The notes under the pieces were generated by a model. The model ran no database searches, was not told the origin of the DNA, and was given only the letters and a program-made list of their open reading frames with translations. Positions 1 through 64,000 of a stretch of 64,000 bases of DNA are shown one piece after another; the first letter of the stretch is position 1; each line of letters opens with the position of its first letter. Source of the stretch: Chrysoperla carnea (taxonomy: Eukaryota > Arthropoda > Insecta > Neuroptera > Chrysopidae). The translations under genes and the position numbers were made by a program. The stretch covers positions 106,758,368 to 106,822,367 of the forward strand of contig NC_058337.1 in NCBI RefSeq assembly GCF_905475395.1. The letters run 5' to 3'.

Positions 1-445
1 CATACTATATACAATTTACGCCTAATTTGCGCCCTCACGGGTAAACAGTGATGTTTACGAAAAAATGTTTCAAACAAAAGTTGTTTAGTTTTAGATTTTT
101 GAGTTTTTTACATTTAAACTTCTGTTCTATCTCTAACGGTTTACAAGATGAGTCCTACGGATCCATAGGTCAAGATCCAATTGACCTATGTTGCTCATTT
201 ACGAACTTCACTCTACTTTTTTCGTCCTGAGTGCGCTGTAAAAATTTCAGCTTGATATCTTTTTTAGTTTTTGAGTTATCGTGTTGGCAGACAGGCGGAC
301 AGACGGACAAACAACCGAAAATGGACTAATTAGGTGATTTTATAAACACCTATACCAAAATTTTGTTCATAGCATTAATATTTTTAAGCGTTATAAACTT
401 GGGACTAAACTTAGTATACCTTGCATATTACATATATGCATGGTA
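1..445. repeat. Decayed interspersed repeat (transposon-derived)
   Basis: From memory, this stretch resembles a repeat family seen in many insect genomes. Recognisable parts are a phrase meaning 'lower half of a transcript' around 140-220, a run of ACAGACGGACA-type units at about 285-315, and a tail ending in repeated ATACCTTGCATAT / TATGCATGGTAT near 415-445. No intact reading frame is present. I cannot assign the family (non-LTR 3' end or other) without a repeat library. Confidence 0.55.
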
Positions 446-984
446 TAAAAATGTCTTCTGTTCAGACAAAAACTAGCGTGTTATAAATAACGCATTCAAT
501 TAAATCTATTTTGCTCCTGACTTCAGAAATAAATATTTAATAATTTATTAAAATTTTTAATATTGTTCAAAAGTAAACAATGATCAATTTTAATTCTATG
601 TTTTTTTTAAGAAATATGAAATAAAATTTTAATTAAACGGTATATTTTTAACCTAGAATATTTTATGGTCAGTTGGTTTTATATCCGTTCGCTTACGTGC
701 CAACCTATTGAATATGTTCTCTGTCTGTCCGGAAATACTAGTGACAATAACAAGACAATAACAACAATAATAGCAAAACTAAAGTACACAACCATGACTA
801 TGTAATATCAGCCATTTTTTTTGTACATTATTAAAATCATGTGCATTTAATGTTTTTGCAAAATAAAATGTCTGCAATTTCAAGGATTTAAGTCCGTTAA
901 AACTACCTAAAAATATTTTTTTGTGGGATAAAAAAGGGAGCTGAGGGACTGAGAAGTTTCTACTCCTTAAAAGCACGTCTTTTA

Positions 985-1260
985 CATTAACTCAACTTTT
1001 ATACAGATTTTCAATTCCCTAACTTAATTTGAAGGGGCAATGTGGGTGTTCAAAACCTTAAAAAACCGCGGAAAATCATGTGATATAAAAAGAGATTGGA
1101 TGTACTGGAACGTTAACACTGAAGTTCAAAGCCGTAAAAACGTCCACAAAGCTGTCTTTTCTTTGAGAATCTTCCATAAATTGCTGAAATCAGTCCCCGC
1201 TTTTATAACATCGATCTCCATTGTAAACAATTCCATAAGGATCCATGAGGATCTCAAAAA
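985..1260. repeat. Dispersed repeat, copy 1 (partner near 48.1-48.4 kb)
   Basis: The segment around 1005-1240 shares a series of phrases in the same order with 48110-48350. They are a 'TTTTCAA-CTCTAACTTAATT' stretch, then a run with AAAATCTTAAAAA, then 'GACATAAAAAG', then a stretch around 'AAATTCAAAGC...TAAAAACG', then 'TTTTC-CTTGAGAA'. The copies are diverged with small indels. The rest of 446-1836 shows no gene; the final part of that interval is intron upstream of the 1837 acceptor. Confidence 0.45.
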
Positions 1261-1836
1261 ATAGCGGGAAACAAATGCATATATAGTTGTAATGTTTCTA
1301 TATAGAATTATTTCGAAAATATGACTAAATAACTTGTAACTCTCCACTCCATATGTCCAAATACTTTCTATCAAGCTAATCCCAGTGTTCGTTACCAACT
1401 CGAGATAGTGTGTCCCGAAATAGTGTACTTCCTAATGTGTCGATTGTTCTTTATAAAGTCTCTTAACTTTTCTAAATATCTCATTTGTCACCCAGGAATT
1501 AAAATAATGTAGGTACTGCGAATAATACCTGAGAAAATTTAGTAATAAAACTTCCAATCTTCTTGAGTCAGTTTATTCTGCAATATCGGAGTTGGATTAG
1601 AACTAGCATGTTGCAAGAGGTAATGGATTTATGGGTCATTTTTCTCTAAGTAATCATCCCTTAATCACCTTGAAATAATCCCGGTTGCGAATACTCGAAA
1701 CATTTTAAATGCTAATAATTTCTCAGATATAAGGCTATGAACGAAATCTTTAATTTTTACTTGGGTCATAATAATAACTATGTAATACTAAAAATTATTA
1801 GCATCAATTACTAATAAATTACGTTTCTGATTTCAG

Positions 1837-4800
1837 GCGTTAAAACAAAGACTGGAATTAGCCGATAAATTGAAAACAGAACTCATAGAAAATTTATCAA
1901 AGGCTCGTGAACAACATGAAGATTTTAAATTTCAAGTAAGTTCTTTTACTCAACTCATTCTATTAGAAGAGTAATTTTATTAATTTGATGTTATATTTTA
2001 CAGTTAGAAGAAAAAGATATTGAACTAGAGGGTACCAGAGCGCGTGTACGTCTCTTAGAACAATTACGTTTTCAATTTCAAAAGACAGCATCATCTTCGT
2101 ACGACGATCAAAATCATTTAGACTCAACAAATATCGACGAATCGCCACCAACTCGACGAATAGATCAGCTAAGTACACCAAGTATGAAAGCCATGATACC
2201 AATACCATTAGCGGATGAAACGCATATACAAAACAATAGTAGTACAGAATCTGCGCATGATCAAAAAGCTTCTACCGGTGGTACAGGAGGTGATATAACA
2301 CCACGTCGAATTAAACCTAGTCGAATACCTTTATTGGGTACCTCACCACAACAAAGAAGTTGTACAAAAAGTGTATCGTCCTTAACACGACCAGGAAGTG
2401 CTCAATCCGGTAGTTCGCTATCTGGTTCAAAAAGTGCCACATCGATACCTACGCCTCGTGGTACAAAAACACCACGGGACTCACTAACTGGTCGACTACG
2501 TAGTAATGACTCGTTATCAAAATTACGTGAAACAAGTAATCAACAATTAATTACGACGCCAATAGTGACTACACCAGGACGTAGTGCAAGTGTATGTAAT
2601 AAACGTGATGGTGTTAACCGTTTACGACGTGTGAATAGTAATGCAACACGAAATGGTGGTACAACTGCATTGCATGATGCGAATGATGGTGGAAACACGA
2701 AGGTACGGACAGCTAAATTCCCATTTTGGAGCAACTGGCTAAAGTTACTTGACAATGGGCCTTCATAGTAGTGTGTTGTTGAAACAATTCCGTAGACTTA
2801 TAAAAACAAATAAACGTAATTTTTATTTTATTTTTGTTTTTATCTTTTTTTGAGAAAAATTTGAATTCTTCTATATATTTCTACATTTTGTTATTTGTAT
2901 CTCGTAGACAAAAAAAAAACAAATTTTATATTCCATTTGAATGATTTATACAAAAAAAAATTGAATTTTCATTGATATTTTCATCTGTACTACCAACCAC
3001 ATCACATAAAAACAAACACACACCTTCGTTCCCGCCAGAATATGTTGTTGTTCGTTCCAATTCGCTCGCTCGTTACAATTTTTCTCGTAAGTGAGAGCTT
3101 GATTTTTTTTTCGTTATTTGCTTCATTTTATTTTGGTTTTGGTTGTTATTTATTATTTACACAGTGTTTCACTGAAGAAAATACAATTTTTTAGGACATG
3201 CCTATAAATGAGACAAAAAATATGGAACCGGAGGGTTTCCCACGAAGATGTGGGAAACTTATTAGTATGGATTTTTCTAGTAAAAGTTTCTGTTAGTTTC
3301 GAGGAAGAGATAAAACCTAAAATTTTGTAAACTCTTTACTGAGACACTCTGTATTATGGTATATGTTTAGTAAATTTAGTATATTGAAATATTTTTGAGT
3401 AGTACAAAACTGTTTTCTTTGGTTCGAATTTGGAATCTTTCAGAACAAAATTGATAAATTTATGAAAAACTTTTATAGTATTTTATATTGACTGTTGATT
3501 AAAAAAATGTTTTCACATTTTTTTGTCTGATATAACGCTGGATTTGATCTTTGATGTCATTTGAGCTCCTGTGGCTCTGACTGCATCTGGCTGTATTAGA
3601 ACCGAGGTCATGTGAATGTATCAATATATGCCTTAAGATTTACGTTAATGATTTGGTTTTTTAATTATCTTGGATATTATGAAAAATTGTCTCCAATATT
3701 TTGAAAAATTTCTTTTTATTCAAACTTATCTCTAATTGTGTTAGTACACCAACATAACTTAACATAAATCCTTCTCAGAAGTTTATCAAAATTTTGTCAT
3801 TATGTCATCACAGTTAGATCTTCAGCAAAAATTAAAATTCAGAATAATAAATAAAGATTTTTACTTTATCAATCTATATGTCAATTTATACAAGTGAACT
3901 TCACAAAATTTAAAAAAAAAATCGACAAATCCGGTTTCCTTATAGCCCTTTTCAAACTGAACCGATTTTTTTTTCTTGAAACATACCTATGAATGTTTTT
4001 CATTAAAATACCTTTCGGAAAAAAATCGAAATCGATTGATCCGTTTACGAGCCACGATGCCACAGACAAGCACACACGCATAGCGGTCAAACTTATAAAA
4101 CTCCTCTTTTTTGCGTCGACGATTTAAAATTATGTTCCATGTTTCGACCATAGTTGAATTACAAAAATAAAAAGCCTTATATTATGGAATTTCACAAAAT
4201 AAAATTCGCTATATATGTATTTTTTTGAACGAAGAAGTCAAAGACCGTATTTTCGAAATAAAAACATCATGTTATTCAAAAGTTTTTCATAAAAGTATAA
4301 AAAATTAAATTTATTCTGCACTTTAATTATTTATTTATTTTTTCATATTTAAAAAGCTCTCTTATACTCTTTAGCATGTGTATACTGGGTGTACAATATC
4401 ACAATAATGTTATGTAGTTTAGATAATCTTTAAAATGTAAGCATGTATATTTATTAATTTCCAAAATCTATTTTTGTTACGTTCTTAATAATAAATGCGA
4501 TCTCTATTATTCATTTTATTTTAGTGGTTTATTTTTGCCCATATAATACAAGACAAAGACAAGGACAAAATTGAACTATTTTCTTAAATGGCTTAGTCAG
4601 GGGAGCATGTAATATTTAAATAAAAAAACTTTTTTAAGATTAGGTACAATCTCTTTTTTTTCATAATATTTAAAATATTTCAAGAATGATGCTATTTAGG
4701 GCAAAAGTTATAGACATTAAGAGCGAATTTACATGATGGCAGAAATACTAGAACAAAAAAATAGTTAATTTTAAATAGGTCTTCAGCGTGGAAAGTATAT

Positions 4801-7039
4801 CTTAATCATGCCCTGAGAAGAAAGTCCGATTCAATTTCGATTCACTTATTAAATTATTAACTATTTTACAATGAAATAGAGGGCACTAATAATTTAAACA
4901 CAAAAATATCTCAGAAAAAATAATTATATATTCATTGCAGTTGTAATAATATAATATATGATCTTCCGTACACAACGAGCTGATTGGCTTTAAATATCGA
5001 AAGGCAGTTTTTCGATAAAAATTATAATACTCAAAAAACAACTGCCTTCTCTCAGAGAGTTGGGGCGGGGGTAGTAGCAAATGGCCAAATTACTCTTTGT
5101 TGGAAATAGATTTCATTCACCTTTTTTGTTTTAAATTAATCTTTTTTGTCAACAACAGAACTGTTAATTTAGTAGAGGAACAATAATTTATTATGTTTTT
5201 GCTTTTTACTTTTCTGCCATCATATAAAACTGTCCTAAAATATGCCATATAAATACTAGGTAAGTAGAAGTCACTCATAGAGAACGTGCCATGAATCATC
5301 AAATCATGAAAATCATTAATTTATAATGTCTACTGTACAATCGAAAAGCATTTCTATGGCACATTTAATTATTCTAGGAATCACGACAACCTAGAATCTT
5401 TGCAACCCTATAATCTTTCATGGCTTCTCTTGCATAAATACTGAAGAATTATAAATTGCTTTTATATTTTTCAAACTCAAAACTGGGAAAAACGATATAG
5501 AGAAAAAAATAGGCTATAATTAAAACTTTGAATGACCAAATTTTAAGCAGTTACTAAAAAGTCCGCTCGTCCGCATGTCGAACAACTTGGACAAGAGTAA
5601 ACTTTTATTTTTTTTAAATTTCCTCCATTCCTTTCCTCACCTAAAAAAATACATTAACATTAAGAACGTAACTAAATTTGTAAATAACAAAATTATCAAA
5701 TGGAATATTTGTAAAAATAAATTAAAATGACACGGAAAGCAGGTATTGTATTTTGAATTTTCACCAAGAGTTCGAAAAGTTAGCGTTAAGAATGTTTTTC
5801 TAACCATAATTTAATCGGAGTTTACCATTGGGGACATTTTATAAATTTTTTAGTTTTGTATATGGTCATTTGTATTTCACACAACGAAAATAACAAGAAT
5901 TTCGAAATAAAAGCAGGGCTTTAGAGTTCCAATGGCTAGAAAGTTCAAAGAATATTTTAATTTTTCAAAGAAAATACTTGCATACAAACTTTCTCTGAAA
6001 TAGATTAAATTTCCTTGAAATCGACGACACTAAGTTTGGACGTGACGAATACTTCAATTTTGAAAACTTAGCATGTTAACTAACTTCCGACAAAATATCT
6101 TCGTAGTAAAAAGAATTAAAAATATTAAATGTTCTGATGTTCGAATACGTCGATATTAATTTTTAACTAAATTGACATCAAGTAAGCAATGAAAGGAAAT
6201 TTTTTCCGTATCTTTTTTCGTCACGAAATAAGTCATTAATAAAGTCTCTGATTTGTAATCGGATTTCTACAATCCCATGTCACGATCGTTTTCTGGCCTA
6301 AAAGTTTAAGATGTACTCCTGATGGAATAATATTGGAGCAATTTGTCGTATCAAATTGAATTTATTAGTACGACAAAAGTTAAATGGCGGCTGCTCATAG
6401 TTAACTACCAAGAACGTTATTTTCCGCTAAACGCAGCGAATATGATTGATAAATAAAGTTTAGTGCCTTTCTGCTTACTATGTTTTTTCAATCATGAGAA
6501 TTTATCCATTTCACAATAAAGTATAGCATATTGCACGCTACTTTAGGCTACATGATTTTTTTAAATTTAAATCGAAATTGTAAATGATCACAAAGCTTGC
6601 TTACTTTATGTCCACAACAAAAAGGAGTAAATTGATTCAAATCACAAAATTTTGGAATGAATCGACTCGAATTTAACAATATTTTCGTTTTCTTTTTATT
6701 TAGATGATTCGTGATGAAGAAAATATGTCATCATTGTATAATGAAAATACAACATTATCCGATCCATTATATTCCGATTCATTGGATGAGAATGATGGGA
6801 ATGAAGAAGATAATGCAACAACTACAACTGGTCCAGATAGTATTAGTGAAAAAAGTCATCCAATATTTCAAACAGCCAATAATTTTTTATGGAATAATTT
6901 ATCGAAAACATCAGAATATTTTGATAGTATTAATTCAGCTGATTGTTTTAGTTCAGAATCGTTACAAAGATGTCGTGAAGGTTTAGCAGAATGTGATTCA
7001 TTGGAGGAAAAACCTGATATTAAAAATATACATGTGTAG
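1837..7039 (+). CDS. Coiled-coil, Ser/Pro/Arg-rich protein with SxIP-like motifs (3' exons, partial)
   Basis: Three terminal coding exons: 1837-1935, 2004-2702 and 6704-7039. All junctions are phase 0 with clean sites (TTTCAG/G, CAA/GTAAGT, TTACAG/T, AAG/GTACGG, TTATTTAG/A). They give 377 residues and the stop TAG; upstream exons lie outside the window. The first 33 residues plus about 25 of the next exon form a heptad-like, Glu/Lys/Leu-rich coiled coil ending LEQLRFQFQK. A long basic, Ser/Thr/Pro-rich region follows. It contains KPSRIPLLG and KSATSIPTPRG, which fit the S-x-I-P motif used by microtubule plus-end proteins to bind EB1 (known motif; binding here is inference). The last exon is acidic and Asn/Ser-rich (YNENTTLSDPLYSDSLDEND) and ends KPDIKNIHV. 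I do not recognise the orthologue. A cytoskeletal or scaffold protein is likeliest. Confidence 0.72.
2703..2814 (+). other. Possible intron-retention 3' end of the coiled-coil gene
   Basis: If the donor at 2703 (AAG/GTACGG) is not used, the frame continues for 21 codons (WSNWLKLLDNGPS at its end) to TAG at 2766-2768. An AATAAA follows at 2809-2814. This would make a shorter isoform lacking the acidic tail encoded at 6704-7039. The donor is good, so the spliced form is probably the main one; the retained form is inference. Confidence 0.35.
2815..6703. other. Last intron of the coiled-coil gene; no gene seen
   Basis: About 3.9 kb of A/T-rich sequence between the donor at 2703 and the acceptor at 6703. 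I see no convincing coding exon on either strand. It contains a decayed interspersed repeat at about 3945-4125. A short CGCTCGCTCG stretch lies near 3063. Confidence 0.5.
3945..4125. repeat. Decayed interspersed repeat with ACAGACAAGCACACACG tract
   Basis: The order of 'GATCCGTTTACGAGCCACGATGCCACAG', then CA-rich units, then 'CAAACTTATAAAACTCC', then 'TTTTTTGCGTCG' matches, from memory, the end of a very common insect repeat. A related end, with ACAGACACGTTAAACTAATAAC followed by GAGTCGGGGG, is present at about 58340-58390 in this window. No open reading frame is associated. Confidence 0.5.
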
Positions 7040-7063
7040 AAACTAATGGCATATTAAGTAACT

Positions 7064-7069
7064 AATAAA
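7064..7069 (+). promoter_or_regulatory. Polyadenylation signal AATAAA
   Basis: AATAAA 25 bases after the TAG of the coiled-coil gene, followed by a T-rich stretch. This is consistent with the end of that transcript. Confidence 0.5.
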
Positions 7070-10000
7070 AGTTTAGTATTTTTGTTTCAAGTTATTCAAT
7101 GTTTGTTAGGAAAAAATTGCCCACAGGCAAAATTGAGCAAGAAAGATGAAAATCTGATGAAGTTTGATGTTTTACATATTTTGCATAATTATTCACTATA
7201 CATTTGACATACTTTTCATTGGGGGCGTTTACCTGATAAAAGTGCTTACACATACTTGAAGGCGAAAGCAAAATGATAACCCCTAAATGTGAATAAAACT
7301 GAGTGTAATAAGAAATATATATATAATACTGGATATAATTTCTCAGCAGGTTCAGTAATCGGAATTTTCATTTTATGAGCTTGAAAGCTATGTTTACACC
7401 AAGAAATTAAAGGTAAAAACGAATAATAGGCTGCGATTTCTCAACATTGTTGCTGCTATTTCGCTTTCAAGTCCTACGGTTGTGAGCGCTTTGATGGGCT
7501 AAACACTCCCAATCTAATTTTCGAACCTTTTATTGCATGCAATTTTTTTACTAAAGGTTATAAAAGTTCAAACTTCATAGTAAGGGAGAATAAGTTAAAC
7601 CGTTTCTCATAACTGAGATATTTTTCAAATGGGGTTTTTTAAAATTCTTGACTTGTCGTGAGAAGGGGCTCCTACTCTTAATACTCTTGTAATTCTTTAA
7701 TCATAGTTTTTAATTTCAAAATTATATGTTAGAATGGAGGTCATGTTTTTTAAATTAATACAAATATTAGAACTTTTACTTTTCTAAATTAATTGTTATA
7801 GAAACCGAATAATGTCAATTTTTGTAAAATATCGAAATTTTTCGTCTGATGAATTTGGTTAATTATTTCCTTTTTATTCTGTAAAAACAACAAATTTGGA
7901 TTATGTCATAAAACATTTGAAAACGTCGACTCAAGAAATTTTGAATTATTTTCGATATCATTATTTAATATTTTCATAAGTCTCCTAATATTTTCAACTT
8001 CCATATTTATAGAAAGCATAAAGTTAGAAATGATATGTAAATTAATGGAGTGTTTGTGTAATTTCCTTACTGTTTTGTACAATAATCTTTCTAAGTACCA
8101 AAATTATTCAGGATTAAATTTGATATAATCAAATTTTTAAATCGCTCGACAAAAATGGTGCTTTTTTCTGGTGATTTGTTGTAATATTTATTTATTTATT
8201 ATTTATTAGAATTTAGAATTGTTTTTAACTAACCTTTGGAATATTTGTCTTGTACTGACTTCAATAAATTTTCCTAAGAGAACAGTATCAAATGAGATTT
8301 ATTTCTCCAGTATTTTAATTGAAATTCCAAATTTTCTGAGTCGAAGAAGTTTTTTTTTTGAAAAATCGATGTTATAAAATATGTATTCTTGTGTCCGTCC
8401 AAACACGTCCTTTCCAACGACGTTTGGACGTCCGTCCAAACACGTTTTGTTCGAGTGTAATCTTGATAATACCTAAAATTTACTATACCGAATTATACAC
8501 AAATTTTATAAAAATAACACACTTGTATAATAGAGAGTTTTATTGACTTCCAATTTTGCAATCAACATATGACTGAATCAATTTTAATTACATGATAATT
8601 GCCTCTTTACATAAAACTGTGGTTAAATTTTAAAATAGATGGTTTTCTTTAATGATTTAATTATCACATTCATGTAATGCCGAAATGTCAAAAACATGAA
8701 TCCATTTCAATTAAAAAATGAGTGTACAAGCTCTCAATTTGTATTCGGTAATATCTCATGCTATGAGCAGAACAAAATTTTTTAAGAAGAGCTGTATTAG
8801 TTTTAACAGAAGAGAGAGGAATGAAGCTGCTTTCAACGAACATTGTTATGATCACAAGCTAATGAAAAATAATCTTAAACTCGCTGAATAAAAACAAATT
8901 GAAAAATTTTGATGTTAAATTAATTTTCCATGGAAATATTTAAAATCTAAACGTAAACATTTTGATATAAAAAAATATTAATAACAAAATTTAAAAAAAC
9001 AAATAAAATTTCATCTAAACTAAAAATTAAAACAATTGCACTTGTAAAAAAAATTCAACTTATTAAACAAATATGTAAAAATTATAAAAATATTTTTTTT
9101 AAGAAGAAAACCTATAGACTACCGAAGTATTAGCGAAAGTTCTTTGTTCAATTGGAATATAAATATTTAACTATGAGTTTTAAAATGCTTTGTTTTACGT
9201 GAAAAATAAAGCTTGGAAGCTTATTTTTAAAATAAATCACGCTAAAGCATATAATTTTAGCAAAAATTTAAATATTAGTTAGAGCCGTTTATGCGATGTT
9301 TATTGGCTTGGTTTTAATTTTCCCGTAAAACAAAATAAAATATATTTTATAAAATATGCCATATGAAATTTTGCAACTATCTTTATTTACGAATTATACC
9401 TACAATAACCGGCAAAAATAATGTGTCAAAAGGGAAAAATTATATACAAAAAGTTAGATTTCAAATGTTTTTAATATCGATGAAAGTCAATTTTTATCAT
9501 TTTAAATGTTTATCTTTTTCTGAAAGGAAACCCAAGTTAGTTTCTATACTTTCGAAATTGGGATAAAAATAACCGAATACAGATTCGGTAGGTTTTTTAC
9601 TTCAAAATCATATAGTACATTATATTCGCAAATTTAGACTATTCTGCTTAATTCTTTCACTCAAAAACCAAAGCATATCGAAATCAAAAGTTTGCTCTAA
9701 AAGTTGTATACTTACGTTTCATTTAATATTGTTGACTTCTAACAGAATTTAATATCAAAATTTGGCTTCCAGAAATCGTAGTAATCTATTATGATTTTTC
9801 TGAAACTTAACACCTTTGAGGCTTATTTACATTGTCTAAACTAAATATTATTACCATACATTTCAATCGAAATGTTCTCTGTTTTGGGATATATTTCTAA
9901 TATATAATATTTTGCGAATTTTCCAGCCCGCAGGAAATCATCCCCCACAGTCATTTGCGACTTTAATCAATGGAAAAAAGATGTCTTAAACTATTCCCAA

Positions 10001-13000
10001 CACTTATATCATTTAGTTGCATCCTAGATAAAGCCTGCAACTAAATTTTTATCCTATAGCAAAACTTATCTAGATAAAAAATCTATTTTCTTAGGATAGT
10101 TATCATGAATACTATTTAAAGTAATAGAAACTAACTTAAATCTCTTTTCAATTCTTTTAATTTTTAATTATAATATTTCATATGGCTTGCATGATTTTAT
10201 CAGACTCTGTTTCAAGGACGCAGCTGGAGACGCAAAGGCAGGTAGAGCTTTTTCTAGGATGTAATAAAATACTGTTGAATTTGTTAGTGCTAGAGCGTTT
10301 AAGACGAAAATTTCTGACTCTGTGTTTCCGGCTACGGCCTTGTGTGTATTCAGAATTTAGAACTAATTATTATTAAAGTGATAAGAAATTGCATTTGTTT
10401 GTACATTTCTAAGCAAATTCCACTGTATATTGTATAAAAATAAAGAAAACAAAATCATTAAATTGAAATAAAAATATTATTTTATTAGAATAATTATTTA
10501 GGAATATTTTGATTTATTAATTATGAATAATGGCATCAAAAAGAAATCTACTTTTTTAGTTTCTATCCCTCAAATTTTCTACTTAAGTAAAACTACTTTT
10601 AGATATTTATACTTTAAAATACCTTTACTTTAAGATATTTATACTTTTAAGAAGTCTACTCCTGGTTTTTTCTGTTTCGTGTGTCATGTGTCACAAAAGA
10701 CCGAAGTATTTCAAATATTTTTGACCGGAATTAATTTTATAAGTTTCTAATTAATTTAAAGTGAAGTTCAACCCAATATTTTAATCGTTCGGATTCAAAT
10801 TTTAACGAGACTCATTAAATAATGAAAACCTATGTTCATTCCAGCTGGTCATCCTTACTATATTTATGAAAACAAATGATGCTTAGACTTCTTGAAAATA
10901 AGAAACTTTCAAAAGTAGTTTTACTTAATTTAAAAAAATTGTGGAGTATGAAAATAATAACCAGAATTCTTTTTATGCCTGATTTATTGTCATTCAAATG
11001 TATGAAAAAGAAGATTCTTTGGTAGGGCTGTGATAGCAATAATTTAACTTTCAAATTATTAATTTGTAGATAAATGAAAATATTTTGTTAAACAATTTTT
11101 TTTTTAAATGTCTTAAATTCCAAAAAATATTTATAAATTTGTTTTTTAATTTTTATTTTGTATTTTTTAATAATTCATTTTCTCAAAAAACAGTTCATAA
11201 CACATTTCTTTCAAACAGAGTGAGTTTGAAAAAAAGTTTTGAAAGTTTACCTCGAAACGGTTCCTTAAAAAAAAAATAACGCAAAAGATGCCAATCAAAT
11301 GAGTTAATTTTGCCGTATACACTTATACAGAATAATTCAATGATTAATAAATTATTTTAAATAATAATAAAAGGTTATTTTAAATATAGGATATCCAAAG
11401 GTAATTTTCATTTTCTGAAAAAAATTAGAAAACGTGAATGATCGTATATTTATGAAATGAAAAGACTTTGGCCATATGTTTATATAACCTTTTTTGTTAA
11501 CTTTATGAAAGGAATCCCAAAAAAAATTTTCGGAGTATAGAATATGTATTTATTTTTTTATTAAAAAAAATTTTTTTTTTGAGTATGGCAAGCAAGGTCT
11601 AACAAAATTTTTGATTGTTGCAAGCGTACATCAAAATTATGCAAAATAGAAATAATTTTGTTTTTGTGTTTTAATTTTTCTTGTGTTTTTAAGCAAAAAT
11701 GAACTGAACAGACATCACGAATATTTTTGAAGAATTTTCAGAAAAACGTTTAAATTTATTGTAAATAAGATATGGCTTTTGTTATGATTAAACTATTTTT
11801 GTACTGGAAAAAAATTTTTTTATTATTTTTTTTTTTTTTGCTTATAATAAAATTTCATCAATAACTTTCATGTTTTATTCAAAATGGCGATTGATCTAAT
11901 GAAATACTAATTTCTAAATATAATACAAAATATATTTAATTGTTTTTATAAATTTAATATAATTGCCATGTATATTTTTGTAAATACATTAAATTAAAAT
12001 TTTGATTAATTAATATTTTGTATTATGTAATCTGGCCATGAGAGAAAATGAGATAAAAAGTGTATCCGCAACGTAGAAAATTAGGATTGAGAGGAGTCTT
12101 TTACCTTCGTTTGAGTCAGCCAGCTACGTAAATGTAAATGTAAATTATTGTTAGAACACTAACTTCATGTAGCAAGCAAATTCAATGTGCTGAATTTCGA
12201 TAGATAGATGAGCCTAGTTTCTAAGATTTTATAAATACGAGAAGTTTCCATTCCACCGGTATATTTATTATTGTTTCATATATAAAAAAGGTTCAAACAG
12301 TCATACAAATGGATCAATATCAACCAATTTCTTCAGTGTCAGCTAACCGAGAACTGAATCGATTTCAGTTTAAAAATCGATTCAAATAAAAAAATCTTAA
12401 TCAAATTTTAAAAAATGCCAAACAAATTTTAGAAATGATAGCGATTCCAGTAAAGTTTCCTTCACGGTTTCTGTTAGCTCTGATTCATACTTCAAGCGGA
12501 TATAATTTACGAAAATGGCATATTCCAAGGAAGAGAAAGACATCCTTTCTATGGTCTACATCAAATACTCAACGAGTACAGTTCAAATAGAAATAAATGC
12601 CTATATACTTAAGTGACATTCGTTTTAATTAGGGAGGCCCCGTACTTGGTGGCCTGAATAGTTAGCAGTGAATCGACAAGTCATGATCTTTGAGCAAAAT
12701 GAAACAGGCGGAGAATATACATAATATACGTTGCAATCATACACGCCTTTCGGTTTTTATTTTAGAGAACCATAATGCCATTTTCGAAAAATTTGACAGT
12801 TGAGATTTTGTATTTTTTCGATTGATCTTGTTTTTGGATAAAATATGAGAATTATTCATGAAATAAAGTCGAATAATTCAAAATTATTCAAAAGAAATAA
12901 AATAAACTGACGTTAGTACTGATTGGCCTATTAATAAATTAAATTAATAGAAGATATTTACATTATTTAATTTATTAAAAAAATATATTGTTTTAATTAT

Positions 13001-13490
13001 CACGTATTATTTTTTACAGTATATAAATTCAATTATATTGATTATTTATTATTAATTGATCAAATAATATTTAATCAAATCAAATAAAATTATAAAAAAA
13101 AAGATAAATTTAATATACATTTAATAATGTGCAGTCTAAATCTATTATACATAAATTAATTATATTGGAAACAATATTCTCATTATATACCTAAGTTGTA
13201 TACAAATACAAATTATACAATTATTATGTATATCACATACTTATTAATTATTATTAATAATAAAATTAATTAATTAAAATTAATTATTTGTGTTTTTTAA
13301 CTATCCTGTAATTTTTCCTTTTATCGAAATCGTCATGTCTTGATAATGATATCTTAATATATTAGTACAGGCAAATGGAGTTTTTAAATCTAATTTTTTG
13401 GAGTCTTACGCCTTTCCTTTCATTGTAAACTATGTAGGGGTTTTTCGAAGTTAACTCAGTCAATTGTTTGTTTTCACTTGTTCAACATGA
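7070..13490. other. Gene-poor, A/T-rich interval
   Basis: No coding region or RNA gene that I can support. The short open frames here have poor, Lys/Phe/Ile/Asn-dominated composition and no splice context. Small features are a duplicated phrase GTCCGTCCAAACACGT at about 8394-8446, with an inverted partial copy between the two, and homopolymer T runs near 11566-11580 and 11818-11839. A 26-codon frame at about 12310 (MDQYQPISSVS) lies 30 bases after TATATAAAA, but nothing else supports it. Confidence 0.45.
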
Positions 13491-13539
13491 TTCCTGGTGG
13501 GTCATTTCACCCGAAAAATTTTAGAATGGTCTTGATGTC

Positions 13540-13990
13540 TATAATAGTTGCATATAAGTTTTCTATTTGAGCAACTTGTATTCATTCCTAACCTATGGGT
13601 TTATTCTATGGGGCTCATCATCGCATGTAGATCGGATTTTTAAAATTCAAAAAAAAAGTAATCAGATATTTATCAAACCTCTCTTCAAGAGATTCCTGCA
13701 GGGATCATTTCAAAACTTTACGAATATTAACTGTCTCTTGTGACTTTTTGTATAAATAATTGATATATGCTCATGACAATAAGTCTTCATGGCCTGTTAC
13801 TAGTTCACACCTATAATACTCGAAACAATGATAATTATATAGTTCCTCATCATCGTTTAAATAGGACACACCAGCCATTTAATTTTTTGACATTTATTTT
13901 ATTAAACAAATTGAGGGAGGATATAAAGTGCCTTCTCCTTATTAAATCATACTATTCAGTGCATAAATACACTTCAACTCCTTAAGGACA
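13540..13990 (+). mobile_element. Non-LTR retrotransposon remnant (end of reverse transcriptase ORF)
   Basis: With frame changes, the plus strand reads YSFLTYGFILWGSSSHVDRI, FKIQKK, then YLSNLSSRDSCRDHFKTLRI. After a stop-containing gap it reads HTYNTRNNDNYIVPHHRLNR and then FILLNKLREDIK. This is the typical C-terminal region after the reverse transcriptase domain of jockey/CR1-type elements: the 'YG...WG.S...V..I...QK..R' block, the 'CR..F..L.ILT' block and the 'YNTR' block. Stops and shifts within 450 bases show that it is dead. The 5' part of the element is not recognisable upstream of about 13500. Confidence 0.75.
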
Positions 13991-14635
13991 ACCCTATTTT
14001 GTAATATTTTAATTATTACACTGTTTGTTTATTTATATTTTTATACCTTGTTTATATATCTTTTTTAATGACGTACACATAAAATTTTGTACAATTTTTT
14101 AGTGTGAATAAAATATTAATATTATTATATGCATTTAATAATAATAAATTTCTCTGCGTAGCAAAATTGTATATACCTATCCATCTATCTAAGATGATTG
14201 AGAAGGATAAAAAATGTCGAAGCATGATTATTAATGGGCATGTCTTACTTAGTATACAATATAATATCCTGACGCGTATTTCCAACATAATAATTGCCAT
14301 TTAATACATATTATTTAAACATTAAACTTTTCTAACCTGTTATAATGTCTACTTTAAAATATTCCTTGTAAATAAAACAATATATAACCACGTTTTAGAA
14401 CTTTTACACAGAATTAATTAAACAAACAGTAACTATTGAAGCAGCTGACTTGCGTCAATACGATCATGCGCAATGTTGTTGTCTTTGTTAACCTTCTCTG
14501 AGAAGCAAAAATGTACATATTTGATACACGTTGGGCTTATCTAGTGAAGTATATGATCTAAGGTACATAATTGGTACACGTTTGGGCATGTCTAATAATA
14601 AATGATCTAAGACTAGCATTACTATACAAAATAAT

Positions 14636-14899
14636 CGATTTACATCTAGGCATATAAATATCACGAGTATGACAAAGTACATGCGTTAAGCAATGCATCT
14701 AAGTAAGAGGTGTTATAGATGTTATATGAAATTGCAAAAGTTACTTGTATCGTGTCTTATCTGTTGTAGTTCATCTAAGAAACTCCCACTCTCCAAGTGT
14801 CTTACAATTATCTCAATAAAAATACCTCTCACTTAGATGCATTACTTAACGCATGTATTCTGTCATACTCGTGATATTTATATGCCTAGATGTAAATCG
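14636..14899. repeat. Inverted repeat with 76-bp arms (fold-back or MITE-like)
   Basis: Bases 14636-14711 and 14824-14899 are reverse complements with about 4 mismatches in 76, separated by a 112-base spacer. Weaker pairing continues outward about 16 bases (14620 with 14915). Just left of the arm, two direct copies of a phrase beginning ACACGTT(T)GGGC and ending ATGATCTAAG lie at about 14527-14562 and 14576-14610. No coding capacity. The size suits a small non-autonomous DNA element or a hairpin-RNA source. Confidence 0.75.
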
Positions 14900-15444
14900 A
14901 ACATTCTGTATATTATCATAGATATTATCTAAATATGCTACTTACGACCATAGATAAAATGCCTACAACTACCATGATGGTTAGATAATTTTCGTGCCAT
15001 AGATTACAATATATAAAAATAATAATCTACAAAATGAACATAATAAATTAGTATCAGAGAATATTTTACTGATATAGTCTTTGTTAGTATTTTTTAATGT
15101 TTATTTGTATATTCGTGTAATTTAACGGAAAAGATGTACAAAAAAGACCTTATGTAAAATTTTTTAATTTTCGCCAACATTTCGTCAACTTTGCTGACTT
15201 CATCAGGGCTTTACGGTGATCAACAAAGTTATAAAAGATATGTCAATAACATCATTAAATACGAATACACTAATTACCAAAAATTAGACGTTTTCTGTGT
15301 TTATTTTTATGGAATTTAGAAATTCGTGGAATAGGAATTACAAAAATATTGTTTTATAATTGCCGTTAAGGTTTGATTACGATAATAACAACAACATCTT
15401 ACCATATCCGTTATATCAAGGGATCTTCTACTAATATAAACAGA

Positions 15445-16485
15445 ATGGCGAGTAATTCATTTCATAACGTAAATAATAATTTATTCTTCACTGAAGAACA
15501 AATTAATAGAACCAAATTAAACGAATCAAATAAGGAACTTATTATTAAAAATGAAACATTTGTTGTAAGTGATACAATAGAATATGATCCATTTAAAAAA
15601 GAACATGGTGTAATGGAACATGAAGCAATTAAAGAAGAAATACTAGAAGAAACTGATATTACGATGGAGCATGGAAGAATTTTTTTAAATGATCCGTTAT
15701 TTAATAACAAATATGGACTTGTTAAACTTGAAAGGCAAATAAACACTGAATTAAATATTAAAGACGAAATATTTGATGAAAAAGTGTTAGAATACAATGA
15801 AGAAAAACCTTCAAGGTGTGAAGTTTTTGATAAAACATTTAAGCAACAAAATTTAAATGATCATAAACGAATCAATAATGGAGAAAAACCTTTTTCATGT
15901 GAAGTGTGTGACAAAAAATTTACTACGAAAGGCAATTTAGTTATACATATACGAACTCATACTGGAGAAAAACCATTTAATTGTGAAATTTGTGATAAGT
16001 CATTTACTAAAAAAGGAGATTTAATTAAACATAATCGAATTCATACTGGAGAAAAACCTTTTTCATGCGAAGTTTGTGGTAAATTATTTTCTATTAAAAG
16101 CAGTTTAATTCGACATAAACGAACTCATACTGGGGAAAAACCCTTTTCATGCGAAGTTTGCGATAAAAAATTTATTCAGTGGTGCAGTTTAAATCAACAC
16201 AAACGAACTCATACTGGAGAAAAACCCTTTTCATGTGAAATTTGTGATAAAACTTATATTAGTAAACATAATTTAACTGAACATAAACGAACTCATACCG
16301 GAGAAAAACCTTTTTCGTGTGAAGTGTGTGATAAGACATTTTCTAAAACAAGCACTTTAGCTACACATAAACGAACTCATACTGGAGAAAAACCTTTTTC
16401 GTGTGAAATGTGTGATAAATCATTTACTCAGAAAAAAAATTTACGTAAACATAAACTAATTCACACCGAACACTTGCGTGCTTAG
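15445..16485 (+). CDS. C2H2 zinc-finger protein 1 (7 fingers plus one degenerate)
   Basis: Single-exon frame of 346 residues, from ATG 15445 to TAG 16483-16485. The frame is open for 24 further codons upstream (ATG 15373). I chose 15445 because the protein then starts MASNSFH, exactly like its neighbour at 18928. The N-terminal 140 residues are acidic (repeated IKEE/EYDPFKKE phrases) with no ZAD or KRAB domain visible. Seven intact C-x2-C-x12-H-x3-H fingers follow, joined by TGEKPF linkers, with an N-terminal degenerate finger in which the second Cys is Phe (CEVF) and the last His is Asn. This is expected to be a nuclear, sequence-specific DNA-binding protein; the target is unknown. AATAAA lies 42 bases past the stop. 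Finger order (KGNLVIH, KGDLIKH, SSLIRH, CSLNQH) matches fingers 5-8 of the 18928 gene, so the two are tandem duplicates. Confidence 0.88.
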   Translation: MASNSFHNVNNNLFFTEEQINRTKLNESNKELIIKNETFVVSDTIEYDPFKKEHGVMEHEAIKEEILEETDITMEHGRIFLNDPLFNNKYGLVKLERQINTELNIKDEIFDEKVLEYNEEKPSRCEVFDKTFKQQNLNDHKRINNGEKPFSCEVCDKKFTTKGNLVIHIRTHTGEKPFNCEICDKSFTKKGDLIKHNRIHTGEKPFSCEVCGKLFSIKSSLIRHKRTHTGEKPFSCEVCDKKFIQWCSLNQHKRTHTGEKPFSCEICDKTYISKHNLTEHKRTHTGEKPFSCEVCDKTFSKTSTLATHKRTHTGEKPFSCEMCDKSFTQKKNLRKHKLIHTEHLRA

Positions 16486-16526
16486 CAAAAAGCCTGAAAA
16501 TTTTCACTTGGGGAATGCACATATGG

Positions 16527-16532
16527 AATAAA
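16527..16532 (+). promoter_or_regulatory. Polyadenylation signal AATAAA
   Basis: AATAAA 42 bases downstream of the stop of zinc-finger gene 1, in the expected range for 3' end formation. Confidence 0.45.
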
Positions 16533-18065
16533 AAATTTAATAAAACGGTTTTCCTAATTTCGCCAATGTGCGCCGGTGAAAATTGATTAGAAACAAGTAA
16601 AAACAAACAGGCTGATTTATTTGTTTAAATACCATGTTTACCTTATTACCAGTTGTTTTTTTACGTCATGTAAGTAAAGAAAGATAGTCACTCTTACACA
16701 TAAAGTAATAAGATTATCTTTCTTCTCACTGCCTCAGTGGACATATAGTATATGCTATTCGTTGTGTGCGTAGTCATGGTAGGGACAATAAAATCGATGC
16801 CAGCGCTTCCAGTGAAAAATTTTGGCGTTAACGGGGGCTGTTATTACTAATTTGCAGTTCTTTACATGTTAATGTTATAGAAATGTCAAATTAAAATTAT
16901 TGTAAAACACTAATTAATTAAACTTAATGCATTAAAAATTGTGAAAATAAGAAATCAAATTGCACAAATATTATTTTTCAAATGTAAATTATCAGAATTA
17001 TTTATTTAAATTTGTGAGACAATAATATTCAATTTTCAATGTAAGTCTTAAATGCAATACATACAATTATATATGCATTCATACAATTCTATAATTAAAT
17101 TAGTGTATCGTTACCATGGAAACGAAACTCACGCACGGAGCGAATAAACAAACACATACATATAAATGTATGCTTGATACAATACATGTATACTGTATAA
17201 TATTCTAATTGCCATTTTTAAAACTATGTATTCAATGTTTATAATATCTCGATGTATTTTTATTTATAAGACGATGTATTTTTATTTATAAGATGTGTAT
17301 TGTAATACAATTCTAGATAACAATTTTATGCACAAATAAGCATCTCCAAAAAATTTTGGGCTTCATATGCGCCCCTACAACTGGGTTAAGTTGGCTGAAT
17401 GTTCCTTGGAGTCTTATAAACACGTCACTGTTTCGCAACTTTTCCACAATCGAAACTTTTGTTCGGCTTATTCACTATATCACAATAGTTTAGACTAGAT
17501 ACTATAATTTTAAGATGTTTTATAATTACACATTGTAGCTGACGATTATTAAATTAATTTTGAATTTTAATACTAGCTTTTTCTTTCTTTCGTCTACGTA
17601 TTCCTTATTCAAGATATATTTTATAAATTTAAATACTGAAAATATGAATAGGAACATAGTGTCTATGAGAGGACAAAAAAATTTAGCAATAGATATTTTA
17701 TAGAACCGTAACTATTAATATGATGTTTTATTTTAAATATAAATCGATAAATCATTAACGTTGTGTTTTTTATACAAATTCCATTTTTCCTTTTTAAGTG
17801 TTGATTTCAAGAAATTCTTTCTCCCATGTTTTAAGTTTTTATAATCAGTAATTCAGAACGCACCCAAATGTTTCAACAAGTAATATTTTGTTTTGACACT
17901 AGATGACATATATGCTCGTTTGTCCAAATCATTTATACCAGAGACTACTTATATCAGTAAAAATCTTTACCGATATATGGGATCTGACATATGGGCGGGG
18001 CTAAAAAAAACATGGCTGACATAAAGTGACAAATTTTAAAAATAACATATCAATACATACTCTTT
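16533..18065. other. Intergenic interval, no gene seen; small tandem repeat inside
   Basis: Between zinc-finger gene 1 and the 18.1-kb frame I see no coding region. A 22-bp unit (CGATGTATTTTTATTTATAA plus GA) occurs twice in tandem at 17250-17293. The rest is unremarkable A/T-rich sequence. Confidence 0.5.
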
Positions 18066-18299
18066 GTGCAATTTTTCAAGAACAGAATGATTAATATTAA
18101 TGAAATTTGTTGTTGGGGTCAAACAAAGCCGAGGAATTGTAATTTTACTGACGGTGAAATACTATTGAAAGCAGGTCATGTGATTAAATGTGGAAAAAAT
18201 CAAGTCGAAAGAGAGGAGGATGTGCTCAGTTTAACTTCATACTGTTTACAAACAACTAATTTAAGAGAAAAGCCTCATCAAATCGATATAGATAAATAA
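18066..18299 (+). CDS. Unrecognised 77-aa frame, possibly a mobile-element or exon fragment
   Basis: ATG 18066 to TAA 18297-18299. An inner ATG at 18087 (MININEICCWGQ) may be the real start or the frame may be an exon fragment. The composition is better than its neighbours: NFTDGEILLKAGHVIKCGK, then EEDVLSLTSYCLQTTNLREK, then PHQI. The pattern 'G-H-V/I-I-x-C-G ... CLQT..L...PH.I' feels like part of a transposase-related or SWIM-type protein family in insects, but I cannot name it and that is inference. No splice sites were pinned. It lies next to a broken THAP exon on the opposite strand, so this interval between two zinc-finger duplicates has collected debris. Confidence 0.3.
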   Translation: MQFFKNRMININEICCWGQTKPRNCNFTDGEILLKAGHVIKCGKNQVEREEDVLSLTSYCLQTTNLREKPHQIDIDK

Positions 18300-18392
18300 A
18301 TATATCTTCAAGTATTCTTGATGTCAAAACACAGTAATCTTTTTAGATTTAAACATATTAGTTCAATAATACATTATAAACATTGTACTTAC

Positions 18393-18618
18393 TTGATAAG
18401 ACATAATATTTTTTTTTTTTAATGATGTGAGCACACTTTTTGACTTGGTTGATATTTTTTAATTGCAGTGTTTTCTGCCATAATTTTAAGACATCAATTT
18501 TCTCAAAATTACCAAAATGATTTTCAACTTTCATGTAATATTTGCCTGCTTGAGGCAAATTATGAAATCTCAGATCTGTATTCGTATTGGAACGACTTTG
18601 GCAATTTTTCATTCAACA
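18393..18618 (-). pseudogene. Broken THAP-domain exon
   Basis: On the minus strand the frame from ATG 18612 reads MKNCQSRSN, then DLRFHNLPQAGKYY, then IDVLKLWQKTLQLK. This matches the THAP (C2CH) zinc-binding DNA-binding domain: C-x-C start, FHxxP, and the invariant Trp. The first Cys is present as TGT at 18616-18618, but a TGA stop separates it from the ATG. The terminal V-C-S-x-H block is present (VCSHH) only in another frame, about 18436-18450, so there is also a frameshift. A donor (CAA/GTAAGT) follows at 18393. THAP domains occur in P-element-like transposases and host regulators; which one this was cannot be told. It is very unlikely to make a working domain. Confidence 0.6.
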
Positions 18619-18927
18619 CTTTTCTCGTGCTTTTAAATTGAGGTAAATACTTTCCAGGCGAAATAATTTAATTTTTATTATCAATTATTTATTATTGTTG
18701 TAATTATAACTTGCAAAAAGTAATCAACTCCAAACTTTTCAATGCTCAACACTAACAGCTGTAACTTGAAATTAGTTTCTACTTTGACAACCAGGTGTCA
18801 TGCCTCCTTTTGTCAGATCCCAATACCTTTTATCTATGGCATAAACATTTGACGTATTCGTAGGCATATCGCAATGCTATTTAAATCGTATCTTGTGCTT
18901 GTGGAGATCTTGTAAAATAAAAAGAAA

Positions 18928-19977
18928 ATGGCAAGTAATTCATTTCATTTTGTAAATATTGACTTGTTTATCAATGAAGGACAAATTAAACTTGAAAACG
19001 AATCAAATGCAGAACTTACTATTAAAAACGAAATATTTGATGAAAATGATACAACAGAATATAAACCAATTAAAAAAGAAGAATCGTACGAAAATGATCT
19101 TACGATAGAGAATAAATATGAACGTAAAATATTTGAGGAAAATGATACAAAAGAATATGAGTCTATTAAAGATGAAGAACCTTTCGAAAATAATGTTACG
19201 ATAGAAAGAAAAACCTTCTCATGTGAAGTATGTGATAAAACATTTACGTTAAAGAGCAATTTAGTTACACATCAACGAATTCATACTAAGGAAAAACCAT
19301 TTTCCTGTGATTTTTGTGATAAATCATTTTCTACTAAAGACGTTTTAATTAAACATAATCGAACTCATACTGGAGAAAAGCCTTTTTCTTGTGAAGTGTG
19401 TGATAAAGCATTTACTCAAAAAAACAGTTTAATTATACATAAACGGACTCATACTGGAGAAAAACCCTTCTCATGTGAAATTTGTGAAAAAAATTTTAAC
19501 AACAAACATACATTAATTGAACATAAACGAACTCATACTGGAGAAAAACCTTTTTCATGTAATGTGTGTGATAAAAAATTTACTAAGAAAAACAATTTAA
19601 TTATACATATACGAACTCATACTGGGGAAAAACCATTTATTTGTGAAATTTGTGACAAGTCATTTACTAAAAAAGAAGATTTGATTAAACATAATCGAAT
19701 TCATACGGGAGAAAAACCTTTTTCGTGCGAAGTGTGTGATAAATCATTTGCTGATAAAAGCAGCTTAATTCGACATAAACGAACTCATACTGGGGAAAAA
19801 CCTTTTACATGCGAAATTTGTGATAAAACATTTATTCAGAGGTGTAGTTTAAATCAACATAAACGAACTCATACTGGAGAAAAACCTTTTTCCTGTGAAG
19901 TGTGTGATAAATCATTTACCCAGAATAAAAATTTACGTAAACATAAATTAATTCACACCGCACACATTCTTAACTAG
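18928..19977 (+). CDS. C2H2 zinc-finger protein 2 (9 fingers)
   Basis: Single-exon frame of 349 residues, ATG 18928 to TAG 19975-19977, with no upstream in-frame ATG close by. The first 90 residues are acidic and contain an internal duplication ([16 protein letters not shown] and [16 protein letters not shown], each followed by a [S/P][Y/F]EN-x-[L/V]TIE phrase). Nine intact C2H2 fingers follow with TGEKPF linkers; the first linker is TKEKPF. There is no recognisable ZAD, BTB or KRAB domain. It shares its MASNSFH start, acidic region and finger order with the gene at 15445, and many linker codons are identical. It is a tandem paralogue encoding a probable nuclear DNA-binding regulator. AATAAA at 20123-20128 fits its 3' end. 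Confidence 0.88.
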
Positions 19978-20049
19978 CAAAAAAAGGAAGTTTTCACTTA
20001 AATTGGACCAAAGAAAACTCTACTACGAGCTTAAATTATCCATTACAGT

Positions 20050-20113
20050 TCATGTGAAGTGTGTGATAAATCATTTACTAAGAAAAACATATAATCGAAT
20101 TTATACCTGGAAA
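20050..20113 (+). pseudogene. Relic C2H2 finger in the 3' UTR of zinc-finger gene 2
   Basis: The frame from 20050 reads [14 protein letters not shown] and then a stop, after which a diverged copy of the 'HNRIHTGE' coding phrase follows at DNA level. About 11 bases that would encode the Leu-to-first-His part of the finger are missing. The unit lies between the stop (19977) and the AATAAA at 20123. It marks a lost extra finger or an unequal-exchange scar. Confidence 0.7.
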
Positions 20114-20214
20114 TTATTTTACAATAAATTTTAAGTATATATCAATATCATCTCCTGTTTATACCTCAAAATCATGCACATCAGGTTTAATTTTTTTTAC
20201 CCGACTATACAATG

Positions 20215-20446
20215 GCGAGGGTTATGTGTTTGGTCCATATGTATGTTCATCTGTTCCCACCTAGCTTCTAAACTACTTATCATAATTTGACAAATGAGGT
20301 ATCGCTAGAAGCGTCTTGATTGCCCGCTGGTTATAGGCTATGTGCCGCCACGCTAAATTGAATCTGGTGCCCTCTAGAGGACATAGAGTTATGATCGAAA
20401 AACAAATCTCGATTTAATGAATGACTGTAACCCCAAAATAGTTTAA
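20215..20446. repeat. Interspersed repeat fragment
   Basis: The run 'TTTTTTACCCGACTATACAATGGCGAGGGTTATG' (20206-20240), followed by 'CCATATGTATGTTCATCTGTTCCCACCTAGC' and a block with 'GGTGCCCTCTAGAGGACATAGAG', resembles the end of a common insect repeat (from memory). It has higher G/C than its surroundings. It abuts the palindrome directly, so the palindrome may have inserted into it or be part of it. There is no coding frame. Confidence 0.45.
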
Positions 20447-20740
20447 ATAAAATAAAGTTCAAAAACTAAAACCCCGACAATTACAGAATCGTGCTCTTAA
20501 AAGTATGAAAACAAGAAAACATTTTCATTTGAAATTGTTATGATAAGTAAAATCGTCATTACAGTCGGGGGACCTCTTTTCGGTCCTGTGGAAAACTGGT
20601 TACTCTTCGAGGTCCCGCGACTGTAATGACAATTTTACTTATCATAACAATTTCAAATGAAAATGTTTTCTTGTTTTCATACTTTTAAGAGCACGATTCT
20701 GTAATTGTCGGGGTTTTAGTTTTCGTACTTTATTTTATTA
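20447..20740. repeat. Large near-perfect palindrome (about 130-bp arms, 32-base loop)
   Basis: Left arm 20447-20576 and right arm 20609-20740 are reverse complements with only a few mismatches or single-base indels; the loop is 20577-20608. The inner stem is G/C-rich (GACCTC with GAGGTC, plus a CGCGAC / GTCGGGG mismatch pair) and the outer stem is A/T-rich. A transcript would fold to a long double-stranded hairpin. This is a fold-back element or MITE by form; no target-site duplication is clear. It separates the zinc-finger genes from channel gene A. Confidence 0.88.
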
Positions 20741-21327
20741 AGGGTTAAGCTTTTGTGCAAATTTGCACATCTTTACTCCAAATTAAGCTAGAGCGTTGAA
20801 AATGGGAATTTAAGTTGAGTTAGTGCCAAGAAAGTGTCCTTTTTTATTACCCCCATCCCCTTTTTTATATCACAAAATAATGTTTTCACGGTTTATAAGA
20901 TTCTGCACCCCTTACAGCCTCTCCAAATTGATCTAGATGGTTGAACATTGGTATGTAAGGTGTCAAGGATGTGCTTCTTGGGGGTAGCAACTTCCAGCAT
21001 CTCATTCTCCTTGAAATAAAATGGATCTAATGAGAGGTAGTTATTATTTGAGGGGAGCCTTATTTGAGTGATAGAGCTCTGCTGCTCATGAGTTTTTTAA
21101 ATTTTAACATTAACAATTTGGCGATTAGCCTTTTGAACACAAAAATCTGTGGTATGTCAGTTAAAAGTTCGACAGAAAACATTCATGATAATTCAGACAG
21201 CTCCGGTACCAAATTGAATCTTAACATTTTTAAGTGTTTTCTAAGTAGGCTTGCATTATTTATTTTCATATTAATAATTTGACAACAAAAGTTCAGTATT
21301 CCTTTGCATTAATTTGAGTGTGGTAAA
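20741..21327. other. Interval upstream of channel gene A
   Basis: Continues with moderately G/C-containing, repeat-like sequence to about 21060 (several CCCCATCCCC and CTTGGGGG stretches). The 5' side of gene A follows, with no clear TATA box. The open frame at 21064-21282 has hydrophobic, low-information content and no homology that I recognise. Confidence 0.35.
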
Positions 21328-24300
21328 ATGTGTGACCCTCCAGAAAGACATTATGACTGCGGCGAAAAAATTCTACGCCAAAAACAAGAATGCCAATTCT
21401 TGGGAGAAAAGATTGTTTCTAAAACTATTGGTAAAAAAAACATAAATAATATGTTAATCAGTTAAAAAATTTTTGAACGTGTATTAGATCCAAAAACTCA
21501 AGAAGAGGTGTCGAAAAGAGTGTTTTTCAACCAAATCGATGATTTTGTAAATCAAGGTACACGTACTCAATCCAAGCAATCAGAATCAGAAACAGAATCA
21601 GGATCAACATTTGATGCGGATTTTGTTGATCCTGCGGAGCTGGATGAAATTCCAAGTTTGACAATATTACAGCGATTAAAGAGTAATACAAAAAAATGTA
21701 ATATAAGTAATTAAGCTACTTTTTAATTTTTCGGTATTTTAAAGAATTTTGGGTTACAAAAGAAATGGTTGAAAGAAGTCCGGATTGTGATCTGCGAATG
21801 AGAACAACTTTATCCGAAGTGTCTACTTTTTTCATATTTTTACTTATTGTACTAATAGGTTCGTATTTTTAGTAAATTCCTCTGGCAGTAAGTTTGTACC
21901 GAAAAAGGAATGATTCAGAATTGATTTCGAGTAAATTTTGAAACAAATTATTGTTTGTTTTTACTTCACAGTGTCATATGGAAAACGATCAAAATCTGAA
22001 ATCCATTTAACTGATTCATTGAGACGTAATTTGATATTTTCAAAATTCAAAAATCCACAATTTCGTATATTCACATATCCTGAAATGAAAAGTGCACCGG
22101 ATATTTGGGCGGTAATGTAAAACTTTTTCAATCTTTTTAAACAATATTAAGTATTAGAAGTGAATACATTCGATGTATGTAGAAATAGATAATAGTGCCT
22201 TATATAAATATCATAAAAATCGGTCCACTCGTTTAGGAGGAATACAGTGACTAACATCTACACACAAGAAATATATATAATATATTAAATTTTTTTTGGA
22301 TCCTTCTCTTTCTCAGTGGGAAAATTCTTGGCATCAAGATGTTTTTCATATGTTTTTTACGTTAAATTGAATGGAACTGGCCACGAGATCGAAATGATAC
22401 TTAAATGTATCTATTCATTCTATTCACCTTAAAACCAACAAATTTCAATACCCAATTTTATTTACTATTGATATTACTGATTCCTCGACTAAATTTTGAC
22501 CTCGAGATAAAAAAAAATTATTAAGACCCTAACATCAACAAATATTTGAAAATGGGTAAGAATGGAACTCAAAAAACTCTTTAATTTTGAGTATGTGAAT
22601 AACTGGTTCCATTTCGTTCTCGGGGTCGTTTTTTTTTCGATTCAGTGTCCCAAAAAACATTTAATTCACTTTTTAATTTCAGGACACAGCAATATATACG
22701 TGAACTCCCTATAGTTGCTACTGGATTATGAATAAACACTAATATTGCTTCTTTTTTTATTTCAACCTTTTTGCTATCGTTATTAAAAGGATGAACTATT
22801 TAAAATGGATTGTTATTTATTTTTATTTTCAGTTCTTGAACGGACCATTTCTTGATACGATTTACACCGAATATTATTTTCATGATACACAAAAATATCC
22901 TGTAAAACATACAAAAGTGTTATTTGAAAGTATACTTATTGGATTGCCCAGAATAAGAATGGTATTATGATCTTGTATTTATTTTTACCACAAAACTGGG
23001 AGCAATTGTGTGTTAGTGTCGAAATTTTACTTAATTTAAATTTTTTCTTATATTTAGTATAATCTCTATATAAATATTGAATTGTACACAAATTTTAAAT
23101 GCAATCGCCGACAGCGGATATTGCTATCTAAAATAATTTTATTAACACAATTACATCCCGTTTTAAGGTAGATTTAGGTATGGTTTCGAATATATTTATA
23201 AAGTTGTTATAATTTTATAAAAGAAAGCAAATAGAGGTGATTCTTGCCGCATTCATCATGCATTTCAAAAAGAATTTGCATCCTGTTTTGATTACTATCA
23301 TGAAGCTGATGAAAATAAAACTGCATTTGGGGTTAGTCCATCAAGGTTAGTGAAAAATAATCAATCTTTTATGTCCAGAATACACATGAGTAATTTTTTT
23401 ATAGCTACATGTGAACAAAAATGTCTTTGTTTTTAAGCCAATAAGCTTGTAAAAGTAATAAGAGAGTATAAACTAATATTTTAAACCAAGATTTAAGCTA
23501 CTAATCCTATCATCTAATTTTCTATCCTGCCCTTTTCTGTTAGAAGTGTTTAACCTTTCAATTCCCAGTATCACATTGAAACATGTTTTTAAATTTTTTT
23601 AAACTATAAGATAAGTAAACTTTAAAGTTTGTTATTGAAAATGCGCTAGTTGCGTCAAACAAAGTATCAAAATATCGATAATTCAACGGATATTAATTCA
23701 CTTTTCTGTCATATTTTTCTCGAAAATATAGACTTATGCACTGTATCAAAGGACGTCGGAGGGTGGTGGGGTGCATTACAGGTCCGTTTTATAGCAGTAA
23801 TTTACAATTTATGAAGACATCCCTTTAGTTCAAATGAGCTGAACTTTGGTATAAGGAACTGTTTATCTGTCGGATTAAAAGGGGGGAGATGTTTGAATTT
23901 TTTAAGGGAATTGTGTTAGTGCTAGTTTGAGCTAGTGCATGCAAACCGAATGAAATTTTCTGCCATCATCAACCGCTTTAGCATTGTATCAAGTTAGGAT
24001 ATATTGTGCTAATGGTGGAATAGTTGCCTACTTACCTAGTTAAAAAAACTAGGCTCTTTCATCCCAGGCATCGCTAATATTCAATATAACTGAGTTTTTA
24101 CATATTTTGCATAGACTCTTTGAATGGAAAGATAACGGCGAAGATTATTCTTATTGGGGTAATTTTGGTATATATAATCCAGGTGGTTATTCTCAAACAT
24201 TATCGTATTCTAGTATGGATGAAGCAAGGAGCGCTATAAATGAATTGAAAAGAAACTTATGGGTTGCTCGCAGAACACGGGTCTTGTTTGTGGATTTTTT

Positions 24301-27300
24301 AATATACAATGCTCAAGTGAATCTATTTTGTCGAGTTCAGTAAGTTTTAGTATCGTCAATAAAGTTTACGTGTACAAATTGACTTTCGTAGATGTTGACA
24401 AGATCAAAATTTAAAATCATATTTTTTTTAAACCATTTGTTATTTTTATTTTCATTATGTATGTCCCATTTTCAGCAATTCAGGTGAAAATTTCTTAAAT
24501 GAAGAAATGCAAAAAAATGGTCTTTAATTTGCCTGATCGTCAACTTCTAAACCCCTCAACCTGCTTTTCTTATACCACAAAATCAGGCCTTTAAGCACTT
24601 TTGTTTGAAGACATTTCATGTTTTTGGCTAAAGACAAGAATACTGTTTCAATAACCAGCGTATAATAAAAAGAAACATTAAAGGAAGAGCAATTAAGACT
24701 TTAGCAATTAAGCTCTGTTGCTCATAATTTATTTTTTTTAGATTGACAATGGAATTACCACCAACTGGTGGCGTTTATTCATCGTATTCATTTAAAACCG
24801 TGAAATTGTTTAGTTTGCTCACCGCACGGGACTTTATTGTTACCGGATTTGAAATAACATTTGCAATGTATATTGTGTATTATATAATTGAGGAAATAAT
24901 TAAACTTAGATTTTTGAAGAGTCGATACTTCCAGTATTGGAACAACTTTATAGATGTTGCAATTGTTGGTGTAAGTGCATTTTAGATTTCATATAAATCG
25001 TATGAATAATTAACCGGATTTGCCTGTTTTTGAAAAAAAGTACTTGCCCAATAATCGTTGAACAAACTAATTTTTTGTTCTTACACAAAAATTTAAATAC
25101 AATTACACAAAATAGAAATTTAAAAAAATTGGTGGAAAGTTTTTTGTATTTAATTTGGATAAAAAACATTTTCTACAGTAATTTTTACCCAAAAAATTAA
25201 AAAAATGAATCTATTTTGACGGATGAGCGGGTAATTAGTAAGATATCGTTCCAAAATCGTATACTGAGGACGATATTCCGAAATAATTTTGTCAGAAACT
25301 TTTCGTTTATCGCATAATTGTCAGATACCAAAGAACATATACATATAATACATCCAGTTAATTTGACGACTGTCGAATAACCTTCAGTGATAAAATGAGT
25401 AATTTACTTTGTAATTCGTTTTAGTGTGGTGTGTATATTACAATATTTTTATTGATCAAAGGTATTACCTTTTCACCAAAAATATCAAAACTGATACACG
25501 ATAAAAATTTGGAAAAAGAGTACATAAGCTTGGATGGTTATATTAGGTACGAATGGATCTATTTAAAAATATGTGGTATATTAATATTTTTATGCCATTT
25601 AAAATTATTTAATTATTTTCATTTTACGCCATATATGTCACTGTTGAATGTTGTTATCATACGTGTAAGTTTGGTCCTAATGTTAATTACAGAATGGCAT
25701 CGAAAAGGCCTTTACAACAATTTTGCATGCACACAGCTGGATTAAGCCAGTGTTGGACTCGCAGGCCCTTAGTTTGATTTAGGTTCCTAAGTTTAACGTA
25801 GTAAATAAAACAACTGTTAAAAAGTAGCGTCATCGTTCTCGTGTTTTAGTTTTTGTGAAAACTATCTCCCATCTTTGTCGGCTATTGTGGCCGGCTTTTT
25901 ATTGGTCAACTTTTTATAAGCATTTTTAGTCTTCGTTATTCCATCACCTGCCCTTTTATCGAGTATGAGTAGCATAATTAAAAACTTGAAAATTTTATAA
26001 TACTCAGGTAGATGTTGGTGCGCGATTCCGTAGCATTTATTACTCTTGCCACATGGCTAATGTGGGTAATCCGATAATGAGCACGCTTAATACAATTGAC
26101 ATAAATCGACTTAGTTAAATTAGAAATAATTTTTTAATATTATAAAAATTCAATAAAACACAGTAAATGTTTCCGTAAATGTAAGTTTTACAGATCAAAA
26201 TTGCCAGGTTTTATAATATTAATCGAAAAATTGTAAGTTTTATAATTCTGCTCTGCCCAACGCATCAATTTCTACGCGCGGCTTTATTCATGTCTTTTTA
26301 ACTTATTATGATGATATGATGAAATTACGCAATAGATTGGCGCAAATTCGAGATCGTTATCGCCTGTCATTCACGAGAAACCGTAAACGAAAAAAAATTA
26401 CGAAAGAATGACGATAAATGCATCCACACAGGCATCAATCTAAAAGTGATCCTAGCTATGAAACGTACAGAATGTTGAAGATTTCTATTTGAATTTTCGG
26501 ACCCATTACAATACCTTCATTGGGCAGTTAAAAAATAACATATTTAGTTTTTATATTGGTTGGAAAGTCAAAATCCCTTAATTAAAACTATATAACTTTG
26601 TAATAAAGGCAATTTAATCAAATCGATACATTTTGTCACCTAGGTACTATACGTGATAGGTTGTAAAGGTCTTTTTGAGTATACTATATATTCACACTGA
26701 CCTTGATTTTTAAAACCTATTTTTTTTTGTTTCAGTCATTAAAGCACATTTTGGGATTTCTCGTAATGTTTGGACTAGTCTATTTTGCTTTTGCTGAACT
26801 AGGATATTTATTATTTGGAGCAACAGTATGTTGTTTTCATTTGATTATTAATATTAGTTCTTAATTGACATTTAAATTGCTTCAATCTCGTTGAATTTTT
26901 TTACATTTCAAAGTAATGTAAAAATGTGGGCATTTGTGGGTTCAAGAAAAAGGGCTCAAATTTATACCAGTTCAAGTTTGTGGAGGGCAGGGGGGTTCAA
27001 GTACGTTTTTTCTAAACGAAACGGAGAGCCGAATGATGGCTTGTTTGAAAGGTGAAAACCCCTTTCAAACGACAAATATAACGGATTTTGAAAAAATTAT
27101 AAAAACGTATTTCGGCTACCATGTAGTAATCATTATTATGAATTAACTAATCGTAACGTCGTTTGGGGAACTTAAGAGTAACAAAGATAAACGCACATAC
27201 ATACGCTCACACACACACACACACCAGAGGGGATTCAATACATAAATGAGGACTTACTAAATGTGCCATCTATTTTAGGGAAAATAAAACTTAATATATT

Positions 27301-29484
27301 TTCCTAATAATGCATTTTTTTAACAGGCTAGACAATTTCGTACATACTTGATATCGATGTATACGTTATTTAAAATTTTATTGGGTGATTTTGATTATAC
27401 AGAATTGGAAGATTCTGATCGTATTATTGGACCATTATATTTCTTATCATTTTTATTCACAGTCTTCTTTTTTATGGTGGTATGTATTTAAATTAATTTA
27501 AATTACAGTGAATACCGTTTAAAGCAACATCGCGTTTTGTGCCCGGAGTTTCGTATACAAAGGCATGCAGGTTGATTTTTAAAAATTTTCATCCTTATAT
27601 TTCTAGAATGAAATGGGAAATCATAGAAAGCAAAAACACAGCTAAGTTTTAGGAGGAATTAAAATACATTATGTATTATCATTCGGAACAACTATATGGT
27701 CAAACGTAAAATTATCTCGTTCTTTGTTGCAAAAATGCAACTGTTTTGTTTGAAAACTGTTTTTCATAAACTACAGTTTTCGATACCGGATTTTGATGTT
27801 TTTTAAAGCTAAAAATTAAACAAGTATAGGAAAAAGTTACTTTTTTTCGATAAAAAACAAGAATCCGTAATAAAATGATTATTTTGAGAATTTGGTGATC
27901 AAAAATTTTTGCTCTTCAATACAGAGTGTACTTCTAATGAAGAACGAGGTTTTTCGCATTTGCATATGCATTATAATCGACTATTTGTTGCTGTAACTAT
28001 CGGTTATAACGATTGAGTATCGATGATGGGCACTTTCGATGCAGCTTTAAACGATTTTCATGTTGTCTGGTACTTTAAGCTACGATATTAAACAAAAAAT
28101 TACTTCAATGTTTTAGAACATGTTCTTAGCAATTGTAAATGAAACTTATGTGATGACTAAATATGAAAAAGATCGATTTGGTGTCCAGCATGCTTTACCA
28201 CTTGGAAATTATATAAAACGTGGCATTTATAGAGTTATTCCATTCTTCCGCCCACCTACTTGCGAAGCAATAAATTCAAAGCGTGCTAAAAGTGCACTTT
28301 TACGCGTTAAACATGCACTATTAAGGTTTGTAATCAATTTTTTAAATTGCAAATCGTAATATAAAGATCTAATTAACATGTACAAAATGGATTCTTTGAA
28401 AAGTATCATTAAAAAAATTAGCTATTTGCAACCCTTGTACTTATCAAACCTGTCTTCCATGACAGAAACTAGAAAATGAGGCACTCCAGCCTATATTACG
28501 GTCAGTTATGGATAAATTATAATATTTTTATAGGAGTAATTTTACCTTAACTGAGATTAATATGTTCCTTGCGAAATATGGAATTGATGGCAAAAAAGCA
28601 ACTAATCCACATGATATTGCTAGAATAGTCACTGATTTAGAAAGAAAAGGCTTTGCTCCAATGGGTAAGTGTCTAAAAATTTTTTTGTTATCATTAAGAA
28701 CTTGTTAAACCACGATTTTTGTTGTGGCATTCTATGCTTCTAAAGGAAAATCATTAGTTGTGTTTTTATCGGACAATAGTCTTTGGAATCCTACTTTCAA
28801 AATTGTAAAATAAGAACCAATTTATTAACTTTTTGTAATATTTTAGAACCTCCAACACTTGACGAGTTAAAATTATACAACAAAGGTATCTTGGATGAGG
28901 AAGATGTTTTAACTGAGAGCAGATGGACTGGTTTAACGTTAGCCAACTTTAAAGAGTAAGTTTTTGGAACAGTTCTGGATTCAATTGTTTAGCCTGATAA
29001 TCGTACATTAAGTTAGGAGTAGGAGTGACAGACTTTGAGAGAGCCGGATGTTATGCTATGTTAAAAAAATGGCTTCTTTTTGGAATCCGCAATATTAGTT
29101 CCGCACTTAATCTTACGAATGACAATGCATTGCCTTATTTTCGACAGTTATTAATAATTATTCTTTGATGTTCATAGTGTGATCAGGAACTCTTCTTGAG
29201 ATTAATGAGTAGGAACTATAGTGTTGTGTACTAATTGCTTAATATGAAGAGCCTGTTTTAGAAATATATATAAAAATGACATTAAAGTTATTGAAATATA
29301 TAGATTACGAAATTAAAATCAAAAAATTGACCAGAGAAAAGTAAAGCGATTCAAATAATCTTTGATTTTTTTCAGAATAATGTGTCGTTTAGTATATATA
29401 GAAAAACAAATTGCTGCAACTTCACGTCGTATTTCTAATGTTGGAGAATTAATAGAAAATCCTTGTCTGAAACCTGTTTGCTAA
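21328..29484 (+). CDS. Polycystin-2-like (TRPP) cation channel, paralogue A
   Basis: Fifteen exons: 21328-21430, 21488-21706, 21745-21858, 21972-22111, 22833-22961, 23224-23345, 24115-24339, 24742-24970, 25425-25664, 26736-26825, 27327-27479, 28117-28325, 28534-28664, 28847-28955, 29376-29484. They total 2322 nt, giving 773 aa and TAA. TM1 is near residue 131-148. The extracellular polycystin (TOP) domain follows at about 150-360, including R-R-T-R-V, NLFCRVQ and MELPPTGGV, then TM2 (about 375-400), the S3-S4 region in exon 9, and S5 in exon 10. The pore loop has the PKD2-type selectivity filter L-G-D at 556-558, then GPLYF and S6 with NMFLAIVNETY. The C-tail has a weak EF-hand-like region (FTLTEINMFLAKYGID) without a clear calcium loop. 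It is expected to be a membrane cation channel, perhaps ciliary or sperm-tail as for other PKD2 relatives. AATAAA lies at 29536. The exact end of exon 2 is the least certain junction. Confidence 0.85.
27208..27224. repeat. (CA)n microsatellite in an intron of channel gene A
   Basis: Uninterrupted CA dinucleotides, about 8 units, within intron 10 (26826-27326) of gene A. Confidence 0.8.
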
Positions 29485-29535
29485 ATCATTAAGAGTTCAG
29501 ATTACTTTATACCTAATACATAATTTCATTGTAAA

Positions 29536-29552
29536 AATAAATGCATAATAAA
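29536..29552 (+). promoter_or_regulatory. Two AATAAA polyadenylation signals
   Basis: AATAAA at 29536-29541 and again at 29547-29552, 52-63 bases past the stop of channel gene A. This is the likely 3' end of that transcript, about 420 bases before the start codon of gene B. Confidence 0.55.
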
Positions 29553-29968
29553 AGTTTATTTCATGAAATATTTGCTAGATTTTTATTAAATTACTAGCTG
29601 AAATCTATTACAAAATTAAAAGTGCCATCAGCAAACATTTGACAGAAATAGCCACTTCAAAGTTCCGGGAATTCGGTAGATAAACCTGCAGAAAGTCTTG
29701 AGATAATGAAATTAATCTATATTCAAATAAAAGCTGCTCAGAATTGTAGTATTTACCTGAATATATGAACAAATCAAATTAGAAATAGTATCCACCGGAA
29801 AGATTTCTGAACGTAATGTTAATTAAAACTTCCATTGCCATGGAAATTGTTCGTGAAAGCATCAGTTATTTATACATTTGATTATATTGTAGTTTTTTTG
29901 CTTGTTTATGACAGAAAAGAATTTTTTTTTATAAACATTTTAAGATAAGAAAATAATTATTATTAAAG

Positions 29969-32900
29969 ATGGACAATGAATTTCCATGTACATCACATTC
30001 ATCACCCAATGCAAAACATCTAGCAGCTGCATCAAAATCAGCATCTTTCAAAGATCAATCATCCGCATCTAAATATTCATCTTATAAAGAATCATCGTTT
30101 CTAACGAAGTCTTCATCTTCTAAAGAACCATCATCTTCATTTAAATGGTCTTCTAAGCTAACATCATCTTCATTGAAGTCATCAATACCTTCATGTTCTT
30201 ACGAACCATCGTCTATATTATCAAAATCAAAATCTTATAAACAGACATCGTTTTCATCAAAATCTCCATCTTCTAAAGCACCATCATCTACATCTAAATC
30301 ATCTCCTAAATTACAATCATCTTTACCTTCAAATGATCAGCCTCTAGATATATGTCCATATCGTTCCGATACTGTTTTGATAAAAAATGAAACTATAGGG
30401 AATGAGTTGCCTAGGACAACAAATTCAGCACAGGTTGGAGAAAAGAAGGGAAGTGAAAGAATTTTTGTGGGGGAAAAAATTGTTATAAAGACATACGGTA
30501 ATTTTTATTTTAAAATCTATTTAGTAATTTGTTCATGGATAGAAAAAATCCGTATATTTGAATTAGAGAATAATAGCCCACAGGACCAATTTTTGATAGC
30601 ATTCCTAAGCTTTAAACTGAAATATATCCATTTTTTTTATTATAACGGAAAGAAATCGAATAACAACCGATAGTTATAAGTCAAACGTTGTCCGTAAGAT
30701 CGTAAAGAAACGCATGTACACAGTCTCAACGGTGATGTAAACTGCAGTAAATTGTTTGATCGTTGCCTTGCGGGCTATATAGGTCACGAAAACCCAAATA
30801 TTTCTTTTCGGCAAAGCAGAAAAGTGATTTTGTGTATCCAGCCTGGCGTAGATTAGGCTACTAGAGATCGAATTGATCTGAATCTGCGGACCTGGGTCTG
30901 AAACAATTGTGATCTGCCAAATACGACATACTAAAAATTCACTATAGTGTGTTCATCGTGTTTTCATTTCCATTGCTTCGTTATTTAAATAGGAATAGAA
31001 ATATTTTACTACGTTTGCGAATTTGTTTTTAACATCAGTCTTGATAACTTTCTTATCCAACTTAGCGGGTGGATTGGAATTTTCTAGAATAAAAATGATC
31101 TCGGTCGAAATATTAGAAATTAGTTATTCTTATAAAAACTTCATCTTCTAAACTTATTTTAACAAAAGCATAACTTGAAAACAAGTACCAACAAAAAAAT
31201 TTTAGTTTACTATATTTTTCAAATCTTAATCTTTTAATTGATGTTTTAATAGATCCAAAAACTAAAAAACTTGTATCACAAAAAGAAGAATTTATCCCTG
31301 CGTCACCCGTAGAAGAAAATTTGGATCGCATTGAAGAAGAATATATAAATCCATCATTTATGGCAGTGTACAGTTCATCATCACATACATCTAAACATTT
31401 ATCTAAACCTACGTCGTTCACTGCCAAACCTTTATCCAAACCAGTATCTTCCACTAAACCCTTATCTAAATGTGTATCATCTACTTCTAAACCTTTATCT
31501 AAACCTGTTTCATCCACTTCTAAACATTTATCTAAACTTACATCGCTACATGAACCTAAACCTTCGTGTTCTAAACCTTTGGACAATGAAGACATGTGTG
31601 TATGTGTCTCACTAACTGATTCGAACAAAGGCGAAAGTATTAAGGATATTTCATTGTCTGGTAAAACAACTTTTGCAGAAATTGCAGAAAAAAAGAGTCA
31701 GAATGAAAGACTTTTGTTGGGAGAAAATATTGTTATAAGATCTTTCGGTAATTTTTGCTTTAAACTTTATAGTACCTACAGTAGATACTATCATACATTT
31801 GTATAGCTTCAATGCGATGAAATATTTTTGAAAATAGTGCGTTCTCTTTCACGATTTCTAATTCCGCCATTGCCATAAAATTGATGAATAGCCAATTGTT
31901 TTTGTTATACTAATAAGATGACAAGTGAATAAAAAATGCAAAAATAGTTTGGTCTGACCCTCTAAAACCAGATTTTTCGTCGTCCGATATACCGAAAATT
32001 TAACTTTCTGAAGGATGCATTTTCAAAAATTTTGCAAATAAAAATTGTCTCAGCCATAATGAAAATACGAAGCTTCAAATGAATGGTATAATAACAAAAA
32101 ATTTTCACTAATAGTTATTGTGGACTATTACACTTTAAAATTTTTAATAAAATTCCGTTAGATCCAAAATCCAAACGACTTGTATCACAGAGAAAGGGAT
32201 ACATTTCGGCAAAATCAGTTGCACAGTTTATGGAAAATCTGGATCGTGTTGAGGCTGAACATACAGACGCGTCTTTCCCATCAGTGTACGATAGTTATCT
32301 TCAAAGAACTGGTCAAGTAAAAAATGAATCCATGCCCATGAAAATAAGAATGCAAAGTAAATTATCAAATTTGAGCTGAAGTTTTTGCAGGCCTAGTGTA
32401 AATTGAGATACCTGTTAGTGAGGTGACGCGGTGCAGTTTTATGTAGATGGATGAGAATGGATATCGTAGGTTCATGTATGGAGGGTAATCCATAGACAGG
32501 CGCCGCAGTTTGTACCTCGTGAGTTTTTATATATTCTCGACGTAAGTAATTATTGTCCAGTATACCCACCATTCATAAACCTGCTTTACCTCTAAGCTCC
32601 ATCTAAATAATATTTCATCAGCTCTCCTCACTAACATACGTCTCAATTTGCACTCGGCCTTAACGCTTTAAAGTGTATTTTTTTTCTTTTTAAGAATATT
32701 GGAAGACTCATGATTTGGTTATGGATAACGATAATATAGATTATCGTATGCAAATATCGATGGTAGAACTTGCAACTTTTTTAATTTTTGTGTTTATTTT
32801 AACGTTAAGTAAGATTTTAACATCGTGTATTCATAGGCGTTTTCGGGTACATCATGTGAAAGCTAAATGCATGGGCAGTTCAGTTCCAGGGGAGGTGTTC

Positions 32901-35900
32901 GTGCCTAATTTTTCGATATATAAAAATAAATTCTAATTTAGAAGGGTTTGGAAGTTCCAAAGTATTTTTCCAATTAATAATTTGGATTTTTTTTCTTGGT
33001 AGCACTTTACTTGGACGTATATCCTTCTCAATATAAATATCATTTTACGAATTCTGTGCGAAGAGCCTTTATCACTTCTGATTTCAAAAACTTGATAAAA
33101 ATCCAAATGAATTTTAAACAAATAAAAAGTGCTGGTGATATTTGGGGTGTATGTATTTTAACTTTTAAATAAAACTTAAAGTCGTCAATATATCAACTCC
33201 GAAGAAGTTTTTTGTATTAAAAAAAGAGATAAACACCAATTTCAACAGAAGAAAATGTCAGTGATGTTTTAAACACACACTTTGCTTGAAGGGAGCTACG
33301 CCGATGATGTTCGAGAAAATTTACAAATGTGAAAAAAGCATTTTGTGTATAATTTTATAAAGTTAATATCCTCCATATTTTCGCAGCTTACAAAAAAAAA
33401 AAGTTGTAGGAGGCTATTTTTACTATACATTTGTGAATCGTTGTGCAGGTCTTTTCCGATGTTGGCGACTTTGTAGTGCTTGCTAGTTTAGGTAATTTTT
33501 CCAAAGTAATGGTTTATATTTTTTAGTACCTTACAAAAAAGTTGATAGAAACTCTACACCCCACATATTACTATAATTTTGATGAGTTACGAATAAAAAG
33601 ATTGTATTTTTATGATAATAATCCAATATATGAGAATGCTTTAATTGGAACTACAAGAATTATAATGGTAAGCTCCATTTATTAATTCATCAATTTTTTT
33701 TTTGATAAATTAGACAAAATTTAACTAGGAATCATTTGTAAAATTTATCCGAAGAATTCGTAGAATTTGGTTTCTTGGTAAATTGGTTTATTAACATTGG
33801 ATAAAATTTGTGTGTCGAAAACAATTAAATTAATTTTTTTTTTATATTTTCATGACTTCGCCAGGTACAAAAAGTGAGGTATATTTTGAAAAATTAAGCC
33901 AAATTTTTATCCAATTAGTAAAACTTAAACAAATATTTGAAAAAAATGATTCAAATTTGGTAGATTGGCATACTTACATAGGCTAACCTATTGTAGTTAC
34001 TACCAGAAATTCGATCATTAAGATCTAATCAAATCGGTAATAGAAGATTTTTTATACTTCATCCAGGCATTAAAATAATTTTTTTCTTATTTCCCAGAAA
34101 CGTGTAAAAAATGATTCTTGTCTGGTGCATAGTGCATTTCATAGATTATTTAAACGTGTATGTTACACTTATTTTTCACCTACTGTTGAAGATAAACGAC
34201 CCCTTGGAACCGATTTGTGAGTGTTGACTTACACTTATCATAAATAGTTTAAAAAAATTTAAATAAAAATATAAATTTTGACTTAGCGTTTGGTATTATC
34301 AAGAAGGTGCATCAAATGATACTGGAACTTGGGGCGATTATGGTCATTATACGACCGGTGGATATTCTCAGTTATTATTTTGGAAAAGTGAACGTGATTC
34401 TCGTATGTTGTTATACAGTATGAAAAATAATCATTGGTTAACTCGGGCCACGCGTGCTTTAATTGTAGATTTCTTATTATTTAATCCAACAATCAACTAT
34501 TTTTGTAAAGTAAGGTAAGTAGAGTTTGTTAAGCATCAGCCTTCAATGATATTGCCATAAAGAAAATTTCTTTGTAAAGGCCCCGGCGGCTTGCTTATGA
34601 ACCTCTGTCAAGTTGGCTGAAAAGTCAGAACGTTGAAGTCCTAGGCTTTCTTAACAATCTCCACGGCAAAATTTGATTATAAATAGTTTCGAGATAAGGA
34701 GGGATCAACATTTAAATATAGGCAAAATATATTTATACACGGCATTTTGCTAACATTAATTAAAAATTTGTTTTAGAATGACTTTTGAACTACCCCCTGA
34801 AGGTGGTGTTAATCCATTGGTATCAATTGACACAGTGAAATTAATATTTCCAATAGGAACAAGGGATTATATAGTTTTAGGATTGTTTTTTGTTATTTTT
34901 TGGTTTGGAATATATTACATGATAGAAGAAGTGAAGAGGATTTCATTTTTTAATTACCAATATTGTTTACATCTCAAACGTTTTCTTGACTTAGCCATTT
35001 GTCTGGTATGGATTATTTTATTCTTCTTTTTGTATTTTTCCTCACCGTATATTACCTTTTGTGAAAACATGGAACCCCTTTCTTTAACAAACAGTGCGAG
35101 AGCTTATTTGACAGTGCCGAACACTCACTCGAAGGCCTGTGGCTCATTGAGTGTGGACAGGGACACTCATTAATTTGCAACAAATTTTCCGAAAGGGGTT
35201 AATTTGCAACAAAATTTTAACAATCCCGCCAAATGATCACTGGATTCTCTCCCTACTGATAGAGGGAAAATTAAATTTTTTGAATTCTGATGACGTCATA
35301 AAGTTAAAAAATTCGATTTTTTTGATAACACCGGCAAATTTGATCCGATCTTATTTAAATTTTTTTTGAAACCCACTAATTTTGGGCCACTCTTTTCAGC
35401 TGTGATATCAGTTTTTCGTTAGTTATCACTACTGTGCTTAATTCCAGAATCAGGACTCCATATTCTTGAAGCCTATTAGAGCTAGGCTAATTTTGATTAC
35501 ATATTTGAAAAGTATGACCCAAATTTAGTAGGATTACATATTTGGTTTGTGAAAATTGGATAAAATTTGGATGTGATAGAGCTAAATTAAGTTTTTTGGA
35601 TTTTGATGACGTCATAAAGTTCAAAAATTCGATTTTTTTGATAACACAGGCAAATTTGATCCGATCTCATTGAAATTTTTTTTGAAACCCACTAATTTTG
35701 GGTCATTATTTTCATCTGTGATGTCAGTTTTTGCTAGTTATCATTTATGTGCTTAATTTCGGGACCAGGGCGCCACATTCTTGAAACCTATTAGAGCTAG
35801 GCTAATTTTGATTACATATTTAAAAAGTATGACCCAAATTTAGTAGGATTACATATTTGGTTTGTCAAAATTGAATAAAATTTGGATGTGATAGAGCAAA

Positions 35901-38900
35901 ATTAAAATTTTTGAGTTCTGATGACGTCATAAAGTTAAAAAATTTAATTTCTTGATAACATCGGCAAATTTGAGCCGATCTTATTGAAATACTTTTGAGC
36001 TGTGATGTCAGTTTATCGTTAGTTATCACTAATGTGCTTAATTCCGGGGCCAGGATTCCACATTCTTGAAATCTATTAGAGATTGCTTACTTCTTGGTTT
36101 TCAAAATTGGATAAAATTTGGATGTGATAAGTCCCTTGTTGTGGAAATTTTAATCGATTATAGGTTGAGCTAATCTGGATTGAATGAAGGAAGCCTTGAA
36201 TGATTTTCTTATATACTAGGATTGACATTAGTAACGCACATTTTGAATTCGCTAATTCGATTTTCGAAATCATTTTGCCGCATTTGTAAATACAATTGTC
36301 TTATTTAATTGTAATTTTTAGTTGACCATGTATATAGTGATTTATATACTAGTAAAAACATTTTATCTTCGTAACTATATAACGAAAGCAATTCGAGGTA
36401 CAATAAAAAGGCGATATATTAGTTTGGATAATGTTATACGGTTTGAAAAAATTTATATGCAAATAGCTGGATTACTACTATTTTTATGTTTTTTAAAATT
36501 AACTTATTTTATGAATTTAACCAATTGTATGGTTGTTTTGAATGTCACCATTAAACGGGTAAGATTTTTTTAATTTAATAACCGCGGGCTGGATTCATTG
36601 AATGGCGTGAATACTCGGAAAACTTGAAAAATACTTTTAGAAGAACAAGAAATAATCGTTCTTTACTTTTCTGCGAAAATAATATTCGTTGTTTCTAGGC
36701 AATGAAACAGTTCATTGGATATTTGCTGTATTTTGGATTGATTTTATCGGCATTTGCATCCGTTGCTCATTTATCATTTGGTACTCAGGTAGAAAAATTA
36801 GCCTTTAAATACGAATTAATATTTATATGAAATACAAAATCTATTTCAGTCCAATTGTTTTCGTACTTGGACAATGTCATTTTTTTCATTAATTCGTGTA
36901 TTTGCGGGTGAATTCAATTATTTGGAATTTTACGAAAGTGATAAAATATTTGGACCGATATTTTTTTCAATATATCTATTCACCGTATGCTTCCATCTTG
37001 TGGTATGTAAATTAAATTTCATCTTTTAACACTACTTTGGTGTAAAAATCGAATTTCAAGTCCAGGTCTTGGTGTTGTAGGACCTAGAATGTAAGGGAAA
37101 AAGCTTTGAGGAAAAATGGGTGGAAGGACGAAAATTTTGCAATTCCCCCTCCTCTTTTTGAACAGGATCCCCGAGATACAAAATTTGAGAAAATGTCAAT
37201 TAATCACCCATGAACAATGTCTCAAAGTTTCAACTTCCAGTTTGTTTTCATCTAAAACTACTTGTTGACTATGTTACAAGTGTGTAGTGTGTATTAACAC
37301 GTAAAGATGTATACTTTGGCATAAGTGTATTTCTAGAATTTAATTTGTAAAAAAATATTCAAAATCCTTGTTCTGAGGCTGAGGATCTATCAGTCCGTGA
37401 ATAAGAACGAATGCGACTAGGTTTTTTAATAAAAATTATCCATCTTAATGCCGAAAAACGGAATAAAATAAGAAAACTATTTTTTTTTAAGTTTGTCTAT
37501 TTGGCAATTGTACATGAAACATTTCAAGAAACATTAGCGGAACAAGAACGATTAGGGATTGAACATTCATTACCATTTGACAAGTATGTACAACGTGGTT
37601 TAACAAAATTCTTATCATGGTTAAGATTAGGAAAACGTCCAGATAGTGAAGAATGTGAGAGTAAAGAGGCTCGAGATACGCTTTTAGAAGTGAAAAATGC
37701 TTTATTGAAGTTAGTATAACCAATATTTTCGAATGTTTCAATAGACCAATATTGAATTTTTGAATCGCATAAAATAAAAAAGTTTGCAAGTACCTGTTTC
37801 ATCTACTAGATCATGCAAATTTCATGAAAGTGTCCCAAAAGTAGAAATAAAGATTGTACTGGACTGTATTTTTCTTGTTTAATTGAAGGATAGATCCCCG
37901 CTTTTATTCATATTTTCTAAACTTTTCAGAAATAATTTTACATTAACAGAAATAAACATGTTCTTTGCCAAATATGGTATTGATTATAAAAGATGTAGAA
38001 ATCCGAGGGATGTTCAGAGAATAGTTCAAGACTTGGAAAGGAAAGGATATTGTGCAATGGGTAAGCATTGAAATAATTTTTTTTTTTTGGGAATATATAT
38101 ATATCACACTAGCAGTTATCTGCCCGCATCACTGAGCAATTTCAAAACAGACTATCGCGTTATATTCTTCACTTCCCTTGCCTTCACTTACCTCATAAGT
38201 GAGATAAAATTTAGTCAATAAGACTTTTTAGAAGGGCATAGCTAAACCCTTTAATGCTTATGCATTTATTCATAAAACCAGTTCTTAGCTCTAAAAATGG
38301 CTCGGAACTATTATAGAAAATGGTTGTTTAATTTTGATTAGGCGAGAATTGGATCTGATCGCCATCTATACTTACGTATTTTCCGTTTTGTATTGATATA
38401 AATAGTGATAAAATTACGTTACTTACATTTACGGATTCAGAATTGGCCTCTCAATTACAAAAATTTTTCGTTTGTTTAATTTATTCCATTCACTTTATTA
38501 GAACCACCAACTCGGGAAGATATAATGGCATGCAATAAATGGAAAACAGAGCTAGAGCCTGAAGAAATATTGGCAACACCTAGACATCAAAGATTGACGT
38601 TGAACTTCAAAGATTTTAAAGAGTAAGAACTATTCTGTTTGTATAAATTATATTTATTATACAAAGCTTTCTTGTAAGATTAAAATAAAAAGGAGATGTC
38701 GAAAGAGAATTTTCGCTTATTCTGTAGGTAATCAATAATTTTAAATTCGTCAATGGTCAAAACTGGAATATTTATCTTCACTCTCGCGATATTTCAAGAG
38801 TAAGTATTTAATCAATTTTGTTTAACTTCTATTGTTTATTTTGTAGCTTAATGGAACGCATGCGACACATTGAAAAGAAAATCACTCAAACTTCAAGACG

Positions 38901-39090
38901 TGTAGCTGTTATTTGCGATTTAGCGAATTATTATAATAAACATTTTTGGAGTGTCCCAATGATTGATAAAAAAGGTGAGGTAGTTTGGCATACAGGTAGA
39001 GTTACGAAGAAATTAAGTATTTTAGAGAAATTGGATAAGAAATTTGGTAGGAAATCCTGTTCAGATTCTCGAAAAACAAGAATTATATAA
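29969..39090 (+). CDS. Polycystin-2-like (TRPP) cation channel, paralogue B, with extended Ser/Lys-rich N-terminus
   Basis: Sixteen exons: 29969-30497, 31253-31747, 32162-32356, 32695-32808, 33003-33148, 33527-33667, 34098-34216, 34287-34514, 34777-35005, 36322-36558, 36699-36788, 36850-37002, 37492-37709, 37930-38060, 38502-38622, 38847-39090. They total 3390 nt, giving 1129 aa and TAA. Residues 1-340 are Ser/Lys/Pro-rich low complexity (units like SSTSKPLSKPV). A short module (VGEKIVIKTY then DPKTKKLVSQ) is present twice. TM1 is about 430-445, the TOP domain about 446-660 (TRATRALIVDF, FELPPEGGV), then TM2, S3-S5 and the pore loop. The selectivity filter position reads A-G-E at 860-862 instead of L-G-D, and the S6 end is FVYLAIVHETF instead of NMFLAI-N-TY. 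Exon sizes match A through most of the channel body, so it is a tandem duplicate. It is expected to be a membrane channel with altered permeation, or a non-conducting subunit. Confidence 0.83.
32390..32659. mobile_element. Small terminal-inverted-repeat element (MITE-like) in gene B intron 3
   Basis: Termini GGCCTAGTGTAAATTGAGAT... (32390-32423) and the reverse complement of 32626-32659 agree at roughly 28 of 34 positions. Both start GGCC and end GTTAGTGAGG. The 270-bp body has no open frame and is richer in G/C than the intron around it. I found no clear target-site duplication, so the superfamily is open. Confidence 0.72.
35258..36130. repeat. Tandem ~315-bp repeat, about 2.7 copies, in gene B intron 9
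   Basis: The phrase GATGACGTCATAAAGTT recurs at about 35290, 35606 and 35921, a period of 315-316 bases, and the text between is collinear ('GATAACAC-GGCAAATTTGATCCGATC', 'CTATTAGAGCTAGGCTAATTTTG', 'GGATAAAATTTGGATGTGATAGAG'). The third copy is shortened by a deletion of some 60-70 bases. Each unit carries the palindrome TGACGTCA. Repeat units similar in parts may lie inverted at 33720-34060. This is a satellite-like array. Confidence 0.85.
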
Positions 39091-39711
39091 AGCTATTTAT
39101 TTAATTTTTAATTTTTTTGTATAAAGGCATTCAATTTTTATTTGCTTTTACACTTTTAAGAATATTTATATGATAATACAAATTTTAAAGAAGCTCGAAG
39201 TTTTATTTTAAAATTTAAGAAGAAAATTTTAATTTTAGAATTCTGAATTTGTGCGAACAGGTTTGCTTTAAAAGTAAAAAAACCCTGAGAAAATATCATA
39301 GCAAGAAAGAACATAGAGAAACAAAGAACTCTTTCCATGATGTACGGAGAGTAGAAAGGCACAGCAATTAGTCTAAGAGCCGTTATAAGATCCACCTTCA
39401 TTTCATAACCATACAACATGTCCTTAGCACGAAAAATGGGTTGGGACTTGCCATTTGCAGAATCCAAAAAACATTTATAGTTCTACGAACTATAACGATT
39501 TAAATTATTTTTACTCTTGCAGTTTTCTCAATAATTTGTCTTGCTCTAAAATATGTAACAATCCTGATGCTATTTATCAGTTTTGCATCTTTATCGACAG
39601 CGATATAAATTTGTATGTTTTTTAAAATAATTATTTTATTGCACAAATCTATACAAAAAAAATTAGAGAGACATTTCATTATCATCTCATTTAGGTTCTT
39701 CTGGGTTCTTC
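39091..39711. other. Convergent intergenic gap between channel genes B and C
   Basis: Only 621 bases separate the stop of B (39090, plus strand) from the stop of C (39712, minus strand). It must hold both 3' UTRs. No AATAAA with clear spacing stands out for B. The open frame at 39156-39467 (-) has no recognisable content. Confidence 0.5.
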
Positions 39712-42700
39712 TTAAGCTCCCCTTTTTGGTTTCAATAATCGATGTAACCTTCTCATTCGTGTGTAAACATTTTCGTATCGCTCATCTAAGCTATCTAATC
39801 TTCTCGCTATCCTGAAATTTTTATTTAAAATGTTTTGAATAAATGCATTTCATTTCTGCTTAATAATATTTAAGTGAAATTACCTTGCATAATCTTCCGG
39901 TTTTGTATTTTGTTCCTGCATTTTCTTAACAACTTCCTTTTCTCCTTTCTCGACAAGTAGTTTTAATTGTTTAGCCGAATTCAGAAAGAAATCAATAGGG
40001 ACTAAAATAAAAGATTAATTTTATTGAAATAGTTTTTAAAATAACCAAAAGTTCCCAAATGTGTTTTTAGTATCTTTTCAACTTCCGCTATTCTCTTGAT
40101 TTATCCTGTTTTTTTCTTGACTAATTAGTGCCTAGATAAGATTGGTTTTATCGATGGTTTATCCTCGTGATTCTGGTCAGAATACCAAGATAAAGTTATC
40201 AAATTTTTGTATTGTCATCGGAAACCTTGATAAATGTGCAAATTTTCAAGTTAATCAGATAAAATAGTGTTAAAAAAATAGCCATGCTCATAATTACCAT
40301 AAGAATTCATTTCCATGTATTTAATATCTTGAACAAGTTTTTCCTGACGTCGCTTTGACAAATGATGTGCCACTTTGTATTGTTTCAATTTATACTTTGC
40401 CATAAATGCATGAATCTCAGCAGGATTGAAGCCATGACTAAAAGAAGAAATCTCTCATAGTTAGTGTCTACTCTTTTAAGGGCCCGGAAAATTTTTAATA
40501 TTATCGCCAGATTTAAATGTATGCATATCCGCTTAGGACGATATTCAATTAAGAGGTTTGAATAACAAATACAATAAAAAGTTTGTTCGACGTTTGAAAG
40601 AAAGAGATTTCCTCTTCCGAAATCCTAAAAATTTGCAGTTTGTCGAGTGGAATTGAAAATTTTTTGCTGTGCAGATTTTCTTATCGGAAAAAATTGTTTG
40701 ATGTGACCATGACAACAGTTTATCCGTAATCGGTCCATAAAATAAAAAAGAATTGCAAAAATTTACTTATGCTTACTCGAGAAGTAGTTCTATAATATCG
40801 CTGTCATACATTTTAGCCGTTGCTGTGGGTTTTCTAAAGAGAACACTCTTCTTACCAGAACCAAATATATTATATCTTGCACGTTTCAAATAGTGTATCG
40901 TGTTCAAGTTTGTTTCCTTATGTCTTAAACCATACCGTGTCATATGTAAATATGCTTCATTTAATATAGAAACTGATACATTCTGTAATTAAATATTTTC
41001 AGTTAAAGATTCAAATCCGTAAACCCATTTTTTAAAATAATGCGATACAATTTTGAGTATATGTAAGTAGATGTTAAGAATTAACCGTTCCTTTGAGAAT
41101 TGCGAGAAATTTTTTTTGCAATTAAAAAAGATTGTAAGATTCGCTGTCAAAGTTGGAACTTTTTGTATTACTTAACTTGACTTAAACTGACACATTTTAA
41201 ATCACAAAACACGATCTAAAGCTGCTTTTCTGGTATGTTACTTGGACCCCTTAAGGGAGTGTGAAACTAAGCAAGTTGTGCCACATGGATAATCCGTGAA
41301 AAACTGCAAAATTTTCGACTTTTTTCTGTTTTTGCAGTTCAAATCAAAAACTATGAGCTGTTAACTTTTGTTCCAAGTATTTTTTTCGAGAACTCAATAG
41401 ATAAGAAAGAGGTAGAAATTGCAAATTCTGTCTATTAGTTTTGATAATTGGTAACTAATCAGGTGGTCTAAATTGGAACTACTGAATTAGGGTCTTTTTC
41501 TGATTTTAATTAGTACGAATTATTATCGCCAGTTAGCGAGTTGCAATTCACAGTTATAAATATAAAAAATGAGTTTTTACATTAAAATTATCATAATAGA
41601 TAGAGATAGAGAAAATTTTTAAATTAGGGAGTTGGCCAATATGAAAGGAAGAATGTATTTTGTTGAAAAAAAACTATATTTTAAAAAAAAATCCTTCTGC
41701 TGTTCCGGTAATTTTCTAGCATCTAGTATAACAGCCTTATTTATAAAGTGAATTCTTTAAAAAAAGCTACGAAGAAAACGATTTTAAAAATATTTAGAAA
41801 TAGATTTTTTACCAGCACAATGTTGATAACGAATATTAGAAATGTAATCAAATAAAGAGGTCCCAGAATAGTATCAAACTGTTGCAATTCGTCAAATTGA
41901 GTGTCACCAGCAATACTGCGTAGTAATGTCAAATATGCATTTCCTAACGTACTATATTCTGGCATCTAAAACAAAAGGAAACCACATGATTTTTTTTTTA
42001 TTTCGTTATCGTACAGATACTTACTTACGCCCATTCCAAACATTAAAGTTCCCATTTCAGCAAATGCCAGAAAGAAAAAACCTACAAGAGCTATAAAATA
42101 AGCCATCTCTGATGCACACTAAAAACCACAAAATAATAATTTGATTTAGTTATCCTGCTTTTTAGGAAGGAACGTATTCGAAAGAACATTATTTGTTGTT
42201 TTGCTACAAGACGAGATGACGACTTCACTTTTTTGTGTCTTGAATTTTTTCTCTCTAGTTTGACAGTGAAGCATTTTTCTATTCATGAAGTTTTTTTATC
42301 ACCATTTTAGATAATAATTGATATTATGATATTTTGTTTTAAACAGATGTACTAGTATTCTTGCATTTTTTTTTTCGTTACCATATTTTGCCCAATACTA
42401 TAATTGTTGCAATTCCATTTTCATGCTTTACTTACCCGGCTCCCTAGATATGATTTCTTTTGAATACGTTCTCACATTTGATTTTTTGAAAGCTAAAGAT
42501 TGATATAGATACATACCATAAAAAATAAATTGTTTAGCTTTCTCACCACTTTTGTAAAATCAAAATAGCGTATAATTTTTAACCATGAAAAAAATAAAAC
42601 CGTACCAAATAAATGATCATGAGCAATGCGTAAATTTGAAACTGTATCAAAACTTGTAAATGCTTTTCTATAAGGATTTTCTATCGTAAGATCTGTTTCA

Positions 42701-45700
42701 CGAAATATTTGGCGCATTTTAATTTCTAACATACTCTTTAAAATTATTATACCGAGAAGTCCCTGAAATTCAAATAATTCATTTATTAATTCAGTTATTG
42801 TAGACTAATTCGGGGATTTTTTAAAGTCAATTTGAACTTAGTATTAAGATTTTTACTCTACCAAAACCCCTTCCCACCCCAAAAATTTTCAGAATTGATT
42901 TAGACTTAGTCCAACTTCATTAAAAAAAAATCAAGCTTTTTTCTAAAAATTGCTCAAAACAGGAGAAGTCGACCATCTACAGGCAATATAAGCGTCAAGT
43001 TAATAATTCGAATTTTTTAATTTAAAATAGATACTCATTTATAATACTTCATACTTACACCAATTATTAATACATCTAAATAATGCCATGAAAATAAAAA
43101 ATATATCCATCCAAAAAGTGCCATTTCGCGTGTTGTTTGGATTAAAAAATATATGAAATACAATCCCAAACCACCTTCAAGGCCTAATATGAAGTAATCC
43201 CACGGATCATAATAAGATATTAATTTTACCGTGTTGAATTTATACGATGGAAATATACCTCCAGTAGGTGGAATTTCCAAAGTCAATCTGAAATCGGAAA
43301 TTTTGTTTAAATTATTTAGCAAAATTCATTATTAAAAATGAAAATAAGATAGGTACAAATAATTTCAACTCTAAATCTAAAATTGCCTTGGTGCTCGTAC
43401 TATCTAAAATTTAAAATAAAAACGGATACTCCTTAAACGCCACCCTTGTAGTCGCTTTCGTTCTTATCCTCAGCATGAAGATATTCCCCACAGACTAATT
43501 TTTTACTTACATAATATTACAAAATAGTTTTAAGTTTACATTAAACACTGTAAACTGTGTTGTTAATGCACGAGTTCCTCGCTGAATCCAATGATTTGAT
43601 TGTAAGTCATCAAGTCTGTCAATATTATCTGCGTTAACATCTTCAATAAATCCTTGTGCATTGTAGTCACCAAATATTCCACTAATAGAAGAACCATTTT
43701 CCAGTTTGTGTTCCCATGATTCCCTGTAAAAAATAAATAAATTTTCATTATTTAGTGTACGAAAACTCAACCGAAAAATATTTTAGTAATTAAACTTAGT
43801 AATATTTCAAAGTGGGGCGTAGGTAATGAAGTGAGCTCGGGAGATTTTATCAGAAATAATGAAATGACGGAACACGGTCACCCCTTTAAAAAAGAGGTAA
43901 TCCTTAATACGGAATGCGAAACTTTATATTAAGTTTAATCCCAAGTTTGTAACGCTTAGAAAAGCCAAAACAAGGTCTATAAATTTTGTATATACATATA
44001 AAGAATTTTTTTTTAATTCAAAAAGTTTTTATACATAGGCAATTTTTTTACACAAATATGTTGAAAGTTGTCTAAAAACAAAAGTATTATTATATTAATT
44101 TTTGTTTCGTCACCAAATTAACAACGGGTAACATATGGCATCTATAAAAGTAATTACGATTAGCTAATCATACTGATGATGACCTCATAGTAGTAGAAAT
44201 ATGTATTTATATAATAAAATAAATTGATGTAATTTAATTGCCTAAAAATGTTTAAAGATTCTCAAATTTGTGCAAAGCTATAGAATCTGCAATAAGGGTT
44301 TAAAATAATACTTTAAATACATACTTATTTTCTTTCCATTCATTTTTTTATTCGATAACACTTATTAAATTTAAATAAACCGGAAAAAATGAGATTAGTT
44401 TGCTTATTATTAATATTAGGACGAGCATACATGATGCGATTCTTTTGGGGCGAAAGTTTCAAACCAGTTTCATTCCACAATCAAATTACAATTACTTATT
44501 ACAATTCTGCACGTGGATAAGACTGTTTGTGTTATAGAGTAGTAGTGCAGAGCATATCTAACTTTTAACTAAAAGGACGCAACTCCAGTCACGAAAAACG
44601 GAATCGCGTTGAAATGATTTGAAACTTCAATAGTGGTTTTATAGAAAAAATAAATTCGTCACATACACACAAGCCTCACAGGTAGAGTAGTACAATGGTA
44701 GGGCTCTCAAGCTGATATTCGAATATTTCGATTTTAGACCGAGTTTATAAATCGGTTTATTATATACTATTCTATGATACGCTTTAGCTATACGCGCAAA
44801 TTGTGTCCATAGCATTCTATGCTTTTCATTCCTATAACAAATATTTAAGTTAGACGTCGCTTATAATAATGAATGTAACATATTCTCCCCGATATCACTT
44901 AGCCCGAAAATAGGCCAGAAACTCTGATCTGGAATCCACTCACATTTTTTTATTTAAGCATAGACCTGCACATAAAGGCGTTCAGAGTTGAATGTGCGAG
45001 CTCTTTTTTTTAAATTTTTCGATCCATTTTTGAATCGGGAAGTTAAAAATAATTCCATGAAATGTCTGCTGGCTTAGAACTATCAACCCATAAAACGGAT
45101 TTTCTAATATCAAAAAATTCGTAACTGATACTTACTTTTCTTTGCCTTGAAACATTTTATCATCTTGATAGAATTTTGTATAATAATCGAAGCAATAAGG
45201 TTGATACTTTTCAAACATCTTACTCACTTTGCAGCTATCTCCGGTAACACGCATCTAAGAATCAATATAAATAAAGTTTTACTATGTATGTGAAGTCATA
45301 TGAATAAATGTTCATATAATTCAAGAAGATGTTAGGGTATACCAAAGAAATCATTTTTGGGATAGGATAGGTAAAATGTATTTGTATGCATATCCTTTCA
45401 AAAATGTGGAATTGGCGTAAAAATTTCATAAATGTAACAATATTTTTGTATAAACATATATTTAGCCATTAAATTATTGGTAAATCCAGATCCAAGGAGG
45501 AGAGATGGGGTAACACGCACTGGTTTGTTACTTTTACAGCTATCTATTTTAAGATTATTAAATTTATTATATTTAAATTTTTTGTTAATTTAAATTTATT
45601 CAATGTTAAAAGTGATTGAAACATACCATCTTTAATCGAGCACTACCTAACATTCGATTTTCATAAAGTATATTATTTTTATCTTCCGAATCGGTTGGTA

Positions 45701-47710
45701 CGCTTTTGTGACCCATATGGTACCATTGCGTTATCAATGACTCTTTAAAATGTGTAGTTAAATACTGAAACATATTTAAAGAAAAAAAAAGTTGTTTATC
45801 ATAAATTTCTATAATTTATATTGCAAACGCGGCATAACTTGTCATCGAATTTTCTATGGAAATATTCAATTTGAACATCCCTGATGCTCTGACTAGTTTT
45901 GGGCGATGTCTTTACATATGTATGTAGGTAGGAACTGGAATTAGCCGTTACGTAGAGTAGGCAATTATCTAGGGGACCCACATTGGCCAGAAGGCCTAGG
46001 AAAAATATTTTACGGTGTTATGAACGATTTTGTATCCAAAAATGTTAGAATAGTTAACATTAAAATTAAATAATAATAAATATGGCCCCCAAAAAGGGAG
46101 TCAAGTTGATCTATGAGGAATAAAAACAAAATAAACAAGGAGTAGATATTTGTATAAGAAGGGATCCACAAAGTAGCGTTAAATTGATTTACGAAGACTA
46201 AAATTGAAAAAGAAAAGCGTTATATTGCCTGATTTTAGCACCCGCCGAGAATTGCATTGCCTATGGGCCCTAATATAATGAAAACTTGACCACTTAGTTT
46301 AAATTATGAGTACTCGGCTATTCAAGGGGTTCTTGAGCTTGAAGTGAATCTCTTGGCTAGCGGGAACCACAAGCGTTTCCTTTTTATCAATTTTTCTCTC
46401 TCCCTTAGGTTTTTTATAGAAAGATCGGCTGATATTGTCAAATTTTCGAAGCAGGCGTTTGAGAAAAATTCACAAAAATATATACGTTTTCTTTCAAAAT
46501 TGCAACAGCCTGTTTCTAGAACCTAACGCTTTTTCGACCCTAAGTGTATATATTAAGAAATAATAATTATTTTAATGTTTTCTACCATTTAACGAAGTCA
46601 TATAACTTATAACTAATATTAAGATATTGCCTTTACCTTAAAAATATCGTCAACAGAGTCTATTTCAAGAAAAGTAATTGGTATCCCTTTATAACTAATA
46701 AACTTTGTATCAACAAATAACCTCTTCATTGCGCTTGTTAAGTAATACGAAGATGGTTTATAATTGCTGAAAATCACTTACAAAACAAATTTTACAATTA
46801 AATTTGGTATTTATTTGGAATTTTTTTGTGAAACTGGTAGATTTTGATCAAGAAGTATATTGAGTGACTAGCACGTTCTGGCCTTTTTTTAGTATCTTGT
46901 ATTAGATATCATCATTATTCTAATTCGAAACAAAAAAAAGACAAATAGTGTTAAGCTCATGCCATTTTGGTATCCTGATCCACAAATTCCACAAAAAATG
47001 TAAAAATTTTGGATGGGGATTTGACATTACTTGGAGTCGATCCTATACATACCAGTTAAAAGCAGAGTTAAATATACCACGTACATAGTTAAATCTTTTA
47101 AATTTGTACGAATTCTAATTTCATCACTATCACGAACTTTTTCAACCATAGATGGTTCTTTTCCTTTTGACAGTTTAAAAACTTTCATATCTCCTGGGCT
47201 AGAACGCATATCAATCCCCTCTTCCATTGCAAAATTTCTTGTTTCATAATCGTAAAGATAATCTGCCATGGACTTAGTTAACCATTGGTCTACGAAAATT
47301 AGTAAATAATTAAAAAAGAGTAATAATTCGCTTTATACTCAGTACAAAAAATTACTGGATTGAAGTGTAATTCAAGCCAATTAGAAATTTGAAATTAGTT
47401 GATATTCGTAAAATTCTGAAGCGAACAATTTCTCAAAGGTTGTGGTTATGAATTATAACTAAAAATACTTTTGGGATACAAAATTTATTGGGAATACTCA
47501 ATATTTACCAGGAACTGCTTGTGCTTTTTGAAAAGCACGTACTTTGGCGTTGGTAATAAATTTATCGAATCCTGTTCTTTTTTGAGTTGTTCTTTTGGTC
47601 AGCTCGATAATATCGTCAAGCCAACATCTTCCCATATATTTGAAGCGAGCATTGTCACCACTTTCATTGCTACGCTCATACCATTTTGGTTCATGTTCAG
47701 AACTTTCCAT
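39712..47710 (-). CDS. Polycystin-2-like (TRPP) cation channel, paralogue C
   Basis: Fourteen exons, given in minus-strand order: 47710-47509, 47289-47031, 46766-46637, 45764-45627, 45254-45136, 43723-43511, 43287-43059, 42762-42517, 42118-42029, 41965-41813, 40982-40777, 40437-40298, 40001-39884, 39811-39712. They total 2343 nt, giving 780 aa and TAA. The N-terminus is charged (MESSEHEPKWYERSNES). TM1 is LTMYVVYLTLLLTGM at about 140-155. The run from TM1 into the next exon aligns well in layout with known PKD2 (LLTGM...NYKPSSYYLTSAMKRLF), and I used this to pick the donor at 47030 rather than 47052. The TOP domain contains QRGTRALTTQFTVFN and LEIPPTGGIFPSYKF. TM2 through S5 follow. The pore filter is A-G-D at 561-563, with GPLYL and S6 ending NVSVSILNEAY. 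The C-tail is basic and helical, with no EF-hand loop. It faces B tail to tail, implying an inverted duplication. Confidence 0.83.
45960..46280. repeat. Dispersed repeat inside gene C, copy 1 (partner at ~51.93-52.32 kb)
   Basis: Shares ordered phrases with 51945-52310. They are 'CC(A/G)C(A/G)TTGGC(C/T)(A/-)AGA-GCC(C/T)TAGGAA', then a GGATCC block followed by 'TTGATTTACGAAGACTAAAA', then 'TG-CTGATTTT(A/C)(G/A)CACC', then 'AATTGCATTGCC', then 'GGGCCC'. The copies are diverged. It lies in the intron between exons 45764 and 46637 of gene C. Family not identified. Confidence 0.6.
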
Positions 47711-48099
47711 TTTTATGATGTTTATTGTGTCAAAATTATTTTAGACCCACAATTCGTTAATAAAATGTTTCCATAGATACAATCAGGGATAAATAAAAAA
47801 AATTTCGTGTAAAACGAAAAGTAAATCGAAATTCAAAAGCTAATTTGAAGAAAAATTTTGATGATGACTACTTGGTAGTCGAAAATACGTATTTTAAAAA
47901 TACAAAAACCTGATCTAGGAAATTGTGGCAAAAAACGAAATTTACTTATTTCGATATATCCTAGAGTTCTCATTTATTATCTTCGATAATATTTATAAAG
48001 ATCAACATTTTGATGAAATTTTTAAAAAAGATGATTATTTGGAATAAAAAATAATGGGAGGCTAAAAATTTGACACCCCAAAAGACATTTTCTCAACAC

Positions 48100-48420
48100 T
48101 AATTCAACTAACATAAATTTTCAACTCTCTAACTTAATTGGGAGACGCTGTGAAGATGTGAAAATTCTTAAAAATTGAGCCAAAAAATAGTATTTTGACA
48201 TAAAAAGTCGCATCCATAACCTTATCCATTTCCACATACCGATTTTCAAGCCTTTAGGTCAATGTGACTACAGAAATTCAAAGCATTACAAACGCCGAAA
48301 AAAAGCGGTTTTCACCTTGAAAAACCTTCTAACTTACTAAAATGAGCTACCGATTTTATAAAATCAATCCGCCTAGTAAGTAGCGCTACAAAGCAAATTT
48401 CCGCTCAATTGAACTGACGG
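48100..48420. repeat. Dispersed repeat, copy 2 (partner near 985-1260)
   Basis: Diverged match to 985-1260 in the same orientation, with the shared phrase order described for that copy. No open frame. Confidence 0.45.
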
Positions 48421-51400
48421 GATCCGTTAGGGATGCGGGGAGAAAAATCAGACATCTCCAAAACCTAAAAATTGTAAATTCAAGGATACATGAAATACTC
48501 TTCCCGTTGATTTTTGATACAATACATAAGTCTATATTTTCGTAGAAAATATAAATAAAAAGGAAACGTAAAAATCAATTAATGACAAATCTATCATAAC
48601 ATGAACGATGATTTTGATATCAGACGACAGTTCTTTTTATAGAGAATAGAATGAAAAGAAGTTGTAAGTTGGTTTTGTCGAATGTGAACCATTAGTTAAG
48701 GAAAACCACCATTGACCGGAAATGATAAATGAATATATAACTGACAAGTGTATACTTGTATTGTACATGTGCGCTTGACTATTATGTTTACTTACACTTC
48801 TTAATAATAGTTTTGGAAATGAAAATCTTCATCACAATTGTATACGAAGAATATCGAATGAAACCTTTACAAATGAATCTTACCTTCCGAATTTCAATTT
48901 CATATAAAGCTGATTCTTCTTTACCCCATACGGAAAAGAAATCATAGCTAAATACAGTGTGTCCAATTAAGTCGACACCATTTAGAAAACTTTTTTATTA
49001 ATCGTTTTAGGAAAAAAAGGTATTATTGATAAAATATTCTGCATGGCCTAGAATGCAATATGAAATAATCAGATATCAATTTCATATACGAGGTTTGTCG
49101 AAAAATGTAAATTTTTGCTTAGGGTAAAGCACCTGCATTTTTTTACAATATTGACAATCTTTATTGAGAAAAATTGATTCTAATTGAAACCACGGTCAGA
49201 TATCCACAAGAATATATTTTGATATTTTTACTAATTATTCCCTGTCCTGTCAATTTTTCTACACGTCGATTTATAGACGTAAATTGTCAATGCTATTACC
49301 GAGAACAGTTATTAAAAAATACAAAATTTGTTTCTATCATGGTAGATGATAGAGATCAACGGAGGTTGAGTGGTTGGAGGGGTTATTTAGTTGAAAAGAG
49401 CTCCGAATTCCGGCATATAGAATAGTTCACTAGGCAGATCGATGTTATAAAATTTGGGATTCATTTCAGTAATGTGAAGGAGATACATTCCTAGACTGTC
49501 CTTTATTGGCTTTCTTAATAAAACGAAACATCGTTGAAATAAATCGGATAAAAAAAGAAATTTGTGCAATAATTGATTGATCTCAAATTTTTGTTGACGA
49601 GTATTTTTACTAAATATATACACATATTTATATAAGTCTGAGAGTATGATTTGTTCATATAGGTATGACTACATAAAGGTACCTTACTATATAAGAAATT
49701 AAAGGAATCCAATTGTACCACAAGGCACAAGGATACGTACATTGTTGTATGCTATACGTAGTATTATTATTGTTGTTGTTGTCTGTCATTGTTGATGTAA
49801 GAAACAGTGAAAAACACCAGTTAAGACGAGGGTTGTGGTGTCAATGCAACTTGATGGAGATTTGAATGACATTTTGTTTTTTTCTTAAAATTGTTTATAA
49901 ACTTACATTTTTTTTAGTAATTGAGTGCAAGGCTGTCTTTGCCGAAAAAACAATGGTAATTTTTCATTATATTTCAACTACGATAAAAACGAATCAAAGA
50001 CAAAAATGTAGTCTCCAATCATCAGAATTCGCATTGAAAATTTTGATTTAAAAAAATAAAAAACGTAGGGATTATTTAATTAGCAGAAAAAAGACAACAC
50101 TTTACAATAATTTTAGATAAAGTAAAAAAATACTAAACATCTTGATGGCATGTGTTGAGTTACGATTTTTAAGTTATGCAACTTGCTAAACAGATATAAA
50201 ATCTACTTTGCTTGTCCCTGAAGTAAACTATAATTTTTTACTTTTTGCTTATAATACTTTTTTATAACTTTAAAAATTCTTGATATGAGCTGATTTTAAT
50301 CCCAATCTAAATTTAAAAAATCAGAAATTGTATGTTATTATCCCGGGATATAATGCTAACTTTGAAATGATATATAGGGGTAAATAGATTTCTAAAAAGT
50401 TGCTTATTTAATCCCGACTCTTTGCTTATCAATTAAATCGTTAAATCATAAACAATAAATTTTTTATTTTGCCTTCATTAATTTATTTATTCATGAAGTG
50501 TGCGTTCTAGATTTACTAGAAGTTTCAGTCCTTTAGTGATGCTAGTAGTACCACCGGTGACCGGACAAGGCATCATGATGAAACAACAACGAATTTTCAA
50601 ATTTTCAAAATTTTATGAGTGAAAAATGGTTGATTGGTTCATTTTTTAACAATAAAAGTGGAAGTCATTCTATATTGGGGATTGTCTTTCATAATAAAAT
50701 TTCACACCAACCTTAAAACTTGTTAGGTACGCTCTTCTTCACGAGATAGTTATACTCGTGGCTCACCTTATCATAATATTTGTGAATTAAGAAAATCTTA
50801 ATTTTTCATAATTAAAATTTATTTTAATTACAACAATTTAAAAAATTTATTTTTAATGGGATGGAGCTTTTTTGTCTCTTTTTACATTCTTTATTCGTTT
50901 TTATAGTACACTAGCGAAAAGGCATACTTATTTATATCGAAATTAAAAAAATAATCGTATCCCAAATATTGTTTAACTAATTTGAAACCTTTACTAATTA
51001 ACAAATCTTATTGTTTGTGCAGACAAATTTGTAATTTAGAAAACAATCATTGACTTTGCAGAAATCGTTTTCGGTGAATCGTTGTTAGTGTGGTGCATCA
51101 AATATTCATATAGTTTGACTGTTATGACTGACAGACAGACCTGTCGGAATAACTAATATTAGTAAAAAAAAACAAAAAAAACAATAAGGTTACAACAGAT
51201 ATTATAAACCGATTATAATAATAGTTGACGAAAAGATTAATGGATTTTATGCCAGTTTTAAAATAATAATTAATTATTATATATAAACCTAATACATTAA
51301 TAACAAAAAGGTGATACCAATAATGAAAAACAGTTGTTAACTGGTGTTTGTTGTGTTCTTGTTTGTATGACGTAATAACTTTGACTGTTGTTTTATGTAT

Positions 51401-51929
51401 AATATAGGTTGTACCTAAAAAATATAAGAAAAACAGTTAAGGATGTTACTCCGCTAGAATATTGTGGATTATATGAACGACTTGCAGATACCCGCCTGCT
51501 TTTCTGGGAAATTCCTACTTTAAAAACAAAGACTACCGCGTTATAACTCTCATTTTTCTTGCGCTCACTCTTCCCTTTTGTTCACACTTTTGTGGATTTT
51601 AATTTTTTGGTGGTGACTCTAATTATTTGGAAAATGGAATTTTACCTATGATACTAGCTGATATTGTAAGTTTCTATAGGTGAAATAATTTTTAAAATCG
51701 GTTAAGTAGTTAATTCAAAAATGACGTCTTTCATAAAAACTATCTAAATCTATCTATCTATCTATCTTTTCACCATCAAAATTACGGAGTTTCATCCCCA
51801 ATTTGACCCTCTTAAAGATTGAATTTTTATGAAAAAAGTAAAATAAACTTTTGTATCAAATCATGAGCATTTTCTTCATTTTCTTCAAATTGTTTGTACG
51901 GCACAGATTAGCTCCAGTGGCGGATTAAG

Positions 51930-52325
51930 CATTACGCGCAGTAAGCTACCCCCGCGTTGGCTAAGAGCCCTAGGAATAGAATGCCTGAAGAAGAATAAAA
52001 AAAGATTCGAAACTAGTACCAAGTTAAAAACCTCGTACAAAATAAATAAAATTTTTATCCAAAAAACCTGCGAAAAATAATTTTTAATTAAAAAAATAAT
52101 GGATGACCATATTTTTGAACTTTAGGGTGGGTTAGAAAAAGTTTCACAGAAAGCCATGTTCCTATCTAATATTGCGGTGTCCTTTACATGAGCAGGGCTG
52201 CATACAAGGGGGATCCAAGGTGATTTACAAAGACTAAAAAAAGAACACGATGCTGTATGATTTTCACACCGCCTAATTGCCCTGGAAAATTGCATTGCCA
52301 AGGGGCCCCGACATGGGTTCACCCG
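51930..52325. repeat. Dispersed repeat, copy 2 (partner inside gene C)
   Basis: Collinear with 45960-46280 but longer. It has a G/C content (CTACCCCCGCGTTGGC, GGGGGATCCAAGGTG, GGGGCCCCGACATGGG) that stands out from the flanks. No complete reading frame. This is a transposon remnant by inference. Confidence 0.6.
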
Positions 52326-53729
52326 GTATAGAAATTAAATACCGGTATCGGAATGTAAGTTAAAAATTACAAATTTATGTTAGTTGAAAATTTCTAGAAG
52401 GTAAATGCACTGCAAATTTCTAGCGCAACTTATATATTTCATCTTTTTTATAAATGTGTTTATTTCTGTCTTATTTCTATTCAATTAATTGTTATATTTA
52501 TCTGTAGAATGTCGAAGGTTAAAATACTAAAGAAATATGTATTTGTCATACAGCATGTCTAAAAAAGTGACAGTCTTTCCTAAACATCAGTTCCATTATC
52601 GTTGGAACCGTAATGTAGAAGTAAAGAATGAATACCTACATGAAAAACTTTCTTGTCTATAGATATGCTTGAGGTCTTCAGGAATCCAAAACACCAAGTT
52701 TGTCTGACTGAAAATTTCCACATTTATCCTTATCAATTTTTAGCTCGATAGAACAATATTCATCCATCGTCGACCTATTTATAAACACAATATTTGGGAG
52801 AATTTTTTCCGCAAAATAGAATCCTTTTCGAGGTTTTTAATTCTAAATTGAAAAAAAAAAAAAAATTTCGTATTGGGTAAAGACACTTCTTTTCCTCAGA
52901 AAATTTTGTTTTTAGAGGAGGGCAAATAAAATATTTTTTGCTTAAAAATTATATAAATTAAACAGTATTTAGGCAGAAATACATGCTTAACCTACTAAAT
53001 CAATGACAAATCCAGATCCAGAAGAGACAGTTGCTCTGACCTGCTACTCTTTCGGTATACCCAGGAACGGCAAATTTCTAATGTATCGATTGAAGTAATA
53101 GTTTCGAAATATCAATCATTATATACGATTTAAGTCAATATCTCAAAAATACTCGTTCTATCGTCAAAGTGATCCGTTTTTTTTTGGAATAAAATGACTC
53201 TAGAAAACGATTTTTAGTCAAATTGGAGATAAAATAATTTTGCGGATCTTCCGTAATTTTCTTACGGATCTTCGAAAAAATTGCATAAAAATGTTTTCTT
53301 CGGAATTTGATGCAACTTGTTATCTAGGGTAGGTAATTTTGACCCAAAAGTGCAAAAATCCGTTTCATTTATTGATTGGGTAGATAGTTTTTGAGATATC
53401 ACTTAAATCTTGTATGAAAAGTTATTAGTTCGAGTCTATTCAAGATATATCACGGGACATTTAATCGTCAAATGATCAAAATTTTAATGTTTTTTGGGGT
53501 CCTAATTACGCTAAATAATCCAAAGTTAGGAAAGTTTGGTTGACTCTACAATTGCACAGCAGTTCTTTTTTATATGGGAATGGACTGACTACCATTTACG
53601 TACAGTTACTGTTTTTTTTCATGGAATACTAAATTGCAATAGGAATTTTTGTGGTTACTAAGTTGTTGAAAGCGAAATTAATAAATTTTGAAAGTAAAAA
53701 TAAATAAAAATAATAAGACAGGATAATTT

Positions 53730-54360
53730 TCATTCTTAATTAATTTTATTTATATATATTATTGCACTAATTTATTATTATATAAAGTTTTTTGTTTTTT
53801 TTTTTTATTCAATTTGTTTTATTTTTTAAATACCATTATTTATAATACAATATTTTTTTTAGTTAATTTTAAATAATAATTCTGATTTTTTTTTGCATGT
53901 TTTATTTATTTATTATTAATTTTATTTTTTATAAATTACATAAAATTGTTTTATTTCAGTTTTGAGAGAAATACTAAAAAGTATCAGAGAGAAAAAAGAG
54001 AATAAGTATTTTTTCGCAAATTGTTTTATTTATTTTTTTTTTTTTAAATTTTTTTAATAATTAATAAGTTTTAATAATTATATGAATTTTTTTTATACAC
54101 AAAACTACAATATCAGGAATGCTACTCAAAAGTGGTTTTTTGTTTTGTTTTTGTTTTTTTTTTTGTTTTCAATAAATTAAATAATACTTATATATTAAAA
54201 TATTTTTTTTTCACACTTTTTACACCTTAATACAATGAAAATTAATAATAATTAATAATATTATTAATGTCTTTTTTTCCTAACATTTTAATTTAATTTT
54301 TTTTAAAATTTAAAATCCCTGTGTTTTTTTTTTCTTCAAATTTACAAAAAAAGAATACAC
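53730..54360. repeat. Very T/A-rich low-complexity block
   Basis: Dominated by T runs of 6-12 with TTTATT, TTTGTTTT and TAATAAT words on this strand; G and C are nearly absent for hundreds of bases. It could be a matrix-attachment-like or poorly assembled stretch, or the A-rich 3' UTR of a minus-strand gene. Nothing in it is coding. Confidence 0.6.
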
Positions 54361-54919
54361 AATAATACATGTACAAATCTACTCGAGTGAATTTATTCAA
54401 AATCGGTTGATATATATTCCATTTTGATGAAATATCCTATGCATTAACTTTCAAATTTCGTTTAAAATTAAATTTTTTTATTAAAAAAAAGACCTCGCAC
54501 AAATTAGATGTAATTTGCATTTCGGTCAAACTTTTTCAAATTTTCGGAAATGATAGTTTAAGTCATTCTAAAGAAAAGTTCCCATAGTCACAAGTCATGA
54601 AAATGACAGGATTTCATGTCATAGCTAAATTAAAGTTGGAAAATGTACTCGTTTGTATAATATATGCCTATGTGTGTATAGGCAAATACATATACAGATA
54701 TGTATGACTACATGCATACGTATGTTTTTTAATGTAAGGGTGTTGATTTTTAATTCTTGTTTTTTTGAAGAATATGTTACGAAATTAAAAAAAGAAGCAG
54801 TCTTAAATGAGTCATTCCATAGACCACGACAGTTTTTCGTAAGATTTAAACTTTTTTATGTTGGCTGCTTGACGTCATTAATGATTTTCCCAATACAGGT
54901 GGTAGCACTGCCGGTTAAT

Positions 54920-54970
54920 CAAGATAATTCATATTAAATAATTTATGATATTATAATATGAATTATCTTG
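54920..54970. repeat. Perfect 17-bp stem hairpin
   Basis: CAAGATAATTCATATTA at 54920-54936 is matched exactly by its reverse complement at 54954-54970, around a 17-base A/T loop. It is too short for an element by itself. It could be a fold-back relic or a structure in a minus-strand 3' UTR. Confidence 0.7.
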
Positions 54971-55793
54971 CAATATTTAATCAATTTTCTAGACAAGCAA
55001 GTCAGTAGGTATTGGCGATAAATTTCATTTTCAAATTATTTGCTAAAATTATTTTATTCATGTATAACACAATCCCGTTAAAAAGAAATGAGATTAAAAA
55101 AGATAATGCAGAAGAGGAACTGTGGATATTTCCTTTTTTTTAAATTAAATTTCACTCGAGTAAAATGCTTTAGAAAACAAATTTAACAACATAAAATTTT
55201 TGAATTTTTTTACAATTTTAAAAATAATATTATACCCATTTTTTAATTTAATGAAGATTGTCCGGAAAAAAGGCGAGTTAAGAAAAATTTGAGTACATAT
55301 TTTCCTCTATCCTCTATTAAGTGTCCTTATATCCTCTATTAAGTACGACTGGCAAATCCTTCTCCCACTCTAATTTAACTCGCCCTAATCATTTTCAATC
55401 TCGTATTCCATTTTCTTTTCGTGATATATAATTTCGCAACAGGATTGCAACAAACTTTACTGTTAATAAATTCTAATCTTCACGTCAGCGCACAAACACG
55501 TTTTATGGGCGTGACTTTGACTCATTTCCACAAATTAAAAGTGCAGAAATTTAATTAGTGCCCACTTTTGAATAATTACACAGCACTTTTTTATTTAAAT
55601 AAAAAATCGAGTATAATAAATTTTTAAATATTTATAATAATTACAAAATTTCAAAACACGTTCACTTTTACTTTAAAAATTCCAAAATAAAAATAATAAT
55701 AATTAACAAAAATTTTTTAAAAAATTATTTAATATGCCAGTACGGACAATTTTTATTTTTTTTTACAAATTAAAAAATAAATTAATATTTGTT

Positions 55794-55978
55794 TTAAATA
55801 TTCATTGAATCTTGTTCCCACTTTGGACCAGATGTGGATGGTCCAAAATTATTCCAGGATTGCTAGCTGTATGGTCCACCATATGCGTATAAACCACGGT
55901 GCATTGGATGCATACCACCCATTCCTTGATGATAAAATGCATAACCATCTGCGTCTTGGAATGACTCCAAATGGAAAT
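55794..55978 (-). CDS. Orphan coding-like terminal exon with in-frame TAG and possible extension
   Basis: On the minus strand a strong acceptor (CTTTTTTCAG/AT) at 55979 opens a phase-1 exon of 37 codons. It reads FHLESFQDADGYAFYHQ, GMGGMHPMHRGLYAYGGPYS and TAG (55863-55865). The frame stays open for 22 more codons (QSWNNFGPS...GPKWEQDSMNI) to TAA at 55794-55796. The Gly/Tyr/His/Met-rich composition and balanced codon use are unlike nearby A/T-rich noise and resemble C-termini of transcription factors or hnRNP-type RNA-binding proteins. I do not recognise the gene. Upstream exons must lie to the right, perhaps outside the window. It sits 6.4 kb 3' of the Scr homeobox exon on the same strand. 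The other two frames are also open for about 40-60 codons but read poorly. Confidence 0.5.
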
Positions 55979-56677
55979 CTGAAAAAAGATTGGATAACAA
56001 ATGAAAGATTTCCATTATTTATAATTTTTAAAAACTCAAATGTCTTGTTTTATAAACAAATTTCCACCATTTCCAATGCCACTAATACAAGCCTTTTGCC
56101 GTAAATATAATAAATTAAATTTCCAAAGTCTAAAATTAGTAAATTCCTCTCGATTCAAGATTTCTTTTAAAAGATCAAAATATATAATTGCAACACTCAT
56201 TGTGAAAAGGGGCTTCTGTTTCTTAAACAACTTTGAACAACAAAATTCAAAAATCGTTTTGTTTTGAAATTAGACTGGTCTTCATGACTTGGGTCTGATT
56301 AAACAATCTGGATAACAAGATTTTGTCATGAGAGGTCAATTTAAAAAAAAATCGGTTAAAGCATAAGGGATTTACTGTTATTGTTAAAAAGACAAACACA
56401 TGTTAATTCCATTTTACACTGAAAGGATTTAAAGGAAAAGGCGGGGATTATTAAAAAAAAAAAGATGACTGGCATATTTTTAGCATATTATTTAAATACA
56501 AATATGGCTGTAACACATGAAAATGATGGATCTGTGTTTATAATAAATAATATTATTATAAAAAATCAAAATGGCTACTAATAAAATATTAATAAATCTA
56601 GAAAAAAATGTATATTTTGTATAATTTATTCTTAAATTACAATAATTATTTAAACAAACAACATAAAAAAAGAAATG

Positions 56678-56733
56678 TCACTTAAAATTTTTTTTATGGT
56701 CATCCTTTTCACGTTCAATCCGCCGGTCATCTT
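56678..56733 (-). CDS. Possible small alternative terminal exon
   Basis: On the minus strand, after TTGATTCACACAAG (56734 onwards), a phase-1 exon reads (E)DDRRIEREKDDHKKNFK and stops at TGA 56678-56680. The charged, coding-like composition and locally higher G/C (GACCGGCGG) stand out. Its acceptor phase is the same as that of the exon at 55978, so the two could be alternative 3' exons of one gene, or could be joined through a weak donor at 56716 (GAAC/GTGAAA). The acceptor has only a modest pyrimidine tract. The claim is weak. Confidence 0.28.
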
Positions 56734-59700
56734 CTTGTGTGAATCAAAAAACAACTTTAACTTTTTAAAATTTCTTTAATAGTTTTTCAAAGCTTTTTTT
56801 TTTTTTTTAAATATTAAGTACATGGAATGAAATAGAAATAGTTTCTTGACAGAGAGAGAATATTTATGTATACCTATATAATAATAACACGATACAATTA
56901 TTTATAAATTTTTGAAATTAAAAACAATTTTTTTCTTTGAAATTAATAACACAAAAATTAATCAAAATTTATTTAAAATAATAAAAAATAAAACAAAAAT
57001 TAATACTTTTTTTGTAACCATGCAAAACCGCGAATACATCAATTTTTTTTTTGGGTACCTATCTAAAGTTTCGAAAAATTAATATTTTTAATTTCTTGTC
57101 GTCTTGTCTTAATTGAGAAGAACTATAAAAAAGTTAATTTTTCGACATTTTAGGCTCAAAAATAGGTGGAGCAGTAATTGTGCATAATCTTTTTAAAATT
57201 AAGTTATATACAGCGGTCTTTAATCGGTTTTGAGTGAACAGAAATCAGAGGGCACATTAATTACTTATCTTGATAGACTCATTGCCCATAGTTACCTATA
57301 GAACTTTTGAATAGCAATACTTTACAAAGGACACAATAGCTACCGAAGTACACAAGTATGAACTAGAAAGTAGAGATGAAGCCCGCTTGTACCCGTCTGG
57401 TTGTTTCGTGTTGTCTTTGACTGGGGGTCCAAAAACCTGCTTTTTTATCGAAGTTGGGCGTAATGAAACGATGACAAGCGGTTAATTTTACAGGTTAATT
57501 TTAGCAGTCCAATAATTATTTGATAAGGAATTGGTTAAGTAATTGGTCAAGTTAATGAAGAGTTTAAAGATGAAATAATTGTGCCGAAGAATCACAACAG
57601 CAGACAGGCACAAAATGTAAACTTCATATCCCCTACGAAAGCAGAATAATGTGCTCTCTTGATTTTGCACATTCACAACCGCTAATAGTCCACTATTTTC
57701 CATTAATACCTAATTTTTATTTAATTATTTTTCAATATTTACAAATTTTACACTCATTAGTAAGAGGGACCTCACTATTTTAAAAAAATACAAGGAAATA
57801 AAATTTTAGAAATAAAATAAAATTTTCTTTTAATTTTTAATGTTGTTAATTTTTTAGCTGAATTAAAAATTGACTTGCGATTGCCAATTTTATCATCCTG
57901 GTGTGCTCTAGATTCAATGAATGAACTTTGGAACATATTTTCAAAAATATAATTTTATTCAAATTCAAAAAATAATTAGATTTTCTTATAAATATTTCTC
58001 TTGTGTATTCTAAGACCTTCCTTAATTAAAATTTATATTATACAGCATATAATTCAATAAAAGCCATTATTAATAATATTAAATTTAAAATTTAAAAAAC
58101 CGCCTGATTCACTCGTCTGTGGCATTATTGCTCCCAAACGCATGCACCGATTTTGATTTTTTGTTTGTTTGAGAGGTAATTTGATCGAAAGAATTTTAGA
58201 GTTATGATACAAGAAAATCAAATCAACCGTTTGAAGAACATCATTGAAACATCATTATTAATAGCTAAGAACACTATCGATCAAATTACCTTTCAAGAAA
58301 AGAAAATCAAAATCGGTTCATGGTTTTAGGAGCCAGACAAATAGACAGACACGTTAAACTAATAACACTTCTGTTTTGAGTCGGGGGCAAAAAATAGTTA
58401 TTCATAATGGCCATACCAGCTAGAAAAATGTGTTATATAATTATAGGTCCAAATTAAGAAAAATTTTCAGATACCGAGGAATTATTTACGAAAATTATTT
58501 CATTTATTGAATATCGATTTCTACAAATTAACGCTTAAACAATTAATAATCTCAAATTATAAGTGAGACCTGTTTTTTTAAAATATTTAGTTTTGAAAAA
58601 GGCATGTACATTTAAATACAATATTTACGAAGGTACAGTATTTTTACTAAATTTTTTTTTAGTAGAAAAACATAGAAACAGGAACATGTTTTTTAATTAG
58701 TTTTAGAATATATTAAACAATTTAGGGATTCCCTGTATAATTCCGAATTTGTTTTTATATTTTATTTCCTGTGTATGTATTTTTTTTAAGTTCTAGAAAA
58801 TAAAGTTTTCTTAGAATTATTTATAATCTAAAAAAATCATCACTATTTTAGAATTTAAATTAATAAGTATATATAGAATTTTTTTTATTTACATGGTTTA
58901 AATTTTCTTTAATTAATAGTTTATCATTTTAAATAGTTTTTAATTTTTTTAAAGTTTTATTTTAATACCTATAGTTCTTTACAGCCAGGTTCAATATTCA
59001 TCGCCAGAAGAATTTTATTTAACGGGAAAATTTTAATGAAATAATACATTTTGTCGATAATACTGATTTTAATAATTTAAATTATTAAAAAATTTATTTC
59101 AAAAGTGAATTTTGTGGAAATTTTTATAAATTATATTTTATAAGTTTAAGTCTGATTTATTTTAGGCATTTCTACGAGGAAGCAAGAAAAAAAAATATTC
59201 TATAAGTGCAGAAAAATATTTTATATTCTGTTTCAGGAAAAAATTCGAAAACCAAATCTTGAATCGGAATTATTGAAATTTTCATTTTACCAAATCAGTG
59301 GTATTACTTAATATCAAAAATGAAAAAGAGTATTATATTTATTTAATATTGGCAGGATATTCATTTACTCCAGGGGTACCTAGTTATACAATTTTCTCCT
59401 GTATTAAATCATATATTTTTTAAATTTTTTTATGACAAACGCAGCCTGTCCTTTGACAAAGTATACCATAAACCCAACGATGTAAGTATAAAAAAATTTT
59501 TTTGGGTGAGAATCAAAACAAACATAACAGTTACGAAAAGACGTTCCCACATACTTATGAATAAATTTTTGATGCTGCCATTGTCTGTTTGTGTGCTTGT
59601 TTTTAGGACCTCAACCGATGGGCGAGTTTTAGAAATTAAAGGCTGATTCAAATAGCATAGTTCTTAGCTATGTTTGTTCAATATCGAATCAATTGTATGA

Positions 59701-62339
59701 AGATCGATTTTTCGGTGGTGTATGCTTTTACAATAATGATTCACCGATTTCAAATTAATAAGTTCGATTCACCAGTGTATAATATTTAAGTAAGAAAGGT
59801 CTTGCTTAAATTTGGTACCAGTGAACATTGAATACACTTAATTATTTAATTTCAGAAGAATTCAATTAAAATAATATTCGCAACATAATATTAATTCAAC
59901 CCAGGAAATGTTAAAGGTTGTAAGATTATTTAAAAAAAAAAAAACCTTATATAATAAATGTGTTCAAAAATATGTATAAACTAAATTGTACCTAATTATT
60001 TCACATTTCAGAAAAAGAATATGTGTGTTTTTGTTTGAAACATGAATGAGAAAGAATAAAATAAAAAATAAAGTATTTGTTTCATTGTCTTTGACATTAC
60101 ACAAAAATTTGCATTATTATTTGTTAAATAAAATACATTTGTTTTTTTCACAAATATGACGCGATATTCATGTTCTTTCTTCTATTTTGTAAAGTGTATT
60201 TAAAAGTACCTATTTATTTTATAATATAGACCAGATGATTTGGACGGTGGCATTTTGAGTCGGGTAGAATAAGTTCAGGAAATATTCTATACAGATAAGT
60301 GATCAAATAAGTTATCATATGAAGATAATTTTATGGAGATGTTCTTTAAAGCAAAAAACTAACTAATTTCTTTAGAATTAGATTTAAAAAAACATTTAAC
60401 TAACTTTTTCCCCTCGAATTTTAACTAACGATTTAAATCGGAGTAAGGGAGAACGCGATATGTGAGAAAAAGAAAAAAATATAGTTCTCTAATTATTAGC
60501 TGTATTAGTGCAGTAAATCTGCCAATGCTACTACGAATACATGCTATAAATTGCTCATTTGTGCACACAGTATAGCAAGCAGCGCATAGTCACAGCACAT
60601 AAGGAAATCAAACAACGTTGCCTCTTATACAATTCAATTCTAAAATAGACTAAATATTCGTCAGAAAGTAATCTTTGTTCATTGTTTTTTCTTAAACTAA
60701 ACGTTCTGTTACACCCTATTTAGGCTTAAAGCATCCCTAATTTGTTTATTAACATATATCTAGTTTTGTTACGGCTCTATACAATTTTTTTTAGAAGTTT
60801 ATGTCGTTGAAAATTACCTCTTTGTATAATTACGTGCAAGACTACTTTTGAATTATGTCGTTAGAAATACCGGAATAAATAGGACAGACGCTAGATATGT
60901 CGTTTGCACATAAGTACCAAAGCCTGGTTGTGTACGAAATACGACATCATGACTTGAATTTTATGCAATAAAAAAGATTCGCGAATAAATGAACCGACAT
61001 AAAGACAAAAATAATTATTCCGAGTTTTCTTTTAGTACATTTGAACAACCGAGTTTCTCTAATGCTGTAATGTCACCTTTTGCCTTTTGTAATTTCGTAT
61101 AGGGTACGTATATAACGCCTGTTTTAAGTCCAAATCACGATCAAAATTTGATTTGATCTAAATATGTTTTTAAAACTAATAAAACCTAAATTCGATCTCT
61201 AGTAGTTGAAAAATAAATAACTAGGAAATGGCTGTAATTCTGGTCGTAGATCCACAATGCCAAAAACTGAAGAAAAACTTGTCTCAGTGCTACTGCCCAT
61301 ATCACCTAGTCTAATATGTAGATTCTTAAATATATGTTGGCTATAGTAGCAGATGTTTTCAAAGTTGAAGTTTCATTGATTTATTGTTCTTCATTTAAAA
61401 AAAATAATATAAATACACAAAACTATTCGTTCGTCCTTGTGAAATAATTTAACTTCATTTTGTTTCTTTTTCACAACAAAATTTGCTTTTATTCAAAATC
61501 AATGAATATCATTATTTAAATGATTTTTTTACGACATTTGTCTTTACGATTTTTTTTTATTTAGTTTTATTTTAATGAATAATTGACTCAAATTAGTTTA
61601 CATTTTTGTAAAGGTTGTTTTCATGGGCAGCAGACTAAATTGAAGTTATGTAGTGAATTTTGCTGGGAACCTTTAAGAGTTGAAGGGTTAAACTACAATT
61701 TTCCTCGCAGTCATAAAGTGAAAAACCGAGAATATCCCTTTAATCTTATTAAATATAAATTAATCTTCAAAAGTCTAATTCATTTCCACGAGTTAAGAGT
61801 TAGTTTGAATTGTAGCACTACGTAGAATGGATCTTTGGCCGAACTTTTAACTCTTCTGATTGATTTATTATTTCATACCTAGGTCTCCCCATGGAATGAA
61901 TATTAATTATATAGTTTAAGTAGAAAAAGAGCGCTGGTGGAAGGGCTTCAAATTACCACGTTAGACCACATGTCAATATTGTTTAAAAGCTTCACGATAC
62001 TCACTTTCCTACTTTCGCAATAGTTATTTTAAGCCATGCAAAAAACTGTACCAAAATTGATATATTTTTCAAATGGGGCCAGTCACCTGTCGTTAAAACT
62101 CCAGAATCCGAATTTGAGATTTGATTTACCTAGGTTTCAGAAAACCAGTGGCAGTTTTTTCACAAAGAATTAAATAGTTCGATCTATTGGTGGACGATTC
62201 TTTTTGGTATAGAATTTGATTAAATTAGATTCATAGAAATAAAAAAAATTACAAAATTAACTTGAGTTCCTCTTCAAACGTATAAAAATTTAACAAAATT
62301 TCTGTTGATTTGTAATAAAATTAATAAAAATTGTAAATT
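56734..62339. other. Gene-poor interval 3' of Scr
   Basis: No supported gene. It holds the Scr 3' UTR at the right edge (minus strand) and an inverted repeat at 58144-58325. It also has a repeat end with ACAGACACGTTAAACTAATAAC and GAGTCGGGGG at about 58345-58390. The frame at 59430-59651 (-) and others look like noise or repeat. Confidence 0.45.
58144..58325. repeat. Inverted repeat with ~58-bp arms
   Basis: Left arm 58144-58202 (ACCGATTTTGATTTT...GAGAGGTAATTTGATCGA) pairs with the reverse complement of 58266-58325 (CTTTC, ATTACC, AATCAAAATCGGT in order) at roughly 80-85% identity, with a spacer of about 64 bases. The right arm runs into a known-looking repeat end. This is a fold-back or repeat-derived structure. 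Confidence 0.6.
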
Positions 62340-62342
62340 TTA

Positions 62343-62426
62343 CTGAATAAAACCACCAGAATTAGGATTATTATAAAGTGTATTTGGATTAATTGAACCA
62401 GCCTCTAAAGAACTATAATCGAATCC
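62343..62426 (-). other. In-frame 28-codon extension after the Scr stop
   Basis: Directly after the Scr TAG (62427-62429) the same frame continues GFDYSSLEAGSINPNTLY and then NNPNSGGFIQ to TAA at 62340-62342. Its Ser/Gly/Asn/Pro composition is protein-like and it lacks the Lys/Phe/Ile bias of random A/T-rich frames. It may be a readthrough tail or a formerly coding tail cut by a new stop. The base after TAG is G, which is not a classically leaky context. Confidence 0.4.

Positions 62427-64000
<1,574 letters not shown>

Follow-up and report, generated by a model that had tools for sequence, protein, structure and literature searches.

The window is the whole stretch of DNA that was analysed, 64,000 nucleotides of the Chrysoperla carnea genome (C1:106758368-106822367 of a 559.5-Mb assembly in 337 contigs). 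Three intact genes of the polycystin-2 (PKD2, TRPP) type, here called A, B and C, were assembled at positions 21328-47710 of the window, where they span 26.4 kb. A and B lie head-to-tail on the forward strand, and C is on the reverse strand, tail-to-tail with B. Exons were picked from three-frame translations and joined by a script, and the internal borders were checked for AG/GT and phase. The gene models, and an exon duplication detected within gene B, are as follows:

21328-29484, forward strand: gene A, PKD2-type channel of 759 aa in 15 exons (spliced model and Pfam)
Gene A, exons 1-8, forward strand: 21328-21430, 21488-21682, 21763-21858, 21972-22111, 22833-22961, 23224-23345, 24115-24339, 24742-24970
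Gene A, exons 9-15, forward strand: 25425-25664, 26736-26825, 27327-27479, 28117-28325, 28534-28664, 28847-28955, 29376-29484
29969-39090, forward strand: gene B, PKD2-type channel of 1129 aa in 16 exons (spliced model and Pfam)
Gene B, exons 1-8, forward strand: 29969-30497, 31253-31747, 32162-32356, 32695-32808, 33003-33148, 33527-33667, 34098-34216, 34287-34514
Gene B, exons 9-16, forward strand: 34777-35005, 36322-36558, 36699-36788, 36850-37002, 37492-37709, 37930-38060, 38502-38622, 38847-39090
47710-39712, reverse strand: gene C, PKD2-type channel of 780 aa in 14 exons (spliced model and Pfam)
Gene C, exons 1-7, reverse strand: 47710-47509, 47289-47031, 46766-46637, 45764-45627, 45254-45136, 43723-43511, 43287-43059
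Gene C, exons 8-14, reverse strand: 42762-42517, 42118-42029, 41965-41813, 40982-40777, 40437-40298, 40001-39884, 39811-39712
30407-31770, forward strand: exon duplication within gene B (self-comparison)

All internal exon borders of the three models carry AG/GT, the phases are closed, and each model has a single, terminal stop. The sequence-only reading had described three full genes with closed phases in this same order and orientation, and they could be re-assembled at the same coordinates. The lengths that it gave for B and C were reproduced exactly, whereas our model of A has 759 aa and not 773. The long N-terminus of B is rich in Ser and Lys. In the self-comparison, the end of its exon 1 with the bases that follow (30407-30520) recurred at the end of exon 2 (31654-31770) with 73% identity, and the start of exon 2 recurred at the start of exon 3.

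The three proteins matched the Pfam models PKD_channel (E from 8e-40 to 1e-27) and Polycystin_dom (E from 4e-38 to 8e-31) above the cut-off. A profile built jointly from A, C and B without its first part, which thus scores the three together and not gene by gene, matched best the PDB profiles of PKD2L1 (6du8, E 1.4e-125) and PKD2 (5mke, 2e-123) as against 2.9e-34 for PKD1L3, 4.9e-16 for PKD1 and 2.2e-6 for mucolipin-1. The cysteine pair of the TOP domain (equivalent to C331 and C344 of PKD2, which presumably form a disulfide), the tryptophan W414, the S3 aspartate D511 and the acid after the filter glycine (LGD in A, AGE in B and AGD in C) are kept in all of them. Residue comparison detected no normal calcium site of the vertebrate C-terminal EF-hand in A, B or C: its ligands are largely lost, the loop positions 763, 765, 767, 769 and 774 reading GDKAD, GDKCD and KKYVR, respectively, versus DDDEE in PKD2. 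We do not regard the EF-hand as a defining feature of the PKD2-type family as a whole. A profile scan of the window ORFs used a model that contained A, B and C and is therefore not independent evidence of their identity. Scanning the window for tRNAs and for Rfam families gave no hit in either case, searches for relatives in general genome contigs and viral contigs yielded 169 and 125 pattern matches of which none was confirmed, and a tblastn comparison with phage sequences, which gave no match, was uninformative. Judged by their sequences, all three genes are intact and encode insect polycystin-2-type (TRPP) cation channels. The earlier description of the genes as PKD2-like, intact and divergent is borne out by the Pfam domains, the open spliced models and the low core identities given below. 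Each protein would assemble as a tetramer, giving a six-helix channel whose polycystin (TOP) domain is extracellular, and would perhaps act in sensory or sperm cilia by analogy with fly Pkd2.

A search of the whole genome with PF08016 pointed to six places, namely A, C, two in a second PKD2 locus and two that were set aside as other channels after their sequence had been read. We take the latter to be a TRPC-like gene with ankyrin-like sequence (on C2) and a T-type-calcium-channel-like gene (on C3). The second locus, C1:60.268-60.295 Mb, lies on the contig of the cluster at a distance of 46 Mb and holds two tandem genes on the reverse strand, D1 and D2, represented by partial models of 11 core exons each with both ends open. 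Their filters read AGDFQ (D1) and HGEFD (D2). No extra copies outside the five genes were found in the window, in 60 kb to its left and 80 kb to its right or in 100 kb around D1/D2 (best E 0.17) with a profile built from seven proteins including the genes themselves, which tests for copies and not for identity. At least five divergent PKD2-type genes, a trio and a tandem pair on one contig, are thus present in one insect; this number is a minimum, as the PF08016 search missed gene B, which is known to be present.

It is improbable that one or more of these genes is of the brivido type and not the Pkd2 type. Both classes are present in flies (PMC7143563, available part) and divergence is strong in C, D1 and D2, but the same text describes Brivido proteins with 8-10 membrane segments instead of six, and A, B and C align with PKD2 across the whole standard channel and contain both polycystin domains. 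A crude hydropathy scan gave six merged peaks for A, six for B and four for C.

All three genes contain exons of 229, 90 and 153 nt. The sequence-only reading had noticed this too and took it to mean that they share one ancestor within a local family. As evidence of a local family, it has to be abandoned. In the portion of PMC11355194 available, exons 4-6 of human PKD2 measure 251, 225 and 229 nt; the counterparts in A measure 129+122 (=251), 225 and 229 nt, and the 229-nt exon, the size of human exon 6, is found in B and C too. D1 and D2 likewise have exons of 90 and 153 nt, and in addition one of 229 nt (D1) or 232 nt (D2). The exon sizes therefore predate the cluster and are no mark of local duplication, and their recurrence as proof of a local origin is ruled out by the human PKD2 splice sites together with D1/D2. 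As a general warning, that exons have the same length is no evidence of local duplication when the gene family is old.

Twelve introns of human PKD2 were compared, ten derived from the available part of PMC11355194 and two others. Among the ten, 7 were matched in A, 7 in B and 6 in C within three alignment columns and in the same phase (6, 6 and 4, respectively, at the exact column). With the two other sites added, the matches amounted to 8/12, 8/12 and 7/12 compared with about 0.5 on average at random, and for none of the genes did any of 20000 random trials reach the observed number. The introns in common with human PKD2 support the gene models even without transcripts. Exon 3 of gene A has a weak donor (GTTCGT), and the intron lies at the same column and in the same phase as that at c.709/710 of human PKD2. 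On the evidence of these splice sites, much of the exon pattern common to A, B and C is the old animal PKD2 pattern. Both borders of the 90-nt exon are missing from human PKD2, and this exon is present in A, B, C, D1 and D2.

Core identity was 38.8% for A-B, 28.8% for A-C and 27.1% for B-C; to human PKD2L1 it was 33.1% for A and 29.1% for C. In the best tree, which is unrooted, contains no outgroup and only two human proteins and has long branches, A grouped with B (support 100), D1 with D2 (100) and C with the D1/D2 pair (UFBoot 94, aLRT 95.4). The claim that A, B and C form a local family thus stands for A and B, which are nearest kin, and is less secure for C. A tandem duplication most likely gave rise to A and B, and C more likely lies beside them as a member of a second subfamily, which changes faster and to which D1 and D2 also belong. 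The distance between A and B (ML, 1.43) exceeds that between human PKD2 and PKD2L1 (0.57), which implies that even this pair is old or fast-evolving.

A less probable alternative is that local duplication produced all of A, B and C as one family, with D1 and D2 having moved away or forming a separate branch. The location of the three genes within 26.4 kb is in its favour, and a root on the human branch would make all five insect genes one clade. Joining C to A/B cost 7.3, 6.5 and 3.6 log units and was not rejected by the AU test under any of the three models (p 0.069, 0.106 and 0.189, the third model having an unrealistic tree length of 55). The raw identities in the alignment with D1/D2 also count in its favour in that they do not separate the two placements: C is as similar to A (28.5%) as to D1 (28.1%); the values for C-D2 and C-PKD2L1 were 26.5% and 28.1%. 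The 90-nt exon, shared by A, B and C and without its two borders in human PKD2, was also considered in support of this alternative, but it is found in D1 and D2 as well. Moreover, the ML distance of C to A (2.14) is similar to that of C to PKD2L1 (2.07), PKD2L1 is closer to A (1.69) than C is, and C sits with D1/D2 in the best tree. Placing C with the human pair was rejected under two of the three models (AU p 0.020, 0.014 and 0.074). The origin of C in a second subfamily continues to be preferred, although our confidence in the explanation as a whole was lowered from high to fairly high because the grouping of C with D1/D2 finds no support in the raw identities.

The branches of B and C (1.00 and 1.24) exceed that of A (0.47) more than twofold, and the inner-gate asparagine N681 of PKD2 is a histidine in B. 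Both observations could be expected if B or C were decaying or silent, but this is very unlikely since the frames are open over 16 (B) and 14 (C) exons with normal splice borders and dN/dS is below 1. The NG86 estimates were 0.36 for A-B, 0.53 for A-C and 0.58 for B-C, with dS of 1.4-1.6, near saturation.

The pore is encoded in each gene by an exon of 153 nt:

27327-27479, forward strand: pore exon of gene A, 153 nt, filter LGDFD
36850-37002, forward strand: pore exon of gene B, 153 nt, filter AGEFN
41813-41965, reverse strand: pore exon of gene C, 153 nt, filter AGDTQ

The five filter positions read LGDIN in human PKD2 and LGDFD in PKD2L1. The filters LGD, AGE and AGD were correctly noted to differ and hence thought to affect ion selectivity. 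According to the accessible part of PMC6056229, L521 and G522 of PKD2L1 face the pore axis with their backbone carbonyls. In our view, the change from L to A at this position need not alter selectivity. The position two residues after the filter acid, absent from the sequence-only reading, probably matters more: it is D in A, N in B and Q in C, and only A keeps the outer acid among the three. In PKD2L1, the D523N and D525N substitutions lowered calcium selectivity 19- and 8-fold (PMC4922860, as far as available). As the only one with the outer acid, A is predicted to be the most calcium-selective of the three; with the full PKD2L1 filter, its channel is predicted to be calcium-permeant, while B and C, devoid of the outer acid, are predicted to be less calcium-selective, like PKD2 itself (LGDIN). 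This prediction has a better footing than one drawn from the change of L to A. The pore-helix arginine R638, conserved in PKD2 and PKD2L1, is a lysine in A. This arginine bonds to the filter acid, as stated in the available text of PMC6056229, and its replacement weakens the case for PKD2L1-like behaviour of A. The S4 gating charges of PKD2 are K572 and K575 (PMC12184499, available part), and at these positions A has K/N, B has K/Y and C has K/R, the second being basic in D1 and D2 as well. With the second gating charge lost, the voltage dependence of A and B may be weaker. The pore-residue contrasts LGDFD, AGEFN, AGDTQ, AGDFQ and HGEFD offer a test set for the determinants of calcium selectivity.

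Mixed assembly is possible among members of the polycystin family. One might imagine a linked trio in which A provides a PKD2L1-like calcium pore and B and C co-assemble with it and tune calcium entry, the genes being kept together next to Scr because they are regulated jointly in a single cell type, for example sperm or ciliated sensory neurons; we regard this as a highly speculative idea with little chance of being correct. A further feature of the window is relevant to its setting:

62430-62792, reverse strand: homeobox exon (window sequence and Pfam)

We take this exon to be that of Scr. The channel cluster lies on its 3' side, where Dfd would be expected by Hox order. Scr and Dfd have been reported to be split in Aelia acuminata and C. 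carnea (PMC10914929, available part).

In the available parts of published surveys, six insects had one or no TRPP gene each and TRPP was found to evolve fast (PMC2753570), and counts reached three in Zootermopsis and four in Drosophila, brivido included (PMC7143563, PMC10379062). The cluster had been called unusual. At least three TRPP genes per insect fall within this published range, so that gene number alone is not exceptional, whereas the surveys give none to four genes per insect versus at least five PKD2-type genes here. The arrangement itself was not met among the literature matches listed: a TRPP tandem cluster in arthropods was not reported in the best 10 of 38, nor a cluster of polycystins in Neuroptera in the best 8 of 347 (titles and abstract starts in both cases). 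In all, the genes are, as far as sequence comparison goes, ordinary members of a known channel family with a modest but real twist in their pores. We consider it likely that they constitute an intact TRPP trio in which A and B are tandem duplicates and C comes from a second subfamily with D1/D2, with the predicted contrasts between the pores.

Compared with known systems, the cluster resembles human PKD2L1 in domain layout and in the cysteine pair of the TOP domain; the LGDFD filter is identical in A, the core of which is 33.1% identical. A differs from it in the N at the second S4 lysine, the K at the pore-helix arginine and the absence of EF-hand ligands, and B and C in their changed filter residues. 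Human PKD2 has the same channel layout, shares 7/10 introns with A and B and 6/10 with C, and agrees exactly with A in the lengths of the 225- and 229-nt exons and with B and C in that of the 229-nt exon; it differs in the identity of 27-31%, in the EF-hand, which is degenerate here, and in missing the borders of the 90-nt exon. Drosophila Pkd2 (amo) is an insect TRPP channel of the expected class, likened by class and not by sequence, and this fly differs in having one Pkd2 and three Brv listed (PMC10379062, available part). D1 and D2, from this genome too, are like the cluster in their 90- and 153-nt exons, tandem arrangement and PKD2-type layout, and differ in their filters, AGDFQ and HGEFD, and in the basic second S4 charge that both have, as in C.

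The contig carrying the window (C1, NC_058337.1) also holds a second PKD2-like locus, which lies 46 Mb from the window:

C1:60267812-60294896 (loci L007-L012), D1 and D2, tandem PKD2-like gene pair, partial models

The selectivity filters of D1 and D2 were found to be AGDFQ and HGEFD. Within gene B of the channel cluster in the window, repeats were detected at the following positions:

35257-36129, within intron 9, tandem repeat with a unit of ~315 bp
30031-30338 and 31380-31557, internal repeats

The intronic repeat comprises 2.3 copies, and more partial copies were seen in the self-comparison. The internal repeats encode the low-complexity N-terminal portion of the protein and are accompanied by a duplicated exon end.

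Several further ORFs were recorded in the window:

1989-2765, +, coding-looking ORF (by coding score)
6704-7036, +, acidic ORF with a good coding score
15370-16482, +, first C2H2 zinc-finger ORF
18916-19974, +, second C2H2 zinc-finger ORF
55866-56018, -, short ORF whose coding score is elevated

The two zinc-finger ORFs are neighbours and their C2H2 arrays are alike; of this pair, the Pfam scan covered the first ORF only. Neither the ORF at 1989-2765 nor the acidic ORF gave a match in the Pfam scan. Two long ORFs are located immediately outside the window in the left flank (C1:106755183-106757182), and together with the ORF at 1989-2765 they possibly represent a single gene extending into the window. 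The short minus-strand ORF is possibly an exon of a candidate further gene outside the present models.

One homeobox exon is located near the right end of the window:

62430-62792, -, Scr-like homeobox exon

The exon is called Scr-like on the basis of its sequence, and its 3' side faces the channel cluster. When the exon was used as a query, no further homeobox match was found among the ORFs of the window, 60 kb to its left and 80 kb to its right. This lack of a second match in the searched stretch is in line with a Hox cluster broken between Scr and Dfd.
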